A stretch of DNA of 64,000 bases from Rhodanobacter sp. C06. GTDB lineage: Bacteria; Pseudomonadota; Gammaproteobacteria; Xanthomonadales; Rhodanobacteraceae. Both the position numbers and the translations under genes were made by a program. The notes under the pieces are model-generated. The model was not told where the DNA came from and did no database searches. It saw only the letters and a program-made list of their open reading frames with translations. Location of the stretch: NCBI RefSeq assembly GCF_002001105.1, contig NZ_MUNP01000077.1:62001-126000 (forward strand), written 5' to 3'. Shown one piece after another: positions 1-64,000 of the stretch (the stretch's first letter is position 1; each line of letters begins with the position of its first letter).

Positions 1-35
1 CACAGCGGCAGGACAACGAGGTTTCTGGTACGCAT
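1..35 (-). CDS. 5' end of small secreted protein gene (mirror copy, cut by window edge)
   Basis: These bases are the first 11 codons (MRTRNLVVLPL) of the gene that is complete at 58020-58334. The rest lies outside the window, if it exists at all on this side. Confidence 0.6.
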   Translation of the reverse strand, partial: MRTRNLVVLPL

Positions 36-110
36 GGCAATCCCCGGATCCGGAAGCATGAACGCTGCGGCAGCTTTCCATGCCGCCATGATGACGGCAA
101 GGGACATACG

Positions 111-1451
<1,341 letters not shown>

Positions 1452-1539
1452 GGATTTCCTGCACATGTCCGCATGGATGCGGCTCCGGTTGAAAAGGTTG
1501 CCATGACCACTGGCCTACGTACATGAAAATTTCCGCGCA

Positions 1540-2760
1540 TTACACGCTCCGCGTCGCCACCACCGGCGGCACCGCCGCCGCGCGGAGCGCGGGACCGAGC
1601 ACGGCAAGCTGGCCGAGCAGCCACAGTGCCAGCGCACCGACCGCAAGGTAGTGCGACGGCAAATGCGCCAGCTCGAAGCGGTGCATCAGGAACAGGTTCA
1701 GCGCATAGGCGAACAGCGCACCCAGCAGCACGCCGCCGCTGACGATGAGCAGGTTTTCCATCTGGAAGTAGTGCAGGATGTCCCGGCGCGTGGCGCCGAG
1801 CGCGCGGCGCATGCCGATCTGCCTTCTCCGCTGCTGCACCCAGAAGCTGGCCAGGCCGCTCACGCCCAGCGCGGTGACGATCAGCAGGATCAGCATGATC
1901 GCCACCAGCATGCGGCCGGCGGCGAGGTCGCTCTCGAAATAGTTTTCGCGCAGCTCGGCCATGGTGAGCACCTTGCTCTCCACATGGCCCGGATTGGCTT
2001 TCTGCAGGGCTGCCGCGGCGGCACGCAGCGCTTCCGGCAGGCGACCTGGCTGGCTGCGCACGAGGTAGCCGCCGCCCATGTTCTGTGTACCGACGCGGAA
2101 TTCGTACACCAGCGAATCATCGTCGCTCGCACTGCCGGTGATCTCGCCGCGCAGGTGATCCACGATGCCGATCACCCGCAGGCTTTTGGTTCCGTCGTAA
2201 AGGATGCTGCCCAGCGCGTTCCCGTCCGGATACAGGCGTTGGGCGAGCGACTCCGTCAGCAGCGCCTGAACAGGCGCGGCAATCTTGCCCATGAGGACGT
2301 CCATGACATCGGGAAGCTCGGTATCCGTGAAGTCGCGCCCACGCACGACGTGCAGCCCCAGCGTACGGTTCAAGCCCTGGCTGCCCACGAACTCGTAGGC
2401 ATGCACGGCGGGGTGCTGCCGCGAGGCATCGAGAAAGAGTGGGCCGCGATCCGCGTGCCACAGGGGCAGAAAGCCGTAAGCGGCATCCGCCACGCCGGGC
2501 GCGGCGCGCATCGTGGCGAGATTGCCCGCGACGGTGCCGGGATTGTCTTCGCCGATCACACCGATGCTCTGGATCAGGCCGATCTGGCTCTCCGCCACAC
2601 CTGTCGGCGTATGCGAGCGCTGCATGGTGCCGTACACGATGAACACCAGGTTGCCGAGCACCGCCATGGTCAGCGCGATCTCCAGCACCAGCAACAGCAC
2701 CGCGGTCTTGTGGCTGCGCAGCGCGGCGAAGATGGGGCGAATCTGGAAGAAGATTCTCAT
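1540..2760 (-). CDS. FtsX-type permease B9, mirror copy
   Basis: Inverted copy of 55295-56515. It overlaps the upstream A9 gene by the same ATGA. Confidence 0.85.
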   Translation of the reverse strand: MRIFFQIRPIFAALRSHKTAVLLLVLEIALTMAVLGNLVFIVYGTMQRSHTPTGVAESQIGLIQSIGVIGEDNPGTVAGNLATMRAAPGVADAAYGFLPLWHADRGPLFLDASRQHPAVHAYEFVGSQGLNRTLGLHVVRGRDFTDTELPDVMDVLMGKIAAPVQALLTESLAQRLYPDGNALGSILYDGTKSLRVIGIVDHLRGEITGSASDDDSLVYEFRVGTQNMGGGYLVRSQPGRLPEALRAAAAALQKANPGHVESKVLTMAELRENYFESDLAAGRMLVAIMLILLIVTALGVSGLASFWVQQRRRQIGMRRALGATRRDILHYFQMENLLIVSGGVLLGALFAYALNLFLMHRFELAHLPSHYLAVGALALWLLGQLAVLGPALRAAAVPPVVATRSV

Positions 2761-4067
2761 AGCGATTTCACCTGCAGGGCGGGAGCCACGCGCGAGGCGC
2801 GCAAGGCGGGCCACACGCCGGCGGCGAGTGCCGACAACACGGCCAGCGCCAGCGCGATGCCCAGCATGGAAGGATCGAAATGCGCGGACGCGGCAAAGCT
2901 CACCGGCTGCTGGCGCACCATCCACAGGCCCAGCCACGCCAGCGGCAGGCCGAGCAGGCCGCCGGCCACGCCCACCACGCCGGCCTCCACCAGGCATTGC
3001 AGGAACACCGCGCGGCGCGAGGCGCCCAGCGCGCGACGCACGCCGATCTCGCCCGACTTGCGCAGGAACTTCGCCACCATCAGGCCCACGGTGTTGACCA
3101 TGCAGATCAAGAGCACACCGAAGGCGATCCAGGTCTGCATGCGCACGGTCACCGGGATCACGTGCTTGACGTCCAGCCAATCGAGCAGGCCACGCAGGCG
3201 CACGTTGGGTTCGCGCTGGTAGCGGCCCAGCTGATGCTGCTGCGCGCTGTACTGGGTGAGCACCGCGCGGTACTCGGCCACCTGCGCGGGCGTATCCAGT
3301 TGCACCCAGAACTGCGCCCAGGTGCATTGCTTGGCCTTGGGGTCATGCAGCCCCGCGCCCGGGTCGTTGCCCCAGCAGCGCATGGGACCGTAGCCGTAGT
3401 CCTGCGGCAGATCGAGCCAGGTAAAGAACGGCAGGTACATCTGCTCAGCCTTCGCGAAGGGACCGTCGTTGATGTCGTAGAAGCGCGGCTGCGGGTTCCA
3501 GTCGTCGATCACGCCCGCCACGCGGAAGGTCTTGGTGGCGATCACCAGGGTCTTGCCCACGCTGTTCTCGCCGCCGAACAGCTTCTGGTTCATCGCCCGC
3601 GACAGCACCACCACCTGCGCGTGGTTCGCATCGTCCTGCGCCGACCAGGCCGAACCGTAGAGGAAGGGCACGCCGAACATCGCGAAGAAATCGGCGGTGG
3701 TGGCGCGATCGGTGAACATCGCCAGCGGGCTGTCCGGCGCATCCTTGCGCACCGGCAGCCAGTTGCTACTCATCACCGCGCGGCGCGGCGCAATGCCGAG
3801 CTGGTACAGGTTCACCGCATCGACATAGGTGAGATCGTCCGGCGGCTCCTCCGTCGCACCCGGCAGATCCGCCGGCCGCGGATCCACCTGCGGATGGAAC
3901 AGCATGTCGCTGCGCCCCGGCAGCGGGTTGCCCGACAGGTTGTGCAACACCGCCAGCATGGTGACCGATGCGCCGATGCCCAGCGCGATCGCCAGCATCA
4001 TCAGACCGGCGAGTATGGGCGTGCGCTTCAGGCTGCGCAGCGCCAGATCAAGGTAATAACCGAACAC
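2757..4067 (-). CDS. FtsX-type permease A9, mirror copy
   Basis: Inverted copy of 53988-55298, including its GTG start codon. Confidence 0.85.
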   Translation of the reverse strand: MFGYYLDLALRSLKRTPILAGLMMLAIALGIGASVTMLAVLHNLSGNPLPGRSDMLFHPQVDPRPADLPGATEEPPDDLTYVDAVNLYQLGIAPRRAVMSSNWLPVRKDAPDSPLAMFTDRATTADFFAMFGVPFLYGSAWSAQDDANHAQVVVLSRAMNQKLFGGENSVGKTLVIATKTFRVAGVIDDWNPQPRFYDINDGPFAKAEQMYLPFFTWLDLPQDYGYGPMRCWGNDPGAGLHDPKAKQCTWAQFWVQLDTPAQVAEYRAVLTQYSAQQHQLGRYQREPNVRLRGLLDWLDVKHVIPVTVRMQTWIAFGVLLICMVNTVGLMVAKFLRKSGEIGVRRALGASRRAVFLQCLVEAGVVGVAGGLLGLPLAWLGLWMVRQQPVSFAASAHFDPSMLGIALALAVLSALAAGVWPALRASRVAPALQVKSL

Positions 4068-4117
4068 TCCACTTCTCCTTGTTGAACTCCCCTTCCTTCG
4101 AGGAGGTCTTGCATATC

Positions 4118-4231
4118 TCCCCTCTCCCGCTGGGAGAGAGGCTGGGGGAGAGGGTTCGGCCAGTGCGCAATGCCGCGCTCCGACCGTACCCTCTCCCGCC
4201 CGTTGGGCACCCTCCCCCGGCGGGGGAGGGG
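4118..4231. repeat. Composite palindromic element between pairs 8 and 9, mirror copy
   Basis: Inverted copy of 53824-53937: two GC-rich hairpins facing each other across a short core. Confidence 0.85.
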
Positions 4232-4235
4232 AAGA

Positions 4236-5471
4236 TCACACGCTCCGTGTCGCCACCACCGGCGGCACCTGCGCGGCGCGCAGCGCCGGCGACAGCACCG
4301 AGAGTTGCCCCAGCGCCCACAGCACCGCTGCGCCGATTGGCAGATACCACAGCGGCAGGCGCGGCAGTTCGTAGTGCGTCATCAGCAGGAGATTCATCAG
4401 CACGGCCAGCAGCACGCCCAGCACGATGCCCACCGTGACGATCAGCAAGTTCTCGGTCTGGAAATAGCGCAGGATGTCGCCACGGGTGGCGCCGATGGCA
4501 CGACGAATGCCGATGCTGCGCGTGCGCTGCTGCACCCAGAAATTCGCCAGCCCCGCGATGCCCAGCGCGGTGACGAACAGCAGGCCCAGCGCCGAGGCGA
4601 TCAGCAGGCCGATCATGGTGGTGTCGCGCTGGAAATAAGCATCGCGAATCTGCGAGTACGTCTGCACCTGATCCGGGTCGATGACGCGGGTGGGATCGAC
4701 CTTGAACAGCACCGCCTCCGCAGCTTTCAAAATGTGCTCGCGATCACTCGGCGCACTGCGCAGCACGTAGATCTCGCTGGTGCTGTCCGGCAACTGCGGC
4801 ATGATCACGCTGGCGTAGCCATCCCCCATGCCGTGCAACTCTGGACGCGCCAACGTGGCGACAACACCTGACACCTGCAAGGCATTGCCACCCAAGATCA
4901 TCACCTTGCCGAGCGCGTCCTGCCCCGGATAGAGCTTGTCGGCCAGCGCGCGACTGATGATCGCGACATGTGGATTGTTTTCCGCCGTGTATTCCCCCGG
5001 AAGGAAATCGCGCCCTGCCACCAGTTGCAGCCCCAGCGTGTTGAGCAGACCGGGCGTGCCATCGTAAAAACTGGACAGTGGGCAATCGCCACCCTTGAAC
5101 AACGACGAGGTACGCATCGCCTGCTCGAACACCTGACGGCTCGGGCACGCGGGGCCAAACGAATCGTTGCGGTTCAGCGGCAACGCACTACTCACCGCCA
5201 CGACGGATTCCACGCCGGGAATCGCACGCAATGCCGCAAGGTCGGTATCGTGCAGCGCCTGCGCATTCTGGTGGAGATCAGTCCCGGTGCTCTGGATCGT
5301 GGACAGCTCGCTTTCGGCAATGCCAGTCGGCATCGAAACATCCGCGATGCGGCTGGCGATCATGAAAGCCACATTGCAGACGATCGCGCAGGTGAGGGCC
5401 ACTTGCAGCGTCAGCAGCATGGCAGTGAGTCTGTGGTGGCGCAGGGTGGAAAGAATCGGTCGAAGTTGCAT
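4236..5471 (-). CDS. FtsX-type permease B8, mirror copy
   Basis: Inverted copy of 52584-53819. The real start is the internal ATG at 5471, which follows a GGGAG, not the longer in-frame extension to 5531 inside A8. Confidence 0.85.
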   Translation of the reverse strand: MQLRPILSTLRHHRLTAMLLTLQVALTCAIVCNVAFMIASRIADVSMPTGIAESELSTIQSTGTDLHQNAQALHDTDLAALRAIPGVESVVAVSSALPLNRNDSFGPACPSRQVFEQAMRTSSLFKGGDCPLSSFYDGTPGLLNTLGLQLVAGRDFLPGEYTAENNPHVAIISRALADKLYPGQDALGKVMILGGNALQVSGVVATLARPELHGMGDGYASVIMPQLPDSTSEIYVLRSAPSDREHILKAAEAVLFKVDPTRVIDPDQVQTYSQIRDAYFQRDTTMIGLLIASALGLLFVTALGIAGLANFWVQQRTRSIGIRRAIGATRGDILRYFQTENLLIVTVGIVLGVLLAVLMNLLLMTHYELPRLPLWYLPIGAAVLWALGQLSVLSPALRAAQVPPVVATRSV

Positions 5472-5482
5472 GGCGATCTCCC

Positions 5483-6793
5483 TCAAAGCGTCTTGAGTTG
5501 CAACGCGGGCGCCACGCGGCAGGCCCGCCACGCGGGAAGCAAGCCGGCGATCATGCTGGCGAAAACCGCCAGCGCCAACGTCGTCAGCAGCATCGACGCG
5601 TCCATGCGCGCGATGTGGGCGTAGTCGTCAGGTCGGTGCCGCACACTCCACAGCCCGAGTTCCGCGATCAGCACACCAAGCACGCCGCCGGCCACGCCAA
5701 TGACCGCCGACTCGATGCCGAACTGTACGAAGATGTCGCGCCGCCGCGCACCCAAGGCGCGGCGCACGCTGATCTCGCCGCTACGGCGAAGGAACTTCGC
5801 CAGCAGCAAGGCCATGACGTTCACCATGCACACGAGCAGGAAACCCAGCGCCAGCCACATTTGCAGGCGCACGTCGCCGGGCACGAGGTTTTCGTGCACC
5901 AGCCAGCCCATCAGGCTGTACAACCTGGCGTTGGTTGCCGGGCGCTGGAATCGGCCCAGCGATTTCTGCTGCGCGGAGTAGTCGATCAGGAACTGCCTGT
6001 ACGCAGCCACCTGCGTGGGCGTGTCGAGTTGCACCCAGAACTGCAACCACGTGGTAGTCGCGCTGCGCATGTCGCCATTGGGCATCTTGCCCCAACTGTC
6101 CACGTTGCCGTCGGTGCCCAAATTCAAATCCACTGCCGTGGAAAGCGGCAGGAAGAACAGGTCACGGTCGCTGTACCGCTTGGTCCGGCTGTCGGCATAG
6201 AACAGCGGCGACGGTTGCCAGTTGGTGGTTACGCCGATCACGCGAAGATCGTTTTCGCCCATCCTGACCATCTTGCCAACGGCGTCAGTGCCGCCGAACA
6301 GCTTGCGCGCAAGCGAATCGGCCAGCACCACCACATGCGCGCCGGCCGCATCGTCGGCCGCGCTCCAACTGCTGCCGCGCTCGAATGGCACGCCGAACAT
6401 GGTGAAGAAATCCGCCGTGGTGTAGCGACCATCCACGTAGAACGATCGCATGCCCACAGCCGATGGACGCACCAGCAAGTGACCTGCCGCCATCGCTGAC
6501 TGCCGCCGGGCACTCTGTGCATTGAGCAAGGCCATCGCATCCGGCCAGGTGAGGTGATCGGAGGGGTCATAACCATTGGCGAAAAAGTTGCCTTTGAGCG
6601 GCAACGGATTGAGATGCGGCACATACAGATGCGAGCTGCGCCCCGGCAGCGGATCGTCGGTCATCACGTGCAGCACCGTGAGCATGGTCATCGACGCACC
6701 GATGCCCAGTCCGATGGCGAGCACCATCAGGCCGGTGAGGATCGGTGTGCGCTTGAGGCTGCGCAGGGCCAGGTCGAGGTAGTAGCCGAACAT
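5483..6793 (-). CDS. FtsX-type permease A8, mirror copy
   Basis: Inverted copy of 51262-52572. The open frame runs on upstream to 7045 through the repeat, but the conserved MFGYYLDLAL start at 6793 with an AGGAGG is the true one. Confidence 0.85.
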   Translation of the reverse strand: MFGYYLDLALRSLKRTPILTGLMVLAIGLGIGASMTMLTVLHVMTDDPLPGRSSHLYVPHLNPLPLKGNFFANGYDPSDHLTWPDAMALLNAQSARRQSAMAAGHLLVRPSAVGMRSFYVDGRYTTADFFTMFGVPFERGSSWSAADDAAGAHVVVLADSLARKLFGGTDAVGKMVRMGENDLRVIGVTTNWQPSPLFYADSRTKRYSDRDLFFLPLSTAVDLNLGTDGNVDSWGKMPNGDMRSATTTWLQFWVQLDTPTQVAAYRQFLIDYSAQQKSLGRFQRPATNARLYSLMGWLVHENLVPGDVRLQMWLALGFLLVCMVNVMALLLAKFLRRSGEISVRRALGARRRDIFVQFGIESAVIGVAGGVLGVLIAELGLWSVRHRPDDYAHIARMDASMLLTTLALAVFASMIAGLLPAWRACRVAPALQLKTL

Positions 6794-6815
6794 TCGATGC
6801 CTCCTTGATTGAACT

Positions 6816-6924
6816 CCCCTCTCCCGCTTGCGGGAGAGGGGTTGGGGAGAGGGCGCTTTGGCGTTGCTGCCGACCCATGCCCTCTCCCGCCCTTTGGGCA
6901 CCCTCCCCCGCAAGCGGGGGAGGG
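6816..6924. repeat. Composite palindromic element between pairs 7 and 8, mirror copy
   Basis: Inverted copy of 51131-51239. Confidence 0.85.
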
Positions 6925-6930
6925 AAAAGC

Positions 6931-8163
6931 TCACACCGAACGCGTCGCCACCACCGGCGGCACCTGCGCGGCGCGCAGCGCGGGCGACAGCACCGAGAGC
7001 TGGCCCAACGCCCACAGCACCGCTGCGCCGATTGGCAGGTACCACAGCGGCAGGCGCGGCAGTTCGTAGTGCGTCATCAGCAGGAGATTCATCAGCACGG
7101 CCAGCAGCACGCCCAGCACGATGCCCACCGTGACGATCAGCAAGTTCTCGGTCTGGAAGTAGCGCAGGATGTCGCCGCGCGTCGCTCCAATCGCGCGGCG
7201 GATGCCGATGCTGCGCGTACGCTGCTGCACCCAGAAATTCGCCAGCCCGGCGATGCCCAGCGCGGTGACGAACAGCAGGCCCAGCACGGAGGCGATCAGC
7301 AGGCCGATCATGGTGGTATCGCGCTGGAAGTAGGCATTGCGAATCTGCGTGTAGGTCTGCATCTGCTTGGGGTCGATGATGCGGTTGGAGCTGGCCTGAA
7401 GCAGCGCGGCCTCGGCGGCCTTGAGCACGCGCTGGCGATCCTGCGGCGCGCTGCGCAGCACGTAGGTGACGCTGGAGCCGTCGGGACGCTGCGGCCAGAT
7501 CATGCTGTCGCCGTCGACGCCCGGCTTGCTCAGGGCCGGCCGCAATAGCGTGTCCACGATGCCGACGACACGAAAGAAGTTGTCGCCGTCGTACATGCTC
7601 TGCCCCAGCGCCGAGCGCCCCGGATACAGTTTCTGCGCCAATGCGCGCGTAATGATCGCGACCGCGGGCTTGCCCTTGCTCACGTACTCGTCTGGCAGGA
7701 AATCACGCCCCGCAGCAAGATGCAGGCCCAACGTGGCGATCAAACCCGGCGTACCGTCGTACAAGGCAGGTTGCACGCAACCGCTGCCATCGATCGAATT
7801 GCGCTGTATCGCCCGATCCAGCGCCTGCTTGCTGGGGCACATGCCACTGGACGATTCGCTCTGGTTCAGCGGCAGCGAATAACTGACCGCCACGGCGGAA
7901 CGCACCCCGGGAATCGCGCGCAAGGCGGCCAGGTCGGCCACATGCCGCGCCTGCACGTTCTCGCCTTTTTCGATGCCACGGCTGTGGATCGCCGACAGCT
8001 CGTTCTCGGCGATGCCGGTGGGCACGCTGATGCGTTGCACGCGCTGGGCCACCATGAACACCACGTTGCAGACGATGGCGCAGGTGAAGGCCACCTGCAG
8101 GGTCAGCAGGATGGCGGTGAGCTTGTGGTGGCGCAGGGTGGAAAGGATCGGTCGGATCTGCAT
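6931..8163 (-). CDS. FtsX-type permease B7, mirror copy
   Basis: Inverted copy of 49892-51124, with the same periplasmic cysteine pair. Confidence 0.85.
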   Translation of the reverse strand: MQIRPILSTLRHHKLTAILLTLQVAFTCAIVCNVVFMVAQRVQRISVPTGIAENELSAIHSRGIEKGENVQARHVADLAALRAIPGVRSAVAVSYSLPLNQSESSSGMCPSKQALDRAIQRNSIDGSGCVQPALYDGTPGLIATLGLHLAAGRDFLPDEYVSKGKPAVAIITRALAQKLYPGRSALGQSMYDGDNFFRVVGIVDTLLRPALSKPGVDGDSMIWPQRPDGSSVTYVLRSAPQDRQRVLKAAEAALLQASSNRIIDPKQMQTYTQIRNAYFQRDTTMIGLLIASVLGLLFVTALGIAGLANFWVQQRTRSIGIRRAIGATRGDILRYFQTENLLIVTVGIVLGVLLAVLMNLLLMTHYELPRLPLWYLPIGAAVLWALGQLSVLSPALRAAQVPPVVATRSV

Positions 8164-8166
8164 GGG

Positions 8167-9477
8167 TCAACCCCCTTTGAGTTGCAGCGCGGGCGGCACG
8201 TGGCAAGCACGCCATGCCGGCAGCAAGCCGGCCAGCACGCTGGCGAGCACCGCGAGCGCCAATGTCCCGAGCAGCATCGACACGTCCATCTGCGCCAGCT
8301 TGGCGTAGTCGTCCGGGCGCTGGCGGATGCTCCACAGGCCGAGTTGCGCGATGGCCACGCCCAGCACCCCGCCAGCCACGCCGATCAGCGCCGACTCGAT
8401 GCCAAGCTGCACGAAGATGTCGCGTCGTCTGGCACCCAGCGCGCGACGCACGCTGATCTCGCCGCCGCGACGCAAAAACTTCGCCAGCAGCAGCGCCACG
8501 ATGTTGACCATGCACACGAACAGGAAACCCAGCGCCAGCCACAGCTGCAGGTCCACGTCGTTGGGCACCAGGTTTTCGTGCGCCAGCCAGCCCATCAGGT
8601 TGTACAGCTTCGCGTTGGTGGGCGGACGCTGGAAACGGCCCAGCGCCTTCTGCTGCGCGGAGTAGTCGATCAGGTATTGCCGGTACGCCGCCACTTGCGC
8701 CGGCGTGTCCAGTTGCACCCAGAACTGCAGCCAGCTCATGTTCGCGCTGGTCAGCGAATTATCGTCGCCCTTGACCCAGCCGGACTGGTTGCCATTGACT
8801 TGAAACTTCTCGTCCACCGCCACCGAAAGCGGTAGAAAGAACAGATCGGCATCGCTGTATTGGGTGCCCGTTTGATCGGCATAGAACAAGGGTTTCGGCG
8901 CCCAATCGGCAGTGACGCCGATCACCCGGAAATCATGCTCGCCCAGGTGCACCGTCTGGCCGACCGCAGTGCCCGTGCCGAACAGCTTGCGCGCCAGTAT
9001 CTCGGACAGCACCACCACGTGCGCGCTGGCCGCGTCGTCCGCCGCGCTCCAGCCGCTGCCGCGCTCGAACGGCACGCCGAACAGCGCGAAGAAATCCGCC
9101 GTCGCATAGCGACCTGCCACGTAGAACGGCCGCAGGTCCGCGCGCGCCGGGCGCAACAGCAGCGAACCGCCCGACATCGCCGCCTGCCGCACGGCGCGAT
9201 GTGCCTTGAGCAGCGCCATCGCATCGGGCCACGTCATGTCGTCGGTGGGGTCGGGGCTGTCGCCGCGCCGCTTGTGGTCCAACGGCAACGGATCGAGATG
9301 CGGCGTGTACAGCTGCGCGCTGCGCCCCGGCATCGGATCGTCGGTCATCACATGCAGCACGGTGAGCATGGTCATCGATGCGCCGATGCCCAGCCCGATC
9401 GCCAGCACCATCAGGCCGGTGAGGATCGGCGTGCGCTTGAGGCTGTGCAGTGCAAGATTCAGGTAATAACCGAACAT
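8167..9477 (-). CDS. FtsX-type permease A7, mirror copy
   Basis: Inverted copy of 48578-49888, separated from B7 by three bases. Confidence 0.85.
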   Translation of the reverse strand: MFGYYLNLALHSLKRTPILTGLMVLAIGLGIGASMTMLTVLHVMTDDPMPGRSAQLYTPHLDPLPLDHKRRGDSPDPTDDMTWPDAMALLKAHRAVRQAAMSGGSLLLRPARADLRPFYVAGRYATADFFALFGVPFERGSGWSAADDAASAHVVVLSEILARKLFGTGTAVGQTVHLGEHDFRVIGVTADWAPKPLFYADQTGTQYSDADLFFLPLSVAVDEKFQVNGNQSGWVKGDDNSLTSANMSWLQFWVQLDTPAQVAAYRQYLIDYSAQQKALGRFQRPPTNAKLYNLMGWLAHENLVPNDVDLQLWLALGFLFVCMVNIVALLLAKFLRRGGEISVRRALGARRRDIFVQLGIESALIGVAGGVLGVAIAQLGLWSIRQRPDDYAKLAQMDVSMLLGTLALAVLASVLAGLLPAWRACHVPPALQLKGG

Positions 9478-9524
9478 GATTCCTCCATAGGTGCACTCAA
9501 GTCCTTCCCGGCAGCACGCCGAAT

Positions 9525-10685
9525 TCAGCGATCGCGTTCCACTTCGGCGGGCGCCGCATCACCCGTCGTTTTCGCGTAAGGCAGCACGTCGTCCACCAGG
9601 TGAACCAGGAAGCGGCCGGGCTGCTCCAGCATGATCATGTGCGCCGAATCGGCGAACACCACCAGCCGCTTGGACGGCGCCTGCAGTGTGTCGAACCACT
9701 GTTCGGCCAACGTGTGCGACGTGGTGTTGTCGTGTGCGCCGACAAACATCACCACGGGGCAACCGAACCGGGTGGTGTGATCGAAATCGACCGACAGCAA
9801 CGGCTTGAGCAGGTGTTTCAGCGAGAACACGCTGCCTTTGCCGATGGCGCGGACGTCGCTTTCGCTGTAATCGGGCGACAGATCCCAGGTATCCGCCGCG
9901 AACTGGTAATCCTGGCGCCCCCAGGCGAGGCCGCCGTAGTACATCTCCCACTTGTCGCGCACGCCGATCTGGTCGAGCGTGATGTCCTTCGGCCCCGGAT
10001 AGGGCGCGATCGCATCCAGCTCGCGCACGGCAGCGGCATTGCCGTGCGCCTTGGCCTCGCGCAAGGCGAAGGCGTAGCCGTCCTCTTCGTTCCGGCGCAT
10101 GTTCACGACCTGGCCCACGCTGACATAGGCGTAGAACCAGTCCGGGTGACGCTGCGCCAGTTCCACGCCCAGCACGCTGCCCCAGGAGTGCCCCATCACG
10201 AAGATCTTCCGTTTATGGAAGCGTTGGCGCAGGTACTCGACGACCTGCGCCGCATCGTCGGTCATGCCCGCGATGCTCAATCCCGGCGCCATCTGCGCTT
10301 CGGTATTGGCGGCATAGGTCTTGCCAGCGCCGCGTTGGTCCCATTCGACCACGGTGAAGTAGTCCTGCCACGGCGACTCGAATGTCCAGGCCTGCGGCAT
10401 GTCCGGCGAAGCCGGGCCGCCATGCAGCACCAGCAGCACCGGATTGCGCAGATCGCGGCCGCGTATCGTCAGCCACTGGTCGATGCCGCCGATGCGCACC
10501 TTGACCTGCTCCTCGATCCCGTTCGGCGAGACGATCTTCTGGTTGGCGGCGATGACCCCGGTGACCTGGGCACGTGTCATCCAGTGCGCGGCGTCCTGCT
10601 CCGCCGGGGTTGCGCTCGCGGCACCTGCAGCCGCAAGCGCGGCCGCAGCCAGCAGGGTGCCGATTGCCCGCCGAATCTTCTTCAT
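9525..10685 (-). CDS. Secreted alpha/beta hydrolase, mirror copy
   Basis: Inverted copy of 47370-48530, with intact HGGP, GHSWG, Asp and His catalytic elements. Confidence 0.85.
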   Translation of the reverse strand: MKKIRRAIGTLLAAAALAAAGAASATPAEQDAAHWMTRAQVTGVIAANQKIVSPNGIEEQVKVRIGGIDQWLTIRGRDLRNPVLLVLHGGPASPDMPQAWTFESPWQDYFTVVEWDQRGAGKTYAANTEAQMAPGLSIAGMTDDAAQVVEYLRQRFHKRKIFVMGHSWGSVLGVELAQRHPDWFYAYVSVGQVVNMRRNEEDGYAFALREAKAHGNAAAVRELDAIAPYPGPKDITLDQIGVRDKWEMYYGGLAWGRQDYQFAADTWDLSPDYSESDVRAIGKGSVFSLKHLLKPLLSVDFDHTTRFGCPVVMFVGAHDNTTSHTLAEQWFDTLQAPSKRLVVFADSAHMIMLEQPGRFLVHLVDDVLPYAKTTGDAAPAEVERDR

Positions 10686-10740
10686 GCATCACTCCATCAA
10701 GGCCAACGATTGGTGGCGGATTCCCGCGCACCCTGGAAAA

Positions 10741-11973
10741 TCACACGGATCGTGTCGCCACCACCGGCGGCACCGCCGCCGCGCGCAGCGCGGGGCCGAG
10801 CACGGCGAGCTGGCCGATGGCCCACAGCGCCAGCGCGCCGACCGGGAAGTAGATGCCCGGCAGGTGCGGCAATTCGTAGTGCAACATCAGCCACAGGCTC
10901 AGCCCATAGGCCAGCACCATCCCGATCACGATGCCCAGCGTGACGATCAGGAAATTCTCGGTCTGGAAGTAATGCAGGATGTCGGTGCGCGTGGCACCCA
11001 GTGCGCGGCGGATGCCGATCTGCTTGCGGCGCTGCGATACCCAGAAGCTGGCAAGCCCGACGATGCCCAGCCCTGTCACCAGCAGCAGCGCCACGATCAC
11101 GCTGACCAGGATGCCCGCCATCGCGCGGTCGTCCTTGAAGTAATCGCTGCGGATCTCGTCGTAGGCGCGCATGTGCGTGATCACGCGCGTGGGGTCGGCG
11201 TGCTTCAGCGCCGCCACCGCCGCGGCGATCACTTGCTGCCGGTCCGCGGGCCGGGTGCGCAACAGGTAGCTCTGGTCCTTGTCCGCACCCATGTGCACCG
11301 GAATGATCATCGAGTATTGCGCGGTGGCGATGTTGTAGGCATTGGCGCGCGCCAGCGTCGCCACCACACCCACCACGCGGAAGCTCGCGGTGGGCGCCAA
11401 CCAGAGCAACTTGCCGAGCGGGTTTTGCTGCGGCCACAGACGCGTGGCCAGCGCCTGGCTGACAAGCATCGGCATCGGGAAGCCCTTGTCATTGCCGTCG
11501 GCGAGGGCCTTGATCACCACATCCGCATTGACGTATTCGTCGGGGCGCAAGGGGCGCCCCGCGACCAGCTGCAAACCCATGGTTTGCACCAGGTTCTCGC
11601 CGAAATATTCAGCCGCATTCAAGGTTGGGTGCGGCTGCGTCGGCGAGAGCATCACGTTGCCGTTCGACGAAGCGCCACCGAACGGAACCTGGTTGCTCAT
11701 GGCGACCGCCTGCACGCCGGGAATCTGCCGCAGCGTCGCGAGGTCTTCCTGCGCCCGCGCGAAACGATCGGCGGGCGGCTCGATCGGCGCCTGCTGGATC
11801 TGTACCAATTCGCGTTCCGCGATGCCGCTGGGCATGTCCATGTGCTGCAGGCGCTGCACGATCAGGAACACGCCGTTGCAGATGATGGCGCAGCTCAACG
11901 CGATCTCCAGCATCAGCAGCCAGAGGATGACCTTGTGCCGGCGCAGCGTGGCAAGTATCGGTCGCAGTTCCAT
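10741..11973 (-). CDS. FtsX-type permease B6, mirror copy
   Basis: Inverted copy of 46082-47314. The start is the ATG at 11973, one base after the A6 stop. Confidence 0.85.
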   Translation of the reverse strand: MELRPILATLRRHKVILWLLMLEIALSCAIICNGVFLIVQRLQHMDMPSGIAERELVQIQQAPIEPPADRFARAQEDLATLRQIPGVQAVAMSNQVPFGGASSNGNVMLSPTQPHPTLNAAEYFGENLVQTMGLQLVAGRPLRPDEYVNADVVIKALADGNDKGFPMPMLVSQALATRLWPQQNPLGKLLWLAPTASFRVVGVVATLARANAYNIATAQYSMIIPVHMGADKDQSYLLRTRPADRQQVIAAAVAALKHADPTRVITHMRAYDEIRSDYFKDDRAMAGILVSVIVALLLVTGLGIVGLASFWVSQRRKQIGIRRALGATRTDILHYFQTENFLIVTLGIVIGMVLAYGLSLWLMLHYELPHLPGIYFPVGALALWAIGQLAVLGPALRAAAVPPVVATRSV

Positions 11974-11974
11974 G

Positions 11975-13285
11975 TCAATGGCTCTTGAGTTGCAGCGCCG
12001 GCGCGACGTGGCAGGCGCGCCACGCCGGCAGTATTCCGGCCAGCAGGCTGGCGCCGATCGCCAGCGCGAACGTGACCAGCAACATGGCCGGATCAAGGTG
12101 CGCCAGGGAGGCATAGTCGGACGCACGGTGCCGGACCATCCACAAGCCGAACAGGGACAGCAGGAGGCCGCCGGCCCCGCCGGCGATCCCGATCACCCCG
12201 GATTCGGTCAGCAACTGTGCGAACAACGCGCGCCTGGACGCCCCCAGCGCGCGCCGCACGCTCAGCTCGCCCGAACGGCGCAGGAATTTCGCCAGCATCA
12301 GGCCGACGGTGTTGACCAGGCATACCAGCAGGAAACCGAACGCCAGCCACGCCTGCAGGCGCACGTCGCCCGGCACGACGCGGTTGTAGTCCAGCCACTG
12401 CATCAGGTTGCGCAACTGCACGTTCGGTGCGCGCTGGAAGCGGCCCAGCGCCTTCTGTTCTTCCGAGTTGTGGACCAGGAACTGCCGGTACGCCGCGGCC
12501 TTGGCCGCACTGTCCAGCTCCACCCAGAACTGCAGCCACACGCAGGTCGCCGAGGGATAGGCATTGCCCTCCACGCCACCGGTGCCGTTGCCCCAGCAAT
12601 CGTTGGAGCCGTTCTTGGCGAAATGCAGTTCCAGCGCCGTCTGCAGCGGCAGGAATGCCTGTTCGTAGTAGTTGTACGAGCCGGTGGTGAGATCGTAGAA
12701 ATGCGGGTTCGGTCGCCAGCTGTCGAGCACGCCGACGACGCGGAACGTGATGCCGCCCAAGCGCAGGCTGCGTCCCGTGCTGTCGGCACCGTCGAACACT
12801 TTGTCGTTGAGCTGGCGCGTGATCACCACGTCGCGCGCGTGCGCCTCGTCGTCGGCACCGGTCCAGCCGCGGCCGTACAGGAACGGCGTGTCGAACATCG
12901 CGAAAAAATCCGCGCTGGTGTAGCGAGCCTCCACGTAGAACGGATCGAGTGACGATGAACCCGGCTGGATCGGCACCGCGCCACCGGCCATCAACGCCTG
13001 CCTGTCGGCACGCTTCGCCCGCAGCAGATTCATGCCGTCGATCAAGGTGACCTGCTCCGGCGCCAGCGTGCCGGGCATCATGCCGCGCGCGTCCTGCGGG
13101 TCGATCTGCGGGTAGTACAACTTGCCGCTCTTGCCCGGCAGCGGGTCGCCCGACAGCACGTGCAAAACGGTCAAGGTGGTCATGCACGCGCCGATGCCCA
13201 CCGCGATCGCCAGCACCATCAGCGCGCCCAGCACCTTGTTGCGCGTGAGGCTGTGCAAAGCGAGGTCGAGGTAGTAGCCGAACAT
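11975..13285 (-). CDS. FtsX-type permease A6, mirror copy with one substitution
   Basis: Inverted copy of 44770-46080 except at base 12469, which makes residue 273 Asn (AAC) where the right arm has Tyr (TAC). Paralogues A4, A7, A8 and A9 all have Tyr here in the (H/D/Q)YS(E/A)(E/Q)Q motif, so the left-arm base is derived or an error. Confidence 0.85.
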   Translation of the reverse strand: MFGYYLDLALHSLTRNKVLGALMVLAIAVGIGACMTTLTVLHVLSGDPLPGKSGKLYYPQIDPQDARGMMPGTLAPEQVTLIDGMNLLRAKRADRQALMAGGAVPIQPGSSSLDPFYVEARYTSADFFAMFDTPFLYGRGWTGADDEAHARDVVITRQLNDKVFDGADSTGRSLRLGGITFRVVGVLDSWRPNPHFYDLTTGSYNYYEQAFLPLQTALELHFAKNGSNDCWGNGTGGVEGNAYPSATCVWLQFWVELDSAAKAAAYRQFLVHNSEEQKALGRFQRAPNVQLRNLMQWLDYNRVVPGDVRLQAWLAFGFLLVCLVNTVGLMLAKFLRRSGELSVRRALGASRRALFAQLLTESGVIGIAGGAGGLLLSLFGLWMVRHRASDYASLAHLDPAMLLVTFALAIGASLLAGILPAWRACHVAPALQLKSH

Positions 13286-13306
13286 TCCATGCCTCCTTGA
13301 TTGGAC

Positions 13307-13332
13307 CCCCTCTCCCGCAGGCGGGAGAGGGG
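13307..13332. repeat. Single GC-rich hairpin between pairs 5 and 6, mirror copy
   Basis: Inverted copy of 44723-44748. Confidence 0.8.
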
Positions 13333-13337
13333 AAACC

Positions 13338-14543
13338 TCAAACGCTGCGCGTCGCCACTACCGGGGGCACCGCCGCCGCGCGCAGCGCGGGGCCGAGTAC
13401 CGCGAGCTGACCGATCAGCCACAGCGCGATCGCGCCGCATGGCAGGTAGTACCAGGGCATGCGGCTCGTCGCGTAATGGCTCATCAGGTACAGGTTGATG
13501 CCGAAGGCCAGCACCATACCGACCGCCACACCCATGCTGCTGAGCAGGAAATTCTCGGTCTGGAAGTACTGCAGGATATGGCCACGGGTGGCGCCCACCG
13601 CGCGGCGGACGCCGATCTGCCGGCGCCGCTGGCCGACCCAGAAGCTGGTGAGGCCGACGATGCCGAAAGCGGTGACCGCCAGCATCACCACGCAGACCAG
13701 CACCAGCATCCACACCATGCTGCTGGTGTCGGCGAAGTAGTCGGTGCGCATCTGCGCGTAGGTCTTGCCCTCCACCACCGCACCCGGCTCCAGCCGGCCC
13801 AGTGCCTGCACCGCTTCGCGCACGACGCGGTCGCGATCCTGTGGTGCGTTGCGCAGCACGTAGTCGCCCATCATCTCGTCCGGATGCGATGGATAGAACA
13901 CGCTGGAATACCGGCCACCGGGACCGCTGAACTTGGGATCCTGCGCCAGCACGTCGCCGACCACGCCCACCACCGTCCAGCTTTCACCATTGGCATACAG
14001 CGTCTTGCCCAGCGCACCCTGGCCGGGCCACAGGCGTTGCGCGTCGCTTTGCGTGACCAGCAGGACGTGGCTGGTGGACTGGAAATTCTTCAGGCCGCTG
14101 TCCGCGTATTCGTCGGCGTTGAAGAAGCGCCCTTGCAGCAGGTGCAGCCCCAGCGCCTGCTCGCCACCGCTGCCGAGGAAATACACCGAGGTGTTCACCG
14201 TGGTCTTCCCGTCCGGCGTGGTGGTGAAACCGGTCAGCGCAGGATTCTGGTCCAGCGGCATGCTGGTCGCCGCGGCTGCCGCCGTGACCCCAGCGATGCC
14301 GCGCAGGGCGGCCAGGTTGCGTGGGATATCACTGGCAGCGAGGGCGGGGTCGGTACCGTTCACCGTGATGACCGAGATACCTTGCTCGTCGATCGCGTTT
14401 GGCCAGTGGATGTCGGCCATGCGCTGGCCGATCATGAACACGGCATTGCACAGCACCGCGCAGGCCAGCGCGATCTCCAGCACGATCAGCGCGGCCGGGA
14501 TGCGGTGCCTGCGCAGGCTGGCGAGTATCGGGCGGATTTCCAT
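13338..14543 (-). CDS. FtsX-type permease B5, mirror copy
   Basis: Inverted copy of 43512-44717. Confidence 0.85.
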   Translation of the reverse strand: MEIRPILASLRRHRIPAALIVLEIALACAVLCNAVFMIGQRMADIHWPNAIDEQGISVITVNGTDPALAASDIPRNLAALRGIAGVTAAAAATSMPLDQNPALTGFTTTPDGKTTVNTSVYFLGSGGEQALGLHLLQGRFFNADEYADSGLKNFQSTSHVLLVTQSDAQRLWPGQGALGKTLYANGESWTVVGVVGDVLAQDPKFSGPGGRYSSVFYPSHPDEMMGDYVLRNAPQDRDRVVREAVQALGRLEPGAVVEGKTYAQMRTDYFADTSSMVWMLVLVCVVMLAVTAFGIVGLTSFWVGQRRRQIGVRRAVGATRGHILQYFQTENFLLSSMGVAVGMVLAFGINLYLMSHYATSRMPWYYLPCGAIALWLIGQLAVLGPALRAAAVPPVVATRSV

Positions 14544-14604
14544 GGTGCGGTTCCTTTGGGAAGTGCGGTCGCGGACGGCCGCTTTTTTGCGCGGTGGAAG
14601 CGGA

Positions 14605-15912
14605 TCAGACAGCTTTCAACTGTGGAGCGGGCGCCACCACGCAGGCGCGCCACGCAGGCAGCAGGCCGGCGACCAGGCTGGCCAGCAGCGCCACCACGAA
14701 GGTAAACAGGAACATCGACAGGTCCAGATGCGCGAGGCTGGCGTACTGCGCCGGCTGGTGGCGGATGCCCCACAGCCCCAGCTCGGCAAAGACCAGCCCC
14801 AGCACGCCGCCGGCCACGCCCACGATGGCGGCCTCGACCATGAACTGCGTGAAGATCGCGCCGCGCGAGGCGCCCAGCGCGCGGCGCACGCCGATCTCGC
14901 GTGAGCGGCGCAGGCACTTGGCCAGCAGCAGGCCCACCGTGTTCACCACGCAGATCAGCAGGAAGCCGAACGCCAGCCCGGCCTGCAGGCGCACGTCGTC
15001 CGGCACCACGTGTTCGCTGCGCATCCATTCCATCAGGCCCGACAAGGCCGTGTCGGTACGCTGGTACCGCCCCAGCGCCACCTGCTCCTTCGCGTAATTG
15101 CCGAGGAACATCTTGTAGGCCGCGACATCGGCGGCATTCGGCAACTGCACCCACAGACCCAGCCAGATCGCCGGGGCCGTTTCCAGATGTTCGACGTCGA
15201 TCGATTTCCCGTAGCCCATCATCGTGCTCGGCATCAGGTCGTCGGCGCGTGCGCCCTGCAGCGGCACGAACACCGCGTCGCCCTCGCCGTAGCTGTGGCC
15301 GCCCAGATGCACCGCGTAGAAGCGTGGCTGCGGCGCCCACGTGCGCAGCACACCGATGATGCGGAAGTCGTGATCCTCGATGCGGATCATGCGCCCCACG
15401 CTGTTCGCGCCGCCGAACAGCTTGTCGTTGAGCGAGCCGGCGATCACCGCGACCTGCGCGCGGCCCTCGTCGTCCGCCGCGGTCCAGCCCGAACCGTATT
15501 GGAACGGCGCATCGAACATCGGGAAGAAGTCGGTCGTGGTCAGCACGCCCTGCGCATAGAACGGCTTGCCGACACCCGATGGCGGGGTCAGCTTGACCTG
15601 CGACATGGCCATCGCCGCCTGCCGTTCCGCCTTGCGCGCGTGGATCAGGTTCATCGCGTCGATGTAGCTCATCAGATACGGCACCCGCTTCCCGCTGCGC
15701 GAGAACGGCTGGTTCGCCGGGTAGGGATCGAGCTGCGGATAGAACAGCTGCGCGCTCTTCTGCGGAATCGGGTCGCCCGACAGCAGTCGCAGCACGGCCA
15801 GCGTGGTGATCGTGGCCCCAATGCCCAATGCCAGCGCGAGCACCATCAGGGTGGTGAGCACCTTGTTGCGCTTCAGGCTGCGCAGGGCCAGGTCGAGGTA
15901 ATAGCCGAACAT
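14605..15912 (-). CDS. FtsX-type permease A5, mirror copy
   Basis: Inverted copy of 42143-43450. A GTG lies directly before the chosen ATG. Confidence 0.85.
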   Translation of the reverse strand: MFGYYLDLALRSLKRNKVLTTLMVLALALGIGATITTLAVLRLLSGDPIPQKSAQLFYPQLDPYPANQPFSRSGKRVPYLMSYIDAMNLIHARKAERQAAMAMSQVKLTPPSGVGKPFYAQGVLTTTDFFPMFDAPFQYGSGWTAADDEGRAQVAVIAGSLNDKLFGGANSVGRMIRIEDHDFRIIGVLRTWAPQPRFYAVHLGGHSYGEGDAVFVPLQGARADDLMPSTMMGYGKSIDVEHLETAPAIWLGLWVQLPNAADVAAYKMFLGNYAKEQVALGRYQRTDTALSGLMEWMRSEHVVPDDVRLQAGLAFGFLLICVVNTVGLLLAKCLRRSREIGVRRALGASRGAIFTQFMVEAAIVGVAGGVLGLVFAELGLWGIRHQPAQYASLAHLDLSMFLFTFVVALLASLVAGLLPAWRACVVAPAPQLKAV

Positions 15913-15934
15913 CACGCATCTCCTTCATGGGTCT

Positions 15935-16046
15935 CCCCTCTCCCTTCGGGAGAGGGGCCGGGGGAGAGGGTCCGGTCAAGGCGTATCGCCTCGCTCCGCC
16001 CGTACCTCTCCCGCCCTCGTGGGCACCCTCTCCCGGAGGGAGAGGG
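15935..16046. repeat. Composite palindromic element between pairs 4 and 5, mirror copy
   Basis: Inverted copy of 42009-42120. Confidence 0.85.
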
Positions 16047-16050
16047 AAAA

Positions 16051-17283
16051 TCACACCGACCGCGTCGCCACCACCGGCGGCACCGCCGCGGCGCGCAGCG
16101 CGGGGCCGAGCACGGCGAGCTGGCCGATGGCCCACAGCGCGAGCGCGCCCACCGGGAAATAGATGCCCGGCAGCCGCGGCAATTCGTAATGCGTCATCAG
16201 GAACAGGTTGATGCCGTAGGCCAGCGCCATGCCGAGCACGATGCCGAAGGTGGCGAGCAGGAAGTTCTCGGTCTGGAAGTAGCGCAGGATGTCGCCGCGG
16301 GTGGCGCCCAGCGCGCGGCGCACGCCGATGGTGCGGCGGCGCTGCCCCACCCAGAAGCTGGCCAGGCCGACGATGCCCAGCGCGGTCACCGTGAGCAGCG
16401 CCACGATCACGCCGACCAGGATGCCGGCCATCGCGCGGTCGCTGGCGAAGAATTCGCGTCGCGCCTCGTCGTAGGTGCGCTTCGTCACCACCACGCGGTT
16501 GGGGTCGAGTTGCTTGAGCTTGGCCACGGCAGCCTTGATCACCGCTTCGCGATCCTGCGGTGCCGTGCGCAGCACGTAGCTCGCGCCATCGGCCAAGGTC
16601 ATGTGGATCGGCCACATCACGCTGTACTGCGGCCCCATGCGCAGCATATTGGGCCGCGCCAGCGACGCCACCACGCCGATGACGCGTAGCGCGATGTCCT
16701 TCCCTACATAGGCCGTCTGGCCGAGGGGGTCCTTGCCCGGCCACATGCGTTCGGCGAGCGCACGCGTCACGATCATGGTTTGCGGCAAGCCTTTCGTGTC
16801 GCCGGTCTTCAGGGCCGCCATGGCGGTGTCCAGGTCGACGTATTCGCCCGGCCCGAAGTCGCGCCCGGCCACCAGCCGCACGCCCAGCGTGGGCAGGATG
16901 TTCTGCCCCATGTACTGCGACACGTTGACGGTGGGCTGCTGCTGGTGCGGATCGAGCATGAGCCCGCTGTTCGACGAACCGCCGTAGCTGAAGGGCAATT
17001 CCTCGACCACCCCCACCTGCCGCACGCCGGCAATCTGTCGTAGCGCTGCCAGGTCCGTTTCCGTCTGCGCCTTGGCATCGGGGCTCTTGCCGATGTGGCC
17101 CAACTGGATCTGCACCAGCTCGTGTTCGGCGATGCCACTGGGCATGTCCATGCGCTGCAGGCGCTGGCCGATCAGGAACACCGCGTTGCACACGATGGCG
17201 CAGGTCAGCGCGATCTCCAGGATCAACAGGCACGCGGTGACCTTGTGCCGGCGCAGGGTCGAGAGTATGGGTCGCAGTTCCAT
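16051..17283 (-). CDS. FtsX-type permease B4, mirror copy
   Basis: Inverted copy of 40772-42004. Confidence 0.85.
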   Translation of the reverse strand: MELRPILSTLRRHKVTACLLILEIALTCAIVCNAVFLIGQRLQRMDMPSGIAEHELVQIQLGHIGKSPDAKAQTETDLAALRQIAGVRQVGVVEELPFSYGGSSNSGLMLDPHQQQPTVNVSQYMGQNILPTLGVRLVAGRDFGPGEYVDLDTAMAALKTGDTKGLPQTMIVTRALAERMWPGKDPLGQTAYVGKDIALRVIGVVASLARPNMLRMGPQYSVMWPIHMTLADGASYVLRTAPQDREAVIKAAVAKLKQLDPNRVVVTKRTYDEARREFFASDRAMAGILVGVIVALLTVTALGIVGLASFWVGQRRRTIGVRRALGATRGDILRYFQTENFLLATFGIVLGMALAYGINLFLMTHYELPRLPGIYFPVGALALWAIGQLAVLGPALRAAAVPPVVATRSV

Positions 17284-17294
17284 GCCGATGCTCC

Positions 17295-18602
17295 TCAATT
17301 GCTCTTGAGCTGGAGGGCCGGCGCCACCTGGCAGGCGCGCCACGCGGGCAGCAGGCCAGCGAGCAGGCTCGCGCCCAGCGCCAGCAGGAAGGTGGTGAAC
17401 AGCATCGCGGGGTCGAGATGCGCCAGCGCGGCATAGCTGGCTGGTTGCCGTCGCACCAGCCACAGGCCGATGAAGGCCAGCAGCAGGCCGCCCATGCCGC
17501 CGACCAGGCCGACCACGCCGGACTCCACCAGCAACTGCGCGAACAGCGCCTTCTTCGACGCACCCAGCGCGCGGCGCACGCCCAACTCGCTCGCGCGGCG
17601 CAGGAACTTCGCCAGCATCAGGCCCACGGTGTTCACCAGGCAGACCAGCAGGAACCCGAGCGCCAGCCAGGTCTGCAGGCGCACGTCGTCGGGCACCACC
17701 TGGTTGTAGTCCAGCCACTGCATCACGTTGCGCAACTCGACGTTGGGCGGCCGCTGGAAGCGGCCCAGCGCCTTCTGCTGTTCGGAGTAGTGGACGAGGA
17801 AAGTCTTGTACGCCGCCGCCTTGGCCGGGCTGTCCAGTTGCACCCAGAACTGCAGCCACACGCAGGGCGCATTGTGGTCGGGCGTGTTCCCGCCGCCACC
17901 GTTGCCCCAGCAATCGACGCTGCCGTCATGAACCATGCCCACGTCCTGCGAAGTGGACAGCGGCACGAACACGCCCTCGTTCTCGTCGTAGCTCTTGCGG
18001 TTCAGATCGTAGAAGTTCGGGTTGGGGCTCCAGTCGCCGGTCACGCCCACGATGCGGAAATCCGTACCGTCCAGTCGCAGCGCCTTGCCGGTGCTGTCGC
18101 CGCCGCCGAACAGCTTGTCGTTGAGCCGGCTGCTGATCACCGCCACGCGCTCATGCGCCTCGTCTTCTGCCGCGCCCCAGGCATGGCCGTACTGGAACGG
18201 CACGCCGAACATCGTGAAAAAATCGGCGGTGGTGTAGCGCGCATCCTCATAGAACGGATCGAGCGTGGAGTTGCCTGGCTGCACCGCCACGTCGCCGCCG
18301 GTCATCAGCGCCTGCCGATCCGCGCGCTTCGCCTGCAGCAGGTTCATGCCGTCGATCCAGGTCACCTGATCCATCGGCTTCGACTTGCCGGGCAGGTAGC
18401 CGCGGCTGTCCTGCGGATCGATCTGCGGGTAGTACAGCGTGCCGCTGCGCCCCGGCAGCGGATCGCCCGACAGCACGTGCAGCACGGTGAGCGTGGTCAT
18501 CGAGGCGCCGATGCCCAGCGCGATCGCCAGCACCATCAGTGCGGTGAGCACCTTGTTGCGCGCGAGGCTGCGTAGTGCGAGGTCGAAGTAATAGCCGAAC
18601 AT
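17295..18602 (-). CDS. FtsX-type permease A4, mirror copy
   Basis: Inverted copy of 39453-40760. Confidence 0.85.
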   Translation of the reverse strand: MFGYYFDLALRSLARNKVLTALMVLAIALGIGASMTTLTVLHVLSGDPLPGRSGTLYYPQIDPQDSRGYLPGKSKPMDQVTWIDGMNLLQAKRADRQALMTGGDVAVQPGNSTLDPFYEDARYTTADFFTMFGVPFQYGHAWGAAEDEAHERVAVISSRLNDKLFGGGDSTGKALRLDGTDFRIVGVTGDWSPNPNFYDLNRKSYDENEGVFVPLSTSQDVGMVHDGSVDCWGNGGGGNTPDHNAPCVWLQFWVQLDSPAKAAAYKTFLVHYSEQQKALGRFQRPPNVELRNVMQWLDYNQVVPDDVRLQTWLALGFLLVCLVNTVGLMLAKFLRRASELGVRRALGASKKALFAQLLVESGVVGLVGGMGGLLLAFIGLWLVRRQPASYAALAHLDPAMLFTTFLLALGASLLAGLLPAWRACQVAPALQLKSN

Positions 18603-18623
18603 TCCGTGCCTCCGTCATTGCAC

Positions 18624-18736
18624 TCCCCTCTCCCTTCGGGAGAGGGTTGGGGGAGAGGGTTCGGCCAGCGCGCAATGCCACGCTCCGCCCGTACCCTCTC
18701 CCGCCCTGCGGGCACCCTCCCCCGGAGGGGGAGGGG
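18624..18736. repeat. Composite palindromic element between pairs 3 and 4, mirror copy
   Basis: Inverted copy of 39319-39431. Confidence 0.85.
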
Positions 18737-18741
18737 AAAAC

Positions 18742-19959
18742 TCACACGCTCCGTGTCGCCACCACCGGCGGCACTGCCGCGGCGCGCAGTGCGGGGCCGA
18801 GCACGGCGAGCTGGCCCAACCCCCACAGCACCAGCGCGCCCACCGGCAGGTAGTACAAAGGCAGATGCGGCAGCTCGTAGAACTTCATCAGCACCGCGTT
18901 GAGCACGAAGGCCAGCAGCATGCCCAGCGCGATGCCGAACGTGACGATCAGGAAGTTCTCGGTCTGGAAGTAGCGCAGGATGTCGCCGCGCGTCGCGCCG
19001 ATCGCGCGGCGTATGCCGATCTGCTTGCGCCGCTGCGCCACCCAGAAGCTGGTGAGGCCGACAATGCCAAGCGCGGTAACGCCAAGCATGAGGACAACCA
19101 CGCCGAGCAGCAGGCCGATCATGATGCGGTCGGTCTTGAAGTAGTTCATGCGCAGGTCACCCAGGGTTTTGCTGTTGTCCTGGTCCAGCACCACGTCGGG
19201 GGCGATCTTCGGCACGGCGGCGCGCGCTGCCTGCAGCACGCGCTGCACATCCTGCGGCCGGGCTCGCAGCAGGTAGGTGCCGGCCAACGAGCCGCCCGGC
19301 ACGACCGGCGTGAACACCGTCCACTCACCCTGCTGCAGGTCGTATTGGCTGGGTTGAGCACGCGCGTAGTGGTCCACCACGCCCATGACGCGAAAGTGCA
19401 TTTTGTCGCACCAGAAGTCCTTGCCCAGCGGGTTCTCGCCCGGCCACGCATGTTCCGCCCACTGGCGGGTCACCAGCACCTGCGCATCGTCGGGAAGGAA
19501 GCTGGTGGCGGGCCGATAGTCGTCGGGCTGCGGGAGGCGCCCCTCGACCAGTTTCAAGCCCAATGCCTTGAACGTGCCCGGCCCGGCCAGCACGAAATCC
19601 ACTACGCCGATCAGGTTCTTGAAATCGCCCGGCTCATGCGTGACGCCCGCCGCACCCGTTTGCGGTCCGAACGGCACCTCGCTGATGAGGGTGGCCGACT
19701 GCACGCCCGGAATTGACCGCAAGCCGGTCAGCATGCGCGCGTTGACGTCGGCCGCCTGATTCGGATCGAAGCCGTTGACCGTCAATACCGCCAACGAACT
19801 CTCGTCGACGCCGCTGTTGATCTGGATCATCGTCCAGCGCCGCGCCACCAGGAAGCAGGCGTTGCACAACACGGCGCAGGCCAGCGCGATCTCCATCGCG
19901 ATCAGCAAGGTGGCCAGACGATGGCGGCGCAGCGCCGCGAGTATCGGTTTGATCTGCAT
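18742..19959 (-). CDS. FtsX-type permease B3, mirror copy
   Basis: Inverted copy of 38096-39313. Confidence 0.85.
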   Translation of the reverse strand: MQIKPILAALRRHRLATLLIAMEIALACAVLCNACFLVARRWTMIQINSGVDESSLAVLTVNGFDPNQAADVNARMLTGLRSIPGVQSATLISEVPFGPQTGAAGVTHEPGDFKNLIGVVDFVLAGPGTFKALGLKLVEGRLPQPDDYRPATSFLPDDAQVLVTRQWAEHAWPGENPLGKDFWCDKMHFRVMGVVDHYARAQPSQYDLQQGEWTVFTPVVPGGSLAGTYLLRARPQDVQRVLQAARAAVPKIAPDVVLDQDNSKTLGDLRMNYFKTDRIMIGLLLGVVVLMLGVTALGIVGLTSFWVAQRRKQIGIRRAIGATRGDILRYFQTENFLIVTFGIALGMLLAFVLNAVLMKFYELPHLPLYYLPVGALVLWGLGQLAVLGPALRAAAVPPVVATRSV

Positions 19960-19970
19960 GGTCGGCCTCC

Positions 19971-21272
19971 TCACAACGCCTTGAGTTGCCAGCCGGGAAC
20001 CACGCGACTGGCGCGCAGCGCAGGTATCAGCCCGGCGAGCAGGCTGGTGCCGACCGCCAGTACGAACGTGACGAGGAACATGGCGGTGTCCAGGTGCGCG
20101 AGGTGGGCGTAGTCCACCGGTTGCTGCCGCACCAGCCACAACCCGAACAGCGTCAGCAGCCAGCCGAAGCCGCCGCCGAGCAAACCGATCAGACCGGCCT
20201 CGACCAGGCACTGAGCGAAGATCGCGCCGCGGCTGGCGCCCAGCGCGCGGCGCACGCCGATCTCGCCACTGCGACGCAGGAACTTCGCCAGCAGCAAGCC
20301 CACCGCGTTGAACAGGCAGATGACGAGGAAGGCCGACGCCAGCCACGCCTGCAGACGCACGTCGCCGGGCACCTGGCCGCGGTAGGTCAGCCAGGTCATC
20401 AGGTCGCGCAGCCGCGCATGCTCGCTGCCCACGGCGAAGCGGCCCAGCGACTTCTGCGTGTTCGCGTAATCGTCCAGGAAGCGCGCGTAGTCGCGCACCT
20501 TGGCCGGGCTGTCCAGCTCCACCCACAGCCACACCCACACGCAATCGGCGTTCTGCAGGTCGCCCATGGATGGCGGCACATGCCAGCAGGTATAGGCTTG
20601 GAAGTTGCCCTTGTTGATTTCCATGCTGCTGGTGAACGGGGCAAAGACATCTTCCGACTTGCTGAAGTTCTGGCTCCACGGGTCGTAGAACAGCGGCGTG
20701 GGGCGCCACGGCTTCAGTACGCCGACGATGCGCATGTCGGCATCGCGCACGCGCAGGATGCGGCCCACGCTGTTGGCGCCGCCAAACAGTTTCTGGTTGA
20801 GGTCGGCCGAAATCACCGCCACGCGCGCATGGTGCGCGTCGTCGTCCGCGCTCCAGCCGGAGCCGTACTGGAACGGCACGTCGAACATCGGGAAGAAATC
20901 CGCCGAAGTGGAGAGCATGCTCGGCAGCAGCGGTGGCTGGCCACTGTCCGGCAAGCGCACCTTCACGGGGCTGCTGGTGATGATCGCCTGGCGGTCGGCG
21001 CGATGCGCGTTCCACAGGTCCATGGCCGAGCGGTAATCCATCGCCGGACGCGGCTCGGTGCTTCCCCCCACGACGGGATTCTCCGGATCCACCTGCGGGA
21101 AAAACAGCGTGCTGCTCTTGCCGGGCAGCGGATCGCCGGACAACAGATGCACCACCGTCAGCGTGGTCATGCACGCACCGATGCCCACCGCGATGGCCAG
21201 CACCATAAGCGCGGTGAGCACGCGGTTGCGCTTGAGGCTGCGCAGGGCGAGGTCGAGGTAGTAAGCAAACAT
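19971..21272 (-). CDS. FtsX-type permease A3, mirror copy
   Basis: Inverted copy of 36783-38084. Confidence 0.85.
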   Translation of the reverse strand: MFAYYLDLALRSLKRNRVLTALMVLAIAVGIGACMTTLTVVHLLSGDPLPGKSSTLFFPQVDPENPVVGGSTEPRPAMDYRSAMDLWNAHRADRQAIITSSPVKVRLPDSGQPPLLPSMLSTSADFFPMFDVPFQYGSGWSADDDAHHARVAVISADLNQKLFGGANSVGRILRVRDADMRIVGVLKPWRPTPLFYDPWSQNFSKSEDVFAPFTSSMEINKGNFQAYTCWHVPPSMGDLQNADCVWVWLWVELDSPAKVRDYARFLDDYANTQKSLGRFAVGSEHARLRDLMTWLTYRGQVPGDVRLQAWLASAFLVICLFNAVGLLLAKFLRRSGEIGVRRALGASRGAIFAQCLVEAGLIGLLGGGFGWLLTLFGLWLVRQQPVDYAHLAHLDTAMFLVTFVLAVGTSLLAGLIPALRASRVVPGWQLKAL

Positions 21273-21298
21273 TCCAAACTCTCCTCAGTTTGCAGACT

Positions 21299-21417
21299 CC
21301 CTCTCCCCCAACCTTGTTGGGGGAGAGGGTTGGGGTGAGGGGGCGCTCCTCGCCAAGCGAAAATGCAAAAGCGCCCCCTCACCCTGCCCTCTCCCCCGGC
21401 GCAGCCGGGGGAGAGGG
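21299..21417. repeat. Composite palindromic element between pairs 2 and 3, mirror copy
   Basis: Inverted copy of 36638-36756. Confidence 0.85.
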
Positions 21418-21426
21418 TTCAAGCAA

Positions 21427-22686
21427 TCACGCCGCCCGCGTCGCCGTCACCGGCGGCACGTTGGACGCGCGCCGCGCGGGTACGAACACCGCGCACTGGC
21501 CCAGCACCAGCACTGCCGCCACGCCGATCAAGGTGTAGACCACCGGCAGGCGGTCCATCTGATAGAGGCGCATCAGCCACAGGTTGAGGCCGATCGCCAT
21601 GACGATGCCGATCACTGCGCCACTGCCGGCGATCAGCAGGTTCTCCAGCTGGAAGTAGTGCAGGATGTCGACCTTGCGCGCGCCCAGCGCGCGGCGCACG
21701 CCAATCTGGCGGTGGCGCTGGCCGACCCAGAAGCTGGTGAGGCCCACGATGCCCGCCGCGGTGACGCTGAGCAGGACCAGGCAGATCACGCCCATCAGGA
21801 TCGCCATGCCCACGTCGGCGCGATAAGCCTCGGCGCGGATGTCGGCGTACGACTTGACGCTGTCGTCGTCGAGCACGCGCAGCGGGTTCACCTTGTACAG
21901 CGTGGGCGCCGCCGCCTTCATCGCTGCTTCCAGCTGGCCCGGTTTGGTACGCACTGCGTAACGCGCGAAGCCCGCGTCCAGCCGCGTGGGCACCAGAGTG
22001 GCGTTCCAGGTGAACCCGTTGACCCAGCTGCCAGTGGAAGGCACTTGCAGGCGCGTCACCACGCCGACGATGGTGCTGGGGGCGCTGCTGCCGTCGACAT
22101 AGATCGGCTTGCCCACCGCGTCACCTTTCGGGAACAGCTTGTCCGCCAGCGCCTTGGTGACGATGACGATCGGGCGCGGCGGGTTGTCGCGGAAGCCCTG
22201 GTTTTGCACGTCGCCGGCATTGAACCAGCGGCCGGCCGCCAGTTTCACGCCCAGCGTCGACATGGCCTGGTCGTCCGTGAAGTAGTAGGTGGTGCGCACG
22301 TTGTTGCCCGTGTCGCTGAACTTGGCATCGGGCTTGAGCGAGACCGCGCCGTTCCAGGAGGAATTCAGCAACGGCAGCGAGTTGATCGGCGCCACCGAGG
22401 CCACGCCGGGCAGGTTGCGCAGCGCCACGAGATCCTCCTTCTGCATGGCGTCGAGCTTGGCCACGCCATCGGGCGTGTCGGCGCTGGGCGCGCCCACCCA
22501 TTGCTGGGTGACCAGGAACAGGTTGCTCTCGTCCAGTCCGGTGGGGCGGTTCACCCGGTCGATGCGCTGGCCGATGATGAAGATGGCGTTGCAGACGATC
22601 GCCAGGGTCAGCGCGATCTGCAGCGCGATCAGCACCACGCCCGCCTTGTGCTTGCGCAATGCCGCGATCATGGGATGCAGTTTCAT
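21427..22686 (-). CDS. FtsX-type permease B2, mirror copy
   Basis: Inverted copy of 35369-36628. Confidence 0.85.
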   Translation of the reverse strand: MKLHPMIAALRKHKAGVVLIALQIALTLAIVCNAIFIIGQRIDRVNRPTGLDESNLFLVTQQWVGAPSADTPDGVAKLDAMQKEDLVALRNLPGVASVAPINSLPLLNSSWNGAVSLKPDAKFSDTGNNVRTTYYFTDDQAMSTLGVKLAAGRWFNAGDVQNQGFRDNPPRPIVIVTKALADKLFPKGDAVGKPIYVDGSSAPSTIVGVVTRLQVPSTGSWVNGFTWNATLVPTRLDAGFARYAVRTKPGQLEAAMKAAAPTLYKVNPLRVLDDDSVKSYADIRAEAYRADVGMAILMGVICLVLLSVTAAGIVGLTSFWVGQRHRQIGVRRALGARKVDILHYFQLENLLIAGSGAVIGIVMAIGLNLWLMRLYQMDRLPVVYTLIGVAAVLVLGQCAVFVPARRASNVPPVTATRAA

Positions 22687-22696
22687 GGCGCGCTCC

Positions 22697-24016
22697 TTAG
22701 TTGCTCTTCAGCTGCCAAGCGGGTTGCACCCGCGAGGCACGGTAGGTCGGATACAGGCCGGCCAGCATGGTGGCGACCACCGCCACCAGCAGGGTCAGCA
22801 GCAGCAGCGAGACGTCCAGCCGCGCCAGCGCGGCGATATCCTTCGGCATCACCCAGCCCACGCTGGCCACGCCCGCGCAGGTGAGCAGCAGGCCCAGCAC
22901 GCCGCCGGCCACGCCGACGATGCCGGCTTCGGTGAGGAACTGCGCGTAGATCGCCATGCGCGGCGCGCCCAGTGCGCGCCGCACACCGATCTCGGCGCTG
23001 CGGCGCAGGAACTTCGCCAGCAGCAGGCCGATGGTGTTGACCAGGCACACCAGCAGCAGGCCGAGCGCCACCAGCAGCGAGACCTTGGTGTCGCTGGGCA
23101 CCACGTGCTGGTTGTCCAGCCAGGCCGGCAGGTTGCGCAGGCGGTTGTTCGGCGCCCAGCCGAAGCGCCCGTTCTGCTGCTGCTCGCGTGCGTAACCCTG
23201 CAGGTAGTTGCGGTAGGTCGACACCGCCGAGGCGTCGTCCAGCTCGGCCATGTAGGCAATCCACACGCACTCGGAGTGCTGCAGGCCGACGAAGCCGGAT
23301 TCCTTGGGCACCGCGTTGCAATTGGTGTTGCCGTCGTTCTGCATGTTCGCCTGGATGGCGGTCAGGAACGGCAGGAACACGTCGTCGGACTGGCTGTTGA
23401 AGCCGCCCGAGTTGACCACGTCGTAGAAGCGCGGCTGCGGGTTCCAGTCCTTCAGCACGCCGACCACGCGGTAGTCGTGGCTTTCGATGTTGACGCTCTT
23501 GCCCACGCTGTTGGCGCCGCCGAACAGCTTCTGGTTGAGCTTGCTGCTGATCACCACCACCTGCGCCCGGTTGGTGTCATCGCTGGCGCCCCAGCCGCTG
23601 CCGTACTGGAACGGCACGTCCAGCATCGGGAAGAACTCGCCGTACACCGCATGGCCGCTGACGTTGATCGGATGCTTGGTGGCCTCCGCCGGCACGACCG
23701 AGGGCGAGATCTGGTACATCGCCGACTGCAGCTTGGCGCGGTGGTCGCGCATCAGCGCCGTCGCGTCGGCGTAGTCCATCGCGTTCGGCGGCTCACCCTG
23801 GGAAAGGGGGTTGTTGCTCGGCCCCCAGTTGTCGATCTGCGGCACGAACAGCTGCGCGGATTTCCACGGGATCGGGTCGCCCGACACGGCACGGAACACC
23901 GACCACGAGGTCATCGAGGCGGCCACGCCGAAGCCGATCGCCAGCACCATCAAGGCGGTGAGGCCGGGACTGCGTTTCAGGCTGCGCAATGCGAGGTCGA
24001 GGTAGTAGGCGAACAT
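22697..24016 (-). CDS. FtsX-type permease A2, mirror copy
   Basis: Inverted copy of 34039-35358. The open frame continues upstream to 24145 only because the repeat lacks stops. Confidence 0.85.
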   Translation of the reverse strand: MFAYYLDLALRSLKRSPGLTALMVLAIGFGVAASMTSWSVFRAVSGDPIPWKSAQLFVPQIDNWGPSNNPLSQGEPPNAMDYADATALMRDHRAKLQSAMYQISPSVVPAEATKHPINVSGHAVYGEFFPMLDVPFQYGSGWGASDDTNRAQVVVISSKLNQKLFGGANSVGKSVNIESHDYRVVGVLKDWNPQPRFYDVVNSGGFNSQSDDVFLPFLTAIQANMQNDGNTNCNAVPKESGFVGLQHSECVWIAYMAELDDASAVSTYRNYLQGYAREQQQNGRFGWAPNNRLRNLPAWLDNQHVVPSDTKVSLLVALGLLLVCLVNTIGLLLAKFLRRSAEIGVRRALGAPRMAIYAQFLTEAGIVGVAGGVLGLLLTCAGVASVGWVMPKDIAALARLDVSLLLLTLLVAVVATMLAGLYPTYRASRVQPAWQLKSN

Positions 24017-24039
24017 TTCGTTCTCTCCGGTGATGGGTC

Positions 24040-24158
24040 TCCTCCCCCTGCTTGCCCCAAAGGGACTTCCTTCGGTCGCAGGGGGAAGTCGGGAGGGGGT
24101 GCGTCCCCGAGGTCGAAAGCACCCCACCCCAGCCCTCCCCTGCACACAGGGGAGGAGG
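24040..24158. repeat. Composite palindromic element between pairs 1 and 2, mirror copy
   Basis: Inverted copy of 33897-34015, including the 24-nt insertion in one hairpin loop. Confidence 0.85.
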
Positions 24159-24166
24159 TAAATGCG

Positions 24167-25405
24167 TCACACGCTGCGCGTCGCCTCCACCGGCGACACG
24201 CGCGAAGCGCGCAGCGCCGGCGCCAGTACCGCGCCTTGTCCCAGCAGCAACAGCACGATCACGCCGACGCCTACATAGGCCAGCGACATGTGATCCAGCG
24301 CGAAGCGGGTCACCGTCCACAGGTTGAAGGCGTACGCCAGCACCACGCCCAGCGCCACGCCCGCCGCGCTGATCAGGAAGTTCTCGGTGAGGAAGTAGGC
24401 GAGGATGTCGCGCTGCCGCGCGCCCAGCGCCCGGCGCACGCCGATCTGCTTGCGGCGCTGGCCCACCCAGAAGCTGGTGAGGCCCACGATGCCGGCGGCC
24501 GTGATCGCCAGCAGCACGGCGCAGATGATGCCCATCAAGATCGCCATGCCGCGGTCGCTGTCGAAGACCTTGTGGCGGATCGTGGCGTAGTCCTGGAGGC
24601 CATCCTTGGCATCGATGATGCGCAGGCGGCTCTGCGCGTACAGCGCCTTGGGCGCCTCGCGCATCGCGGCAGCGAGCTGGCCCGGCTTCGCCCGCACGAT
24701 GTAGTAGAGGCCGCGCGAGTCGGCCGACCGTATCGGCCAAATCAGCGATTGCCCGGTAAAGGCCTTGTTCCACTGGCTCACGCCCTGCCGGTGCAAGGTA
24801 TCGACGACGCCGATGATGGTGCTGGGCGTGGCACCCATCGCGTAGAAGCTCTTGCCCAGCGCGTTGCCATCGGGAAACAGCCGGTCGGCCAGCGCCTGGC
24901 TCACGATCACCGTTGAGGGCGTGATCGCCTGCTGGGTGCCCATCACCATCACTTCGTCGGGGCGGAAGTTGCGCCCCGCGACCAGCTTCAGCCCCAGCGT
25001 GTCGATGAAGTGCTCGTCACCCAGGTACACCGCGCTGTCGGTGACCGGCTGGGTCTGCTCGGGCGTCAGCGTGACGAAGTTGTCCCAGCCGCCGCCCTGC
25101 AGGGGATAGCCGTTGGCCGGCGTGGCATCGCGCACGGCCGGCAGCTGCCGCAGCGCGAGCAGATCGGCCTGCACCTGCGCATCGACCTGTGCCGTCGGCC
25201 ATTCGGCCGCCCACTGGTTCCGGATGACGAAGACGCTGGATTCGTCCACGCCACTGGCCTCGCCCAGATTGGCCAGCCGCGCGTGGATGATGAACAAGGC
25301 GTTGCACACGATCGCCAGGGTCAAGGCGATCTGCAGCGTGATCAGCACGGTGCCGGCCTTGTGACGGCGCAGCGCGGTGAGGACGGGCTTGATCTGGATA
25401 GTCAT
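24167..25405 (-). CDS. FtsX-type permease B1, mirror copy
   Basis: Inverted copy of 32650-33888. Confidence 0.85.
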   Translation of the reverse strand: MTIQIKPVLTALRRHKAGTVLITLQIALTLAIVCNALFIIHARLANLGEASGVDESSVFVIRNQWAAEWPTAQVDAQVQADLLALRQLPAVRDATPANGYPLQGGGWDNFVTLTPEQTQPVTDSAVYLGDEHFIDTLGLKLVAGRNFRPDEVMVMGTQQAITPSTVIVSQALADRLFPDGNALGKSFYAMGATPSTIIGVVDTLHRQGVSQWNKAFTGQSLIWPIRSADSRGLYYIVRAKPGQLAAAMREAPKALYAQSRLRIIDAKDGLQDYATIRHKVFDSDRGMAILMGIICAVLLAITAAGIVGLTSFWVGQRRKQIGVRRALGARQRDILAYFLTENFLISAAGVALGVVLAYAFNLWTVTRFALDHMSLAYVGVGVIVLLLLGQGAVLAPALRASRVSPVEATRSV

Positions 25406-25415
25406 GGTGCTCTCC

Positions 25416-26726
25416 TCAGCTCGACTTCAACTGCCACGCCGGCTGCACGTGCGCCGCCCGCCATGCCGGATAGAACGCCGCCAGCACGGTGGCGACGATG
25501 GCCACGAGCAGGGTGAGCCCCACCAGCGAGACATCGAGCTGCGCCAGCTGCGCGATCTGCGGCGGAAACAGCACGCCCACGCCGGACACGCCCAGCGCGG
25601 TGAGCAGCAGGCCCAGCACGCCGCCGACCAGGCCCACCGTCGCCGCCTCGATCAGGTATTGCGTGTAGATCTCCCTGCGCGTGGCGCCCAGTGCGCGGCG
25701 CACGCCGATCTCGCCCGCGCGGCGCATGAATTTCGCCAGCAGCAGGCCGATGGTGTTGACCAGGCAGATCACAAAGAAGCCCAGCGCCACGGCCAGTGAA
25801 ATGCGGCTCTCGGGCGGCACCACGTGCTCGTGGTCCAGCCACTGCGCCACGTCGCGCAGGCGCACGTTGGGCGCCCAGCCGAAGCGGCCGGCGTGTTGCT
25901 GGTCAGCGGCGTAGTGGGTGAGGAAACTGCGATAGCTCGCGACTTCGGCCGGGGTGTCCAGCTCCACCCATGGCGTGATCCATACACAATTGCTTTGTGT
26001 GTAATCTTCCCAGTTGGTGAACTTGAGCTGCCCGCGGCAGCTGTTGCGGCCGCTGGGATACATCTTCAGGTCCATGGCCCGGGTGAACGGCATGTAGATA
26101 TCCGGTTCATCGGCAAAACCGTCGGTGCTGAACAGGTCGTAGAACCGCGGGCGCGGGTTCCAGTGGTTGGTGACGCCGACCACGCGGTAATCGTGGCCGC
26201 CAAGATTGATCGTGCGCCCCACGCTGTTCGCGCCGGCGAACACCTTCTGGTTGAGCTCGCTGCTGATGACCACGTCGGCGGCGCGTGCCTCGTCGTCCTG
26301 CAGGCCCCAACCGCTGCCATAGCGGAACGGCACCTCGAACATGGCGAAGAAGTCGCTGCCCACGGCATAGCCGCTGACGGAGATGGGCAGTTCGCGGTTG
26401 CCGCCCGGCATCACAGACATCAGCACCTGGTACAGCATCGTCTTGCGCTTTGCCTCATGTGCCCGCAGCAGCGCCATCGCATCGATGTAGCTCACCGCTT
26501 CCGCCGGTTCGCCCTTGAGGTTCTGCTGCGGCCCCCAACCGTCGATCTGCGGAATGAACAGCTGCGCCGACTTGTCCGGTATCGGATTGCCCGACACCGC
26601 GCGGAACACCGAGTACGTGATCATCGACGCGGCCACGCCGAAACCGATCGCCATCACCATCAGGAGGGTGAGGGCGGGGTTGCGGCGCAGGCTGCGCAGG
26701 CCGAGCTGGAAGTAATAGGCGAACAT
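25416..26726 (-). CDS. FtsX-type permease A1, mirror copy
   Basis: Inverted copy of 31329-32639. Confidence 0.85.
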   Translation of the reverse strand: MFAYYFQLGLRSLRRNPALTLLMVMAIGFGVAASMITYSVFRAVSGNPIPDKSAQLFIPQIDGWGPQQNLKGEPAEAVSYIDAMALLRAHEAKRKTMLYQVLMSVMPGGNRELPISVSGYAVGSDFFAMFEVPFRYGSGWGLQDDEARAADVVISSELNQKVFAGANSVGRTINLGGHDYRVVGVTNHWNPRPRFYDLFSTDGFADEPDIYMPFTRAMDLKMYPSGRNSCRGQLKFTNWEDYTQSNCVWITPWVELDTPAEVASYRSFLTHYAADQQHAGRFGWAPNVRLRDVAQWLDHEHVVPPESRISLAVALGFFVICLVNTIGLLLAKFMRRAGEIGVRRALGATRREIYTQYLIEAATVGLVGGVLGLLLTALGVSGVGVLFPPQIAQLAQLDVSLVGLTLLVAIVATVLAAFYPAWRAAHVQPAWQLKSS

Positions 26727-26746
26727 CACGTTCCTCTGTCGATTTA

Positions 26747-26842
26747 CCCCTCCCCCTGCTTGCAGGGGGAGGCCGGGTGGGGGTGCCTTTCGTCAGGATC
26801 AAATGCACCCCACCCCAACCCTCCCCTGCACGCAGGGGAGGG
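26747..26842. repeat. Composite palindromic element between tolC-like gene and pair 1, mirror copy
   Basis: Inverted copy of 31213-31308. Confidence 0.85.
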
Positions 26843-26850
26843 AGCGAAAC

Positions 26851-28197
26851 TCATTGCAGCAACCCGTTGACCGCTTCCAGGTCGCGCATGTCGATCGTCC
26901 CGGCCGCCTGCTTGAGCAGCAGCTTGTTGAGCACGAACTGGTGGCGCACCACGGTGTATTCGCTCTGCATGTTCGCGAGGTACTGGATCGCGAACACCAC
27001 GTTGGTCAGCGACTGCGTGCCGATGGTGTAGCCCGCGCGCATCGAGGCCACGGTCTTCTGCGCGGCTTCCACCGAATCGCGCGCGCTGTCCACCTGCTCG
27101 ATGCCGTCCACCACCAGGTTGAAGTAGTTGGCGGCGTCGCGCGCGGCCTGGCGACGCTGGGTTTCCAGCACGCCCTGGTCGGCATCGCGCTGGTACAACG
27201 CCTGCTTCACCTGCGCATGCGTGAGGCCGCCGCTGAACAGCGGGATGGTGAGCGTGAGGCCTACCGTGGTGGTGGCCGGCCCGTAGGCGCCCGTGCCCGG
27301 CATGGCGTTCGACCACTGGCCGAACTTGTTGTAACCCACGCCCGCGGTGAGCGTGGGCAGGTGCCCGGCGCGCGCCGCCGCCACCTTGTGCTCGTCGCTG
27401 CTCACGGCGTAACGCGCGGCGAGCACGGTGGGGTTGGTCTTCAGCGCCGCGTCCACCCAGGCCTGCTCGTTGTCCGGCTGCGGCGCCTGCATGGGCAGGT
27501 CGTCGCGCAGCTTCTTCAACTCGCCCACCGGCTTGCCGGTGATCTGCTGCAACGCACGGCGCGCATCCTTGAGGGCATCTTCGGCGCTGATCCGCTGCGC
27601 CTTGATGTACAGGTAGAGCGCCTTCGACTGGCTGACGTCCGCGGCCATCGACAAACCGTTCTTGAAGCGCGAGGACGTCTGGTCGTACTCCTGCTTGTAG
27701 GCGTCCTCGTAGGCGCGATCGATGTCCAGCATGTCCCGCGACACCAGCACGTTGAAGTACGCATTGGCCACGCGCACGTACAGGTTCTGCAACGCGGCCT
27801 GGTAGACCTGCTCCTGCGCGTCGCGGGCGGCGTGCGCCGCGCGCAGGTTGGCGATCGCGGACAGGTCGATGATCGGCTGGCTGAGGTTGCCGGTGAGGCT
27901 GCGGTCGCGCACGTGGCCACCGCCGCCGGTCTGCACGATGTTGCCGTTGCCGGACGTGGTCTGGGTGCTGCCGCCGCTGTGGATCTGGTCCATCTCCAGT
28001 CCCGCTGACAACTGCGGCAGCAACGCGGCGCGGGCCACCGGGACGCCTTCGGCCACCAGCAGCCGTTGCGCATCGGCGGTGGCCAGCACCGGGTCGTTGG
28101 CGACGGCCTGACGGTAGGCATCCATCAGGTCCTCGCCGTGCCCCGGGAACGGGGCGACGGCGAGCAGGAGCAGCACGGGCAGCAGCTTCACACGCAT
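26851..28197 (-). CDS. TolC-family outer-membrane channel, mirror copy
   Basis: Inverted copy of 29858-31204. Confidence 0.85.
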   Translation of the reverse strand: MRVKLLPVLLLLAVAPFPGHGEDLMDAYRQAVANDPVLATADAQRLLVAEGVPVARAALLPQLSAGLEMDQIHSGGSTQTTSGNGNIVQTGGGGHVRDRSLTGNLSQPIIDLSAIANLRAAHAARDAQEQVYQAALQNLYVRVANAYFNVLVSRDMLDIDRAYEDAYKQEYDQTSSRFKNGLSMAADVSQSKALYLYIKAQRISAEDALKDARRALQQITGKPVGELKKLRDDLPMQAPQPDNEQAWVDAALKTNPTVLAARYAVSSDEHKVAAARAGHLPTLTAGVGYNKFGQWSNAMPGTGAYGPATTTVGLTLTIPLFSGGLTHAQVKQALYQRDADQGVLETQRRQAARDAANYFNLVVDGIEQVDSARDSVEAAQKTVASMRAGYTIGTQSLTNVVFAIQYLANMQSEYTVVRHQFVLNKLLLKQAAGTIDMRDLEAVNGLLQ

Positions 28198-28246
28198 GGA
28201 CTGGACTCGCAGTGGGCGGGCATGGGGGCGACGGATGCGGAAGGCA

Positions 28247-28972
28247 TCAGGCCGGGCTGGCGTTGCCGCGTGCCGCGGTCACGCTGTTGTGGAAACGCGG
28301 GTCCTCTGCGAGATCCACCACCTGGCCATCGATGATGTGCACGTTGCGCTGCGCGCGCGCGGCCAGCTCGGGGTCGTGCGTCACCATCACGATGGTGGCG
28401 CCTTCGCGATGGATCTCCTCCAGCAGCTCCAGCACGCCGCGGGCCATCTGCGTGTCCAGGTTGCCGGTGGGTTCGTCGGCGAGCAGCAGGCGGGGCGAAC
28501 CGGCCAGCGCACGGGCGATCGCCACGCGCTGCTGCTGGCCGCCGGAGAGTTCGGCCGGGTAGTGCTTGAAGCGCGAGGCCAGGCCCACGCGCTCCAGCGC
28601 GTCCATGATGCGCTGCTTGCGCTCCGGCGCCTTCATGCCGCGGTAGCGCAGCGGCACTTCCACGTTGTCGTACACGTTGAGGTCGGGGATCAGGTTGAAC
28701 GCCTGGAAGATGAAGCCGATCTTCTCGTTGCGGATCTTCGAGCGCGCGTTGTCGTTGAGGTTGCTCACCTCGATGCCGTCGAGGTGGTACTCGCCGCCGG
28801 TGAAGGTTTCCAGCAGGCCGGCGATGGTGAGGAAGGTGGTCTTGCCCGAACCGGACGGACCGGTGACGGCGACGAACTCGCCCTCCTTCACGTCGATGTT
28901 GAAGTCGCGCAGCGCGTAGGTCTCCACCACTTCGGTGCGGTAGACCTTGGACAGGTGGGTCATCTTGAGCAT
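28247..28972 (-). CDS. ABC transporter ATPase, mirror copy
   Basis: Inverted copy of 29083-29808. Its start faces the start of the right-arm copy across 110 bp, so the two clusters are divergent. Confidence 0.85.
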   Translation of the reverse strand: MLKMTHLSKVYRTEVVETYALRDFNIDVKEGEFVAVTGPSGSGKTTFLTIAGLLETFTGGEYHLDGIEVSNLNDNARSKIRNEKIGFIFQAFNLIPDLNVYDNVEVPLRYRGMKAPERKQRIMDALERVGLASRFKHYPAELSGGQQQRVAIARALAGSPRLLLADEPTGNLDTQMARGVLELLEEIHREGATIVMVTHDPELAARAQRNVHIIDGQVVDLAEDPRFHNSVTAARGNASPA

Positions 28973-29013
28973 GGTTCACGTTCCTCGGTGGTGGTGGATG
29001 GTTCTGCTTTCTT

Positions 29014-29041
29014 CCCCTCCCCCTGCGCGCAGGGGCAGGGG
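29014..29041. repeat. GC-rich hairpin at the fold point of the giant palindrome
   Basis: The centre of symmetry lies in CCCCTCCCCCTGCG/CGCAGGGGCAGGGG. This is a short hairpin of the same type (CCTCCCCCTGC-NN-GCAGGGGGAGG) that occurs between genes elsewhere in the cluster. Left and right halves match except for C at 29019 opposite C at 29036. The true upstream flank of the ATPase gene is therefore known only as far as this hairpin. Confidence 0.9.
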
Positions 29042-29082
29042 AAGAAAGCAGAACCATCCACCACCACCGAGGAACGTGAACC

Positions 29083-29808
29083 ATGCTCAAGATGACCCAC
29101 CTGTCCAAGGTCTACCGCACCGAAGTGGTGGAGACCTACGCGCTGCGCGACTTCAACATCGACGTGAAGGAGGGCGAGTTCGTCGCCGTCACCGGTCCGT
29201 CCGGTTCGGGCAAGACCACCTTCCTCACCATCGCCGGCCTGCTGGAAACCTTCACCGGCGGCGAGTACCACCTCGACGGCATCGAGGTGAGCAACCTCAA
29301 CGACAACGCGCGCTCGAAGATCCGCAACGAGAAGATCGGCTTCATCTTCCAGGCGTTCAACCTGATCCCCGACCTCAACGTGTACGACAACGTGGAAGTG
29401 CCGCTGCGCTACCGCGGCATGAAGGCGCCGGAGCGCAAGCAGCGCATCATGGACGCGCTGGAGCGCGTGGGCCTGGCCTCGCGCTTCAAGCACTACCCGG
29501 CCGAACTCTCCGGCGGCCAGCAGCAGCGCGTGGCGATCGCCCGTGCGCTGGCCGGTTCGCCCCGCCTGCTGCTCGCCGACGAACCCACCGGCAACCTGGA
29601 CACGCAGATGGCCCGCGGCGTGCTGGAGCTGCTGGAGGAGATCCATCGCGAAGGCGCCACCATCGTGATGGTGACGCACGACCCCGAGCTGGCCGCGCGC
29701 GCGCAGCGCAACGTGCACATCATCGATGGCCAGGTGGTGGATCTCGCAGAGGACCCGCGTTTCCACAACAGCGTGACCGCGGCACGCGGCAACGCCAGCC
29801 CGGCCTGA
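29083..29808 (+). CDS. ABC transporter ATP-binding protein, MacB/LolD type
   Basis: Cytoplasmic ATPase that should power the neighbouring permeases. The 241 residues contain the Walker A motif GPSGSGKTT (38-46), the Q-loop Gln90, the signature LSGGQ (142-146), Walker B LLLADE (162-167) followed by PTGNLDT, and the switch His199 in VTHD. Length and motifs fit the LolD/MacB/FtsE subfamily, which pairs with FtsX-type permeases that do not import. It is the only ATPase gene in a cluster with 18 permeases, so it presumably serves all of them as a homodimer. The ATG follows a GAGGA at 29069-29073. Only 55 bp separate the start from the palindrome fold, so promoter and any upstream operon genes are not visible. 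In related clusters a periplasmic adaptor gene is expected there. Confidence 0.95.
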   Translation: MLKMTHLSKVYRTEVVETYALRDFNIDVKEGEFVAVTGPSGSGKTTFLTIAGLLETFTGGEYHLDGIEVSNLNDNARSKIRNEKIGFIFQAFNLIPDLNVYDNVEVPLRYRGMKAPERKQRIMDALERVGLASRFKHYPAELSGGQQQRVAIARALAGSPRLLLADEPTGNLDTQMARGVLELLEEIHREGATIVMVTHDPELAARAQRNVHIIDGQVVDLAEDPRFHNSVTAARGNASPA

Positions 29809-29857
29809 TGCCTTCCGCATCCGTCGCCCCCATGCCCGCCCACTGCGAGTCCAGTCC

Positions 29858-31204
29858 ATGCGTGTGAAGCTGCTGCCCGTGCTGCTCCTGCTCGCCGTCG
29901 CCCCGTTCCCGGGGCACGGCGAGGACCTGATGGATGCCTACCGTCAGGCCGTCGCCAACGACCCGGTGCTGGCCACCGCCGATGCGCAACGGCTGCTGGT
30001 GGCCGAAGGCGTCCCGGTGGCCCGCGCCGCGTTGCTGCCGCAGTTGTCAGCGGGACTGGAGATGGACCAGATCCACAGCGGCGGCAGCACCCAGACCACG
30101 TCCGGCAACGGCAACATCGTGCAGACCGGCGGCGGTGGCCACGTGCGCGACCGCAGCCTCACCGGCAACCTCAGCCAGCCGATCATCGACCTGTCCGCGA
30201 TCGCCAACCTGCGCGCGGCGCACGCCGCCCGCGACGCGCAGGAGCAGGTCTACCAGGCCGCGTTGCAGAACCTGTACGTGCGCGTGGCCAATGCGTACTT
30301 CAACGTGCTGGTGTCGCGGGACATGCTGGACATCGATCGCGCCTACGAGGACGCCTACAAGCAGGAGTACGACCAGACGTCCTCGCGCTTCAAGAACGGT
30401 TTGTCGATGGCCGCGGACGTCAGCCAGTCGAAGGCGCTCTACCTGTACATCAAGGCGCAGCGGATCAGCGCCGAAGATGCCCTCAAGGATGCGCGCCGTG
30501 CGTTGCAGCAGATCACCGGCAAGCCGGTGGGCGAGTTGAAGAAGCTGCGCGACGACCTGCCCATGCAGGCGCCGCAGCCGGACAACGAGCAGGCCTGGGT
30601 GGACGCGGCGCTGAAGACCAACCCCACCGTGCTCGCCGCGCGTTACGCCGTGAGCAGCGACGAGCACAAGGTGGCGGCGGCGCGCGCCGGGCACCTGCCC
30701 ACGCTCACCGCGGGCGTGGGTTACAACAAGTTCGGCCAGTGGTCGAACGCCATGCCGGGCACGGGCGCCTACGGGCCGGCCACCACCACGGTAGGCCTCA
30801 CGCTCACCATCCCGCTGTTCAGCGGCGGCCTCACGCATGCGCAGGTGAAGCAGGCGTTGTACCAGCGCGATGCCGACCAGGGCGTGCTGGAAACCCAGCG
30901 TCGCCAGGCCGCGCGCGACGCCGCCAACTACTTCAACCTGGTGGTGGACGGCATCGAGCAGGTGGACAGCGCGCGCGATTCGGTGGAAGCCGCGCAGAAG
31001 ACCGTGGCCTCGATGCGCGCGGGCTACACCATCGGCACGCAGTCGCTGACCAACGTGGTGTTCGCGATCCAGTACCTCGCGAACATGCAGAGCGAATACA
31101 CCGTGGTGCGCCACCAGTTCGTGCTCAACAAGCTGCTGCTCAAGCAGGCGGCCGGGACGATCGACATGCGCGACCTGGAAGCGGTCAACGGGTTGCTGCA
31201 ATGA
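29858..31204 (+). CDS. TolC-family outer-membrane efflux protein
   Basis: Predicted trimeric outer-membrane channel with a periplasmic tunnel, the exit duct of a tripartite exporter. The 448 residues begin with a signal peptide (positive MRVK, hydrophobic run to about residue 17, likely cleavage near GHG21). The rest is polar and helical with the usual two-fold repeat of this family; the motif pattern LMDAYRQAVANDP...ARAALLPQL after the signal peptide is typical. The gene starts 49 bp after the ATPase stop and is followed by a repeat element and the first permease pair, so it is probably co-transcribed. It is the only such channel in the cluster. Substrate cannot be read from the sequence. 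Confidence 0.93.
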   Translation: MRVKLLPVLLLLAVAPFPGHGEDLMDAYRQAVANDPVLATADAQRLLVAEGVPVARAALLPQLSAGLEMDQIHSGGSTQTTSGNGNIVQTGGGGHVRDRSLTGNLSQPIIDLSAIANLRAAHAARDAQEQVYQAALQNLYVRVANAYFNVLVSRDMLDIDRAYEDAYKQEYDQTSSRFKNGLSMAADVSQSKALYLYIKAQRISAEDALKDARRALQQITGKPVGELKKLRDDLPMQAPQPDNEQAWVDAALKTNPTVLAARYAVSSDEHKVAAARAGHLPTLTAGVGYNKFGQWSNAMPGTGAYGPATTTVGLTLTIPLFSGGLTHAQVKQALYQRDADQGVLETQRRQAARDAANYFNLVVDGIEQVDSARDSVEAAQKTVASMRAGYTIGTQSLTNVVFAIQYLANMQSEYTVVRHQFVLNKLLLKQAAGTIDMRDLEAVNGLLQ

Positions 31205-31212
31205 GTTTCGCT

Positions 31213-31308
31213 CCCTCCCCTGCGTGCAGGGGAGGGTTGGGGTGGGGTGCATTTGATCCTGACGAAAGGCACCCCCACCCGGCCTCCCCCTGCAAGCAGG
31301 GGGAGGGG
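31213..31308. repeat. Composite palindromic element between tolC-like gene and pair 1
   Basis: Two hairpins (31213-31236, CCCTCCCCTGC stem; 31283-31306, CCTCCCCCTGC stem) enclose inverted tails (TTGGGGTGGGGTG and CACCCCCACCCGG) and a 20-bp core. The unit fills the gap between the genes and ends just before the Shine-Dalgarno region of A1. Confidence 0.85.
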
Positions 31309-31328
31309 TAAATCGACAGAGGAACGTG

Positions 31329-32639
31329 ATGTTCGCCTATTACTTCCAGCTCGGCCTGCGCAGCCTGCGCCGCAACCCCGCCCTCACCCTCCTGATGGTG
31401 ATGGCGATCGGTTTCGGCGTGGCCGCGTCGATGATCACGTACTCGGTGTTCCGCGCGGTGTCGGGCAATCCGATACCGGACAAGTCGGCGCAGCTGTTCA
31501 TTCCGCAGATCGACGGTTGGGGGCCGCAGCAGAACCTCAAGGGCGAACCGGCGGAAGCGGTGAGCTACATCGATGCGATGGCGCTGCTGCGGGCACATGA
31601 GGCAAAGCGCAAGACGATGCTGTACCAGGTGCTGATGTCTGTGATGCCGGGCGGCAACCGCGAACTGCCCATCTCCGTCAGCGGCTATGCCGTGGGCAGC
31701 GACTTCTTCGCCATGTTCGAGGTGCCGTTCCGCTATGGCAGCGGTTGGGGCCTGCAGGACGACGAGGCACGCGCCGCCGACGTGGTCATCAGCAGCGAGC
31801 TCAACCAGAAGGTGTTCGCCGGCGCGAACAGCGTGGGGCGCACGATCAATCTTGGCGGCCACGATTACCGCGTGGTCGGCGTCACCAACCACTGGAACCC
31901 GCGCCCGCGGTTCTACGACCTGTTCAGCACCGACGGTTTTGCCGATGAACCGGATATCTACATGCCGTTCACCCGGGCCATGGACCTGAAGATGTATCCC
32001 AGCGGCCGCAACAGCTGCCGCGGGCAGCTCAAGTTCACCAACTGGGAAGATTACACACAAAGCAATTGTGTATGGATCACGCCATGGGTGGAGCTGGACA
32101 CCCCGGCCGAAGTCGCGAGCTATCGCAGTTTCCTCACCCACTACGCCGCTGACCAGCAACACGCCGGCCGCTTCGGCTGGGCGCCCAACGTGCGCCTGCG
32201 CGACGTGGCGCAGTGGCTGGACCACGAGCACGTGGTGCCGCCCGAGAGCCGCATTTCACTGGCCGTGGCGCTGGGCTTCTTTGTGATCTGCCTGGTCAAC
32301 ACCATCGGCCTGCTGCTGGCGAAATTCATGCGCCGCGCGGGCGAGATCGGCGTGCGCCGCGCACTGGGCGCCACGCGCAGGGAGATCTACACGCAATACC
32401 TGATCGAGGCGGCGACGGTGGGCCTGGTCGGCGGCGTGCTGGGCCTGCTGCTCACCGCGCTGGGCGTGTCCGGCGTGGGCGTGCTGTTTCCGCCGCAGAT
32501 CGCGCAGCTGGCGCAGCTCGATGTCTCGCTGGTGGGGCTCACCCTGCTCGTGGCCATCGTCGCCACCGTGCTGGCGGCGTTCTATCCGGCATGGCGGGCG
32601 GCGCACGTGCAGCCGGCGTGGCAGTTGAAGTCGAGCTGA
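31329..32639 (+). CDS. FtsX/MacB-type ABC permease A1
   Basis: Inner-membrane permease, first of nine A subunits. The 436 residues show an amphipathic start (MFAYYFQLGLRSLRR), TM1 at about 18-42, a MacB-like periplasmic domain to about 305, TM2 at 310-332, TM3 at 357-380 and TM4 at 399-420. Between TM2 and TM3 lies the FtsX coupling motif GEIGVRRALGATR (338-350). The periplasmic domain carries two cysteines, 230 and 247, probably a disulfide. The ATG is chosen over the GTG one codon upstream because every A paralogue begins with MF. B1 follows after 10 bp and is the likely heterodimer partner. Confidence 0.93.
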   Translation: MFAYYFQLGLRSLRRNPALTLLMVMAIGFGVAASMITYSVFRAVSGNPIPDKSAQLFIPQIDGWGPQQNLKGEPAEAVSYIDAMALLRAHEAKRKTMLYQVLMSVMPGGNRELPISVSGYAVGSDFFAMFEVPFRYGSGWGLQDDEARAADVVISSELNQKVFAGANSVGRTINLGGHDYRVVGVTNHWNPRPRFYDLFSTDGFADEPDIYMPFTRAMDLKMYPSGRNSCRGQLKFTNWEDYTQSNCVWITPWVELDTPAEVASYRSFLTHYAADQQHAGRFGWAPNVRLRDVAQWLDHEHVVPPESRISLAVALGFFVICLVNTIGLLLAKFMRRAGEIGVRRALGATRREIYTQYLIEAATVGLVGGVLGLLLTALGVSGVGVLFPPQIAQLAQLDVSLVGLTLLVAIVATVLAAFYPAWRAAHVQPAWQLKSS

Positions 32640-32649
32640 GGAGAGCACC

Positions 32650-33888
32650 ATGACTATCCAGATCAAGCCCGTCCTCACCGCGCTGCGCCGTCACAAGGCC
32701 GGCACCGTGCTGATCACGCTGCAGATCGCCTTGACCCTGGCGATCGTGTGCAACGCCTTGTTCATCATCCACGCGCGGCTGGCCAATCTGGGCGAGGCCA
32801 GTGGCGTGGACGAATCCAGCGTCTTCGTCATCCGGAACCAGTGGGCGGCCGAATGGCCGACGGCACAGGTCGATGCGCAGGTGCAGGCCGATCTGCTCGC
32901 GCTGCGGCAGCTGCCGGCCGTGCGCGATGCCACGCCGGCCAACGGCTATCCCCTGCAGGGCGGCGGCTGGGACAACTTCGTCACGCTGACGCCCGAGCAG
33001 ACCCAGCCGGTCACCGACAGCGCGGTGTACCTGGGTGACGAGCACTTCATCGACACGCTGGGGCTGAAGCTGGTCGCGGGGCGCAACTTCCGCCCCGACG
33101 AAGTGATGGTGATGGGCACCCAGCAGGCGATCACGCCCTCAACGGTGATCGTGAGCCAGGCGCTGGCCGACCGGCTGTTTCCCGATGGCAACGCGCTGGG
33201 CAAGAGCTTCTACGCGATGGGTGCCACGCCCAGCACCATCATCGGCGTCGTCGATACCTTGCACCGGCAGGGCGTGAGCCAGTGGAACAAGGCCTTTACC
33301 GGGCAATCGCTGATTTGGCCGATACGGTCGGCCGACTCGCGCGGCCTCTACTACATCGTGCGGGCGAAGCCGGGCCAGCTCGCTGCCGCGATGCGCGAGG
33401 CGCCCAAGGCGCTGTACGCGCAGAGCCGCCTGCGCATCATCGATGCCAAGGATGGCCTCCAGGACTACGCCACGATCCGCCACAAGGTCTTCGACAGCGA
33501 CCGCGGCATGGCGATCTTGATGGGCATCATCTGCGCCGTGCTGCTGGCGATCACGGCCGCCGGCATCGTGGGCCTCACCAGCTTCTGGGTGGGCCAGCGC
33601 CGCAAGCAGATCGGCGTGCGCCGGGCGCTGGGCGCGCGGCAGCGCGACATCCTCGCCTACTTCCTCACCGAGAACTTCCTGATCAGCGCGGCGGGCGTGG
33701 CGCTGGGCGTGGTGCTGGCGTACGCCTTCAACCTGTGGACGGTGACCCGCTTCGCGCTGGATCACATGTCGCTGGCCTATGTAGGCGTCGGCGTGATCGT
33801 GCTGTTGCTGCTGGGACAAGGCGCGGTACTGGCGCCGGCGCTGCGCGCTTCGCGCGTGTCGCCGGTGGAGGCGACGCGCAGCGTGTGA
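32650..33888 (+). CDS. FtsX/MacB-type ABC permease B1
   Basis: Partner of A1. The 412 residues begin with the B-type signature (IKPVLTALRRHK), then TM1 at 17-40 containing IVCN, a periplasmic domain of about 240 residues, TM2 at 286-308, TM3 at 342-362 and TM4 at 376-396. The cytoplasmic loop QIGVRRALGARQRDILAYF after TM2 matches the FtsX family. B1 and B2 form a subgroup: TM1 reads LTLAIVCN, and the loop before TM2 lacks the YF residues found in the other B subunits. Ribosome site GAGGAG lies 8 bp before ATG. Confidence 0.93.
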   Translation: MTIQIKPVLTALRRHKAGTVLITLQIALTLAIVCNALFIIHARLANLGEASGVDESSVFVIRNQWAAEWPTAQVDAQVQADLLALRQLPAVRDATPANGYPLQGGGWDNFVTLTPEQTQPVTDSAVYLGDEHFIDTLGLKLVAGRNFRPDEVMVMGTQQAITPSTVIVSQALADRLFPDGNALGKSFYAMGATPSTIIGVVDTLHRQGVSQWNKAFTGQSLIWPIRSADSRGLYYIVRAKPGQLAAAMREAPKALYAQSRLRIIDAKDGLQDYATIRHKVFDSDRGMAILMGIICAVLLAITAAGIVGLTSFWVGQRRKQIGVRRALGARQRDILAYFLTENFLISAAGVALGVVLAYAFNLWTVTRFALDHMSLAYVGVGVIVLLLLGQGAVLAPALRASRVSPVEATRSV

Positions 33889-33896
33889 CGCATTTA

Positions 33897-34015
33897 CCTC
33901 CTCCCCTGTGTGCAGGGGAGGGCTGGGGTGGGGTGCTTTCGACCTCGGGGACGCACCCCCTCCCGACTTCCCCCTGCGACCGAAGGAAGTCCCTTTGGGG
34001 CAAGCAGGGGGAGGA
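33897..34015. repeat. Composite palindromic element between pairs 1 and 2, with loop insertion
   Basis: Same architecture as the element before A1: a first hairpin (CCTCCCCTG/CAGGGGAGG), tails and a core, then a second hairpin. The second stem (33970-33977 with 34004-34011) has a 26-nt loop instead of the usual 2 nt, apparently from a 24-nt insertion containing GAAGGAAGTCCCTTTGGGG. Confidence 0.82.
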
Positions 34016-34038
34016 GACCCATCACCGGAGAGAACGAA

Positions 34039-35358
34039 ATGTTCGCCTACTACCTCGACCTCGCATTGCGCAGCCTGAAACGCAGTCCCGGCCTCACCGC
34101 CTTGATGGTGCTGGCGATCGGCTTCGGCGTGGCCGCCTCGATGACCTCGTGGTCGGTGTTCCGTGCCGTGTCGGGCGACCCGATCCCGTGGAAATCCGCG
34201 CAGCTGTTCGTGCCGCAGATCGACAACTGGGGGCCGAGCAACAACCCCCTTTCCCAGGGTGAGCCGCCGAACGCGATGGACTACGCCGACGCGACGGCGC
34301 TGATGCGCGACCACCGCGCCAAGCTGCAGTCGGCGATGTACCAGATCTCGCCCTCGGTCGTGCCGGCGGAGGCCACCAAGCATCCGATCAACGTCAGCGG
34401 CCATGCGGTGTACGGCGAGTTCTTCCCGATGCTGGACGTGCCGTTCCAGTACGGCAGCGGCTGGGGCGCCAGCGATGACACCAACCGGGCGCAGGTGGTG
34501 GTGATCAGCAGCAAGCTCAACCAGAAGCTGTTCGGCGGCGCCAACAGCGTGGGCAAGAGCGTCAACATCGAAAGCCACGACTACCGCGTGGTCGGCGTGC
34601 TGAAGGACTGGAACCCGCAGCCGCGCTTCTACGACGTGGTCAACTCGGGCGGCTTCAACAGCCAGTCCGACGACGTGTTCCTGCCGTTCCTGACCGCCAT
34701 CCAGGCGAACATGCAGAACGACGGCAACACCAATTGCAACGCGGTGCCCAAGGAATCCGGCTTCGTCGGCCTGCAGCACTCCGAGTGCGTGTGGATTGCC
34801 TACATGGCCGAGCTGGACGACGCCTCGGCGGTGTCGACCTACCGCAACTACCTGCAGGGTTACGCACGCGAGCAGCAGCAGAACGGGCGCTTCGGCTGGG
34901 CGCCGAACAACCGCCTGCGCAACCTGCCGGCCTGGCTGGACAACCAGCACGTGGTGCCCAGCGACACCAAGGTCTCGCTGCTGGTGGCGCTCGGCCTGCT
35001 GCTGGTGTGCCTGGTCAACACCATCGGCCTGCTGCTGGCGAAGTTCCTGCGCCGCAGCGCCGAGATCGGTGTGCGGCGCGCACTGGGCGCGCCGCGCATG
35101 GCGATCTACGCGCAGTTCCTCACCGAAGCCGGCATCGTCGGCGTGGCCGGCGGCGTGCTGGGCCTGCTGCTCACCTGCGCGGGCGTGGCCAGCGTGGGCT
35201 GGGTGATGCCGAAGGATATCGCCGCGCTGGCGCGGCTGGACGTCTCGCTGCTGCTGCTGACCCTGCTGGTGGCGGTGGTCGCCACCATGCTGGCCGGCCT
35301 GTATCCGACCTACCGTGCCTCGCGGGTGCAACCCGCTTGGCAGCTGAAGAGCAACTAA
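34039..35358 (+). CDS. FtsX/MacB-type ABC permease A2
   Basis: A subunit of pair 2, 439 residues. It is closest in style to A1: both share FGVAASM in TM1, IP(D/W)KSAQLF after it, and a C-terminus ending QPAWQLKS. The periplasmic cysteines are 233 and 250, with the same spacing of 17 as in A1. The open frame extends 129 bp upstream through the repeat, but the conserved start MFAYYLDLALRSL and a GGAG at 34027-34030 fix the ATG at 34039. Confidence 0.93.
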   Translation: MFAYYLDLALRSLKRSPGLTALMVLAIGFGVAASMTSWSVFRAVSGDPIPWKSAQLFVPQIDNWGPSNNPLSQGEPPNAMDYADATALMRDHRAKLQSAMYQISPSVVPAEATKHPINVSGHAVYGEFFPMLDVPFQYGSGWGASDDTNRAQVVVISSKLNQKLFGGANSVGKSVNIESHDYRVVGVLKDWNPQPRFYDVVNSGGFNSQSDDVFLPFLTAIQANMQNDGNTNCNAVPKESGFVGLQHSECVWIAYMAELDDASAVSTYRNYLQGYAREQQQNGRFGWAPNNRLRNLPAWLDNQHVVPSDTKVSLLVALGLLLVCLVNTIGLLLAKFLRRSAEIGVRRALGAPRMAIYAQFLTEAGIVGVAGGVLGLLLTCAGVASVGWVMPKDIAALARLDVSLLLLTLLVAVVATMLAGLYPTYRASRVQPAWQLKSN

Positions 35359-35368
35359 GGAGCGCGCC

Positions 35369-36628
35369 ATGAAACTGCATCCCATGATCGCGGCATTGCG
35401 CAAGCACAAGGCGGGCGTGGTGCTGATCGCGCTGCAGATCGCGCTGACCCTGGCGATCGTCTGCAACGCCATCTTCATCATCGGCCAGCGCATCGACCGG
35501 GTGAACCGCCCCACCGGACTGGACGAGAGCAACCTGTTCCTGGTCACCCAGCAATGGGTGGGCGCGCCCAGCGCCGACACGCCCGATGGCGTGGCCAAGC
35601 TCGACGCCATGCAGAAGGAGGATCTCGTGGCGCTGCGCAACCTGCCCGGCGTGGCCTCGGTGGCGCCGATCAACTCGCTGCCGTTGCTGAATTCCTCCTG
35701 GAACGGCGCGGTCTCGCTCAAGCCCGATGCCAAGTTCAGCGACACGGGCAACAACGTGCGCACCACCTACTACTTCACGGACGACCAGGCCATGTCGACG
35801 CTGGGCGTGAAACTGGCGGCCGGCCGCTGGTTCAATGCCGGCGACGTGCAAAACCAGGGCTTCCGCGACAACCCGCCGCGCCCGATCGTCATCGTCACCA
35901 AGGCGCTGGCGGACAAGCTGTTCCCGAAAGGTGACGCGGTGGGCAAGCCGATCTATGTCGACGGCAGCAGCGCCCCCAGCACCATCGTCGGCGTGGTGAC
36001 GCGCCTGCAAGTGCCTTCCACTGGCAGCTGGGTCAACGGGTTCACCTGGAACGCCACTCTGGTGCCCACGCGGCTGGACGCGGGCTTCGCGCGTTACGCA
36101 GTGCGTACCAAACCGGGCCAGCTGGAAGCAGCGATGAAGGCGGCGGCGCCCACGCTGTACAAGGTGAACCCGCTGCGCGTGCTCGACGACGACAGCGTCA
36201 AGTCGTACGCCGACATCCGCGCCGAGGCTTATCGCGCCGACGTGGGCATGGCGATCCTGATGGGCGTGATCTGCCTGGTCCTGCTCAGCGTCACCGCGGC
36301 GGGCATCGTGGGCCTCACCAGCTTCTGGGTCGGCCAGCGCCACCGCCAGATTGGCGTGCGCCGCGCGCTGGGCGCGCGCAAGGTCGACATCCTGCACTAC
36401 TTCCAGCTGGAGAACCTGCTGATCGCCGGCAGTGGCGCAGTGATCGGCATCGTCATGGCGATCGGCCTCAACCTGTGGCTGATGCGCCTCTATCAGATGG
36501 ACCGCCTGCCGGTGGTCTACACCTTGATCGGCGTGGCGGCAGTGCTGGTGCTGGGCCAGTGCGCGGTGTTCGTACCCGCGCGGCGCGCGTCCAACGTGCC
36601 GCCGGTGACGGCGACGCGGGCGGCGTGA
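35369..36628 (+). CDS. FtsX/MacB-type ABC permease B2
   Basis: B subunit of pair 2, 419 residues, starting 10 bp after A2 behind an AAGGAG. TM1 contains LTLAIVCNAIF. TM2 to TM4 flank the loop QIGVRRALGARKVDILHYFQLENLL. The C-terminus ends VPPVTATRAA, where the other B subunits end in TRSV. Its periplasmic domain lacks a cysteine pair. Confidence 0.93.
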   Translation: MKLHPMIAALRKHKAGVVLIALQIALTLAIVCNAIFIIGQRIDRVNRPTGLDESNLFLVTQQWVGAPSADTPDGVAKLDAMQKEDLVALRNLPGVASVAPINSLPLLNSSWNGAVSLKPDAKFSDTGNNVRTTYYFTDDQAMSTLGVKLAAGRWFNAGDVQNQGFRDNPPRPIVIVTKALADKLFPKGDAVGKPIYVDGSSAPSTIVGVVTRLQVPSTGSWVNGFTWNATLVPTRLDAGFARYAVRTKPGQLEAAMKAAAPTLYKVNPLRVLDDDSVKSYADIRAEAYRADVGMAILMGVICLVLLSVTAAGIVGLTSFWVGQRHRQIGVRRALGARKVDILHYFQLENLLIAGSGAVIGIVMAIGLNLWLMRLYQMDRLPVVYTLIGVAAVLVLGQCAVFVPARRASNVPPVTATRAA

Positions 36629-36637
36629 TTGCTTGAA

Positions 36638-36756
36638 CCCTCTCCCCCGGCTGCGCCGGGGGAGAGGGCAGGGTGAGGGGGCGCTTTTGCATTTTCGCTT
36701 GGCGAGGAGCGCCCCCTCACCCCAACCCTCTCCCCCAACAAGGTTGGGGGAGAGGG
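36638..36756. repeat. Composite palindromic element between pairs 2 and 3
   Basis: Outer hairpins at 36638-36668 (CCCTCTCCCCCGG stem) and 36726-36756 (CCCTCTCCCCCAAC stem). Inside them is a perfect 15-bp inverted repeat, 36671-36685 with 36708-36722 (GGGTGAGGGGGCGCT), around a 22-bp core. The whole element is nearly symmetrical. Confidence 0.88.
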
Positions 36757-36782
36757 AGTCTGCAAACTGAGGAGAGTTTGGA

Positions 36783-38084
36783 ATGTTTGCTTACTACCTC
36801 GACCTCGCCCTGCGCAGCCTCAAGCGCAACCGCGTGCTCACCGCGCTTATGGTGCTGGCCATCGCGGTGGGCATCGGTGCGTGCATGACCACGCTGACGG
36901 TGGTGCATCTGTTGTCCGGCGATCCGCTGCCCGGCAAGAGCAGCACGCTGTTTTTCCCGCAGGTGGATCCGGAGAATCCCGTCGTGGGGGGAAGCACCGA
37001 GCCGCGTCCGGCGATGGATTACCGCTCGGCCATGGACCTGTGGAACGCGCATCGCGCCGACCGCCAGGCGATCATCACCAGCAGCCCCGTGAAGGTGCGC
37101 TTGCCGGACAGTGGCCAGCCACCGCTGCTGCCGAGCATGCTCTCCACTTCGGCGGATTTCTTCCCGATGTTCGACGTGCCGTTCCAGTACGGCTCCGGCT
37201 GGAGCGCGGACGACGACGCGCACCATGCGCGCGTGGCGGTGATTTCGGCCGACCTCAACCAGAAACTGTTTGGCGGCGCCAACAGCGTGGGCCGCATCCT
37301 GCGCGTGCGCGATGCCGACATGCGCATCGTCGGCGTACTGAAGCCGTGGCGCCCCACGCCGCTGTTCTACGACCCGTGGAGCCAGAACTTCAGCAAGTCG
37401 GAAGATGTCTTTGCCCCGTTCACCAGCAGCATGGAAATCAACAAGGGCAACTTCCAAGCCTATACCTGCTGGCATGTGCCGCCATCCATGGGCGACCTGC
37501 AGAACGCCGATTGCGTGTGGGTGTGGCTGTGGGTGGAGCTGGACAGCCCGGCCAAGGTGCGCGACTACGCGCGCTTCCTGGACGATTACGCGAACACGCA
37601 GAAGTCGCTGGGCCGCTTCGCCGTGGGCAGCGAGCATGCGCGGCTGCGCGACCTGATGACCTGGCTGACCTACCGCGGCCAGGTGCCCGGCGACGTGCGT
37701 CTGCAGGCGTGGCTGGCGTCGGCCTTCCTCGTCATCTGCCTGTTCAACGCGGTGGGCTTGCTGCTGGCGAAGTTCCTGCGTCGCAGTGGCGAGATCGGCG
37801 TGCGCCGCGCGCTGGGCGCCAGCCGCGGCGCGATCTTCGCTCAGTGCCTGGTCGAGGCCGGTCTGATCGGTTTGCTCGGCGGCGGCTTCGGCTGGCTGCT
37901 GACGCTGTTCGGGTTGTGGCTGGTGCGGCAGCAACCGGTGGACTACGCCCACCTCGCGCACCTGGACACCGCCATGTTCCTCGTCACGTTCGTACTGGCG
38001 GTCGGCACCAGCCTGCTCGCCGGGCTGATACCTGCGCTGCGCGCCAGTCGCGTGGTTCCCGGCTGGCAACTCAAGGCGTTGTGA
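36783..38084 (+). CDS. FtsX/MacB-type ABC permease A3
   Basis: A subunit of pair 3, 433 residues. TM1 reads AIAVGIGACMTTLTVVHLLSG, shared with A6. The periplasmic domain has cysteines 229 and 244. After TM2 the coupling motif is SGEIGVRRALGASRGAIF. The C-terminus, VVPGWQLKAL, differs from the usual VAPALQLK. The ATG follows GAGGAG within 13 bp. Confidence 0.93.
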   Translation: MFAYYLDLALRSLKRNRVLTALMVLAIAVGIGACMTTLTVVHLLSGDPLPGKSSTLFFPQVDPENPVVGGSTEPRPAMDYRSAMDLWNAHRADRQAIITSSPVKVRLPDSGQPPLLPSMLSTSADFFPMFDVPFQYGSGWSADDDAHHARVAVISADLNQKLFGGANSVGRILRVRDADMRIVGVLKPWRPTPLFYDPWSQNFSKSEDVFAPFTSSMEINKGNFQAYTCWHVPPSMGDLQNADCVWVWLWVELDSPAKVRDYARFLDDYANTQKSLGRFAVGSEHARLRDLMTWLTYRGQVPGDVRLQAWLASAFLVICLFNAVGLLLAKFLRRSGEIGVRRALGASRGAIFAQCLVEAGLIGLLGGGFGWLLTLFGLWLVRQQPVDYAHLAHLDTAMFLVTFVLAVGTSLLAGLIPALRASRVVPGWQLKAL

Positions 38085-38095
38085 GGAGGCCGACC

Positions 38096-39313
38096 ATGCA
38101 GATCAAACCGATACTCGCGGCGCTGCGCCGCCATCGTCTGGCCACCTTGCTGATCGCGATGGAGATCGCGCTGGCCTGCGCCGTGTTGTGCAACGCCTGC
38201 TTCCTGGTGGCGCGGCGCTGGACGATGATCCAGATCAACAGCGGCGTCGACGAGAGTTCGTTGGCGGTATTGACGGTCAACGGCTTCGATCCGAATCAGG
38301 CGGCCGACGTCAACGCGCGCATGCTGACCGGCTTGCGGTCAATTCCGGGCGTGCAGTCGGCCACCCTCATCAGCGAGGTGCCGTTCGGACCGCAAACGGG
38401 TGCGGCGGGCGTCACGCATGAGCCGGGCGATTTCAAGAACCTGATCGGCGTAGTGGATTTCGTGCTGGCCGGGCCGGGCACGTTCAAGGCATTGGGCTTG
38501 AAACTGGTCGAGGGGCGCCTCCCGCAGCCCGACGACTATCGGCCCGCCACCAGCTTCCTTCCCGACGATGCGCAGGTGCTGGTGACCCGCCAGTGGGCGG
38601 AACATGCGTGGCCGGGCGAGAACCCGCTGGGCAAGGACTTCTGGTGCGACAAAATGCACTTTCGCGTCATGGGCGTGGTGGACCACTACGCGCGTGCTCA
38701 ACCCAGCCAATACGACCTGCAGCAGGGTGAGTGGACGGTGTTCACGCCGGTCGTGCCGGGCGGCTCGTTGGCCGGCACCTACCTGCTGCGAGCCCGGCCG
38801 CAGGATGTGCAGCGCGTGCTGCAGGCAGCGCGCGCCGCCGTGCCGAAGATCGCCCCCGACGTGGTGCTGGACCAGGACAACAGCAAAACCCTGGGTGACC
38901 TGCGCATGAACTACTTCAAGACCGACCGCATCATGATCGGCCTGCTGCTCGGCGTGGTTGTCCTCATGCTTGGCGTTACCGCGCTTGGCATTGTCGGCCT
39001 CACCAGCTTCTGGGTGGCGCAGCGGCGCAAGCAGATCGGCATACGCCGCGCGATCGGCGCGACGCGCGGCGACATCCTGCGCTACTTCCAGACCGAGAAC
39101 TTCCTGATCGTCACGTTCGGCATCGCGCTGGGCATGCTGCTGGCCTTCGTGCTCAACGCGGTGCTGATGAAGTTCTACGAGCTGCCGCATCTGCCTTTGT
39201 ACTACCTGCCGGTGGGCGCGCTGGTGCTGTGGGGGTTGGGCCAGCTCGCCGTGCTCGGCCCCGCACTGCGCGCCGCGGCAGTGCCGCCGGTGGTGGCGAC
39301 ACGGAGCGTGTGA
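38096..39313 (+). CDS. FtsX/MacB-type ABC permease B3
   Basis: B subunit of pair 3, 405 residues. An open frame of 810 codons extends upstream, antiparallel in meaning to A3. The true start is the ATG at 38096 behind GAGGAGG, where MQIKPILAALRRHR matches the other B subunits. TM1 carries CAVLCNACF. One extra periplasmic cysteine lies in DFWCDKM. The loop QIGIRRAIGATRGDILRYFQTENFL after TM2 is shared with B4-B8. Confidence 0.92.
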   Translation: MQIKPILAALRRHRLATLLIAMEIALACAVLCNACFLVARRWTMIQINSGVDESSLAVLTVNGFDPNQAADVNARMLTGLRSIPGVQSATLISEVPFGPQTGAAGVTHEPGDFKNLIGVVDFVLAGPGTFKALGLKLVEGRLPQPDDYRPATSFLPDDAQVLVTRQWAEHAWPGENPLGKDFWCDKMHFRVMGVVDHYARAQPSQYDLQQGEWTVFTPVVPGGSLAGTYLLRARPQDVQRVLQAARAAVPKIAPDVVLDQDNSKTLGDLRMNYFKTDRIMIGLLLGVVVLMLGVTALGIVGLTSFWVAQRRKQIGIRRAIGATRGDILRYFQTENFLIVTFGIALGMLLAFVLNAVLMKFYELPHLPLYYLPVGALVLWGLGQLAVLGPALRAAAVPPVVATRSV

Positions 39314-39318
39314 GTTTT

Positions 39319-39431
39319 CCCCTCCCCCTCCGGGGGAGGGTGCCCGCAGGGCGGGAGAGGGTACGGGCGGAGCGTGGCATTGCGCGCTGGCCGAACCCTC
39401 TCCCCCAACCCTCTCCCGAAGGGAGAGGGGA
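39319..39431. repeat. Composite palindromic element between pairs 3 and 4
   Basis: Hairpins at both ends (CCCCTCCCCCTCCGGGGGAGGG and CCTCTCCCGAAGGGAGAGG) with inward tails and a core reading TACGGGCGGAGCGTGGCAT. Nearly the same core occurs in the elements before pairs 5 and 9. Confidence 0.87.
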
Positions 39432-39452
39432 GTGCAATGACGGAGGCACGGA

Positions 39453-40760
39453 ATGTTCGGCTATTACTTCGACCTCGCACTACGCAGCCTCGCGCGCAAC
39501 AAGGTGCTCACCGCACTGATGGTGCTGGCGATCGCGCTGGGCATCGGCGCCTCGATGACCACGCTCACCGTGCTGCACGTGCTGTCGGGCGATCCGCTGC
39601 CGGGGCGCAGCGGCACGCTGTACTACCCGCAGATCGATCCGCAGGACAGCCGCGGCTACCTGCCCGGCAAGTCGAAGCCGATGGATCAGGTGACCTGGAT
39701 CGACGGCATGAACCTGCTGCAGGCGAAGCGCGCGGATCGGCAGGCGCTGATGACCGGCGGCGACGTGGCGGTGCAGCCAGGCAACTCCACGCTCGATCCG
39801 TTCTATGAGGATGCGCGCTACACCACCGCCGATTTTTTCACGATGTTCGGCGTGCCGTTCCAGTACGGCCATGCCTGGGGCGCGGCAGAAGACGAGGCGC
39901 ATGAGCGCGTGGCGGTGATCAGCAGCCGGCTCAACGACAAGCTGTTCGGCGGCGGCGACAGCACCGGCAAGGCGCTGCGACTGGACGGTACGGATTTCCG
40001 CATCGTGGGCGTGACCGGCGACTGGAGCCCCAACCCGAACTTCTACGATCTGAACCGCAAGAGCTACGACGAGAACGAGGGCGTGTTCGTGCCGCTGTCC
40101 ACTTCGCAGGACGTGGGCATGGTTCATGACGGCAGCGTCGATTGCTGGGGCAACGGTGGCGGCGGGAACACGCCCGACCACAATGCGCCCTGCGTGTGGC
40201 TGCAGTTCTGGGTGCAACTGGACAGCCCGGCCAAGGCGGCGGCGTACAAGACTTTCCTCGTCCACTACTCCGAACAGCAGAAGGCGCTGGGCCGCTTCCA
40301 GCGGCCGCCCAACGTCGAGTTGCGCAACGTGATGCAGTGGCTGGACTACAACCAGGTGGTGCCCGACGACGTGCGCCTGCAGACCTGGCTGGCGCTCGGG
40401 TTCCTGCTGGTCTGCCTGGTGAACACCGTGGGCCTGATGCTGGCGAAGTTCCTGCGCCGCGCGAGCGAGTTGGGCGTGCGCCGCGCGCTGGGTGCGTCGA
40501 AGAAGGCGCTGTTCGCGCAGTTGCTGGTGGAGTCCGGCGTGGTCGGCCTGGTCGGCGGCATGGGCGGCCTGCTGCTGGCCTTCATCGGCCTGTGGCTGGT
40601 GCGACGGCAACCAGCCAGCTATGCCGCGCTGGCGCATCTCGACCCCGCGATGCTGTTCACCACCTTCCTGCTGGCGCTGGGCGCGAGCCTGCTCGCTGGC
40701 CTGCTGCCCGCGTGGCGCGCCTGCCAGGTGGCGCCGGCCCTCCAGCTCAAGAGCAATTGA
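39453..40760 (+). CDS. FtsX/MacB-type ABC permease A4
   Basis: A subunit of pair 4, 435 residues, beginning MFGYYFDLALRSLARNK. The periplasmic domain carries the motif DCWGNG and a second cysteine 16 residues on, before VWLQFWVQLDS. The coupling motif reads SELGVRRALGASKKALF, where most A subunits have GEIGVRRALGAS. An AA-rich ribosome site (CGGAGG) precedes the ATG. A4 and A6 look like each other's nearest relatives. Confidence 0.93.
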   Translation: MFGYYFDLALRSLARNKVLTALMVLAIALGIGASMTTLTVLHVLSGDPLPGRSGTLYYPQIDPQDSRGYLPGKSKPMDQVTWIDGMNLLQAKRADRQALMTGGDVAVQPGNSTLDPFYEDARYTTADFFTMFGVPFQYGHAWGAAEDEAHERVAVISSRLNDKLFGGGDSTGKALRLDGTDFRIVGVTGDWSPNPNFYDLNRKSYDENEGVFVPLSTSQDVGMVHDGSVDCWGNGGGGNTPDHNAPCVWLQFWVQLDSPAKAAAYKTFLVHYSEQQKALGRFQRPPNVELRNVMQWLDYNQVVPDDVRLQTWLALGFLLVCLVNTVGLMLAKFLRRASELGVRRALGASKKALFAQLLVESGVVGLVGGMGGLLLAFIGLWLVRRQPASYAALAHLDPAMLFTTFLLALGASLLAGLLPAWRACQVAPALQLKSN

Positions 40761-40771
40761 GGAGCATCGGC

Positions 40772-42004
40772 ATGGAACTGCGACCCATACTCTCGACCCT
40801 GCGCCGGCACAAGGTCACCGCGTGCCTGTTGATCCTGGAGATCGCGCTGACCTGCGCCATCGTGTGCAACGCGGTGTTCCTGATCGGCCAGCGCCTGCAG
40901 CGCATGGACATGCCCAGTGGCATCGCCGAACACGAGCTGGTGCAGATCCAGTTGGGCCACATCGGCAAGAGCCCCGATGCCAAGGCGCAGACGGAAACGG
41001 ACCTGGCAGCGCTACGACAGATTGCCGGCGTGCGGCAGGTGGGGGTGGTCGAGGAATTGCCCTTCAGCTACGGCGGTTCGTCGAACAGCGGGCTCATGCT
41101 CGATCCGCACCAGCAGCAGCCCACCGTCAACGTGTCGCAGTACATGGGGCAGAACATCCTGCCCACGCTGGGCGTGCGGCTGGTGGCCGGGCGCGACTTC
41201 GGGCCGGGCGAATACGTCGACCTGGACACCGCCATGGCGGCCCTGAAGACCGGCGACACGAAAGGCTTGCCGCAAACCATGATCGTGACGCGTGCGCTCG
41301 CCGAACGCATGTGGCCGGGCAAGGACCCCCTCGGCCAGACGGCCTATGTAGGGAAGGACATCGCGCTACGCGTCATCGGCGTGGTGGCGTCGCTGGCGCG
41401 GCCCAATATGCTGCGCATGGGGCCGCAGTACAGCGTGATGTGGCCGATCCACATGACCTTGGCCGATGGCGCGAGCTACGTGCTGCGCACGGCACCGCAG
41501 GATCGCGAAGCGGTGATCAAGGCTGCCGTGGCCAAGCTCAAGCAACTCGACCCCAACCGCGTGGTGGTGACGAAGCGCACCTACGACGAGGCGCGACGCG
41601 AATTCTTCGCCAGCGACCGCGCGATGGCCGGCATCCTGGTCGGCGTGATCGTGGCGCTGCTCACGGTGACCGCGCTGGGCATCGTCGGCCTGGCCAGCTT
41701 CTGGGTGGGGCAGCGCCGCCGCACCATCGGCGTGCGCCGCGCGCTGGGCGCCACCCGCGGCGACATCCTGCGCTACTTCCAGACCGAGAACTTCCTGCTC
41801 GCCACCTTCGGCATCGTGCTCGGCATGGCGCTGGCCTACGGCATCAACCTGTTCCTGATGACGCATTACGAATTGCCGCGGCTGCCGGGCATCTATTTCC
41901 CGGTGGGCGCGCTCGCGCTGTGGGCCATCGGCCAGCTCGCCGTGCTCGGCCCCGCGCTGCGCGCCGCGGCGGTGCCGCCGGTGGTGGCGACGCGGTCGGT
42001 GTGA
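40772..42004 (+). CDS. FtsX/MacB-type ABC permease B4
   Basis: B subunit of pair 4, 410 residues. Start at the ATG behind GAGGAG; the open frame upstream is a shadow of A4. TM1 contains LEIALTCAIVCNAVF. The first 60 residues closely match B6 (MDMPSGIAE.ELVQIQ). The end of the protein, from YFPVGALALWAIGQLAVLGP to the stop, is also like B6. Confidence 0.93.
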   Translation: MELRPILSTLRRHKVTACLLILEIALTCAIVCNAVFLIGQRLQRMDMPSGIAEHELVQIQLGHIGKSPDAKAQTETDLAALRQIAGVRQVGVVEELPFSYGGSSNSGLMLDPHQQQPTVNVSQYMGQNILPTLGVRLVAGRDFGPGEYVDLDTAMAALKTGDTKGLPQTMIVTRALAERMWPGKDPLGQTAYVGKDIALRVIGVVASLARPNMLRMGPQYSVMWPIHMTLADGASYVLRTAPQDREAVIKAAVAKLKQLDPNRVVVTKRTYDEARREFFASDRAMAGILVGVIVALLTVTALGIVGLASFWVGQRRRTIGVRRALGATRGDILRYFQTENFLLATFGIVLGMALAYGINLFLMTHYELPRLPGIYFPVGALALWAIGQLAVLGPALRAAAVPPVVATRSV

Positions 42005-42008
42005 TTTT

Positions 42009-42120
42009 CCCTCTCCCTCCGGGAGAGGGTGCCCACGAGGGCGGGAGAGGTACGGGCGGAGCGAGGCGATACGCCTTGACCGGACCCTCTCCCCCGGCCC
42101 CTCTCCCGAAGGGAGAGGGG
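42009..42120. repeat. Composite palindromic element between pairs 4 and 5
   Basis: Hairpin CCCTCTCCCTCCGGGAGAGGG, inward tails, a core (TACGGGCGGAGCGAGGCGAT), then a tail and hairpin CCCCTCTCCCGAAGGGAGAG. Same plan as the elements before pairs 4 and 9. Confidence 0.87.
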
Positions 42121-42142
42121 AGACCCATGAAGGAGATGCGTG

Positions 42143-43450
42143 ATGTTCGGCTATTACCTCGACCTGGCCCTGCGCAGCCTGAAGCGCAACAAGGTGCTCA
42201 CCACCCTGATGGTGCTCGCGCTGGCATTGGGCATTGGGGCCACGATCACCACGCTGGCCGTGCTGCGACTGCTGTCGGGCGACCCGATTCCGCAGAAGAG
42301 CGCGCAGCTGTTCTATCCGCAGCTCGATCCCTACCCGGCGAACCAGCCGTTCTCGCGCAGCGGGAAGCGGGTGCCGTATCTGATGAGCTACATCGACGCG
42401 ATGAACCTGATCCACGCGCGCAAGGCGGAACGGCAGGCGGCGATGGCCATGTCGCAGGTCAAGCTGACCCCGCCATCGGGTGTCGGCAAGCCGTTCTATG
42501 CGCAGGGCGTGCTGACCACGACCGACTTCTTCCCGATGTTCGATGCGCCGTTCCAATACGGTTCGGGCTGGACCGCGGCGGACGACGAGGGCCGCGCGCA
42601 GGTCGCGGTGATCGCCGGCTCGCTCAACGACAAGCTGTTCGGCGGCGCGAACAGCGTGGGGCGCATGATCCGCATCGAGGATCACGACTTCCGCATCATC
42701 GGTGTGCTGCGCACGTGGGCGCCGCAGCCACGCTTCTACGCGGTGCATCTGGGCGGCCACAGCTACGGCGAGGGCGACGCGGTGTTCGTGCCGCTGCAGG
42801 GCGCACGCGCCGACGACCTGATGCCGAGCACGATGATGGGCTACGGGAAATCGATCGACGTCGAACATCTGGAAACGGCCCCGGCGATCTGGCTGGGTCT
42901 GTGGGTGCAGTTGCCGAATGCCGCCGATGTCGCGGCCTACAAGATGTTCCTCGGCAATTACGCGAAGGAGCAGGTGGCGCTGGGGCGGTACCAGCGTACC
43001 GACACGGCCTTGTCGGGCCTGATGGAATGGATGCGCAGCGAACACGTGGTGCCGGACGACGTGCGCCTGCAGGCCGGGCTGGCGTTCGGCTTCCTGCTGA
43101 TCTGCGTGGTGAACACGGTGGGCCTGCTGCTGGCCAAGTGCCTGCGCCGCTCACGCGAGATCGGCGTGCGCCGCGCGCTGGGCGCCTCGCGCGGCGCGAT
43201 CTTCACGCAGTTCATGGTCGAGGCCGCCATCGTGGGCGTGGCCGGCGGCGTGCTGGGGCTGGTCTTTGCCGAGCTGGGGCTGTGGGGCATCCGCCACCAG
43301 CCGGCGCAGTACGCCAGCCTCGCGCATCTGGACCTGTCGATGTTCCTGTTTACCTTCGTGGTGGCGCTGCTGGCCAGCCTGGTCGCCGGCCTGCTGCCTG
43401 CGTGGCGCGCCTGCGTGGTGGCGCCCGCTCCACAGTTGAAAGCTGTCTGA
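42143..43450 (+). CDS. FtsX/MacB-type ABC permease A5
   Basis: A subunit of pair 5, 435 residues. It has no periplasmic cysteine pair: the region that reads C...CVWLQFW in A4 and A6 reads MGYGKS...APAIWLGLW here. TM1 is LALALGIGATITTLAVLRLL. The coupling motif is SREIGVRRALGASRGAIF. A GTG lies immediately upstream of the chosen ATG; MF is the conserved start. Confidence 0.93.
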   Translation: MFGYYLDLALRSLKRNKVLTTLMVLALALGIGATITTLAVLRLLSGDPIPQKSAQLFYPQLDPYPANQPFSRSGKRVPYLMSYIDAMNLIHARKAERQAAMAMSQVKLTPPSGVGKPFYAQGVLTTTDFFPMFDAPFQYGSGWTAADDEGRAQVAVIAGSLNDKLFGGANSVGRMIRIEDHDFRIIGVLRTWAPQPRFYAVHLGGHSYGEGDAVFVPLQGARADDLMPSTMMGYGKSIDVEHLETAPAIWLGLWVQLPNAADVAAYKMFLGNYAKEQVALGRYQRTDTALSGLMEWMRSEHVVPDDVRLQAGLAFGFLLICVVNTVGLLLAKCLRRSREIGVRRALGASRGAIFTQFMVEAAIVGVAGGVLGLVFAELGLWGIRHQPAQYASLAHLDLSMFLFTFVVALLASLVAGLLPAWRACVVAPAPQLKAV

Positions 43451-43511
43451 TCCGCTTCCACCGCGCAAAAAAGCGGCCGTCCGCGACCGCACTTCCCAAA
43501 GGAACCGCACC

Positions 43512-44717
43512 ATGGAAATCCGCCCGATACTCGCCAGCCTGCGCAGGCACCGCATCCCGGCCGCGCTGATCGTGCTGGAGATCGCGCTGGCCTGCGCGGT
43601 GCTGTGCAATGCCGTGTTCATGATCGGCCAGCGCATGGCCGACATCCACTGGCCAAACGCGATCGACGAGCAAGGTATCTCGGTCATCACGGTGAACGGT
43701 ACCGACCCCGCCCTCGCTGCCAGTGATATCCCACGCAACCTGGCCGCCCTGCGCGGCATCGCTGGGGTCACGGCGGCAGCCGCGGCGACCAGCATGCCGC
43801 TGGACCAGAATCCTGCGCTGACCGGTTTCACCACCACGCCGGACGGGAAGACCACGGTGAACACCTCGGTGTATTTCCTCGGCAGCGGTGGCGAGCAGGC
43901 GCTGGGGCTGCACCTGCTGCAAGGGCGCTTCTTCAACGCCGACGAATACGCGGACAGCGGCCTGAAGAATTTCCAGTCCACCAGCCACGTCCTGCTGGTC
44001 ACGCAAAGCGACGCGCAACGCCTGTGGCCCGGCCAGGGTGCGCTGGGCAAGACGCTGTATGCCAATGGTGAAAGCTGGACGGTGGTGGGCGTGGTCGGCG
44101 ACGTGCTGGCGCAGGATCCCAAGTTCAGCGGTCCCGGTGGCCGGTATTCCAGCGTGTTCTATCCATCGCATCCGGACGAGATGATGGGCGACTACGTGCT
44201 GCGCAACGCACCACAGGATCGCGACCGCGTCGTGCGCGAAGCGGTGCAGGCACTGGGCCGGCTGGAGCCGGGTGCGGTGGTGGAGGGCAAGACCTACGCG
44301 CAGATGCGCACCGACTACTTCGCCGACACCAGCAGCATGGTGTGGATGCTGGTGCTGGTCTGCGTGGTGATGCTGGCGGTCACCGCTTTCGGCATCGTCG
44401 GCCTCACCAGCTTCTGGGTCGGCCAGCGGCGCCGGCAGATCGGCGTCCGCCGCGCGGTGGGCGCCACCCGTGGCCATATCCTGCAGTACTTCCAGACCGA
44501 GAATTTCCTGCTCAGCAGCATGGGTGTGGCGGTCGGTATGGTGCTGGCCTTCGGCATCAACCTGTACCTGATGAGCCATTACGCGACGAGCCGCATGCCC
44601 TGGTACTACCTGCCATGCGGCGCGATCGCGCTGTGGCTGATCGGTCAGCTCGCGGTACTCGGCCCCGCGCTGCGCGCGGCGGCGGTGCCCCCGGTAGTGG
44701 CGACGCGCAGCGTTTGA
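43512..44717 (+). CDS. FtsX/MacB-type ABC permease B5
   Basis: B subunit of pair 5, 401 residues, the shortest of the set. It starts 61 bp after A5, the widest gap within any pair; the gap holds a short GCGG-rich region with no gene. TM1 reads LEIALACAVLCNAVF. The periplasmic domain contains HWPNAIDEQGISVITVNGTD, resembling B3 (DESSLAVLTVNGFD). The ATG follows AAAGGAA. Confidence 0.93.
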   Translation: MEIRPILASLRRHRIPAALIVLEIALACAVLCNAVFMIGQRMADIHWPNAIDEQGISVITVNGTDPALAASDIPRNLAALRGIAGVTAAAAATSMPLDQNPALTGFTTTPDGKTTVNTSVYFLGSGGEQALGLHLLQGRFFNADEYADSGLKNFQSTSHVLLVTQSDAQRLWPGQGALGKTLYANGESWTVVGVVGDVLAQDPKFSGPGGRYSSVFYPSHPDEMMGDYVLRNAPQDRDRVVREAVQALGRLEPGAVVEGKTYAQMRTDYFADTSSMVWMLVLVCVVMLAVTAFGIVGLTSFWVGQRRRQIGVRRAVGATRGHILQYFQTENFLLSSMGVAVGMVLAFGINLYLMSHYATSRMPWYYLPCGAIALWLIGQLAVLGPALRAAAVPPVVATRSV

Positions 44718-44722
44718 GGTTT

Positions 44723-44748
44723 CCCCTCTCCCGCCTGCGGGAGAGGGG
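44723..44748. repeat. Single GC-rich hairpin between pairs 5 and 6
   Basis: A 12-bp perfect stem (CCCCTCTCCCGC) with a 2-nt loop. It is one half of the composite elements seen at the other boundaries. Confidence 0.85.
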
Positions 44749-44769
44749 GTCCAATCAAGGAGGCATGGA

Positions 44770-46080
44770 ATGTTCGGCTACTACCTCGACCTCGCTTTGC
44801 ACAGCCTCACGCGCAACAAGGTGCTGGGCGCGCTGATGGTGCTGGCGATCGCGGTGGGCATCGGCGCGTGCATGACCACCTTGACCGTTTTGCACGTGCT
44901 GTCGGGCGACCCGCTGCCGGGCAAGAGCGGCAAGTTGTACTACCCGCAGATCGACCCGCAGGACGCGCGCGGCATGATGCCCGGCACGCTGGCGCCGGAG
45001 CAGGTCACCTTGATCGACGGCATGAATCTGCTGCGGGCGAAGCGTGCCGACAGGCAGGCGTTGATGGCCGGTGGCGCGGTGCCGATCCAGCCGGGTTCAT
45101 CGTCACTCGATCCGTTCTACGTGGAGGCTCGCTACACCAGCGCGGATTTTTTCGCGATGTTCGACACGCCGTTCCTGTACGGCCGCGGCTGGACCGGTGC
45201 CGACGACGAGGCGCACGCGCGCGACGTGGTGATCACGCGCCAGCTCAACGACAAAGTGTTCGACGGTGCCGACAGCACGGGACGCAGCCTGCGCTTGGGC
45301 GGCATCACGTTCCGCGTCGTCGGCGTGCTCGACAGCTGGCGACCGAACCCGCATTTCTACGATCTCACCACCGGCTCGTACAACTACTACGAACAGGCAT
45401 TCCTGCCGCTGCAGACGGCGCTGGAACTGCATTTCGCCAAGAACGGCTCCAACGATTGCTGGGGCAACGGCACCGGTGGCGTGGAGGGCAATGCCTATCC
45501 CTCGGCGACCTGCGTGTGGCTGCAGTTCTGGGTGGAGCTGGACAGTGCGGCCAAGGCCGCGGCGTACCGGCAGTTCCTGGTCCACTACTCGGAAGAACAG
45601 AAGGCGCTGGGCCGCTTCCAGCGCGCACCGAACGTGCAGTTGCGCAACCTGATGCAGTGGCTGGACTACAACCGCGTCGTGCCGGGCGACGTGCGCCTGC
45701 AGGCGTGGCTGGCGTTCGGTTTCCTGCTGGTATGCCTGGTCAACACCGTCGGCCTGATGCTGGCGAAATTCCTGCGCCGTTCGGGCGAGCTGAGCGTGCG
45801 GCGCGCGCTGGGGGCGTCCAGGCGCGCGTTGTTCGCACAGTTGCTGACCGAATCCGGGGTGATCGGGATCGCCGGCGGGGCCGGCGGCCTCCTGCTGTCC
45901 CTGTTCGGCTTGTGGATGGTCCGGCACCGTGCGTCCGACTATGCCTCCCTGGCGCACCTTGATCCGGCCATGTTGCTGGTCACGTTCGCGCTGGCGATCG
46001 GCGCCAGCCTGCTGGCCGGAATACTGCCGGCGTGGCGCGCCTGCCACGTCGCGCCGGCGCTGCAACTCAAGAGCCATTGA
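44770..46080 (+). CDS. FtsX/MacB-type ABC permease A6
   Basis: A subunit of pair 6, 436 residues. Its periplasmic domain has DCWGNG and a second cysteine 18 residues later (TCVWLQFW). Tyr273 lies in the conserved HYSEEQ; the mirror copy has Asn there. The coupling motif reads GELSVRRALGASRRALF. It is followed after a single base by B6, the tightest non-overlapping junction in the cluster, which suggests coupled translation. Confidence 0.93.
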   Translation: MFGYYLDLALHSLTRNKVLGALMVLAIAVGIGACMTTLTVLHVLSGDPLPGKSGKLYYPQIDPQDARGMMPGTLAPEQVTLIDGMNLLRAKRADRQALMAGGAVPIQPGSSSLDPFYVEARYTSADFFAMFDTPFLYGRGWTGADDEAHARDVVITRQLNDKVFDGADSTGRSLRLGGITFRVVGVLDSWRPNPHFYDLTTGSYNYYEQAFLPLQTALELHFAKNGSNDCWGNGTGGVEGNAYPSATCVWLQFWVELDSAAKAAAYRQFLVHYSEEQKALGRFQRAPNVQLRNLMQWLDYNRVVPGDVRLQAWLAFGFLLVCLVNTVGLMLAKFLRRSGELSVRRALGASRRALFAQLLTESGVIGIAGGAGGLLLSLFGLWMVRHRASDYASLAHLDPAMLLVTFALAIGASLLAGILPAWRACHVAPALQLKSH

Positions 46081-46081
46081 C

Positions 46082-47314
46082 ATGGAACTGCGACCGATAC
46101 TTGCCACGCTGCGCCGGCACAAGGTCATCCTCTGGCTGCTGATGCTGGAGATCGCGTTGAGCTGCGCCATCATCTGCAACGGCGTGTTCCTGATCGTGCA
46201 GCGCCTGCAGCACATGGACATGCCCAGCGGCATCGCGGAACGCGAATTGGTACAGATCCAGCAGGCGCCGATCGAGCCGCCCGCCGATCGTTTCGCGCGG
46301 GCGCAGGAAGACCTCGCGACGCTGCGGCAGATTCCCGGCGTGCAGGCGGTCGCCATGAGCAACCAGGTTCCGTTCGGTGGCGCTTCGTCGAACGGCAACG
46401 TGATGCTCTCGCCGACGCAGCCGCACCCAACCTTGAATGCGGCTGAATATTTCGGCGAGAACCTGGTGCAAACCATGGGTTTGCAGCTGGTCGCGGGGCG
46501 CCCCTTGCGCCCCGACGAATACGTCAATGCGGATGTGGTGATCAAGGCCCTCGCCGACGGCAATGACAAGGGCTTCCCGATGCCGATGCTTGTCAGCCAG
46601 GCGCTGGCCACGCGTCTGTGGCCGCAGCAAAACCCGCTCGGCAAGTTGCTCTGGTTGGCGCCCACCGCGAGCTTCCGCGTGGTGGGTGTGGTGGCGACGC
46701 TGGCGCGCGCCAATGCCTACAACATCGCCACCGCGCAATACTCGATGATCATTCCGGTGCACATGGGTGCGGACAAGGACCAGAGCTACCTGTTGCGCAC
46801 CCGGCCCGCGGACCGGCAGCAAGTGATCGCCGCGGCGGTGGCGGCGCTGAAGCACGCCGACCCCACGCGCGTGATCACGCACATGCGCGCCTACGACGAG
46901 ATCCGCAGCGATTACTTCAAGGACGACCGCGCGATGGCGGGCATCCTGGTCAGCGTGATCGTGGCGCTGCTGCTGGTGACAGGGCTGGGCATCGTCGGGC
47001 TTGCCAGCTTCTGGGTATCGCAGCGCCGCAAGCAGATCGGCATCCGCCGCGCACTGGGTGCCACGCGCACCGACATCCTGCATTACTTCCAGACCGAGAA
47101 TTTCCTGATCGTCACGCTGGGCATCGTGATCGGGATGGTGCTGGCCTATGGGCTGAGCCTGTGGCTGATGTTGCACTACGAATTGCCGCACCTGCCGGGC
47201 ATCTACTTCCCGGTCGGCGCGCTGGCGCTGTGGGCCATCGGCCAGCTCGCCGTGCTCGGCCCCGCGCTGCGCGCGGCGGCGGTGCCGCCGGTGGTGGCGA
47301 CACGATCCGTGTGA
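46082..47314 (+). CDS. FtsX/MacB-type ABC permease B6
   Basis: B subunit of pair 6, 410 residues. The ATG lies one base after the A6 stop and has only a weak ribosome site, so it probably depends on ribosomes finishing A6. TM1 reads LEIALSCAIICNGVF. The loop after TM2 is QIGIRRALGATRTDILHYFQTENFL. Confidence 0.93.
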   Translation: MELRPILATLRRHKVILWLLMLEIALSCAIICNGVFLIVQRLQHMDMPSGIAERELVQIQQAPIEPPADRFARAQEDLATLRQIPGVQAVAMSNQVPFGGASSNGNVMLSPTQPHPTLNAAEYFGENLVQTMGLQLVAGRPLRPDEYVNADVVIKALADGNDKGFPMPMLVSQALATRLWPQQNPLGKLLWLAPTASFRVVGVVATLARANAYNIATAQYSMIIPVHMGADKDQSYLLRTRPADRQQVIAAAVAALKHADPTRVITHMRAYDEIRSDYFKDDRAMAGILVSVIVALLLVTGLGIVGLASFWVSQRRKQIGIRRALGATRTDILHYFQTENFLIVTLGIVIGMVLAYGLSLWLMLHYELPHLPGIYFPVGALALWAIGQLAVLGPALRAAAVPPVVATRSV

Positions 47315-47369
47315 TTTTCCAGGGTGCGCGGGAATCCGCCACCAATCGTTGGCCTTGATGGAGTGATGC

Positions 47370-48530
47370 ATGAAGAAGATTCGGCGGGCAATCGGCACCC
47401 TGCTGGCTGCGGCCGCGCTTGCGGCTGCAGGTGCCGCGAGCGCAACCCCGGCGGAGCAGGACGCCGCGCACTGGATGACACGTGCCCAGGTCACCGGGGT
47501 CATCGCCGCCAACCAGAAGATCGTCTCGCCGAACGGGATCGAGGAGCAGGTCAAGGTGCGCATCGGCGGCATCGACCAGTGGCTGACGATACGCGGCCGC
47601 GATCTGCGCAATCCGGTGCTGCTGGTGCTGCATGGCGGCCCGGCTTCGCCGGACATGCCGCAGGCCTGGACATTCGAGTCGCCGTGGCAGGACTACTTCA
47701 CCGTGGTCGAATGGGACCAACGCGGCGCTGGCAAGACCTATGCCGCCAATACCGAAGCGCAGATGGCGCCGGGATTGAGCATCGCGGGCATGACCGACGA
47801 TGCGGCGCAGGTCGTCGAGTACCTGCGCCAACGCTTCCATAAACGGAAGATCTTCGTGATGGGGCACTCCTGGGGCAGCGTGCTGGGCGTGGAACTGGCG
47901 CAGCGTCACCCGGACTGGTTCTACGCCTATGTCAGCGTGGGCCAGGTCGTGAACATGCGCCGGAACGAAGAGGACGGCTACGCCTTCGCCTTGCGCGAGG
48001 CCAAGGCGCACGGCAATGCCGCTGCCGTGCGCGAGCTGGATGCGATCGCGCCCTATCCGGGGCCGAAGGACATCACGCTCGACCAGATCGGCGTGCGCGA
48101 CAAGTGGGAGATGTACTACGGCGGCCTCGCCTGGGGGCGCCAGGATTACCAGTTCGCGGCGGATACCTGGGATCTGTCGCCCGATTACAGCGAAAGCGAC
48201 GTCCGCGCCATCGGCAAAGGCAGCGTGTTCTCGCTGAAACACCTGCTCAAGCCGTTGCTGTCGGTCGATTTCGATCACACCACCCGGTTCGGTTGCCCCG
48301 TGGTGATGTTTGTCGGCGCACACGACAACACCACGTCGCACACGTTGGCCGAACAGTGGTTCGACACACTGCAGGCGCCGTCCAAGCGGCTGGTGGTGTT
48401 CGCCGATTCGGCGCACATGATCATGCTGGAGCAGCCCGGCCGCTTCCTGGTTCACCTGGTGGACGACGTGCTGCCTTACGCGAAAACGACGGGTGATGCG
48501 GCGCCCGCCGAAGTGGAACGCGATCGCTGA
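47370..48530 (+). CDS. Secreted alpha/beta hydrolase, proline-iminopeptidase-like (S33 type)
   Basis: Predicted exported serine hydrolase of 386 residues. A signal peptide (MKKIRR, then an Ala-rich stretch, likely cleavage near ASA25) leads into an alpha/beta fold with the oxyanion motif HGGP (88-91), WDQRGAGKT (115-123), the nucleophile Ser167 in GHSWGS, Asp319 in GAHDN and His349 in SAHM. HGGP plus WDQRG is characteristic of S33 aminopeptidases, so peptide or amide cleavage is more likely than lipid hydrolysis. It is placed between pairs 6 and 7, 55 bp after B6 and 47 bp before A7, in the same direction. It is the only enzyme in the permease array. A role in trimming the transported molecule or clearing a toxic peptide in the periplasm is inference. 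Confidence 0.9.
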   Translation: MKKIRRAIGTLLAAAALAAAGAASATPAEQDAAHWMTRAQVTGVIAANQKIVSPNGIEEQVKVRIGGIDQWLTIRGRDLRNPVLLVLHGGPASPDMPQAWTFESPWQDYFTVVEWDQRGAGKTYAANTEAQMAPGLSIAGMTDDAAQVVEYLRQRFHKRKIFVMGHSWGSVLGVELAQRHPDWFYAYVSVGQVVNMRRNEEDGYAFALREAKAHGNAAAVRELDAIAPYPGPKDITLDQIGVRDKWEMYYGGLAWGRQDYQFAADTWDLSPDYSESDVRAIGKGSVFSLKHLLKPLLSVDFDHTTRFGCPVVMFVGAHDNTTSHTLAEQWFDTLQAPSKRLVVFADSAHMIMLEQPGRFLVHLVDDVLPYAKTTGDAAPAEVERDR

Positions 48531-48577
48531 ATTCGGCGTGCTGCCGGGAAGGACTTGAGTGCACCTATGGAGGAATC

Positions 48578-49888
48578 ATGTTCGGTTATTACCTGAATCT
48601 TGCACTGCACAGCCTCAAGCGCACGCCGATCCTCACCGGCCTGATGGTGCTGGCGATCGGGCTGGGCATCGGCGCATCGATGACCATGCTCACCGTGCTG
48701 CATGTGATGACCGACGATCCGATGCCGGGGCGCAGCGCGCAGCTGTACACGCCGCATCTCGATCCGTTGCCGTTGGACCACAAGCGGCGCGGCGACAGCC
48801 CCGACCCCACCGACGACATGACGTGGCCCGATGCGATGGCGCTGCTCAAGGCACATCGCGCCGTGCGGCAGGCGGCGATGTCGGGCGGTTCGCTGCTGTT
48901 GCGCCCGGCGCGCGCGGACCTGCGGCCGTTCTACGTGGCAGGTCGCTATGCGACGGCGGATTTCTTCGCGCTGTTCGGCGTGCCGTTCGAGCGCGGCAGC
49001 GGCTGGAGCGCGGCGGACGACGCGGCCAGCGCGCACGTGGTGGTGCTGTCCGAGATACTGGCGCGCAAGCTGTTCGGCACGGGCACTGCGGTCGGCCAGA
49101 CGGTGCACCTGGGCGAGCATGATTTCCGGGTGATCGGCGTCACTGCCGATTGGGCGCCGAAACCCTTGTTCTATGCCGATCAAACGGGCACCCAATACAG
49201 CGATGCCGATCTGTTCTTTCTACCGCTTTCGGTGGCGGTGGACGAGAAGTTTCAAGTCAATGGCAACCAGTCCGGCTGGGTCAAGGGCGACGATAATTCG
49301 CTGACCAGCGCGAACATGAGCTGGCTGCAGTTCTGGGTGCAACTGGACACGCCGGCGCAAGTGGCGGCGTACCGGCAATACCTGATCGACTACTCCGCGC
49401 AGCAGAAGGCGCTGGGCCGTTTCCAGCGTCCGCCCACCAACGCGAAGCTGTACAACCTGATGGGCTGGCTGGCGCACGAAAACCTGGTGCCCAACGACGT
49501 GGACCTGCAGCTGTGGCTGGCGCTGGGTTTCCTGTTCGTGTGCATGGTCAACATCGTGGCGCTGCTGCTGGCGAAGTTTTTGCGTCGCGGCGGCGAGATC
49601 AGCGTGCGTCGCGCGCTGGGTGCCAGACGACGCGACATCTTCGTGCAGCTTGGCATCGAGTCGGCGCTGATCGGCGTGGCTGGCGGGGTGCTGGGCGTGG
49701 CCATCGCGCAACTCGGCCTGTGGAGCATCCGCCAGCGCCCGGACGACTACGCCAAGCTGGCGCAGATGGACGTGTCGATGCTGCTCGGGACATTGGCGCT
49801 CGCGGTGCTCGCCAGCGTGCTGGCCGGCTTGCTGCCGGCATGGCGTGCTTGCCACGTGCCGCCCGCGCTGCAACTCAAAGGGGGTTGA
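48578..49888 (+). CDS. FtsX/MacB-type ABC permease A7
   Basis: A subunit of pair 7, 436 residues, MFGYYLNLALHSLKRTP. Together with A8 it forms a subgroup: TM1 IGLGIGASMTMLTVLHVMTDD, then PLPL, and a coupling motif GEISVRRALGARRRDIF. The two periplasmic cysteines of other A subunits are absent (QSGW...NMSWLQFW). Its partner B7 carries a cysteine pair instead. The ATG follows GGAGGA. Confidence 0.93.
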   Translation: MFGYYLNLALHSLKRTPILTGLMVLAIGLGIGASMTMLTVLHVMTDDPMPGRSAQLYTPHLDPLPLDHKRRGDSPDPTDDMTWPDAMALLKAHRAVRQAAMSGGSLLLRPARADLRPFYVAGRYATADFFALFGVPFERGSGWSAADDAASAHVVVLSEILARKLFGTGTAVGQTVHLGEHDFRVIGVTADWAPKPLFYADQTGTQYSDADLFFLPLSVAVDEKFQVNGNQSGWVKGDDNSLTSANMSWLQFWVQLDTPAQVAAYRQYLIDYSAQQKALGRFQRPPTNAKLYNLMGWLAHENLVPNDVDLQLWLALGFLFVCMVNIVALLLAKFLRRGGEISVRRALGARRRDIFVQLGIESALIGVAGGVLGVAIAQLGLWSIRQRPDDYAKLAQMDVSMLLGTLALAVLASVLAGLLPAWRACHVPPALQLKGG

Positions 49889-49891
49889 CCC

Positions 49892-51124
49892 ATGCAGATC
49901 CGACCGATCCTTTCCACCCTGCGCCACCACAAGCTCACCGCCATCCTGCTGACCCTGCAGGTGGCCTTCACCTGCGCCATCGTCTGCAACGTGGTGTTCA
50001 TGGTGGCCCAGCGCGTGCAACGCATCAGCGTGCCCACCGGCATCGCCGAGAACGAGCTGTCGGCGATCCACAGCCGTGGCATCGAAAAAGGCGAGAACGT
50101 GCAGGCGCGGCATGTGGCCGACCTGGCCGCCTTGCGCGCGATTCCCGGGGTGCGTTCCGCCGTGGCGGTCAGTTATTCGCTGCCGCTGAACCAGAGCGAA
50201 TCGTCCAGTGGCATGTGCCCCAGCAAGCAGGCGCTGGATCGGGCGATACAGCGCAATTCGATCGATGGCAGCGGTTGCGTGCAACCTGCCTTGTACGACG
50301 GTACGCCGGGTTTGATCGCCACGTTGGGCCTGCATCTTGCTGCGGGGCGTGATTTCCTGCCAGACGAGTACGTGAGCAAGGGCAAGCCCGCGGTCGCGAT
50401 CATTACGCGCGCATTGGCGCAGAAACTGTATCCGGGGCGCTCGGCGCTGGGGCAGAGCATGTACGACGGCGACAACTTCTTTCGTGTCGTCGGCATCGTG
50501 GACACGCTATTGCGGCCGGCCCTGAGCAAGCCGGGCGTCGACGGCGACAGCATGATCTGGCCGCAGCGTCCCGACGGCTCCAGCGTCACCTACGTGCTGC
50601 GCAGCGCGCCGCAGGATCGCCAGCGCGTGCTCAAGGCCGCCGAGGCCGCGCTGCTTCAGGCCAGCTCCAACCGCATCATCGACCCCAAGCAGATGCAGAC
50701 CTACACGCAGATTCGCAATGCCTACTTCCAGCGCGATACCACCATGATCGGCCTGCTGATCGCCTCCGTGCTGGGCCTGCTGTTCGTCACCGCGCTGGGC
50801 ATCGCCGGGCTGGCGAATTTCTGGGTGCAGCAGCGTACGCGCAGCATCGGCATCCGCCGCGCGATTGGAGCGACGCGCGGCGACATCCTGCGCTACTTCC
50901 AGACCGAGAACTTGCTGATCGTCACGGTGGGCATCGTGCTGGGCGTGCTGCTGGCCGTGCTGATGAATCTCCTGCTGATGACGCACTACGAACTGCCGCG
51001 CCTGCCGCTGTGGTACCTGCCAATCGGCGCAGCGGTGCTGTGGGCGTTGGGCCAGCTCTCGGTGCTGTCGCCCGCGCTGCGCGCCGCGCAGGTGCCGCCG
51101 GTGGTGGCGACGCGTTCGGTGTGA
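49892..51124 (+). CDS. FtsX/MacB-type ABC permease B7
   Basis: B subunit of pair 7, 410 residues, three bases after A7. TM1 reads LQVAFTCAIVCNVVF. The periplasmic domain contains two cysteines 20 residues apart (MCPSKQ...GSGCVQ). The C-terminal 130 residues are nearly identical to B8 (loop RSIGIRRAIGATRGDIL), while the periplasmic parts differ. Confidence 0.93.
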   Translation: MQIRPILSTLRHHKLTAILLTLQVAFTCAIVCNVVFMVAQRVQRISVPTGIAENELSAIHSRGIEKGENVQARHVADLAALRAIPGVRSAVAVSYSLPLNQSESSSGMCPSKQALDRAIQRNSIDGSGCVQPALYDGTPGLIATLGLHLAAGRDFLPDEYVSKGKPAVAIITRALAQKLYPGRSALGQSMYDGDNFFRVVGIVDTLLRPALSKPGVDGDSMIWPQRPDGSSVTYVLRSAPQDRQRVLKAAEAALLQASSNRIIDPKQMQTYTQIRNAYFQRDTTMIGLLIASVLGLLFVTALGIAGLANFWVQQRTRSIGIRRAIGATRGDILRYFQTENLLIVTVGIVLGVLLAVLMNLLLMTHYELPRLPLWYLPIGAAVLWALGQLSVLSPALRAAQVPPVVATRSV

Positions 51125-51130
51125 GCTTTT

Positions 51131-51239
51131 CCCTCCCCCGCTTGCGGGGGAGGGTGCCCAAAGGGCGGGAGAGGGCATGGGTCGGCAGCAACGCCAAAGC
51201 GCCCTCTCCCCAACCCCTCTCCCGCAAGCGGGAGAGGGG
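51131..51239. repeat. Composite palindromic element between pairs 7 and 8
   Basis: Hairpin CCCTCCCCCGCTTGCGG..., tail GGGCGGGAGAGGG, a core of about 26 bp, tail CCCTCTCCCC, hairpin CCCCTCTCCCGCAAGCGG.... The two hairpins face each other in inverted orientation. Confidence 0.88.
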
Positions 51240-51261
51240 AGTTCAATCAAGGAGGCATCGA

Positions 51262-52572
51262 ATGTTCGGCTACTACCTCGACCTGGCCCTGCGCAGCCTC
51301 AAGCGCACACCGATCCTCACCGGCCTGATGGTGCTCGCCATCGGACTGGGCATCGGTGCGTCGATGACCATGCTCACGGTGCTGCACGTGATGACCGACG
51401 ATCCGCTGCCGGGGCGCAGCTCGCATCTGTATGTGCCGCATCTCAATCCGTTGCCGCTCAAAGGCAACTTTTTCGCCAATGGTTATGACCCCTCCGATCA
51501 CCTCACCTGGCCGGATGCGATGGCCTTGCTCAATGCACAGAGTGCCCGGCGGCAGTCAGCGATGGCGGCAGGTCACTTGCTGGTGCGTCCATCGGCTGTG
51601 GGCATGCGATCGTTCTACGTGGATGGTCGCTACACCACGGCGGATTTCTTCACCATGTTCGGCGTGCCATTCGAGCGCGGCAGCAGTTGGAGCGCGGCCG
51701 ACGATGCGGCCGGCGCGCATGTGGTGGTGCTGGCCGATTCGCTTGCGCGCAAGCTGTTCGGCGGCACTGACGCCGTTGGCAAGATGGTCAGGATGGGCGA
51801 AAACGATCTTCGCGTGATCGGCGTAACCACCAACTGGCAACCGTCGCCGCTGTTCTATGCCGACAGCCGGACCAAGCGGTACAGCGACCGTGACCTGTTC
51901 TTCCTGCCGCTTTCCACGGCAGTGGATTTGAATTTGGGCACCGACGGCAACGTGGACAGTTGGGGCAAGATGCCCAATGGCGACATGCGCAGCGCGACTA
52001 CCACGTGGTTGCAGTTCTGGGTGCAACTCGACACGCCCACGCAGGTGGCTGCGTACAGGCAGTTCCTGATCGACTACTCCGCGCAGCAGAAATCGCTGGG
52101 CCGATTCCAGCGCCCGGCAACCAACGCCAGGTTGTACAGCCTGATGGGCTGGCTGGTGCACGAAAACCTCGTGCCCGGCGACGTGCGCCTGCAAATGTGG
52201 CTGGCGCTGGGTTTCCTGCTCGTGTGCATGGTGAACGTCATGGCCTTGCTGCTGGCGAAGTTCCTTCGCCGTAGCGGCGAGATCAGCGTGCGCCGCGCCT
52301 TGGGTGCGCGGCGGCGCGACATCTTCGTACAGTTCGGCATCGAGTCGGCGGTCATTGGCGTGGCCGGCGGCGTGCTTGGTGTGCTGATCGCGGAACTCGG
52401 GCTGTGGAGTGTGCGGCACCGACCTGACGACTACGCCCACATCGCGCGCATGGACGCGTCGATGCTGCTGACGACGTTGGCGCTGGCGGTTTTCGCCAGC
52501 ATGATCGCCGGCTTGCTTCCCGCGTGGCGGGCCTGCCGCGTGGCGCCCGCGTTGCAACTCAAGACGCTTTGA
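51262..52572 (+). CDS. FtsX/MacB-type ABC permease A8
   Basis: A subunit of pair 8, 436 residues, closely related to A7. The frame is open upstream to 51010, but MFGYYLDLALRSLKRTP with AGGAGG in front fixes the start. The positions of the A-type cysteines are Ser and Thr (DSWGKM...TTTWLQFW). Confidence 0.93.
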   Translation: MFGYYLDLALRSLKRTPILTGLMVLAIGLGIGASMTMLTVLHVMTDDPLPGRSSHLYVPHLNPLPLKGNFFANGYDPSDHLTWPDAMALLNAQSARRQSAMAAGHLLVRPSAVGMRSFYVDGRYTTADFFTMFGVPFERGSSWSAADDAAGAHVVVLADSLARKLFGGTDAVGKMVRMGENDLRVIGVTTNWQPSPLFYADSRTKRYSDRDLFFLPLSTAVDLNLGTDGNVDSWGKMPNGDMRSATTTWLQFWVQLDTPTQVAAYRQFLIDYSAQQKSLGRFQRPATNARLYSLMGWLVHENLVPGDVRLQMWLALGFLLVCMVNVMALLLAKFLRRSGEISVRRALGARRRDIFVQFGIESAVIGVAGGVLGVLIAELGLWSVRHRPDDYAHIARMDASMLLTTLALAVFASMIAGLLPAWRACRVAPALQLKTL

Positions 52573-52583
52573 GGGAGATCGCC

Positions 52584-53819
52584 ATGCAACTTCGACCGAT
52601 TCTTTCCACCCTGCGCCACCACAGACTCACTGCCATGCTGCTGACGCTGCAAGTGGCCCTCACCTGCGCGATCGTCTGCAATGTGGCTTTCATGATCGCC
52701 AGCCGCATCGCGGATGTTTCGATGCCGACTGGCATTGCCGAAAGCGAGCTGTCCACGATCCAGAGCACCGGGACTGATCTCCACCAGAATGCGCAGGCGC
52801 TGCACGATACCGACCTTGCGGCATTGCGTGCGATTCCCGGCGTGGAATCCGTCGTGGCGGTGAGTAGTGCGTTGCCGCTGAACCGCAACGATTCGTTTGG
52901 CCCCGCGTGCCCGAGCCGTCAGGTGTTCGAGCAGGCGATGCGTACCTCGTCGTTGTTCAAGGGTGGCGATTGCCCACTGTCCAGTTTTTACGATGGCACG
53001 CCCGGTCTGCTCAACACGCTGGGGCTGCAACTGGTGGCAGGGCGCGATTTCCTTCCGGGGGAATACACGGCGGAAAACAATCCACATGTCGCGATCATCA
53101 GTCGCGCGCTGGCCGACAAGCTCTATCCGGGGCAGGACGCGCTCGGCAAGGTGATGATCTTGGGTGGCAATGCCTTGCAGGTGTCAGGTGTTGTCGCCAC
53201 GTTGGCGCGTCCAGAGTTGCACGGCATGGGGGATGGCTACGCCAGCGTGATCATGCCGCAGTTGCCGGACAGCACCAGCGAGATCTACGTGCTGCGCAGT
53301 GCGCCGAGTGATCGCGAGCACATTTTGAAAGCTGCGGAGGCGGTGCTGTTCAAGGTCGATCCCACCCGCGTCATCGACCCGGATCAGGTGCAGACGTACT
53401 CGCAGATTCGCGATGCTTATTTCCAGCGCGACACCACCATGATCGGCCTGCTGATCGCCTCGGCGCTGGGCCTGCTGTTCGTCACCGCGCTGGGCATCGC
53501 GGGGCTGGCGAATTTCTGGGTGCAGCAGCGCACGCGCAGCATCGGCATTCGTCGTGCCATCGGCGCCACCCGTGGCGACATCCTGCGCTATTTCCAGACC
53601 GAGAACTTGCTGATCGTCACGGTGGGCATCGTGCTGGGCGTGCTGCTGGCCGTGCTGATGAATCTCCTGCTGATGACGCACTACGAACTGCCGCGCCTGC
53701 CGCTGTGGTATCTGCCAATCGGCGCAGCGGTGCTGTGGGCGCTGGGGCAACTCTCGGTGCTGTCGCCGGCGCTGCGCGCCGCGCAGGTGCCGCCGGTGGT
53801 GGCGACACGGAGCGTGTGA
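52584..53819 (+). CDS. FtsX/MacB-type ABC permease B8
   Basis: B subunit of pair 8, 411 residues. The start is the ATG behind GAGGGAGA, where MQLRPILSTLRHHR matches B7. The periplasmic cysteines are 21 residues apart (ACPSRQ...GGDCPL). Bases 53592-53710 are identical to 50897-51015 of B7, third codon positions included. Confidence 0.93.
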   Translation: MQLRPILSTLRHHRLTAMLLTLQVALTCAIVCNVAFMIASRIADVSMPTGIAESELSTIQSTGTDLHQNAQALHDTDLAALRAIPGVESVVAVSSALPLNRNDSFGPACPSRQVFEQAMRTSSLFKGGDCPLSSFYDGTPGLLNTLGLQLVAGRDFLPGEYTAENNPHVAIISRALADKLYPGQDALGKVMILGGNALQVSGVVATLARPELHGMGDGYASVIMPQLPDSTSEIYVLRSAPSDREHILKAAEAVLFKVDPTRVIDPDQVQTYSQIRDAYFQRDTTMIGLLIASALGLLFVTALGIAGLANFWVQQRTRSIGIRRAIGATRGDILRYFQTENLLIVTVGIVLGVLLAVLMNLLLMTHYELPRLPLWYLPIGAAVLWALGQLSVLSPALRAAQVPPVVATRSV

Positions 53820-53823
53820 TCTT

Positions 53824-53937
53824 CCCCTCCCCCGCCGGGGGAGGGTGCCCAACGGGCGGGAGAGGGTACGGTCGGAGCGCGGCATTGCGCACTGGCCGAA
53901 CCCTCTCCCCCAGCCTCTCTCCCAGCGGGAGAGGGGA
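53824..53937. repeat. Composite palindromic element between pairs 8 and 9
   Basis: Hairpin CCCTCCCCCGCCGGGGGAGGG, tail, a core beginning TACGGTCGGAGCGCGGCAT, tail, hairpin CCTCTCTCCCAGCGGGAGAG. The core is nearly identical to that before pair 4. Confidence 0.87.
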
Positions 53938-53987
53938 GATATGCAAGACCTCCTCGAAGGAAGGGGAGTTCAACAAGGAGAAGTGGA

Positions 53988-55298
53988 GTGTTCGGTTATT
54001 ACCTTGATCTGGCGCTGCGCAGCCTGAAGCGCACGCCCATACTCGCCGGTCTGATGATGCTGGCGATCGCGCTGGGCATCGGCGCATCGGTCACCATGCT
54101 GGCGGTGTTGCACAACCTGTCGGGCAACCCGCTGCCGGGGCGCAGCGACATGCTGTTCCATCCGCAGGTGGATCCGCGGCCGGCGGATCTGCCGGGTGCG
54201 ACGGAGGAGCCGCCGGACGATCTCACCTATGTCGATGCGGTGAACCTGTACCAGCTCGGCATTGCGCCGCGCCGCGCGGTGATGAGTAGCAACTGGCTGC
54301 CGGTGCGCAAGGATGCGCCGGACAGCCCGCTGGCGATGTTCACCGATCGCGCCACCACCGCCGATTTCTTCGCGATGTTCGGCGTGCCCTTCCTCTACGG
54401 TTCGGCCTGGTCGGCGCAGGACGATGCGAACCACGCGCAGGTGGTGGTGCTGTCGCGGGCGATGAACCAGAAGCTGTTCGGCGGCGAGAACAGCGTGGGC
54501 AAGACCCTGGTGATCGCCACCAAGACCTTCCGCGTGGCGGGCGTGATCGACGACTGGAACCCGCAGCCGCGCTTCTACGACATCAACGACGGTCCCTTCG
54601 CGAAGGCTGAGCAGATGTACCTGCCGTTCTTTACCTGGCTCGATCTGCCGCAGGACTACGGCTACGGTCCCATGCGCTGCTGGGGCAACGACCCGGGCGC
54701 GGGGCTGCATGACCCCAAGGCCAAGCAATGCACCTGGGCGCAGTTCTGGGTGCAACTGGATACGCCCGCGCAGGTGGCCGAGTACCGCGCGGTGCTCACC
54801 CAGTACAGCGCGCAGCAGCATCAGCTGGGCCGCTACCAGCGCGAACCCAACGTGCGCCTGCGTGGCCTGCTCGATTGGCTGGACGTCAAGCACGTGATCC
54901 CGGTGACCGTGCGCATGCAGACCTGGATCGCCTTCGGTGTGCTCTTGATCTGCATGGTCAACACCGTGGGCCTGATGGTGGCGAAGTTCCTGCGCAAGTC
55001 GGGCGAGATCGGCGTGCGTCGCGCGCTGGGCGCCTCGCGCCGCGCGGTGTTCCTGCAATGCCTGGTGGAGGCCGGCGTGGTGGGCGTGGCCGGCGGCCTG
55101 CTCGGCCTGCCGCTGGCGTGGCTGGGCCTGTGGATGGTGCGCCAGCAGCCGGTGAGCTTTGCCGCGTCCGCGCATTTCGATCCTTCCATGCTGGGCATCG
55201 CGCTGGCGCTGGCCGTGTTGTCGGCACTCGCCGCCGGCGTGTGGCCCGCCTTGCGCGCCTCGCGCGTGGCTCCCGCCCTGCAGGTGAAATCGCTATGA
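53988..55298 (+). CDS. FtsX/MacB-type ABC permease A9
   Basis: A subunit of pair 9, 436 residues. It begins with GTG, the only non-ATG start among the A genes, behind AAGGAG at 53975-53980; the translated MFGYYLDLALRSLKRTP confirms it. The periplasmic cysteines are 17 residues apart (RCWGND...QCTWAQFW). The coupling motif is GEIGVRRALGASRRAVF. The last codon and stop overlap the B9 start (ATGA). Confidence 0.93.
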   Translation: MFGYYLDLALRSLKRTPILAGLMMLAIALGIGASVTMLAVLHNLSGNPLPGRSDMLFHPQVDPRPADLPGATEEPPDDLTYVDAVNLYQLGIAPRRAVMSSNWLPVRKDAPDSPLAMFTDRATTADFFAMFGVPFLYGSAWSAQDDANHAQVVVLSRAMNQKLFGGENSVGKTLVIATKTFRVAGVIDDWNPQPRFYDINDGPFAKAEQMYLPFFTWLDLPQDYGYGPMRCWGNDPGAGLHDPKAKQCTWAQFWVQLDTPAQVAEYRAVLTQYSAQQHQLGRYQREPNVRLRGLLDWLDVKHVIPVTVRMQTWIAFGVLLICMVNTVGLMVAKFLRKSGEIGVRRALGASRRAVFLQCLVEAGVVGVAGGLLGLPLAWLGLWMVRQQPVSFAASAHFDPSMLGIALALAVLSALAAGVWPALRASRVAPALQVKSL

Positions 55299-56515
55299 GA
55301 ATCTTCTTCCAGATTCGCCCCATCTTCGCCGCGCTGCGCAGCCACAAGACCGCGGTGCTGTTGCTGGTGCTGGAGATCGCGCTGACCATGGCGGTGCTCG
55401 GCAACCTGGTGTTCATCGTGTACGGCACCATGCAGCGCTCGCATACGCCGACAGGTGTGGCGGAGAGCCAGATCGGCCTGATCCAGAGCATCGGTGTGAT
55501 CGGCGAAGACAATCCCGGCACCGTCGCGGGCAATCTCGCCACGATGCGCGCCGCGCCCGGCGTGGCGGATGCCGCTTACGGCTTTCTGCCCCTGTGGCAC
55601 GCGGATCGCGGCCCACTCTTTCTCGATGCCTCGCGGCAGCACCCCGCCGTGCATGCCTACGAGTTCGTGGGCAGCCAGGGCTTGAACCGTACGCTGGGGC
55701 TGCACGTCGTGCGTGGGCGCGACTTCACGGATACCGAGCTTCCCGATGTCATGGACGTCCTCATGGGCAAGATTGCCGCGCCTGTTCAGGCGCTGCTGAC
55801 GGAGTCGCTCGCCCAACGCCTGTATCCGGACGGGAACGCGCTGGGCAGCATCCTTTACGACGGAACCAAAAGCCTGCGGGTGATCGGCATCGTGGATCAC
55901 CTGCGCGGCGAGATCACCGGCAGTGCGAGCGACGATGATTCGCTGGTGTACGAATTCCGCGTCGGTACACAGAACATGGGCGGCGGCTACCTCGTGCGCA
56001 GCCAGCCAGGTCGCCTGCCGGAAGCGCTGCGTGCCGCCGCGGCAGCCCTGCAGAAAGCCAATCCGGGCCATGTGGAGAGCAAGGTGCTCACCATGGCCGA
56101 GCTGCGCGAAAACTATTTCGAGAGCGACCTCGCCGCCGGCCGCATGCTGGTGGCGATCATGCTGATCCTGCTGATCGTCACCGCGCTGGGCGTGAGCGGC
56201 CTGGCCAGCTTCTGGGTGCAGCAGCGGAGAAGGCAGATCGGCATGCGCCGCGCGCTCGGCGCCACGCGCCGGGACATCCTGCACTACTTCCAGATGGAAA
56301 ACCTGCTCATCGTCAGCGGCGGCGTGCTGCTGGGTGCGCTGTTCGCCTATGCGCTGAACCTGTTCCTGATGCACCGCTTCGAGCTGGCGCATTTGCCGTC
56401 GCACTACCTTGCGGTCGGTGCGCTGGCACTGTGGCTGCTCGGCCAGCTTGCCGTGCTCGGTCCCGCGCTCCGCGCGGCGGCGGTGCCGCCGGTGGTGGCG
56501 ACGCGGAGCGTGTAA
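55295..56515 (+). CDS. FtsX/MacB-type ABC permease B9
   Basis: B subunit of pair 9, 406 residues, overlapping A9 by four bases. It is the most divergent B subunit: the N-terminus is MRIFFQIRPIFAALRSHK, and TM1 reads LEIALTMAVLGNLVF, lacking the CN present in the other eight. The loop after TM2, QIGMRRALGATRRDILHYFQMENLL, and the C-terminus VPPVVATRSV are conserved. A 595-codon frame covering it upstream is a shadow of A9. The response regulator follows after 88 bp. Confidence 0.93.
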   Translation: MRIFFQIRPIFAALRSHKTAVLLLVLEIALTMAVLGNLVFIVYGTMQRSHTPTGVAESQIGLIQSIGVIGEDNPGTVAGNLATMRAAPGVADAAYGFLPLWHADRGPLFLDASRQHPAVHAYEFVGSQGLNRTLGLHVVRGRDFTDTELPDVMDVLMGKIAAPVQALLTESLAQRLYPDGNALGSILYDGTKSLRVIGIVDHLRGEITGSASDDDSLVYEFRVGTQNMGGGYLVRSQPGRLPEALRAAAAALQKANPGHVESKVLTMAELRENYFESDLAAGRMLVAIMLILLIVTALGVSGLASFWVQQRRRQIGMRRALGATRRDILHYFQMENLLIVSGGVLLGALFAYALNLFLMHRFELAHLPSHYLAVGALALWLLGQLAVLGPALRAAAVPPVVATRSV

Positions 56516-56603
56516 TGCGCGGAAATTTTCATGTACGTAGGCCAGTGGTCATGGCAACCTTTTCAACCGGAGCCGCATCCATGCGGACATGTGCAGGAAA
56601 TCC

Positions 56604-57944
<1,341 letters not shown>

Positions 57945-58019
57945 CGTATGTCCCTTGCCGTCATCATGGCGGCATGGAAAGCTGCCGCAGCGTTCATGCT
58001 TCCGGATCCGGGGATTGCC

Positions 58020-58334
58020 ATGCGTACCAGAAACCTCGTTGTCCTGCCGCTGTGCCTGCTGGCCTTCGCGGTCACGGCACAGACGGCGCCCGACCAGTGG
58101 GCGCGCGTCGCGCCTTCCGCCAGTGTCGCCGCTCCGCGCGACTACGCCGTGCACGCCGACAAGGCCAAGCCCTCGCCGTTCAAGTTCAAGGAATCGCGCA
58201 AGACCTGGGAGAAGGAGCCGCCGGCGCCGCGCGCGAACGACCAGAACGCGGTGATGGGCACCGGGCGCGCCTGGCAGAACGGCCAGCCGCCGGTGAGCTG
58301 CGCGCAGACGCCGCACGATCCGGCATGCCGTTGA
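58020..58334 (+). CDS. Small secreted protein of unknown function
   Basis: I do not recognise the family. The 104 residues begin with a clear signal peptide (MRTRNLVVLPLCLLAFAVTAQT). The rest is polar, Lys/Pro-rich and low in hydrophobicity (KPSPFKFKESRKTWEKEPP), ending with two cysteines in SCAQTPHDPACR. A longer frame from 57948 exists, but the inner ATG gives the signal peptide. The gene lies between the response regulator and the kinase, so a role near the sensor is possible but unproven. The outer limit of visible symmetry (58054) falls at its codon 12. Confidence 0.7.
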   Translation: MRTRNLVVLPLCLLAFAVTAQTAPDQWARVAPSASVAAPRDYAVHADKAKPSPFKFKESRKTWEKEPPAPRANDQNAVMGTGRAWQNGQPPVSCAQTPHDPACR

Positions 58335-58365
58335 GCCTCGCCACGCCCAAGCAGGGTTGCCGCTG

Positions 58366-59751
58366 ATGTGGCGCCGCCTGAATTCGTTGCAGTTCCGGCT
58401 GACCCTGCTGCTCGCGGTGGCCGCGGTGGCTGGCGCGCTGGTCTACGTGGGCCTGACCCAGTGGCCGCTGCCGCAACTGTTCGACTGGCTGCACAAGGAT
58501 TTGTCGGTGTCGCTGCGCACGCCGGCGCAACTGGGCATGTACGGTGGCCTCGTGGTCAGTGCGCTGGTGCTGCTGCCGCTGGCCTGGTGGCTGGCATATC
58601 TGGTGATGTCGCCGCTGAGCCGGCTGCTGCGCGCGCTGGAAGGCGCGGTGGCGAGCTACCGCGACGGCGATTTCAGCTTCTCCATCGCGGCACGCCGCAG
58701 CGACGAACTGGGCGAACTGATCCGCATGCACAACGCGCTGGGCCAGACCCTGCGCGAGCAGCGCCAGCACCTGGTGCAGCGCGAGCTGCTGCTGGAGACG
58801 GTGGTGCAGAACACGCCGGTGGCGCTGGTGCTCACCGACGGCAACGGCCGCGTGGTCTATTCCAACATCGCCTCGCGCCACCTGTTCAACGAGGGCAAGA
58901 GCCTCAACGGGCTGGATTTCACCGAGTTGCTGACCGAGGCGCCGGAGGCCTTGTCGCGCGCAGTGCAGGGCGGCGAGGACGCGCTGCTCAGCGTGGAGAT
59001 GGACGGCAGCGAGGAAACCTTCCACCTGTCACAGCGCGCGTTCCGCCTGCAGGGGCGGCCGCACCGACTGCACCTGTTCCGGCGCATGACGCGCGAGCTG
59101 TCGCGGCAGGAAGTGGCGACCTGGAAGCGGGTGATCCGGGTGATCAGCCACGAGCTCAACAACTCGCTGGCGCCGATCTCCTCGCTGGCGCACTCCGGTG
59201 CCGAACTGGCACGCCGCGGCAACCTGGAGCGCCTGCCCGGCGTGTTCGCCACCATCGGCGAGCGCGCCAAGCACCTGCACGGCTTCATCGCCGGCTACGC
59301 CAGTTTCGCCAAGCTGCCGGCGCCGCAGCCGCAGACGGTGGAGTGGGAGCCGTTCCTCGCCTCGCTGGCGTTGCACTGCCATTACCGGCTTGCCGCGCCG
59401 GCACCTGCGCATCCCGGCCGCTTCGATCCGGTGCAGATCGAGCAGGTGCTGATCAACCTGATCAAGAACGCGCACGAATCCGGCGGCGCGGAGGATGAGG
59501 TCAGCCTGACCATCCTCGATGCCGGCAGCGAGCTGCGCATCGAGGTGGCCGATCGCGGCCCGGGCATGAGCGAAACCGTGCTGGCGCAGGCGTTGCTGCC
59601 GTTCTATTCCACCAAGCGCTCCGGTACCGGCCTCGGCCTTGCGTTGGCGCGCGAGATCGCCGAGGCGCATGGCGGACGGGTGCTGCTGGCCAACCGCGAA
59701 GGCGGGGGCCTGCGCGTGAGCCTGCGCCTGCCGCAGATCGGTTCGCGCTAG
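58366..59751 (+). CDS. Sensor histidine kinase of the NtrB/NtrY type
   Basis: Membrane sensor kinase, 461 residues, presumed partner of the sigma-54 regulator. TM1 at about 11-31 and TM2 at 58-82 enclose a short periplasmic loop of only about 27 residues. A HAMP-like segment (82-130) and a PAS domain (about 140-240) follow, then the dimerisation helix with His262 in ISHELNNSL, the N box (NLIKNAHES), the G1 box DRGPGM (396-401) and the G2 box SGTGLGLAL (419-427). The small periplasmic loop suggests it senses membrane state or a partner protein and not a large ligand. The ATG is preferred over a TTG three codons upstream because of ribosome-site spacing. It lies outside the inverted repeat. Confidence 0.93.
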   Translation: MWRRLNSLQFRLTLLLAVAAVAGALVYVGLTQWPLPQLFDWLHKDLSVSLRTPAQLGMYGGLVVSALVLLPLAWWLAYLVMSPLSRLLRALEGAVASYRDGDFSFSIAARRSDELGELIRMHNALGQTLREQRQHLVQRELLLETVVQNTPVALVLTDGNGRVVYSNIASRHLFNEGKSLNGLDFTELLTEAPEALSRAVQGGEDALLSVEMDGSEETFHLSQRAFRLQGRPHRLHLFRRMTRELSRQEVATWKRVIRVISHELNNSLAPISSLAHSGAELARRGNLERLPGVFATIGERAKHLHGFIAGYASFAKLPAPQPQTVEWEPFLASLALHCHYRLAAPAPAHPGRFDPVQIEQVLINLIKNAHESGGAEDEVSLTILDAGSELRIEVADRGPGMSETVLAQALLPFYSTKRSGTGLGLALAREIAEAHGGRVLLANREGGGLRVSLRLPQIGSR

Positions 59752-59783
59752 ATGCGATTGCGGGGACGGCCGCAGGAGCGGCT

Positions 59784-59843
59784 GCAGGAGCGACTTCAGC
59801 CGCGATCTCCCGCCACGCCGGTCGCGGCTGAAGCCGCTCCTAC
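59784..59843. repeat. REP-like inverted repeat
   Basis: GCAGGAGCGACTTCAGCCGCGA at 59784-59805 pairs with its inverted copy at 59822-59843 (one mismatch) across a 16-nt loop. The half-site GTAGGAGCGGCTTCAGCCGC resembles extragenic palindromes known from Pseudomonas and Xanthomonadales. It lies between the kinase and qmcA and could also act as a terminator stem. Confidence 0.8.
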
Positions 59844-59897
59844 GACAACCGATGTGCTCGCCTATACTGCAGCTCTCACTGGGGAATGGAGCAGGTC

Positions 59898-60842
59898 ATG
59901 GGACAGTTTCTTGCGCTGGTCATCGTGGTGCTGGTGGTGGTCACCCTGCTCAAGATGGTGCGCATCGTGCCGCAAGGCTACGAATGGACGGTGGAGACCT
60001 TCGGCAAGTACACCCGCACGCTCACGCCGGGCCTGCATCTGCTGATCCCGGTCTACCAGGGCGTCGGCCGCAAGATGAACATGATGGAACAGGTGCTGGA
60101 CGTGCCCTCGCAGGACGTCATCACCAAGGACAACGCCGTGGTGCGCGTGGACGGCGTGGTGTTCTATCAGGTGCTGGACGCGGCCAAGGCGGCCTACGAG
60201 GTGGCGCAGCTGGAGCAGGCCACGCTGGCGCTGATCATGACCAACATCCGTACCGTGCTCGGCTCGCTGGACCTGGACGAATCCCTGAGCCAGCGCGACG
60301 CGATCAACGCCAAGCTGCTGCGCGTGGTGGACGAGGCCACGCACCCCTGGGGCGTCAAGGTCAACCGCATCGAGATCAAGGACATCGCCCCGCCGCGCGA
60401 CCTGGTGGACGCGATGGCGCGCCAGATGAAGGCCGAGCGCGAGAAGCGCGCGAACATCCTCGACGCCGAGGGCTTCCGCCAGGCGGCGATCCTCAAGGCC
60501 GAGGGCGAGAAGCAGTCGGTGATCCTCGCCGCCGAGGGCGAGAAGGAAGCCGCGTTCCGCGCCGCCGAGGCGCGCGAGCGTTCCGCTGCCGCCGAAGCCA
60601 AGGCCACCACCCTGGTGTCCGATGCGATTTCCAGCGGCAACGTCAACGCGTTGAACTACTTCGTCGCCAACAACTACGTGGATGCGCTGAAGGCGATGGC
60701 CGCCTCGCCGAACCAGAAGATGCTGCTGCTGCCGATCGAGGCCACCGGCGTGATCGGCGCGATGGCCGGCATCGCGGAGCTGGCCAAGGAGTCGCTGGGG
60801 CAGCAGCAGGCGGCCGCCAAGGCGGTGCCGCCACCGCGCTGA
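59898..60842 (+). CDS. qmcA: SPFH/Band-7 membrane protein QmcA
   Basis: Inner-membrane scaffold protein of the stomatin/prohibitin family, 314 residues from the ATG at 59898. That ATG has GGAG at 59888-59891; an in-frame ATG at 59886 would add MEQV. TM1 spans about 4-20. The SPFH domain follows (IVPQGYEWTVETFGKYTRTL, NMMEQVLDVPSQDVITKDNA), then an Ala/Glu-rich coiled coil with AEGEKQS repeats and a conserved tail. Resemblance to E. coli QmcA runs along the whole length. These genes are normally followed directly by an NfeD gene; here a DUF559 gene lies in between. Confidence 0.93.
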   Translation: MGQFLALVIVVLVVVTLLKMVRIVPQGYEWTVETFGKYTRTLTPGLHLLIPVYQGVGRKMNMMEQVLDVPSQDVITKDNAVVRVDGVVFYQVLDAAKAAYEVAQLEQATLALIMTNIRTVLGSLDLDESLSQRDAINAKLLRVVDEATHPWGVKVNRIEIKDIAPPRDLVDAMARQMKAEREKRANILDAEGFRQAAILKAEGEKQSVILAAEGEKEAAFRAAEARERSAAAEAKATTLVSDAISSGNVNALNYFVANNYVDALKAMAASPNQKMLLLPIEATGVIGAMAGIAELAKESLGQQQAAAKAVPPPR

Positions 60843-60849
60843 CGGAAAG

Positions 60850-60943
60850 CCCCTCTCCCCCGGCCCCTCTCCCGCAAGCGGGCGAGGGGGCTGCGGGAGT
60901 TTCTCCCCTCTCCCGCTTGCGGGAGAGGGGCCGGGGGAGAGGG
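60850..60943. repeat. Inverted pair of 39-bp GC-rich palindromic elements
   Basis: The first copy lies at about 60850-60890 (tail CCCTCTCCCCCGG then hairpin). The second lies at 60905-60943 (hairpin CCCCTCTCCCGCTTGCGG... then tail CCGGGGGAGAGGG). They are reverse complements with one mismatch (GGCGAGG for GGAGAGG). The second copy forms the left boundary of the DUF559 unit. Confidence 0.88.
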
Positions 60944-60967
60944 GGGCTTTTCACGGAGGAATCAGGC

Positions 60968-61348
60968 ATGAGCAACCTGGATCACGCCAAATCCATGCGC
61001 TCGGCGCAGACCCTTGCCGAGGAGCGGCTTTGGTATTTTCTGCGTGCCCACCGCTTCCTCGGCCTCAAGTTCAAGCGCCAGAAACCGGTCGGCCCCTATA
61101 TCGTCGACTTCATTTGCATGGAACGCGGCCTCGTGATCGAACTCGACGGCAGCCAACATGGCGATCAAGTCGCCTATGATCTTGAGCGTGATGCGTGGCT
61201 GGCGGGGCAGGGATTGACCGTACTGCGCTTCTGGAACCACGACGTGATGGATCGAACGGAAAACGTGCTGGAGCGCATCGGGCAATTCGTCGAAGCCGTG
61301 CCCTCTCCCCCAGCCCCTCTCCCGCAGGCGGGAGAGGGGAGCCAATAG
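60968..61348 (+). CDS. DUF559 family protein, Vsr-like PD-(D/E)XK nuclease fold
   Basis: Small predicted endonuclease-like protein, 126 residues. The domain fits DUF559: an N-terminal LAEERLWYFLRAHRF helix (Glu19), then YIVDF with Asp47, VIELDGSQH with Glu58, Asp60 and His64, and a final strand VLRFWNHDV. These match the acidic/His pattern of Vsr-like nucleases; biochemical activity is not established for the family. The ATG is preceded by GGAGGA at 60955-60960. Residues 112-124 (PSPPAPLPQAGEG) are encoded exactly by the 39-bp repeat at 61301-61339, and the gene stops two codons later. The gene is bounded by two inverted 39-bp repeats and lies between qmcA and nfeD. Confidence 0.85.
   Translation: MSNLDHAKSMRSAQTLAEERLWYFLRAHRFLGLKFKRQKPVGPYIVDFICMERGLVIELDGSQHGDQVAYDLERDAWLAGQGLTVLRFWNHDVMDRTENVLERIGQFVEAVPSPPAPLPQAGEGSQ
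61301..61339. repeat. 39-bp GC-rich palindromic element, right boundary of DUF559 unit
   Basis: Tail CCCTCTCCCCCAG then hairpin CCCCTCTCCCGCAGGCGG.... Its reverse complement matches 60905-60943 in 37 of 39 positions. It is translated in frame as the tail of the DUF559 protein. Confidence 0.9.
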
Positions 61349-61360
61349 CCAGGATTTCCC

Positions 61361-61810
61361 ATGCTCGGACAGATCGCAACGCACTACCTGTGGTGGATCC
61401 TCGCCCTGCTGCTGATCGCGGGTGAGGTGATGGTGCCCGGCTATTTCCTGCTGTGGATCGGCATCGCCGCGGCCGCGATGGGCGTGCTGCTGTGGCTGAT
61501 TCCCGGCCTGGGCCTGCTGGCGCAGGCGGTGTTGTTCGCGCTGCTGGCGCTGGCTGCCTGCTTCGCCTACGCGCGCTGGCTGCGGCCGCGGATCGAGCGG
61601 CGCGTGCCCGGCGGCGAACGGCTGAACCGCCGCGGCGAGCAGATGATCGGCCAGCGCTACGAGCTGATCGAGCCCATCGTCAACGGCCGTGGCAAGGTGC
61701 GCGTGGGCGATGGCCAGTGGCTGGTCAGCGGGCCGGACCTGCCGCTGGGCAGCACGGTGGAGGTGGTGGCGGTGGACGGCACCACGCTCAAGGTGCGCGC
61801 CGCTGCATGA
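61361..61810 (+). CDS. NfeD-family membrane protein
   Basis: Short-form NfeD protein, 149 residues, usual partner of SPFH proteins such as QmcA. Three hydrophobic segments (about 11-30, 33-50, 52-70) are followed by a soluble OB-fold domain (about 85-149: MIGQRYELIEPIVNGRGKVRVGDGQWLVSG). No ClpP-like protease domain is present, as in other short NfeD proteins. It starts 12 bp after the DUF559 stop, so it may be read on the same message as qmcA. Confidence 0.92.
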   Translation: MLGQIATHYLWWILALLLIAGEVMVPGYFLLWIGIAAAAMGVLLWLIPGLGLLAQAVLFALLALAACFAYARWLRPRIERRVPGGERLNRRGEQMIGQRYELIEPIVNGRGKVRVGDGQWLVSGPDLPLGSTVEVVAVDGTTLKVRAAA

Positions 61811-62108
61811 ATACACCAGCCGCGGGTTCCCGGCCAATCGCCACCGCGGCGTTGGAGCCTGCTCATGTTCTCCAGGCGCGCCGCGCCGGAGGCTGTTTGC
61901 CCGCAGGGCGAGGAAGAACGAGGAAGTGGACGTCCGTCCACGACCAAGTGATGACGTGGTCATGCGGGCAAACAGCCCCGGCCCTGCGGGTTGTCATCGA
62001 GTGGCCGCCATGCGGCAGCGCGCGGCTTGGCCTGACGGCCAGTCAGGCGCTGCGCCACGCACCACCACCTGACGACCGCTCGATGGCAACGCGGGGTATC
62101 TGGAGATC
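61811..62108. other. Intergenic region with long hairpin, no gene seen
   Basis: Between nfeD and the ThrE-family gene I see no credible coding frame. The region holds the nested inverted repeat at 61891-61977. The last bases carry GGAG (62102-62105), the ribosome site of the next gene. Confidence 0.7.
61891..61977. repeat. Nested inverted repeat with perfect 15-bp outer stem
   Basis: GGCTGTTTGCCCGCA at 61891-61905 pairs perfectly with 61963-61977. Inside lie a second stem, GTGGAC 61926-61931 with GTCCAC 61936-61941, and ATGAC-GTG-GTCAT just before the right outer arm. There is no T-run, so it is not a classical terminator. Confidence 0.85.
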
Positions 62109-63353
62109 ATGAGCAGGCTCCCAAACACGCGCATCGCCTTCCTGCTGGAACTGGCGCGGCGGTTGCACCAGTACGGCACCTCGGCGCCGCGACTGGAGAT
62201 GGCGATCGACCTTTCGGCGCGGCGACTGGGCCTGCAGGCCGACGTGTGGTCCAGCCCCACCGCGATCATCATCTCGTTCTCCGACCTGGGGCAGGGCGAC
62301 GAGGGCGTGGCGCAGACCACCCAGGTGATGCGTCTCGCCCCCGGCGACGTGAACCTGGCGCGACTGTGCGAGGCGGATGAGATCGCCGACCGGGTGATCG
62401 CGGGCGAGCTGGACCTGCGCGAAGGCTTCCGCCTGCTGCGCGCGCTGGGCGCGCCGGACACGCGCAAGGCCAGGATCACGACCGTTGCCAGCTACGGTCT
62501 GTCCGCCGCCAGCATCGCCGCGCTGTTCTTGCACAGCTCCTGGGTGGACCTGGTGGTGGCCGGGGTGATCGGCTCGCTGATCGGCGGCATCACCATCCTT
62601 TCCGCCACGCGGCCGCGATTGGCGGTAGCCAGCGACGCGATCAGCGCGATCGTGGCCACCGCGGTGGCGATCCTGGTCAGTGCCTTCGTGGTGCCGCTGG
62701 CGATCAAGTCGGTGGTGCTGGCGGCGCTGATCATCCTGGTGCCGGGCATGTCGCTCACCACCGCGGTGCGCGAGGTGTCCAGCGGGCACCTGGTGTCCGG
62801 CATGGCGCGCCTGGGCGGCGCCACGGCAACCCTGCTCAAGCTCACTTTCGGCACCGTGGCGGCCACCGAGGTCTGCGCCGCGTTCGGCATCCACGCGCGC
62901 GATTTCGCCCTGCCACCGCTACCGGGCTGGACCGACTGGCCGGCGCTGCTGGTGGCGGCGGTGGCGTTCGCCATGCTGTTCCGCGCGGCACGGCGCGACT
63001 GGCCGGCGGTGGTCGTGGCGGTGATCGCCGGCTACCTCGCCACGCGCTGGGGCGGCGAATTCTCCGGGCACCTGCCCAGCGCGCCGTTCGGCGTGTTCGT
63101 CGGTGGCCTGCTGGTCAGCGCGCTGGCCAACCTCTATGCGCGGCTGCGGCAGCGGCCGGGTGCGGTAATCCGCGAGCCGGGCATCCTGCTGCTGGTGCCG
63201 GGCAGCGTGGGTTTCCGCAGCGTGTCCTTCCTGCTCGAACGCGATACCACCCTGGGCATGGACACCGCCTTGCTGCTGCTCACCCTGCTGGTATCACTGG
63301 TGGCCGGCCTGCTGTTCGGCGAACTGCTGGTGTCACCCCGAAGATCTTTATGA
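62109..63353 (+). CDS. ThrE-family threonine/serine exporter
   Basis: Predicted inner-membrane amino-acid exporter of the ThrE family, 414 residues, with both halves (DUF1212 and DUF3815-like) in one chain. The N-terminal soluble part (about 1-125) contains the family pattern LARRLHQYGTSAPRLE and VWSSPTAIIISF. It is followed by about ten hydrophobic segments, including the conserved ILVPGMSLTTAVREVSSGHLVSGMARL and, near the end, LLLVPGSVGFRSVSFLLERDT. The export substrate in this organism is not known. It begins behind GGAG and stands apart from the cluster to its left. Confidence 0.9.
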   Translation: MSRLPNTRIAFLLELARRLHQYGTSAPRLEMAIDLSARRLGLQADVWSSPTAIIISFSDLGQGDEGVAQTTQVMRLAPGDVNLARLCEADEIADRVIAGELDLREGFRLLRALGAPDTRKARITTVASYGLSAASIAALFLHSSWVDLVVAGVIGSLIGGITILSATRPRLAVASDAISAIVATAVAILVSAFVVPLAIKSVVLAALIILVPGMSLTTAVREVSSGHLVSGMARLGGATATLLKLTFGTVAATEVCAAFGIHARDFALPPLPGWTDWPALLVAAVAFAMLFRAARRDWPAVVVAVIAGYLATRWGGEFSGHLPSAPFGVFVGGLLVSALANLYARLRQRPGAVIREPGILLLVPGSVGFRSVSFLLERDTTLGMDTALLLLTLLVSLVAGLLFGELLVSPRRSL

Positions 63354-63430
63354 AACAAAAACCGACCGAAACCGGCCAGCGTCCCGCTGCGAATGCCGCC
63401 ACGATCGCGAACCCGCTCGGCCCGTTTGCC

Positions 63431-63510
63431 CCCCTCTCCCGCTTGCGGACGCGAAGAAGGGCCATGGATGGCCCTGTTCTGAGGAGCGAGGAAGAGGGTT
63501 GGGGAGAGGG
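63431..63510. repeat. GC-rich palindromic element interrupted by a second palindrome
   Basis: CCCCTCTCCCGCTTGCGG at the left and AGAGGGTTGGGGAGAGGG at the right are two parts of the 39-bp family. They are separated by about 45 bp containing the small palindrome GGGCCATGGATGGCCC (stems 63459-63464 and 63469-63474). Confidence 0.75.
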
Positions 63511-63548
63511 CGCGCGCACGCGAATACCCGCTTGTGAATCCCCACAAA

Positions 63549-63577
63549 AAAACGCCGACCCGCAGGGCCGGCGTTTT
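63549..63577. terminator. Bidirectional rho-independent terminator
   Basis: AAAACGCCG at 63549-63557 pairs with CGGCGTTTT at 63569-63577, extended inward by CCC/GGG around GCA. Read on the minus strand, after the H-NS-like gene, the stem is followed by a run of seven T. Read on the plus strand there are four T. It therefore serves both converging genes. Confidence 0.85.
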
Positions 63578-63602
63578 CATGATGGGGTGTCTCGTGAAAA
63601 GT

Positions 63603-63651
63603 GCGGCCAAGAACGGCCGCCCATTTGATCCTCGCGATCATGGATGATCGC
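63603..63651. repeat. Two small hairpins after the H-NS-like gene
   Basis: GCGGCC 63603-63608 with GGCCGC 63615-63620, and GCGATCAT 63634-63641 with ATGATCGC 63644-63651. The second lies 17 bp beyond the stop codon of the minus-strand gene and may protect the 3' end of its message. Confidence 0.65.
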
Positions 63652-63667
63652 AAGGTACCGCACCCAA

Positions 63668-63988
63668 TCAGATCAGCAGATCCTTTTCCTTCTTGCCGGC
63701 CTTCAGCGCCTCGTTGAACCAGCGCGGGCGCTTGCCGCGGCCGGACCAGGTCTGTTCCGCATTTGCCGGGTTGCGGTATTTCGGGGGCACGGTACCGCCA
63801 CTGCGGCGCTTGCCGCGGGCGCCGCCGAAGATGTCGTCGAAGCTGTAACCCTCGGCCTTGATCAAGGCGTGGACCTTTTCGCGCAGCTTGACCACCTTTT
63901 CCTTGCGCAATTCATGCTGGCGCGATTGCGCCTTGGTGATCAGGTCATTGAGCTGATTGTGGTTGAGATTCTTGATATCGACGGCCAT
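63668..63988 (-). CDS. H-NS-family nucleoid protein
   Basis: DNA-binding nucleoid protein, 106 residues. The N-terminal half (1-50) is charged and helical, fitting the oligomerisation coiled coil. A basic linker (GGARGKRRSGG, 55-65) follows, then the C-terminal domain YRNPANAEQTWSGRGKRPRW with the AT-hook-like core TWSGRGKRP (80-88). This is the XrvA/Bv3F type usual in Xanthomonadales and Burkholderiales. Such proteins silence AT-rich and horizontally acquired DNA. The start has GGGAG about 7 bp upstream. Confidence 0.93.
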   Translation of the reverse strand: MAVDIKNLNHNQLNDLITKAQSRQHELRKEKVVKLREKVHALIKAEGYSFDDIFGGARGKRRSGGTVPPKYRNPANAEQTWSGRGKRPRWFNEALKAGKKEKDLLI

Positions 63989-64000
63989 CGGAGACTCCCG

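What the first reader, a model, noticed from the sequence alone, without database searches (positions are those of the whole stretch)
29083..59751. Candidate new system: nine tandem heterodimeric permease pairs sharing one ATPase and one TolC channel
Eighteen FtsX/MacB-type permeases occur as strictly alternating A (about 436 aa, MF(G/A)YY start) and B (about 400-419 aa, RP(I/V)L start) genes. All share TM layout and coupling loops, but their periplasmic domains diverge. Known MacAB-TolC systems use a single permease homodimer. Here one ATPase and one exit channel appear to serve nine interchangeable heterodimers, with a secreted peptidase-like enzyme and a dedicated sigma-54 two-component system. 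Conserved coupling regions with variable periplasmic domains suggest diversification of substrate recognition, for example against families of antimicrobial peptides or for exporting a family of products. The role is inference.
Basis: partly seen in the sequence, partly recalled or inferred. Interest (0 to 1): 0.87.

Follow-up and report, generated by a model that had tools for sequence, protein, structure and literature searches.

The report
Many permease pairs, one shared motor
Soil and root bacteria related to Rhodanobacter carry a transporter operon in which one ATP-burning motor and one adaptor appear to serve up to a dozen different two-part membrane gates, apparently switched on together with small peptides by a dedicated sensor, which may be a way of exporting many related products.

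Summary
In detail: 18 FtsX/MacB-type permeases, strictly A-B alternating, between one ATPase plus TolC and a sigma-54 two-component system. Two corrections: the window's left half mirrors the right (the contig is a palindrome, most likely an assembly artefact), and the adaptor gene (MFP) that starts this operon in relatives lies on another contig here.

The array is real and old. Of 45 arrays read, 44 alternate strictly, with 1-12 pairs, one ATPase and, but for this broken contig, one MFP. A and B are inherited as fixed partners (r 0.92; shuffled 0.08), so cognate, not interchangeable. They match the two halves of the ADOP duplicated permease; a sister operon has them fused.

A dyad about 73 nt before a sigma-54 promoter precedes the MFP. 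This composite site (156 of 195 family genomes; 1 of 281 in a class-wide sample) also precedes satellite A-B pairs with no MFP or close ATPase nearby, and an unnamed peptide family: the best evidence that one ATPase serves many pairs in trans. A published 17-gene Rhodanobacter operon (dssA), needed to dampen plant root immunity, is probably this system; I could not verify that. Substrate unknown.

The parts
29083..29808 (+). ATPase (ABC, DarD/LolD-like), the only one in the array
   Evidence: Pfam ABC_tran 1.5e-31; best NCBIfam NF038007 DarD 254.5 bits, below its cut-off 375
29858..31204 (+). TolC-family outer membrane channel
   Evidence: Pfam OEP; TIGR01844 289.9 bits, over its cut-off 225.15
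31329..32639 (+). permease A1
   Evidence: MacB_PCD + FtsX; N half of ADOP TIGR03434
32650..33888 (+). permease B1
   Evidence: FtsX + MacB_PCD; C half of ADOP
34039..35358 (+). permease A2
35369..36628 (+). permease B2
36783..38084 (+). permease A3
38096..39313 (+). permease B3
39453..40760 (+). permease A4
40772..42004 (+). permease B4
42143..43450 (+). permease A5 (structure predicted)
   Evidence: Pfam; pLDDT 91.2; best PDB match MacB 5gko_A
43512..44717 (+). permease B5 (structure predicted)
   Evidence: Pfam; pLDDT 91.5; best PDB match MacB 5gko_A
44770..46080 (+). permease A6
46082..47314 (+). permease B6
47370..48530 (+). alpha/beta hydrolase (S33 / proline iminopeptidase-like, signal-like N-terminus by eye); accessory
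   Evidence: Pfam Abhydrolase_1 3.4e-19; TIGR01250 60.3 bits, below its cut-off 167.65; in 4 of 12 genus arrays
48578..49888 (+). permease A7
49892..51124 (+). permease B7 (C-terminal part nearly identical to that of B8)
51262..52572 (+). permease A8
52584..53819 (+). permease B8
53988..55298 (+). permease A9 (GTG start; overlaps B9 by 4 nt)
55295..56515 (+). permease B9
56589..57944 (+). sigma-54 response regulator (receiver, AAA+, Fis-type HTH)
   Evidence: Pfam Response_reg, Sigma54_activat, HTH_8
58357..59751 (+). histidine kinase (HATPase_c; HAMP just under its cut-off)
   Evidence: Pfam
1..29027 (.). mirror copy of 29028-58054, probable assembly artefact; not a second array

Best explanation
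A modular tripartite ABC exporter of the type VII (MacB/ADOP) class, found across the family of the window's host (Rhodanobacteraceae, by named relatives) and, with few pairs where read, in other Xanthomonadales-order genomes. One adaptor (MFP) and one ATPase form a common engine; each A-B gene pair makes one heterodimeric permease, the split equivalent of an ADOP-type fused permease, with its own periplasmic specificity; export runs through a TolC channel. Pairs multiply as A-B units inside the operon (up to 12 seen) and as satellites elsewhere that carry no engine of their own. The kinase and sigma-54 regulator at the end of the operon switch on the operon, the satellites and small peptides with a hydrophobic leader (and in one genus a locus with TolC) through one composite site: a dyad about 73 nt before a -24/-12 promoter. 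Shown by sequence: gene order, fixed pairing, conserved site, satellites without engine nearby. Inferred: shared use of the ATPase, heterodimers, binding of this regulator to the dyad, direction of transport, and a role in damping plant root immunity (through the probable identity with the dssA operon). Substrates may be the co-regulated peptides or other peptides.
For: Architecture in 45 arrays read, 44 strictly alternating, 1-12 pairs. Partner trees: r 0.918 against 0.083 mean and 0.154 maximum in 500 within-genome partner shuffles; nearest A and nearest B fall in the same pair 5086 of 6126 times, about 1147 by chance. A = N half, B = C half of ADOP for the 4 permeases scanned; own-genome sister operon MFP-ATPase-3 fused permeases-RR-HK; three fused homologues (one of own genome, two of G001) match ADOP full length at 634.7, 608.6 and 633.2 bits, cut-off 622.3. 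Within-pair gaps -4 to 61 nt, B to next A 52-168. Promoter 10-11 of 11 in 35 of 38 MFP upstreams, dyad 10-12 of 12 in 34 of 38, spacing 72-74 in 26 of those 34. Composite site in 156 of 195 family genomes, reversed-pattern control 0 in 195; in 1 of 281 class genomes, the own one. 48 distinct sites read, a part of those found: MFP 12, A-B pairs 10, TolC 0.9 kb on 3, peptide genes 21, secreted-looking protein 2 (peptides and secreted proteins sorted by eye). 11 satellite loci, 17 pairs, no MFP in the 20-kb stretches. Both permease models match MacB best. Purifying selection.
Against: No complex was modelled and no experiment is at hand. Partner co-inheritance also follows from linkage. I did not scan all ATPases of any genome; the sister operon's ATPase (57% identical) could serve some pairs. 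Two of 11 satellite loci have an ABC ATPase 6-7 kb away (31-33% identity), and flanks were as short as 3.4 kb. Array G306 has a second ATPase (29% identity) 1.1 kb behind its one pair. Satellites were picked because A-B genes follow the site, so their number is no rate. 39 of 195 family genomes lack the exact composite site, 35 of them with the MFP; nearly all genomes of g4, g5, g22, g24 and g25, whose MFP scores lower and whose arrays I did not read, are among them. Of 20 fetched dyads outside the arrays of the genus (27 found), 9 have no promoter at 72-74 nt. Nothing shows that this regulator binds the dyad. dssA was matched by description only.
Confidence: 0.75

Rival explanations
1. Each pair works without the shared engine: with other ATPases of the genome, or as ATPase-free sensors, so that the array is a panel of sensors for the kinase rather than exporters.
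For: Satellites have no own ATPase; the array ends in regulator and kinase in 35 of 37 arrays; type VII BceAB modules are known to sense with two-component systems (passages of PMC5985334).
Against: MFP and ATPase, often TolC, lie in the same gene row as the pairs, and in one genus TolC lies behind the same composite site outside the operon, which a pure sensor would not need; the coupling stretch is among the best conserved blocks of A and B.
Confidence: 0.13
2. The array is mostly redundant gene amplification without separate functions.
For: Pair number varies 5-12 within one genus; one recombined pair of copies, B7/B8, 61% periplasmic and 99% C-terminal identity.
Against: In the genus the nearest relative of each of the 104 A and 104 B periplasmic parts lies in another genome, never in the same one: the copies are old separate lineages under purifying selection.
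Confidence: 0.07
3. Ordinary multidrug or antimicrobial-peptide efflux, induced by envelope damage, with broad overlapping specificities.
For: MacB-like fold; MFP scores as RND-type adaptor TIGR01730, 129.8 bits, cut-off 94.9; peptidase-like or DUF885 genes in or beside some operons.
Against: Small peptides under the same site and the plant phenotype of a probable member point to dedicated export; not decisive.
Confidence: 0.3
4. The double array in the window (36 permeases in a 58-kb palindrome) is a real inverted duplication.
For: The deposited contig contains it.
Against: The contig is a palindrome around its exact midpoint with no spacer; the closest genome by MFP, G014, on a 4.1-Mb contig, has one array with the MFP directly in front.
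Confidence: 0.02

Closest known systems
ADOP family duplicated permease (TIGR03434)
   Same: A and B align to its N and C halves in order; the sister operon has several fused ones per ATPase
   Different: here split into two genes, 165-181 bits each for the four scanned, against a cut-off of 622.3; MFP, ATPase and regulator are in the operon
Darobactin exporter DarBCD
   Same: separate ATPase (closest curated model is DarD), adaptor, permease DarB of 777 model positions
   Different: tied to one peptide gene cluster; ATPase and adaptor here score below the Dar cut-offs
MacAB-TolC
   Same: permease fold, adaptor, TolC
   Different: MacB is a homodimer with the ATPase fused (passages of PMC5985334); here two permease genes, a separate ATPase, many pairs
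LolCDE / YbbAP
   Same: type VII heterodimer (LolCE) or fused pair (YbbP) (passages of PMC5985334) with separate ATPase
   Different: one pair only; no TolC; different roles (partly recalled)
Group II ECF importers and shared-ATPase importers (recalled; FhuC seen only in a search listing, PMC10147376)
   Same: one energising module for several specificity modules, some encoded elsewhere
   Different: importers of other folds; no sequence relation claimed
dssA operon of Rhodanobacter R179 (PMC11928319)
   Same: ABC permease in a 17-gene operon, conserved across Xanthomonadales; ten arrays read here in the genus that holds Rhodanobacter sp. C01 and Root480 have 14-21 matched genes, one exactly 17
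   Different: sequence not compared; the text I saw does not describe the array

Membership tests
Type VII (MacB-superfamily) ABC | FtsX permease domain with MacB-like periplasmic domain, four TM helices | tested here: met
   Pfam for 4 of 18 permeases; models of A5 and B5 show four long helices and match MacB
MacAB-TolC | ATPase fused to a homodimeric permease | tested here: not met
   separate ATPase, two permease types; MacB model cut-off 966 not reached, best 213.5 (ATPase alone)
MacAB-TolC | adaptor and TolC partner | tested here: met
   MFP in front of ATPase in 36 of 37 arrays, in own genome on another contig; TolC in 11 of 12 genus arrays
ADOP TIGR03434 | one polypeptide of about 800 aa with two permease halves over the cut-off | tested here: not met
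   halves only, 165-181 bits, 4 of 18 scanned; the fused relatives: 2 of 3 scanned over the cut-off
DarBCD | scores over the Dar cut-offs | tested here: not met
   DarD 254.5 of 375, DarC 80.9 of 450
DarBCD | darobactin-type peptide and radical SAM genes beside the exporter | not tested
   not searched by model
LolCDE | LolC/E and LolD scores over cut-off | tested here: not met
   LolD 218.8 of 307.75; lolCE 18-30 of 362.45
sigma-54 two-component regulon | activator with receiver, AAA+ and HTH; -24/-12 promoter; upstream dyad | tested here: met
sigma-54 two-component regulon | binding of this regulator to the dyad | not testable with these tools
   needs an experiment
A-B heterodimer | physical A-B complex with the ATPase | not testable with these tools
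   only single chains can be predicted; indirect evidence
dssA operon | sequence identity of dssA with an A or B gene | not tested
   supplementary tables were not open (0 look-ups allowed)

The most novel reading that the evidence does not exclude
An exporter counterpart of ECF transporters: a regulon of cognate permease heterodimers, in one operon and scattered over the chromosome, that plug in turn into a single ATPase-adaptor-TolC engine, each exporting its own member of a family of small peptides (the co-regulated MKFE peptides among them), as the general immune-dampening secretion route of root-dwelling Xanthomonadales.
Probability: 0.25. Interest if true: 0.88.

Novelty: new variant of a known kind. 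Interest (0 to 1): 0.72.

Why it matters
If one ATPase serves many heterodimers, substrate recognition and energy supply are separate modules in an export pump, and single pairs can be tested for how type VII pumps choose substrates. The regulon gives a concrete list of co-expressed peptides to test as cargo or subunits, and a probable molecular setting for the published dssA plant phenotype. In the searches made (open-licence PubMed Central papers only) I found no paper describing the array, the satellites, the motif or the peptides.

Tried and rejected
Literature by motif letters and by family names gave nothing on the array except, probably, PMC11928319. The one paper holding 'duplicated orphan permease' was seen as a listing only. 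An earlier paper on Rhodanobacter R179, PMC8208891, holds none of the terms dssA, dssB, permease or ABC transporter. PADLOC, four proteins: only generic ATPase and LolE-like TM matches, no defence system. Gene conversion as a general force: one case only among same-genome copies. Positive selection: not seen in three genome pairs. Promoters inside the array: 12 sites scoring 9 or more of 11 on both strands of 29028-64000 (mononucleotide shuffles 4.65 per strand); those scoring 10 number two on the + strand (52541, 62152) and one on the - strand (46076), against 0.25 per shuffle and strand, so an internal promoter at 52541 is not excluded. Contig C42 goes on for about 950 bases past the MFP, not identified, so MFP and ATPase of this genome may be parted by an insert or a misassembly. 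Full pair counts in named genomes were not possible: those loci reach 10 kb past the MFP.

Rows dropped before counts: three of 15 genus genomes (G006, G010, G011; 85-87% complete, fragmented) were not read as arrays; G101 (contig ends early) was not counted as an array but is among the 38 upstreams; hits covering under 60% of a query were ignored, so fragments such as the B remnants before the regulator in G074 are not counted; one pair (G143_4, A of 247 aa) was left out. 18 of the family's 26 genera were read as arrays.
Full report
What is in the window. From 29083 to 59751 the + strand carries ATPase, TolC, nine A-B permease pairs with a hydrolase between B6 and A7, a sigma-54 response regulator and a kinase. 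By BLAST the A proteins are 40-74% and the B proteins 35-72% identical among themselves. Genes of a pair are 1-61 nt apart or overlap by 4; from a B to the next A it is 52-168 nt.

A trap. Window 1-29027 is the reverse complement of 29028-58054 with two mismatches and no spacer. The contig has 182,054 = 2 x 91,027 bases; of the 91,027 mirrored position pairs I compared 48,972 (3 mismatches) and the outermost 6,000 (9 mismatches). A palindrome of this size around the exact contig midpoint is almost surely an assembly artefact (that such palindromes are unstable in bacteria is recalled, not tested). Its centre lies 55 bases before the ATPase, so the gene that should precede it is cut off: in six genus genomes a 423-aa adaptor (MFP) precedes the ATPase, and in 36 of 37 arrays the order is MFP-ATPase. 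In this genome the MFP lies on contig C42.

How widespread. At E <= 1e-60 the MFP is found in 190 of 195 genomes of the family, 25 of 26 genera, in 242 of 298 of the order, and in 7 of 281 of a class sample, own genome included. The 80 named loci kept are mostly Rhodanobacter, Dyella, Luteibacter, Frateuria and Fulvimonas, so the family is Rhodanobacteraceae by name. I read 37 arrays: 12 of the 15 genus genomes, 19 from 17 other genera of the family, 6 from outside it. Pairs number 5-12 in the genus, 1-7 in the other genera and 1-4 outside; A and B alternate strictly in 36 of 37, G155 having one extra B; each has one ATPase of this type, though G306 has a second, 29% identical one 1.1 kb behind its pair. 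Eight further arrays of genus g23 have 5-8 pairs, all strictly alternating. TolC is in 11 of the 12 genus arrays and in only some other genera.

Fixed partners. Over 204 pairs, A distances and B distances correlate at 0.918; shuffling partners within genomes gives 0.083 on average and 0.154 at most in 500 shuffles. The nearest A and nearest B in another genome belong to the same pair 5086 of 6126 times (about 1147 by chance). Linkage alone could produce this, but the A and B scanned also match the N and C halves of the ADOP duplicated permease, and the same genome has a sister operon MFP-ATPase-three fused permeases-regulator-kinase. Three fused homologues, one of this genome and two of G001, match ADOP over nearly their whole length at 634.7, 608.6 and 633.2 bits (cut-off 622.3). 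So the A-B pair is most simply a split heterodimer. Predicted structures of A5 and B5 (mean pLDDT 91) match MacB best.

Old, distinct and constrained. In the genus, same-genome copies share 41% (A) and 31% (B) of the periplasmic part but 56% and 62% of the C-terminal coupling part. The nearest relative of each of the 104 A and 104 B periplasmic parts lies in another genome; only B7/B8 of the window look recombined. dN/dS in three genome pairs is 0.26-0.33 for periplasmic and 0.13-0.17 for C-terminal parts. G014, closest by MFP, has 98-99% identical MFP, ATPase, TolC, regulator and kinase but only 7 pairs, 69-97% identical over 14 ortholog genes: permease pairs turn over faster than the engine.

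A regulon. Before the MFP stands a -24/-12 promoter (10 or 11 of 11 positions in 35 of 38 upstream regions) and a dyad TGTCCGCGGACA (10 or more of 12 in 34 of 38), 72-74 nt apart in 26 of those 34. As a control, the best scores before ATPase and regulator genes were mostly 6-8, at most 9, under a slightly stricter scoring. The composite pattern occurs in 156 of 195 family genomes, its reversed control in none, and in 1 of 281 class genomes, the window's own, at two places: MFP and a peptide locus. It is missing in 39 of 195, 35 of which have the MFP; these are mainly genera with a more distant MFP whose arrays I did not read. Behind 48 distinct sites read (50 loci, two read twice; 30 given by the tool, 20 chosen by me among non-MFP sites; the site list itself is capped) I found 12 MFP operons, 10 A-B loci, 3 loci with a TolC-family gene about 0.9 kb on, 21 small-peptide genes and 2 secreted-looking proteins; the last two classes are by eye. 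In the window's genus, 27 dyads lie outside the arrays; of 20 fetched, 11 have the promoter at 72-74 nt: 8 lead to peptides, 1 to an A-B pair, 2 to a 28-aa peptide followed by a hydrolase, which is of the beta-lactamase family in the one scanned.

Satellites. Eleven satellite loci from eight genomes, picked because A-B genes follow the site, hold 17 pairs. In the 20-kb stretches (flanks 3.4 to 10 kb) there is no MFP, and only two ABC ATPases, 31-33% identical and 6-7 kb away. Pairs behind the operon's own control site but without an engine are the strongest sequence evidence that one ATPase and adaptor serve many pairs in trans.

The peptides. 28-73 aa, with a shared N-terminus of the form MKFExLMLxxLFxAC and often a C-terminal stretch with two cysteines (by eye); no Pfam match and only a chance-level NCBIfam match for the two scanned. 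They may be cargo, or small membrane subunits of the pump; nothing here decides.

Role. In or beside some arrays lie peptidase-like genes: the S33-like hydrolase (4 of 12 genus arrays) and DUF885 proteins in other genera (one confirmed; others by likeness). [quoted passage not shown] Ten arrays of the genus that holds Rhodanobacter sp. C01 and Root480 have 14-21 matched genes, one exactly 17 (genes without a query were not counted).

Verdict. A real, conserved, type VII ABC exporter system in a modular many-pairs-one-engine form. The parts are of known families; the arrangement, the satellites and the regulon were not found in the papers searched. Interest lies in the testable claim that specificity and energy are separate modules.

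Noticed in passing
window 1-58054 (contig C44): The contig is a palindrome around its midpoint; gene counts on it are doubled.
   Followed up: yes
G000:C24:44209 (L212, promoter near 4589): Two tandem peptide genes (64 and 67 aa) of an unnamed family behind the array's composite promoter, next to a trmL-like gene (name by eye).
   Followed up: partly
L040 (G000:C12), 1.8-14.1 kb: Sister operon MFP-ATPase-three fused ADOP-like permeases-sigma-54 regulator-kinase; again several permeases for one ATPase. G001 has the same with two.
   Followed up: partly
L222, L225 (G009:C40, G008:C35): 28-aa peptide followed by a hydrolase (beta-lactamase family in L222) behind the same composite site.
   Followed up: partly
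L017:3920-6487 and C42 (L039:3429-5966): TonB-dependent receptor upstream of the MFP, found in 5 of 12 genus genomes (upstream stretches held were 2.5-8 kb); the published dssB is also a TonB-dependent transporter, identity untested.
   Followed up: partly
L192:1988-3844 and gaps before the regulator in six arrays of other genera: DUF885 protein (Pfam for one, by likeness for the others) between the last pair and the regulator.
   Followed up: partly
window 49892-51124 and 52584-53819: B7 and B8 share 99% of the C-terminal part but 61% of the periplasmic part: a recombination between copies.
   Followed up: yes
L015 near 6624-7330 (G013): ATPase reading frame appears shifted in this otherwise complete array; error or decay not settled.
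   Followed up: no
G155 array (L091, 9872-11116): An extra B permease without an A partner.
   Followed up: no
G074 array (joined L189/L076, 19221-19440): Short remnants of B genes just before the regulator.
   Followed up: no
G000:C13:26942, G000:C66:87218: Exact dyads without the promoter at the usual distance.
   Followed up: no
L235, L263: Secreted-looking 319-324-aa proteins behind the composite site in genus g2; no family search made.
   Followed up: no
window 59886-60842 and 62109-63353: Downstream neighbours: a Band_7/SPFH protein and a ThrE-type threonine/serine exporter; no sign that they belong to the system.
   Followed up: partly
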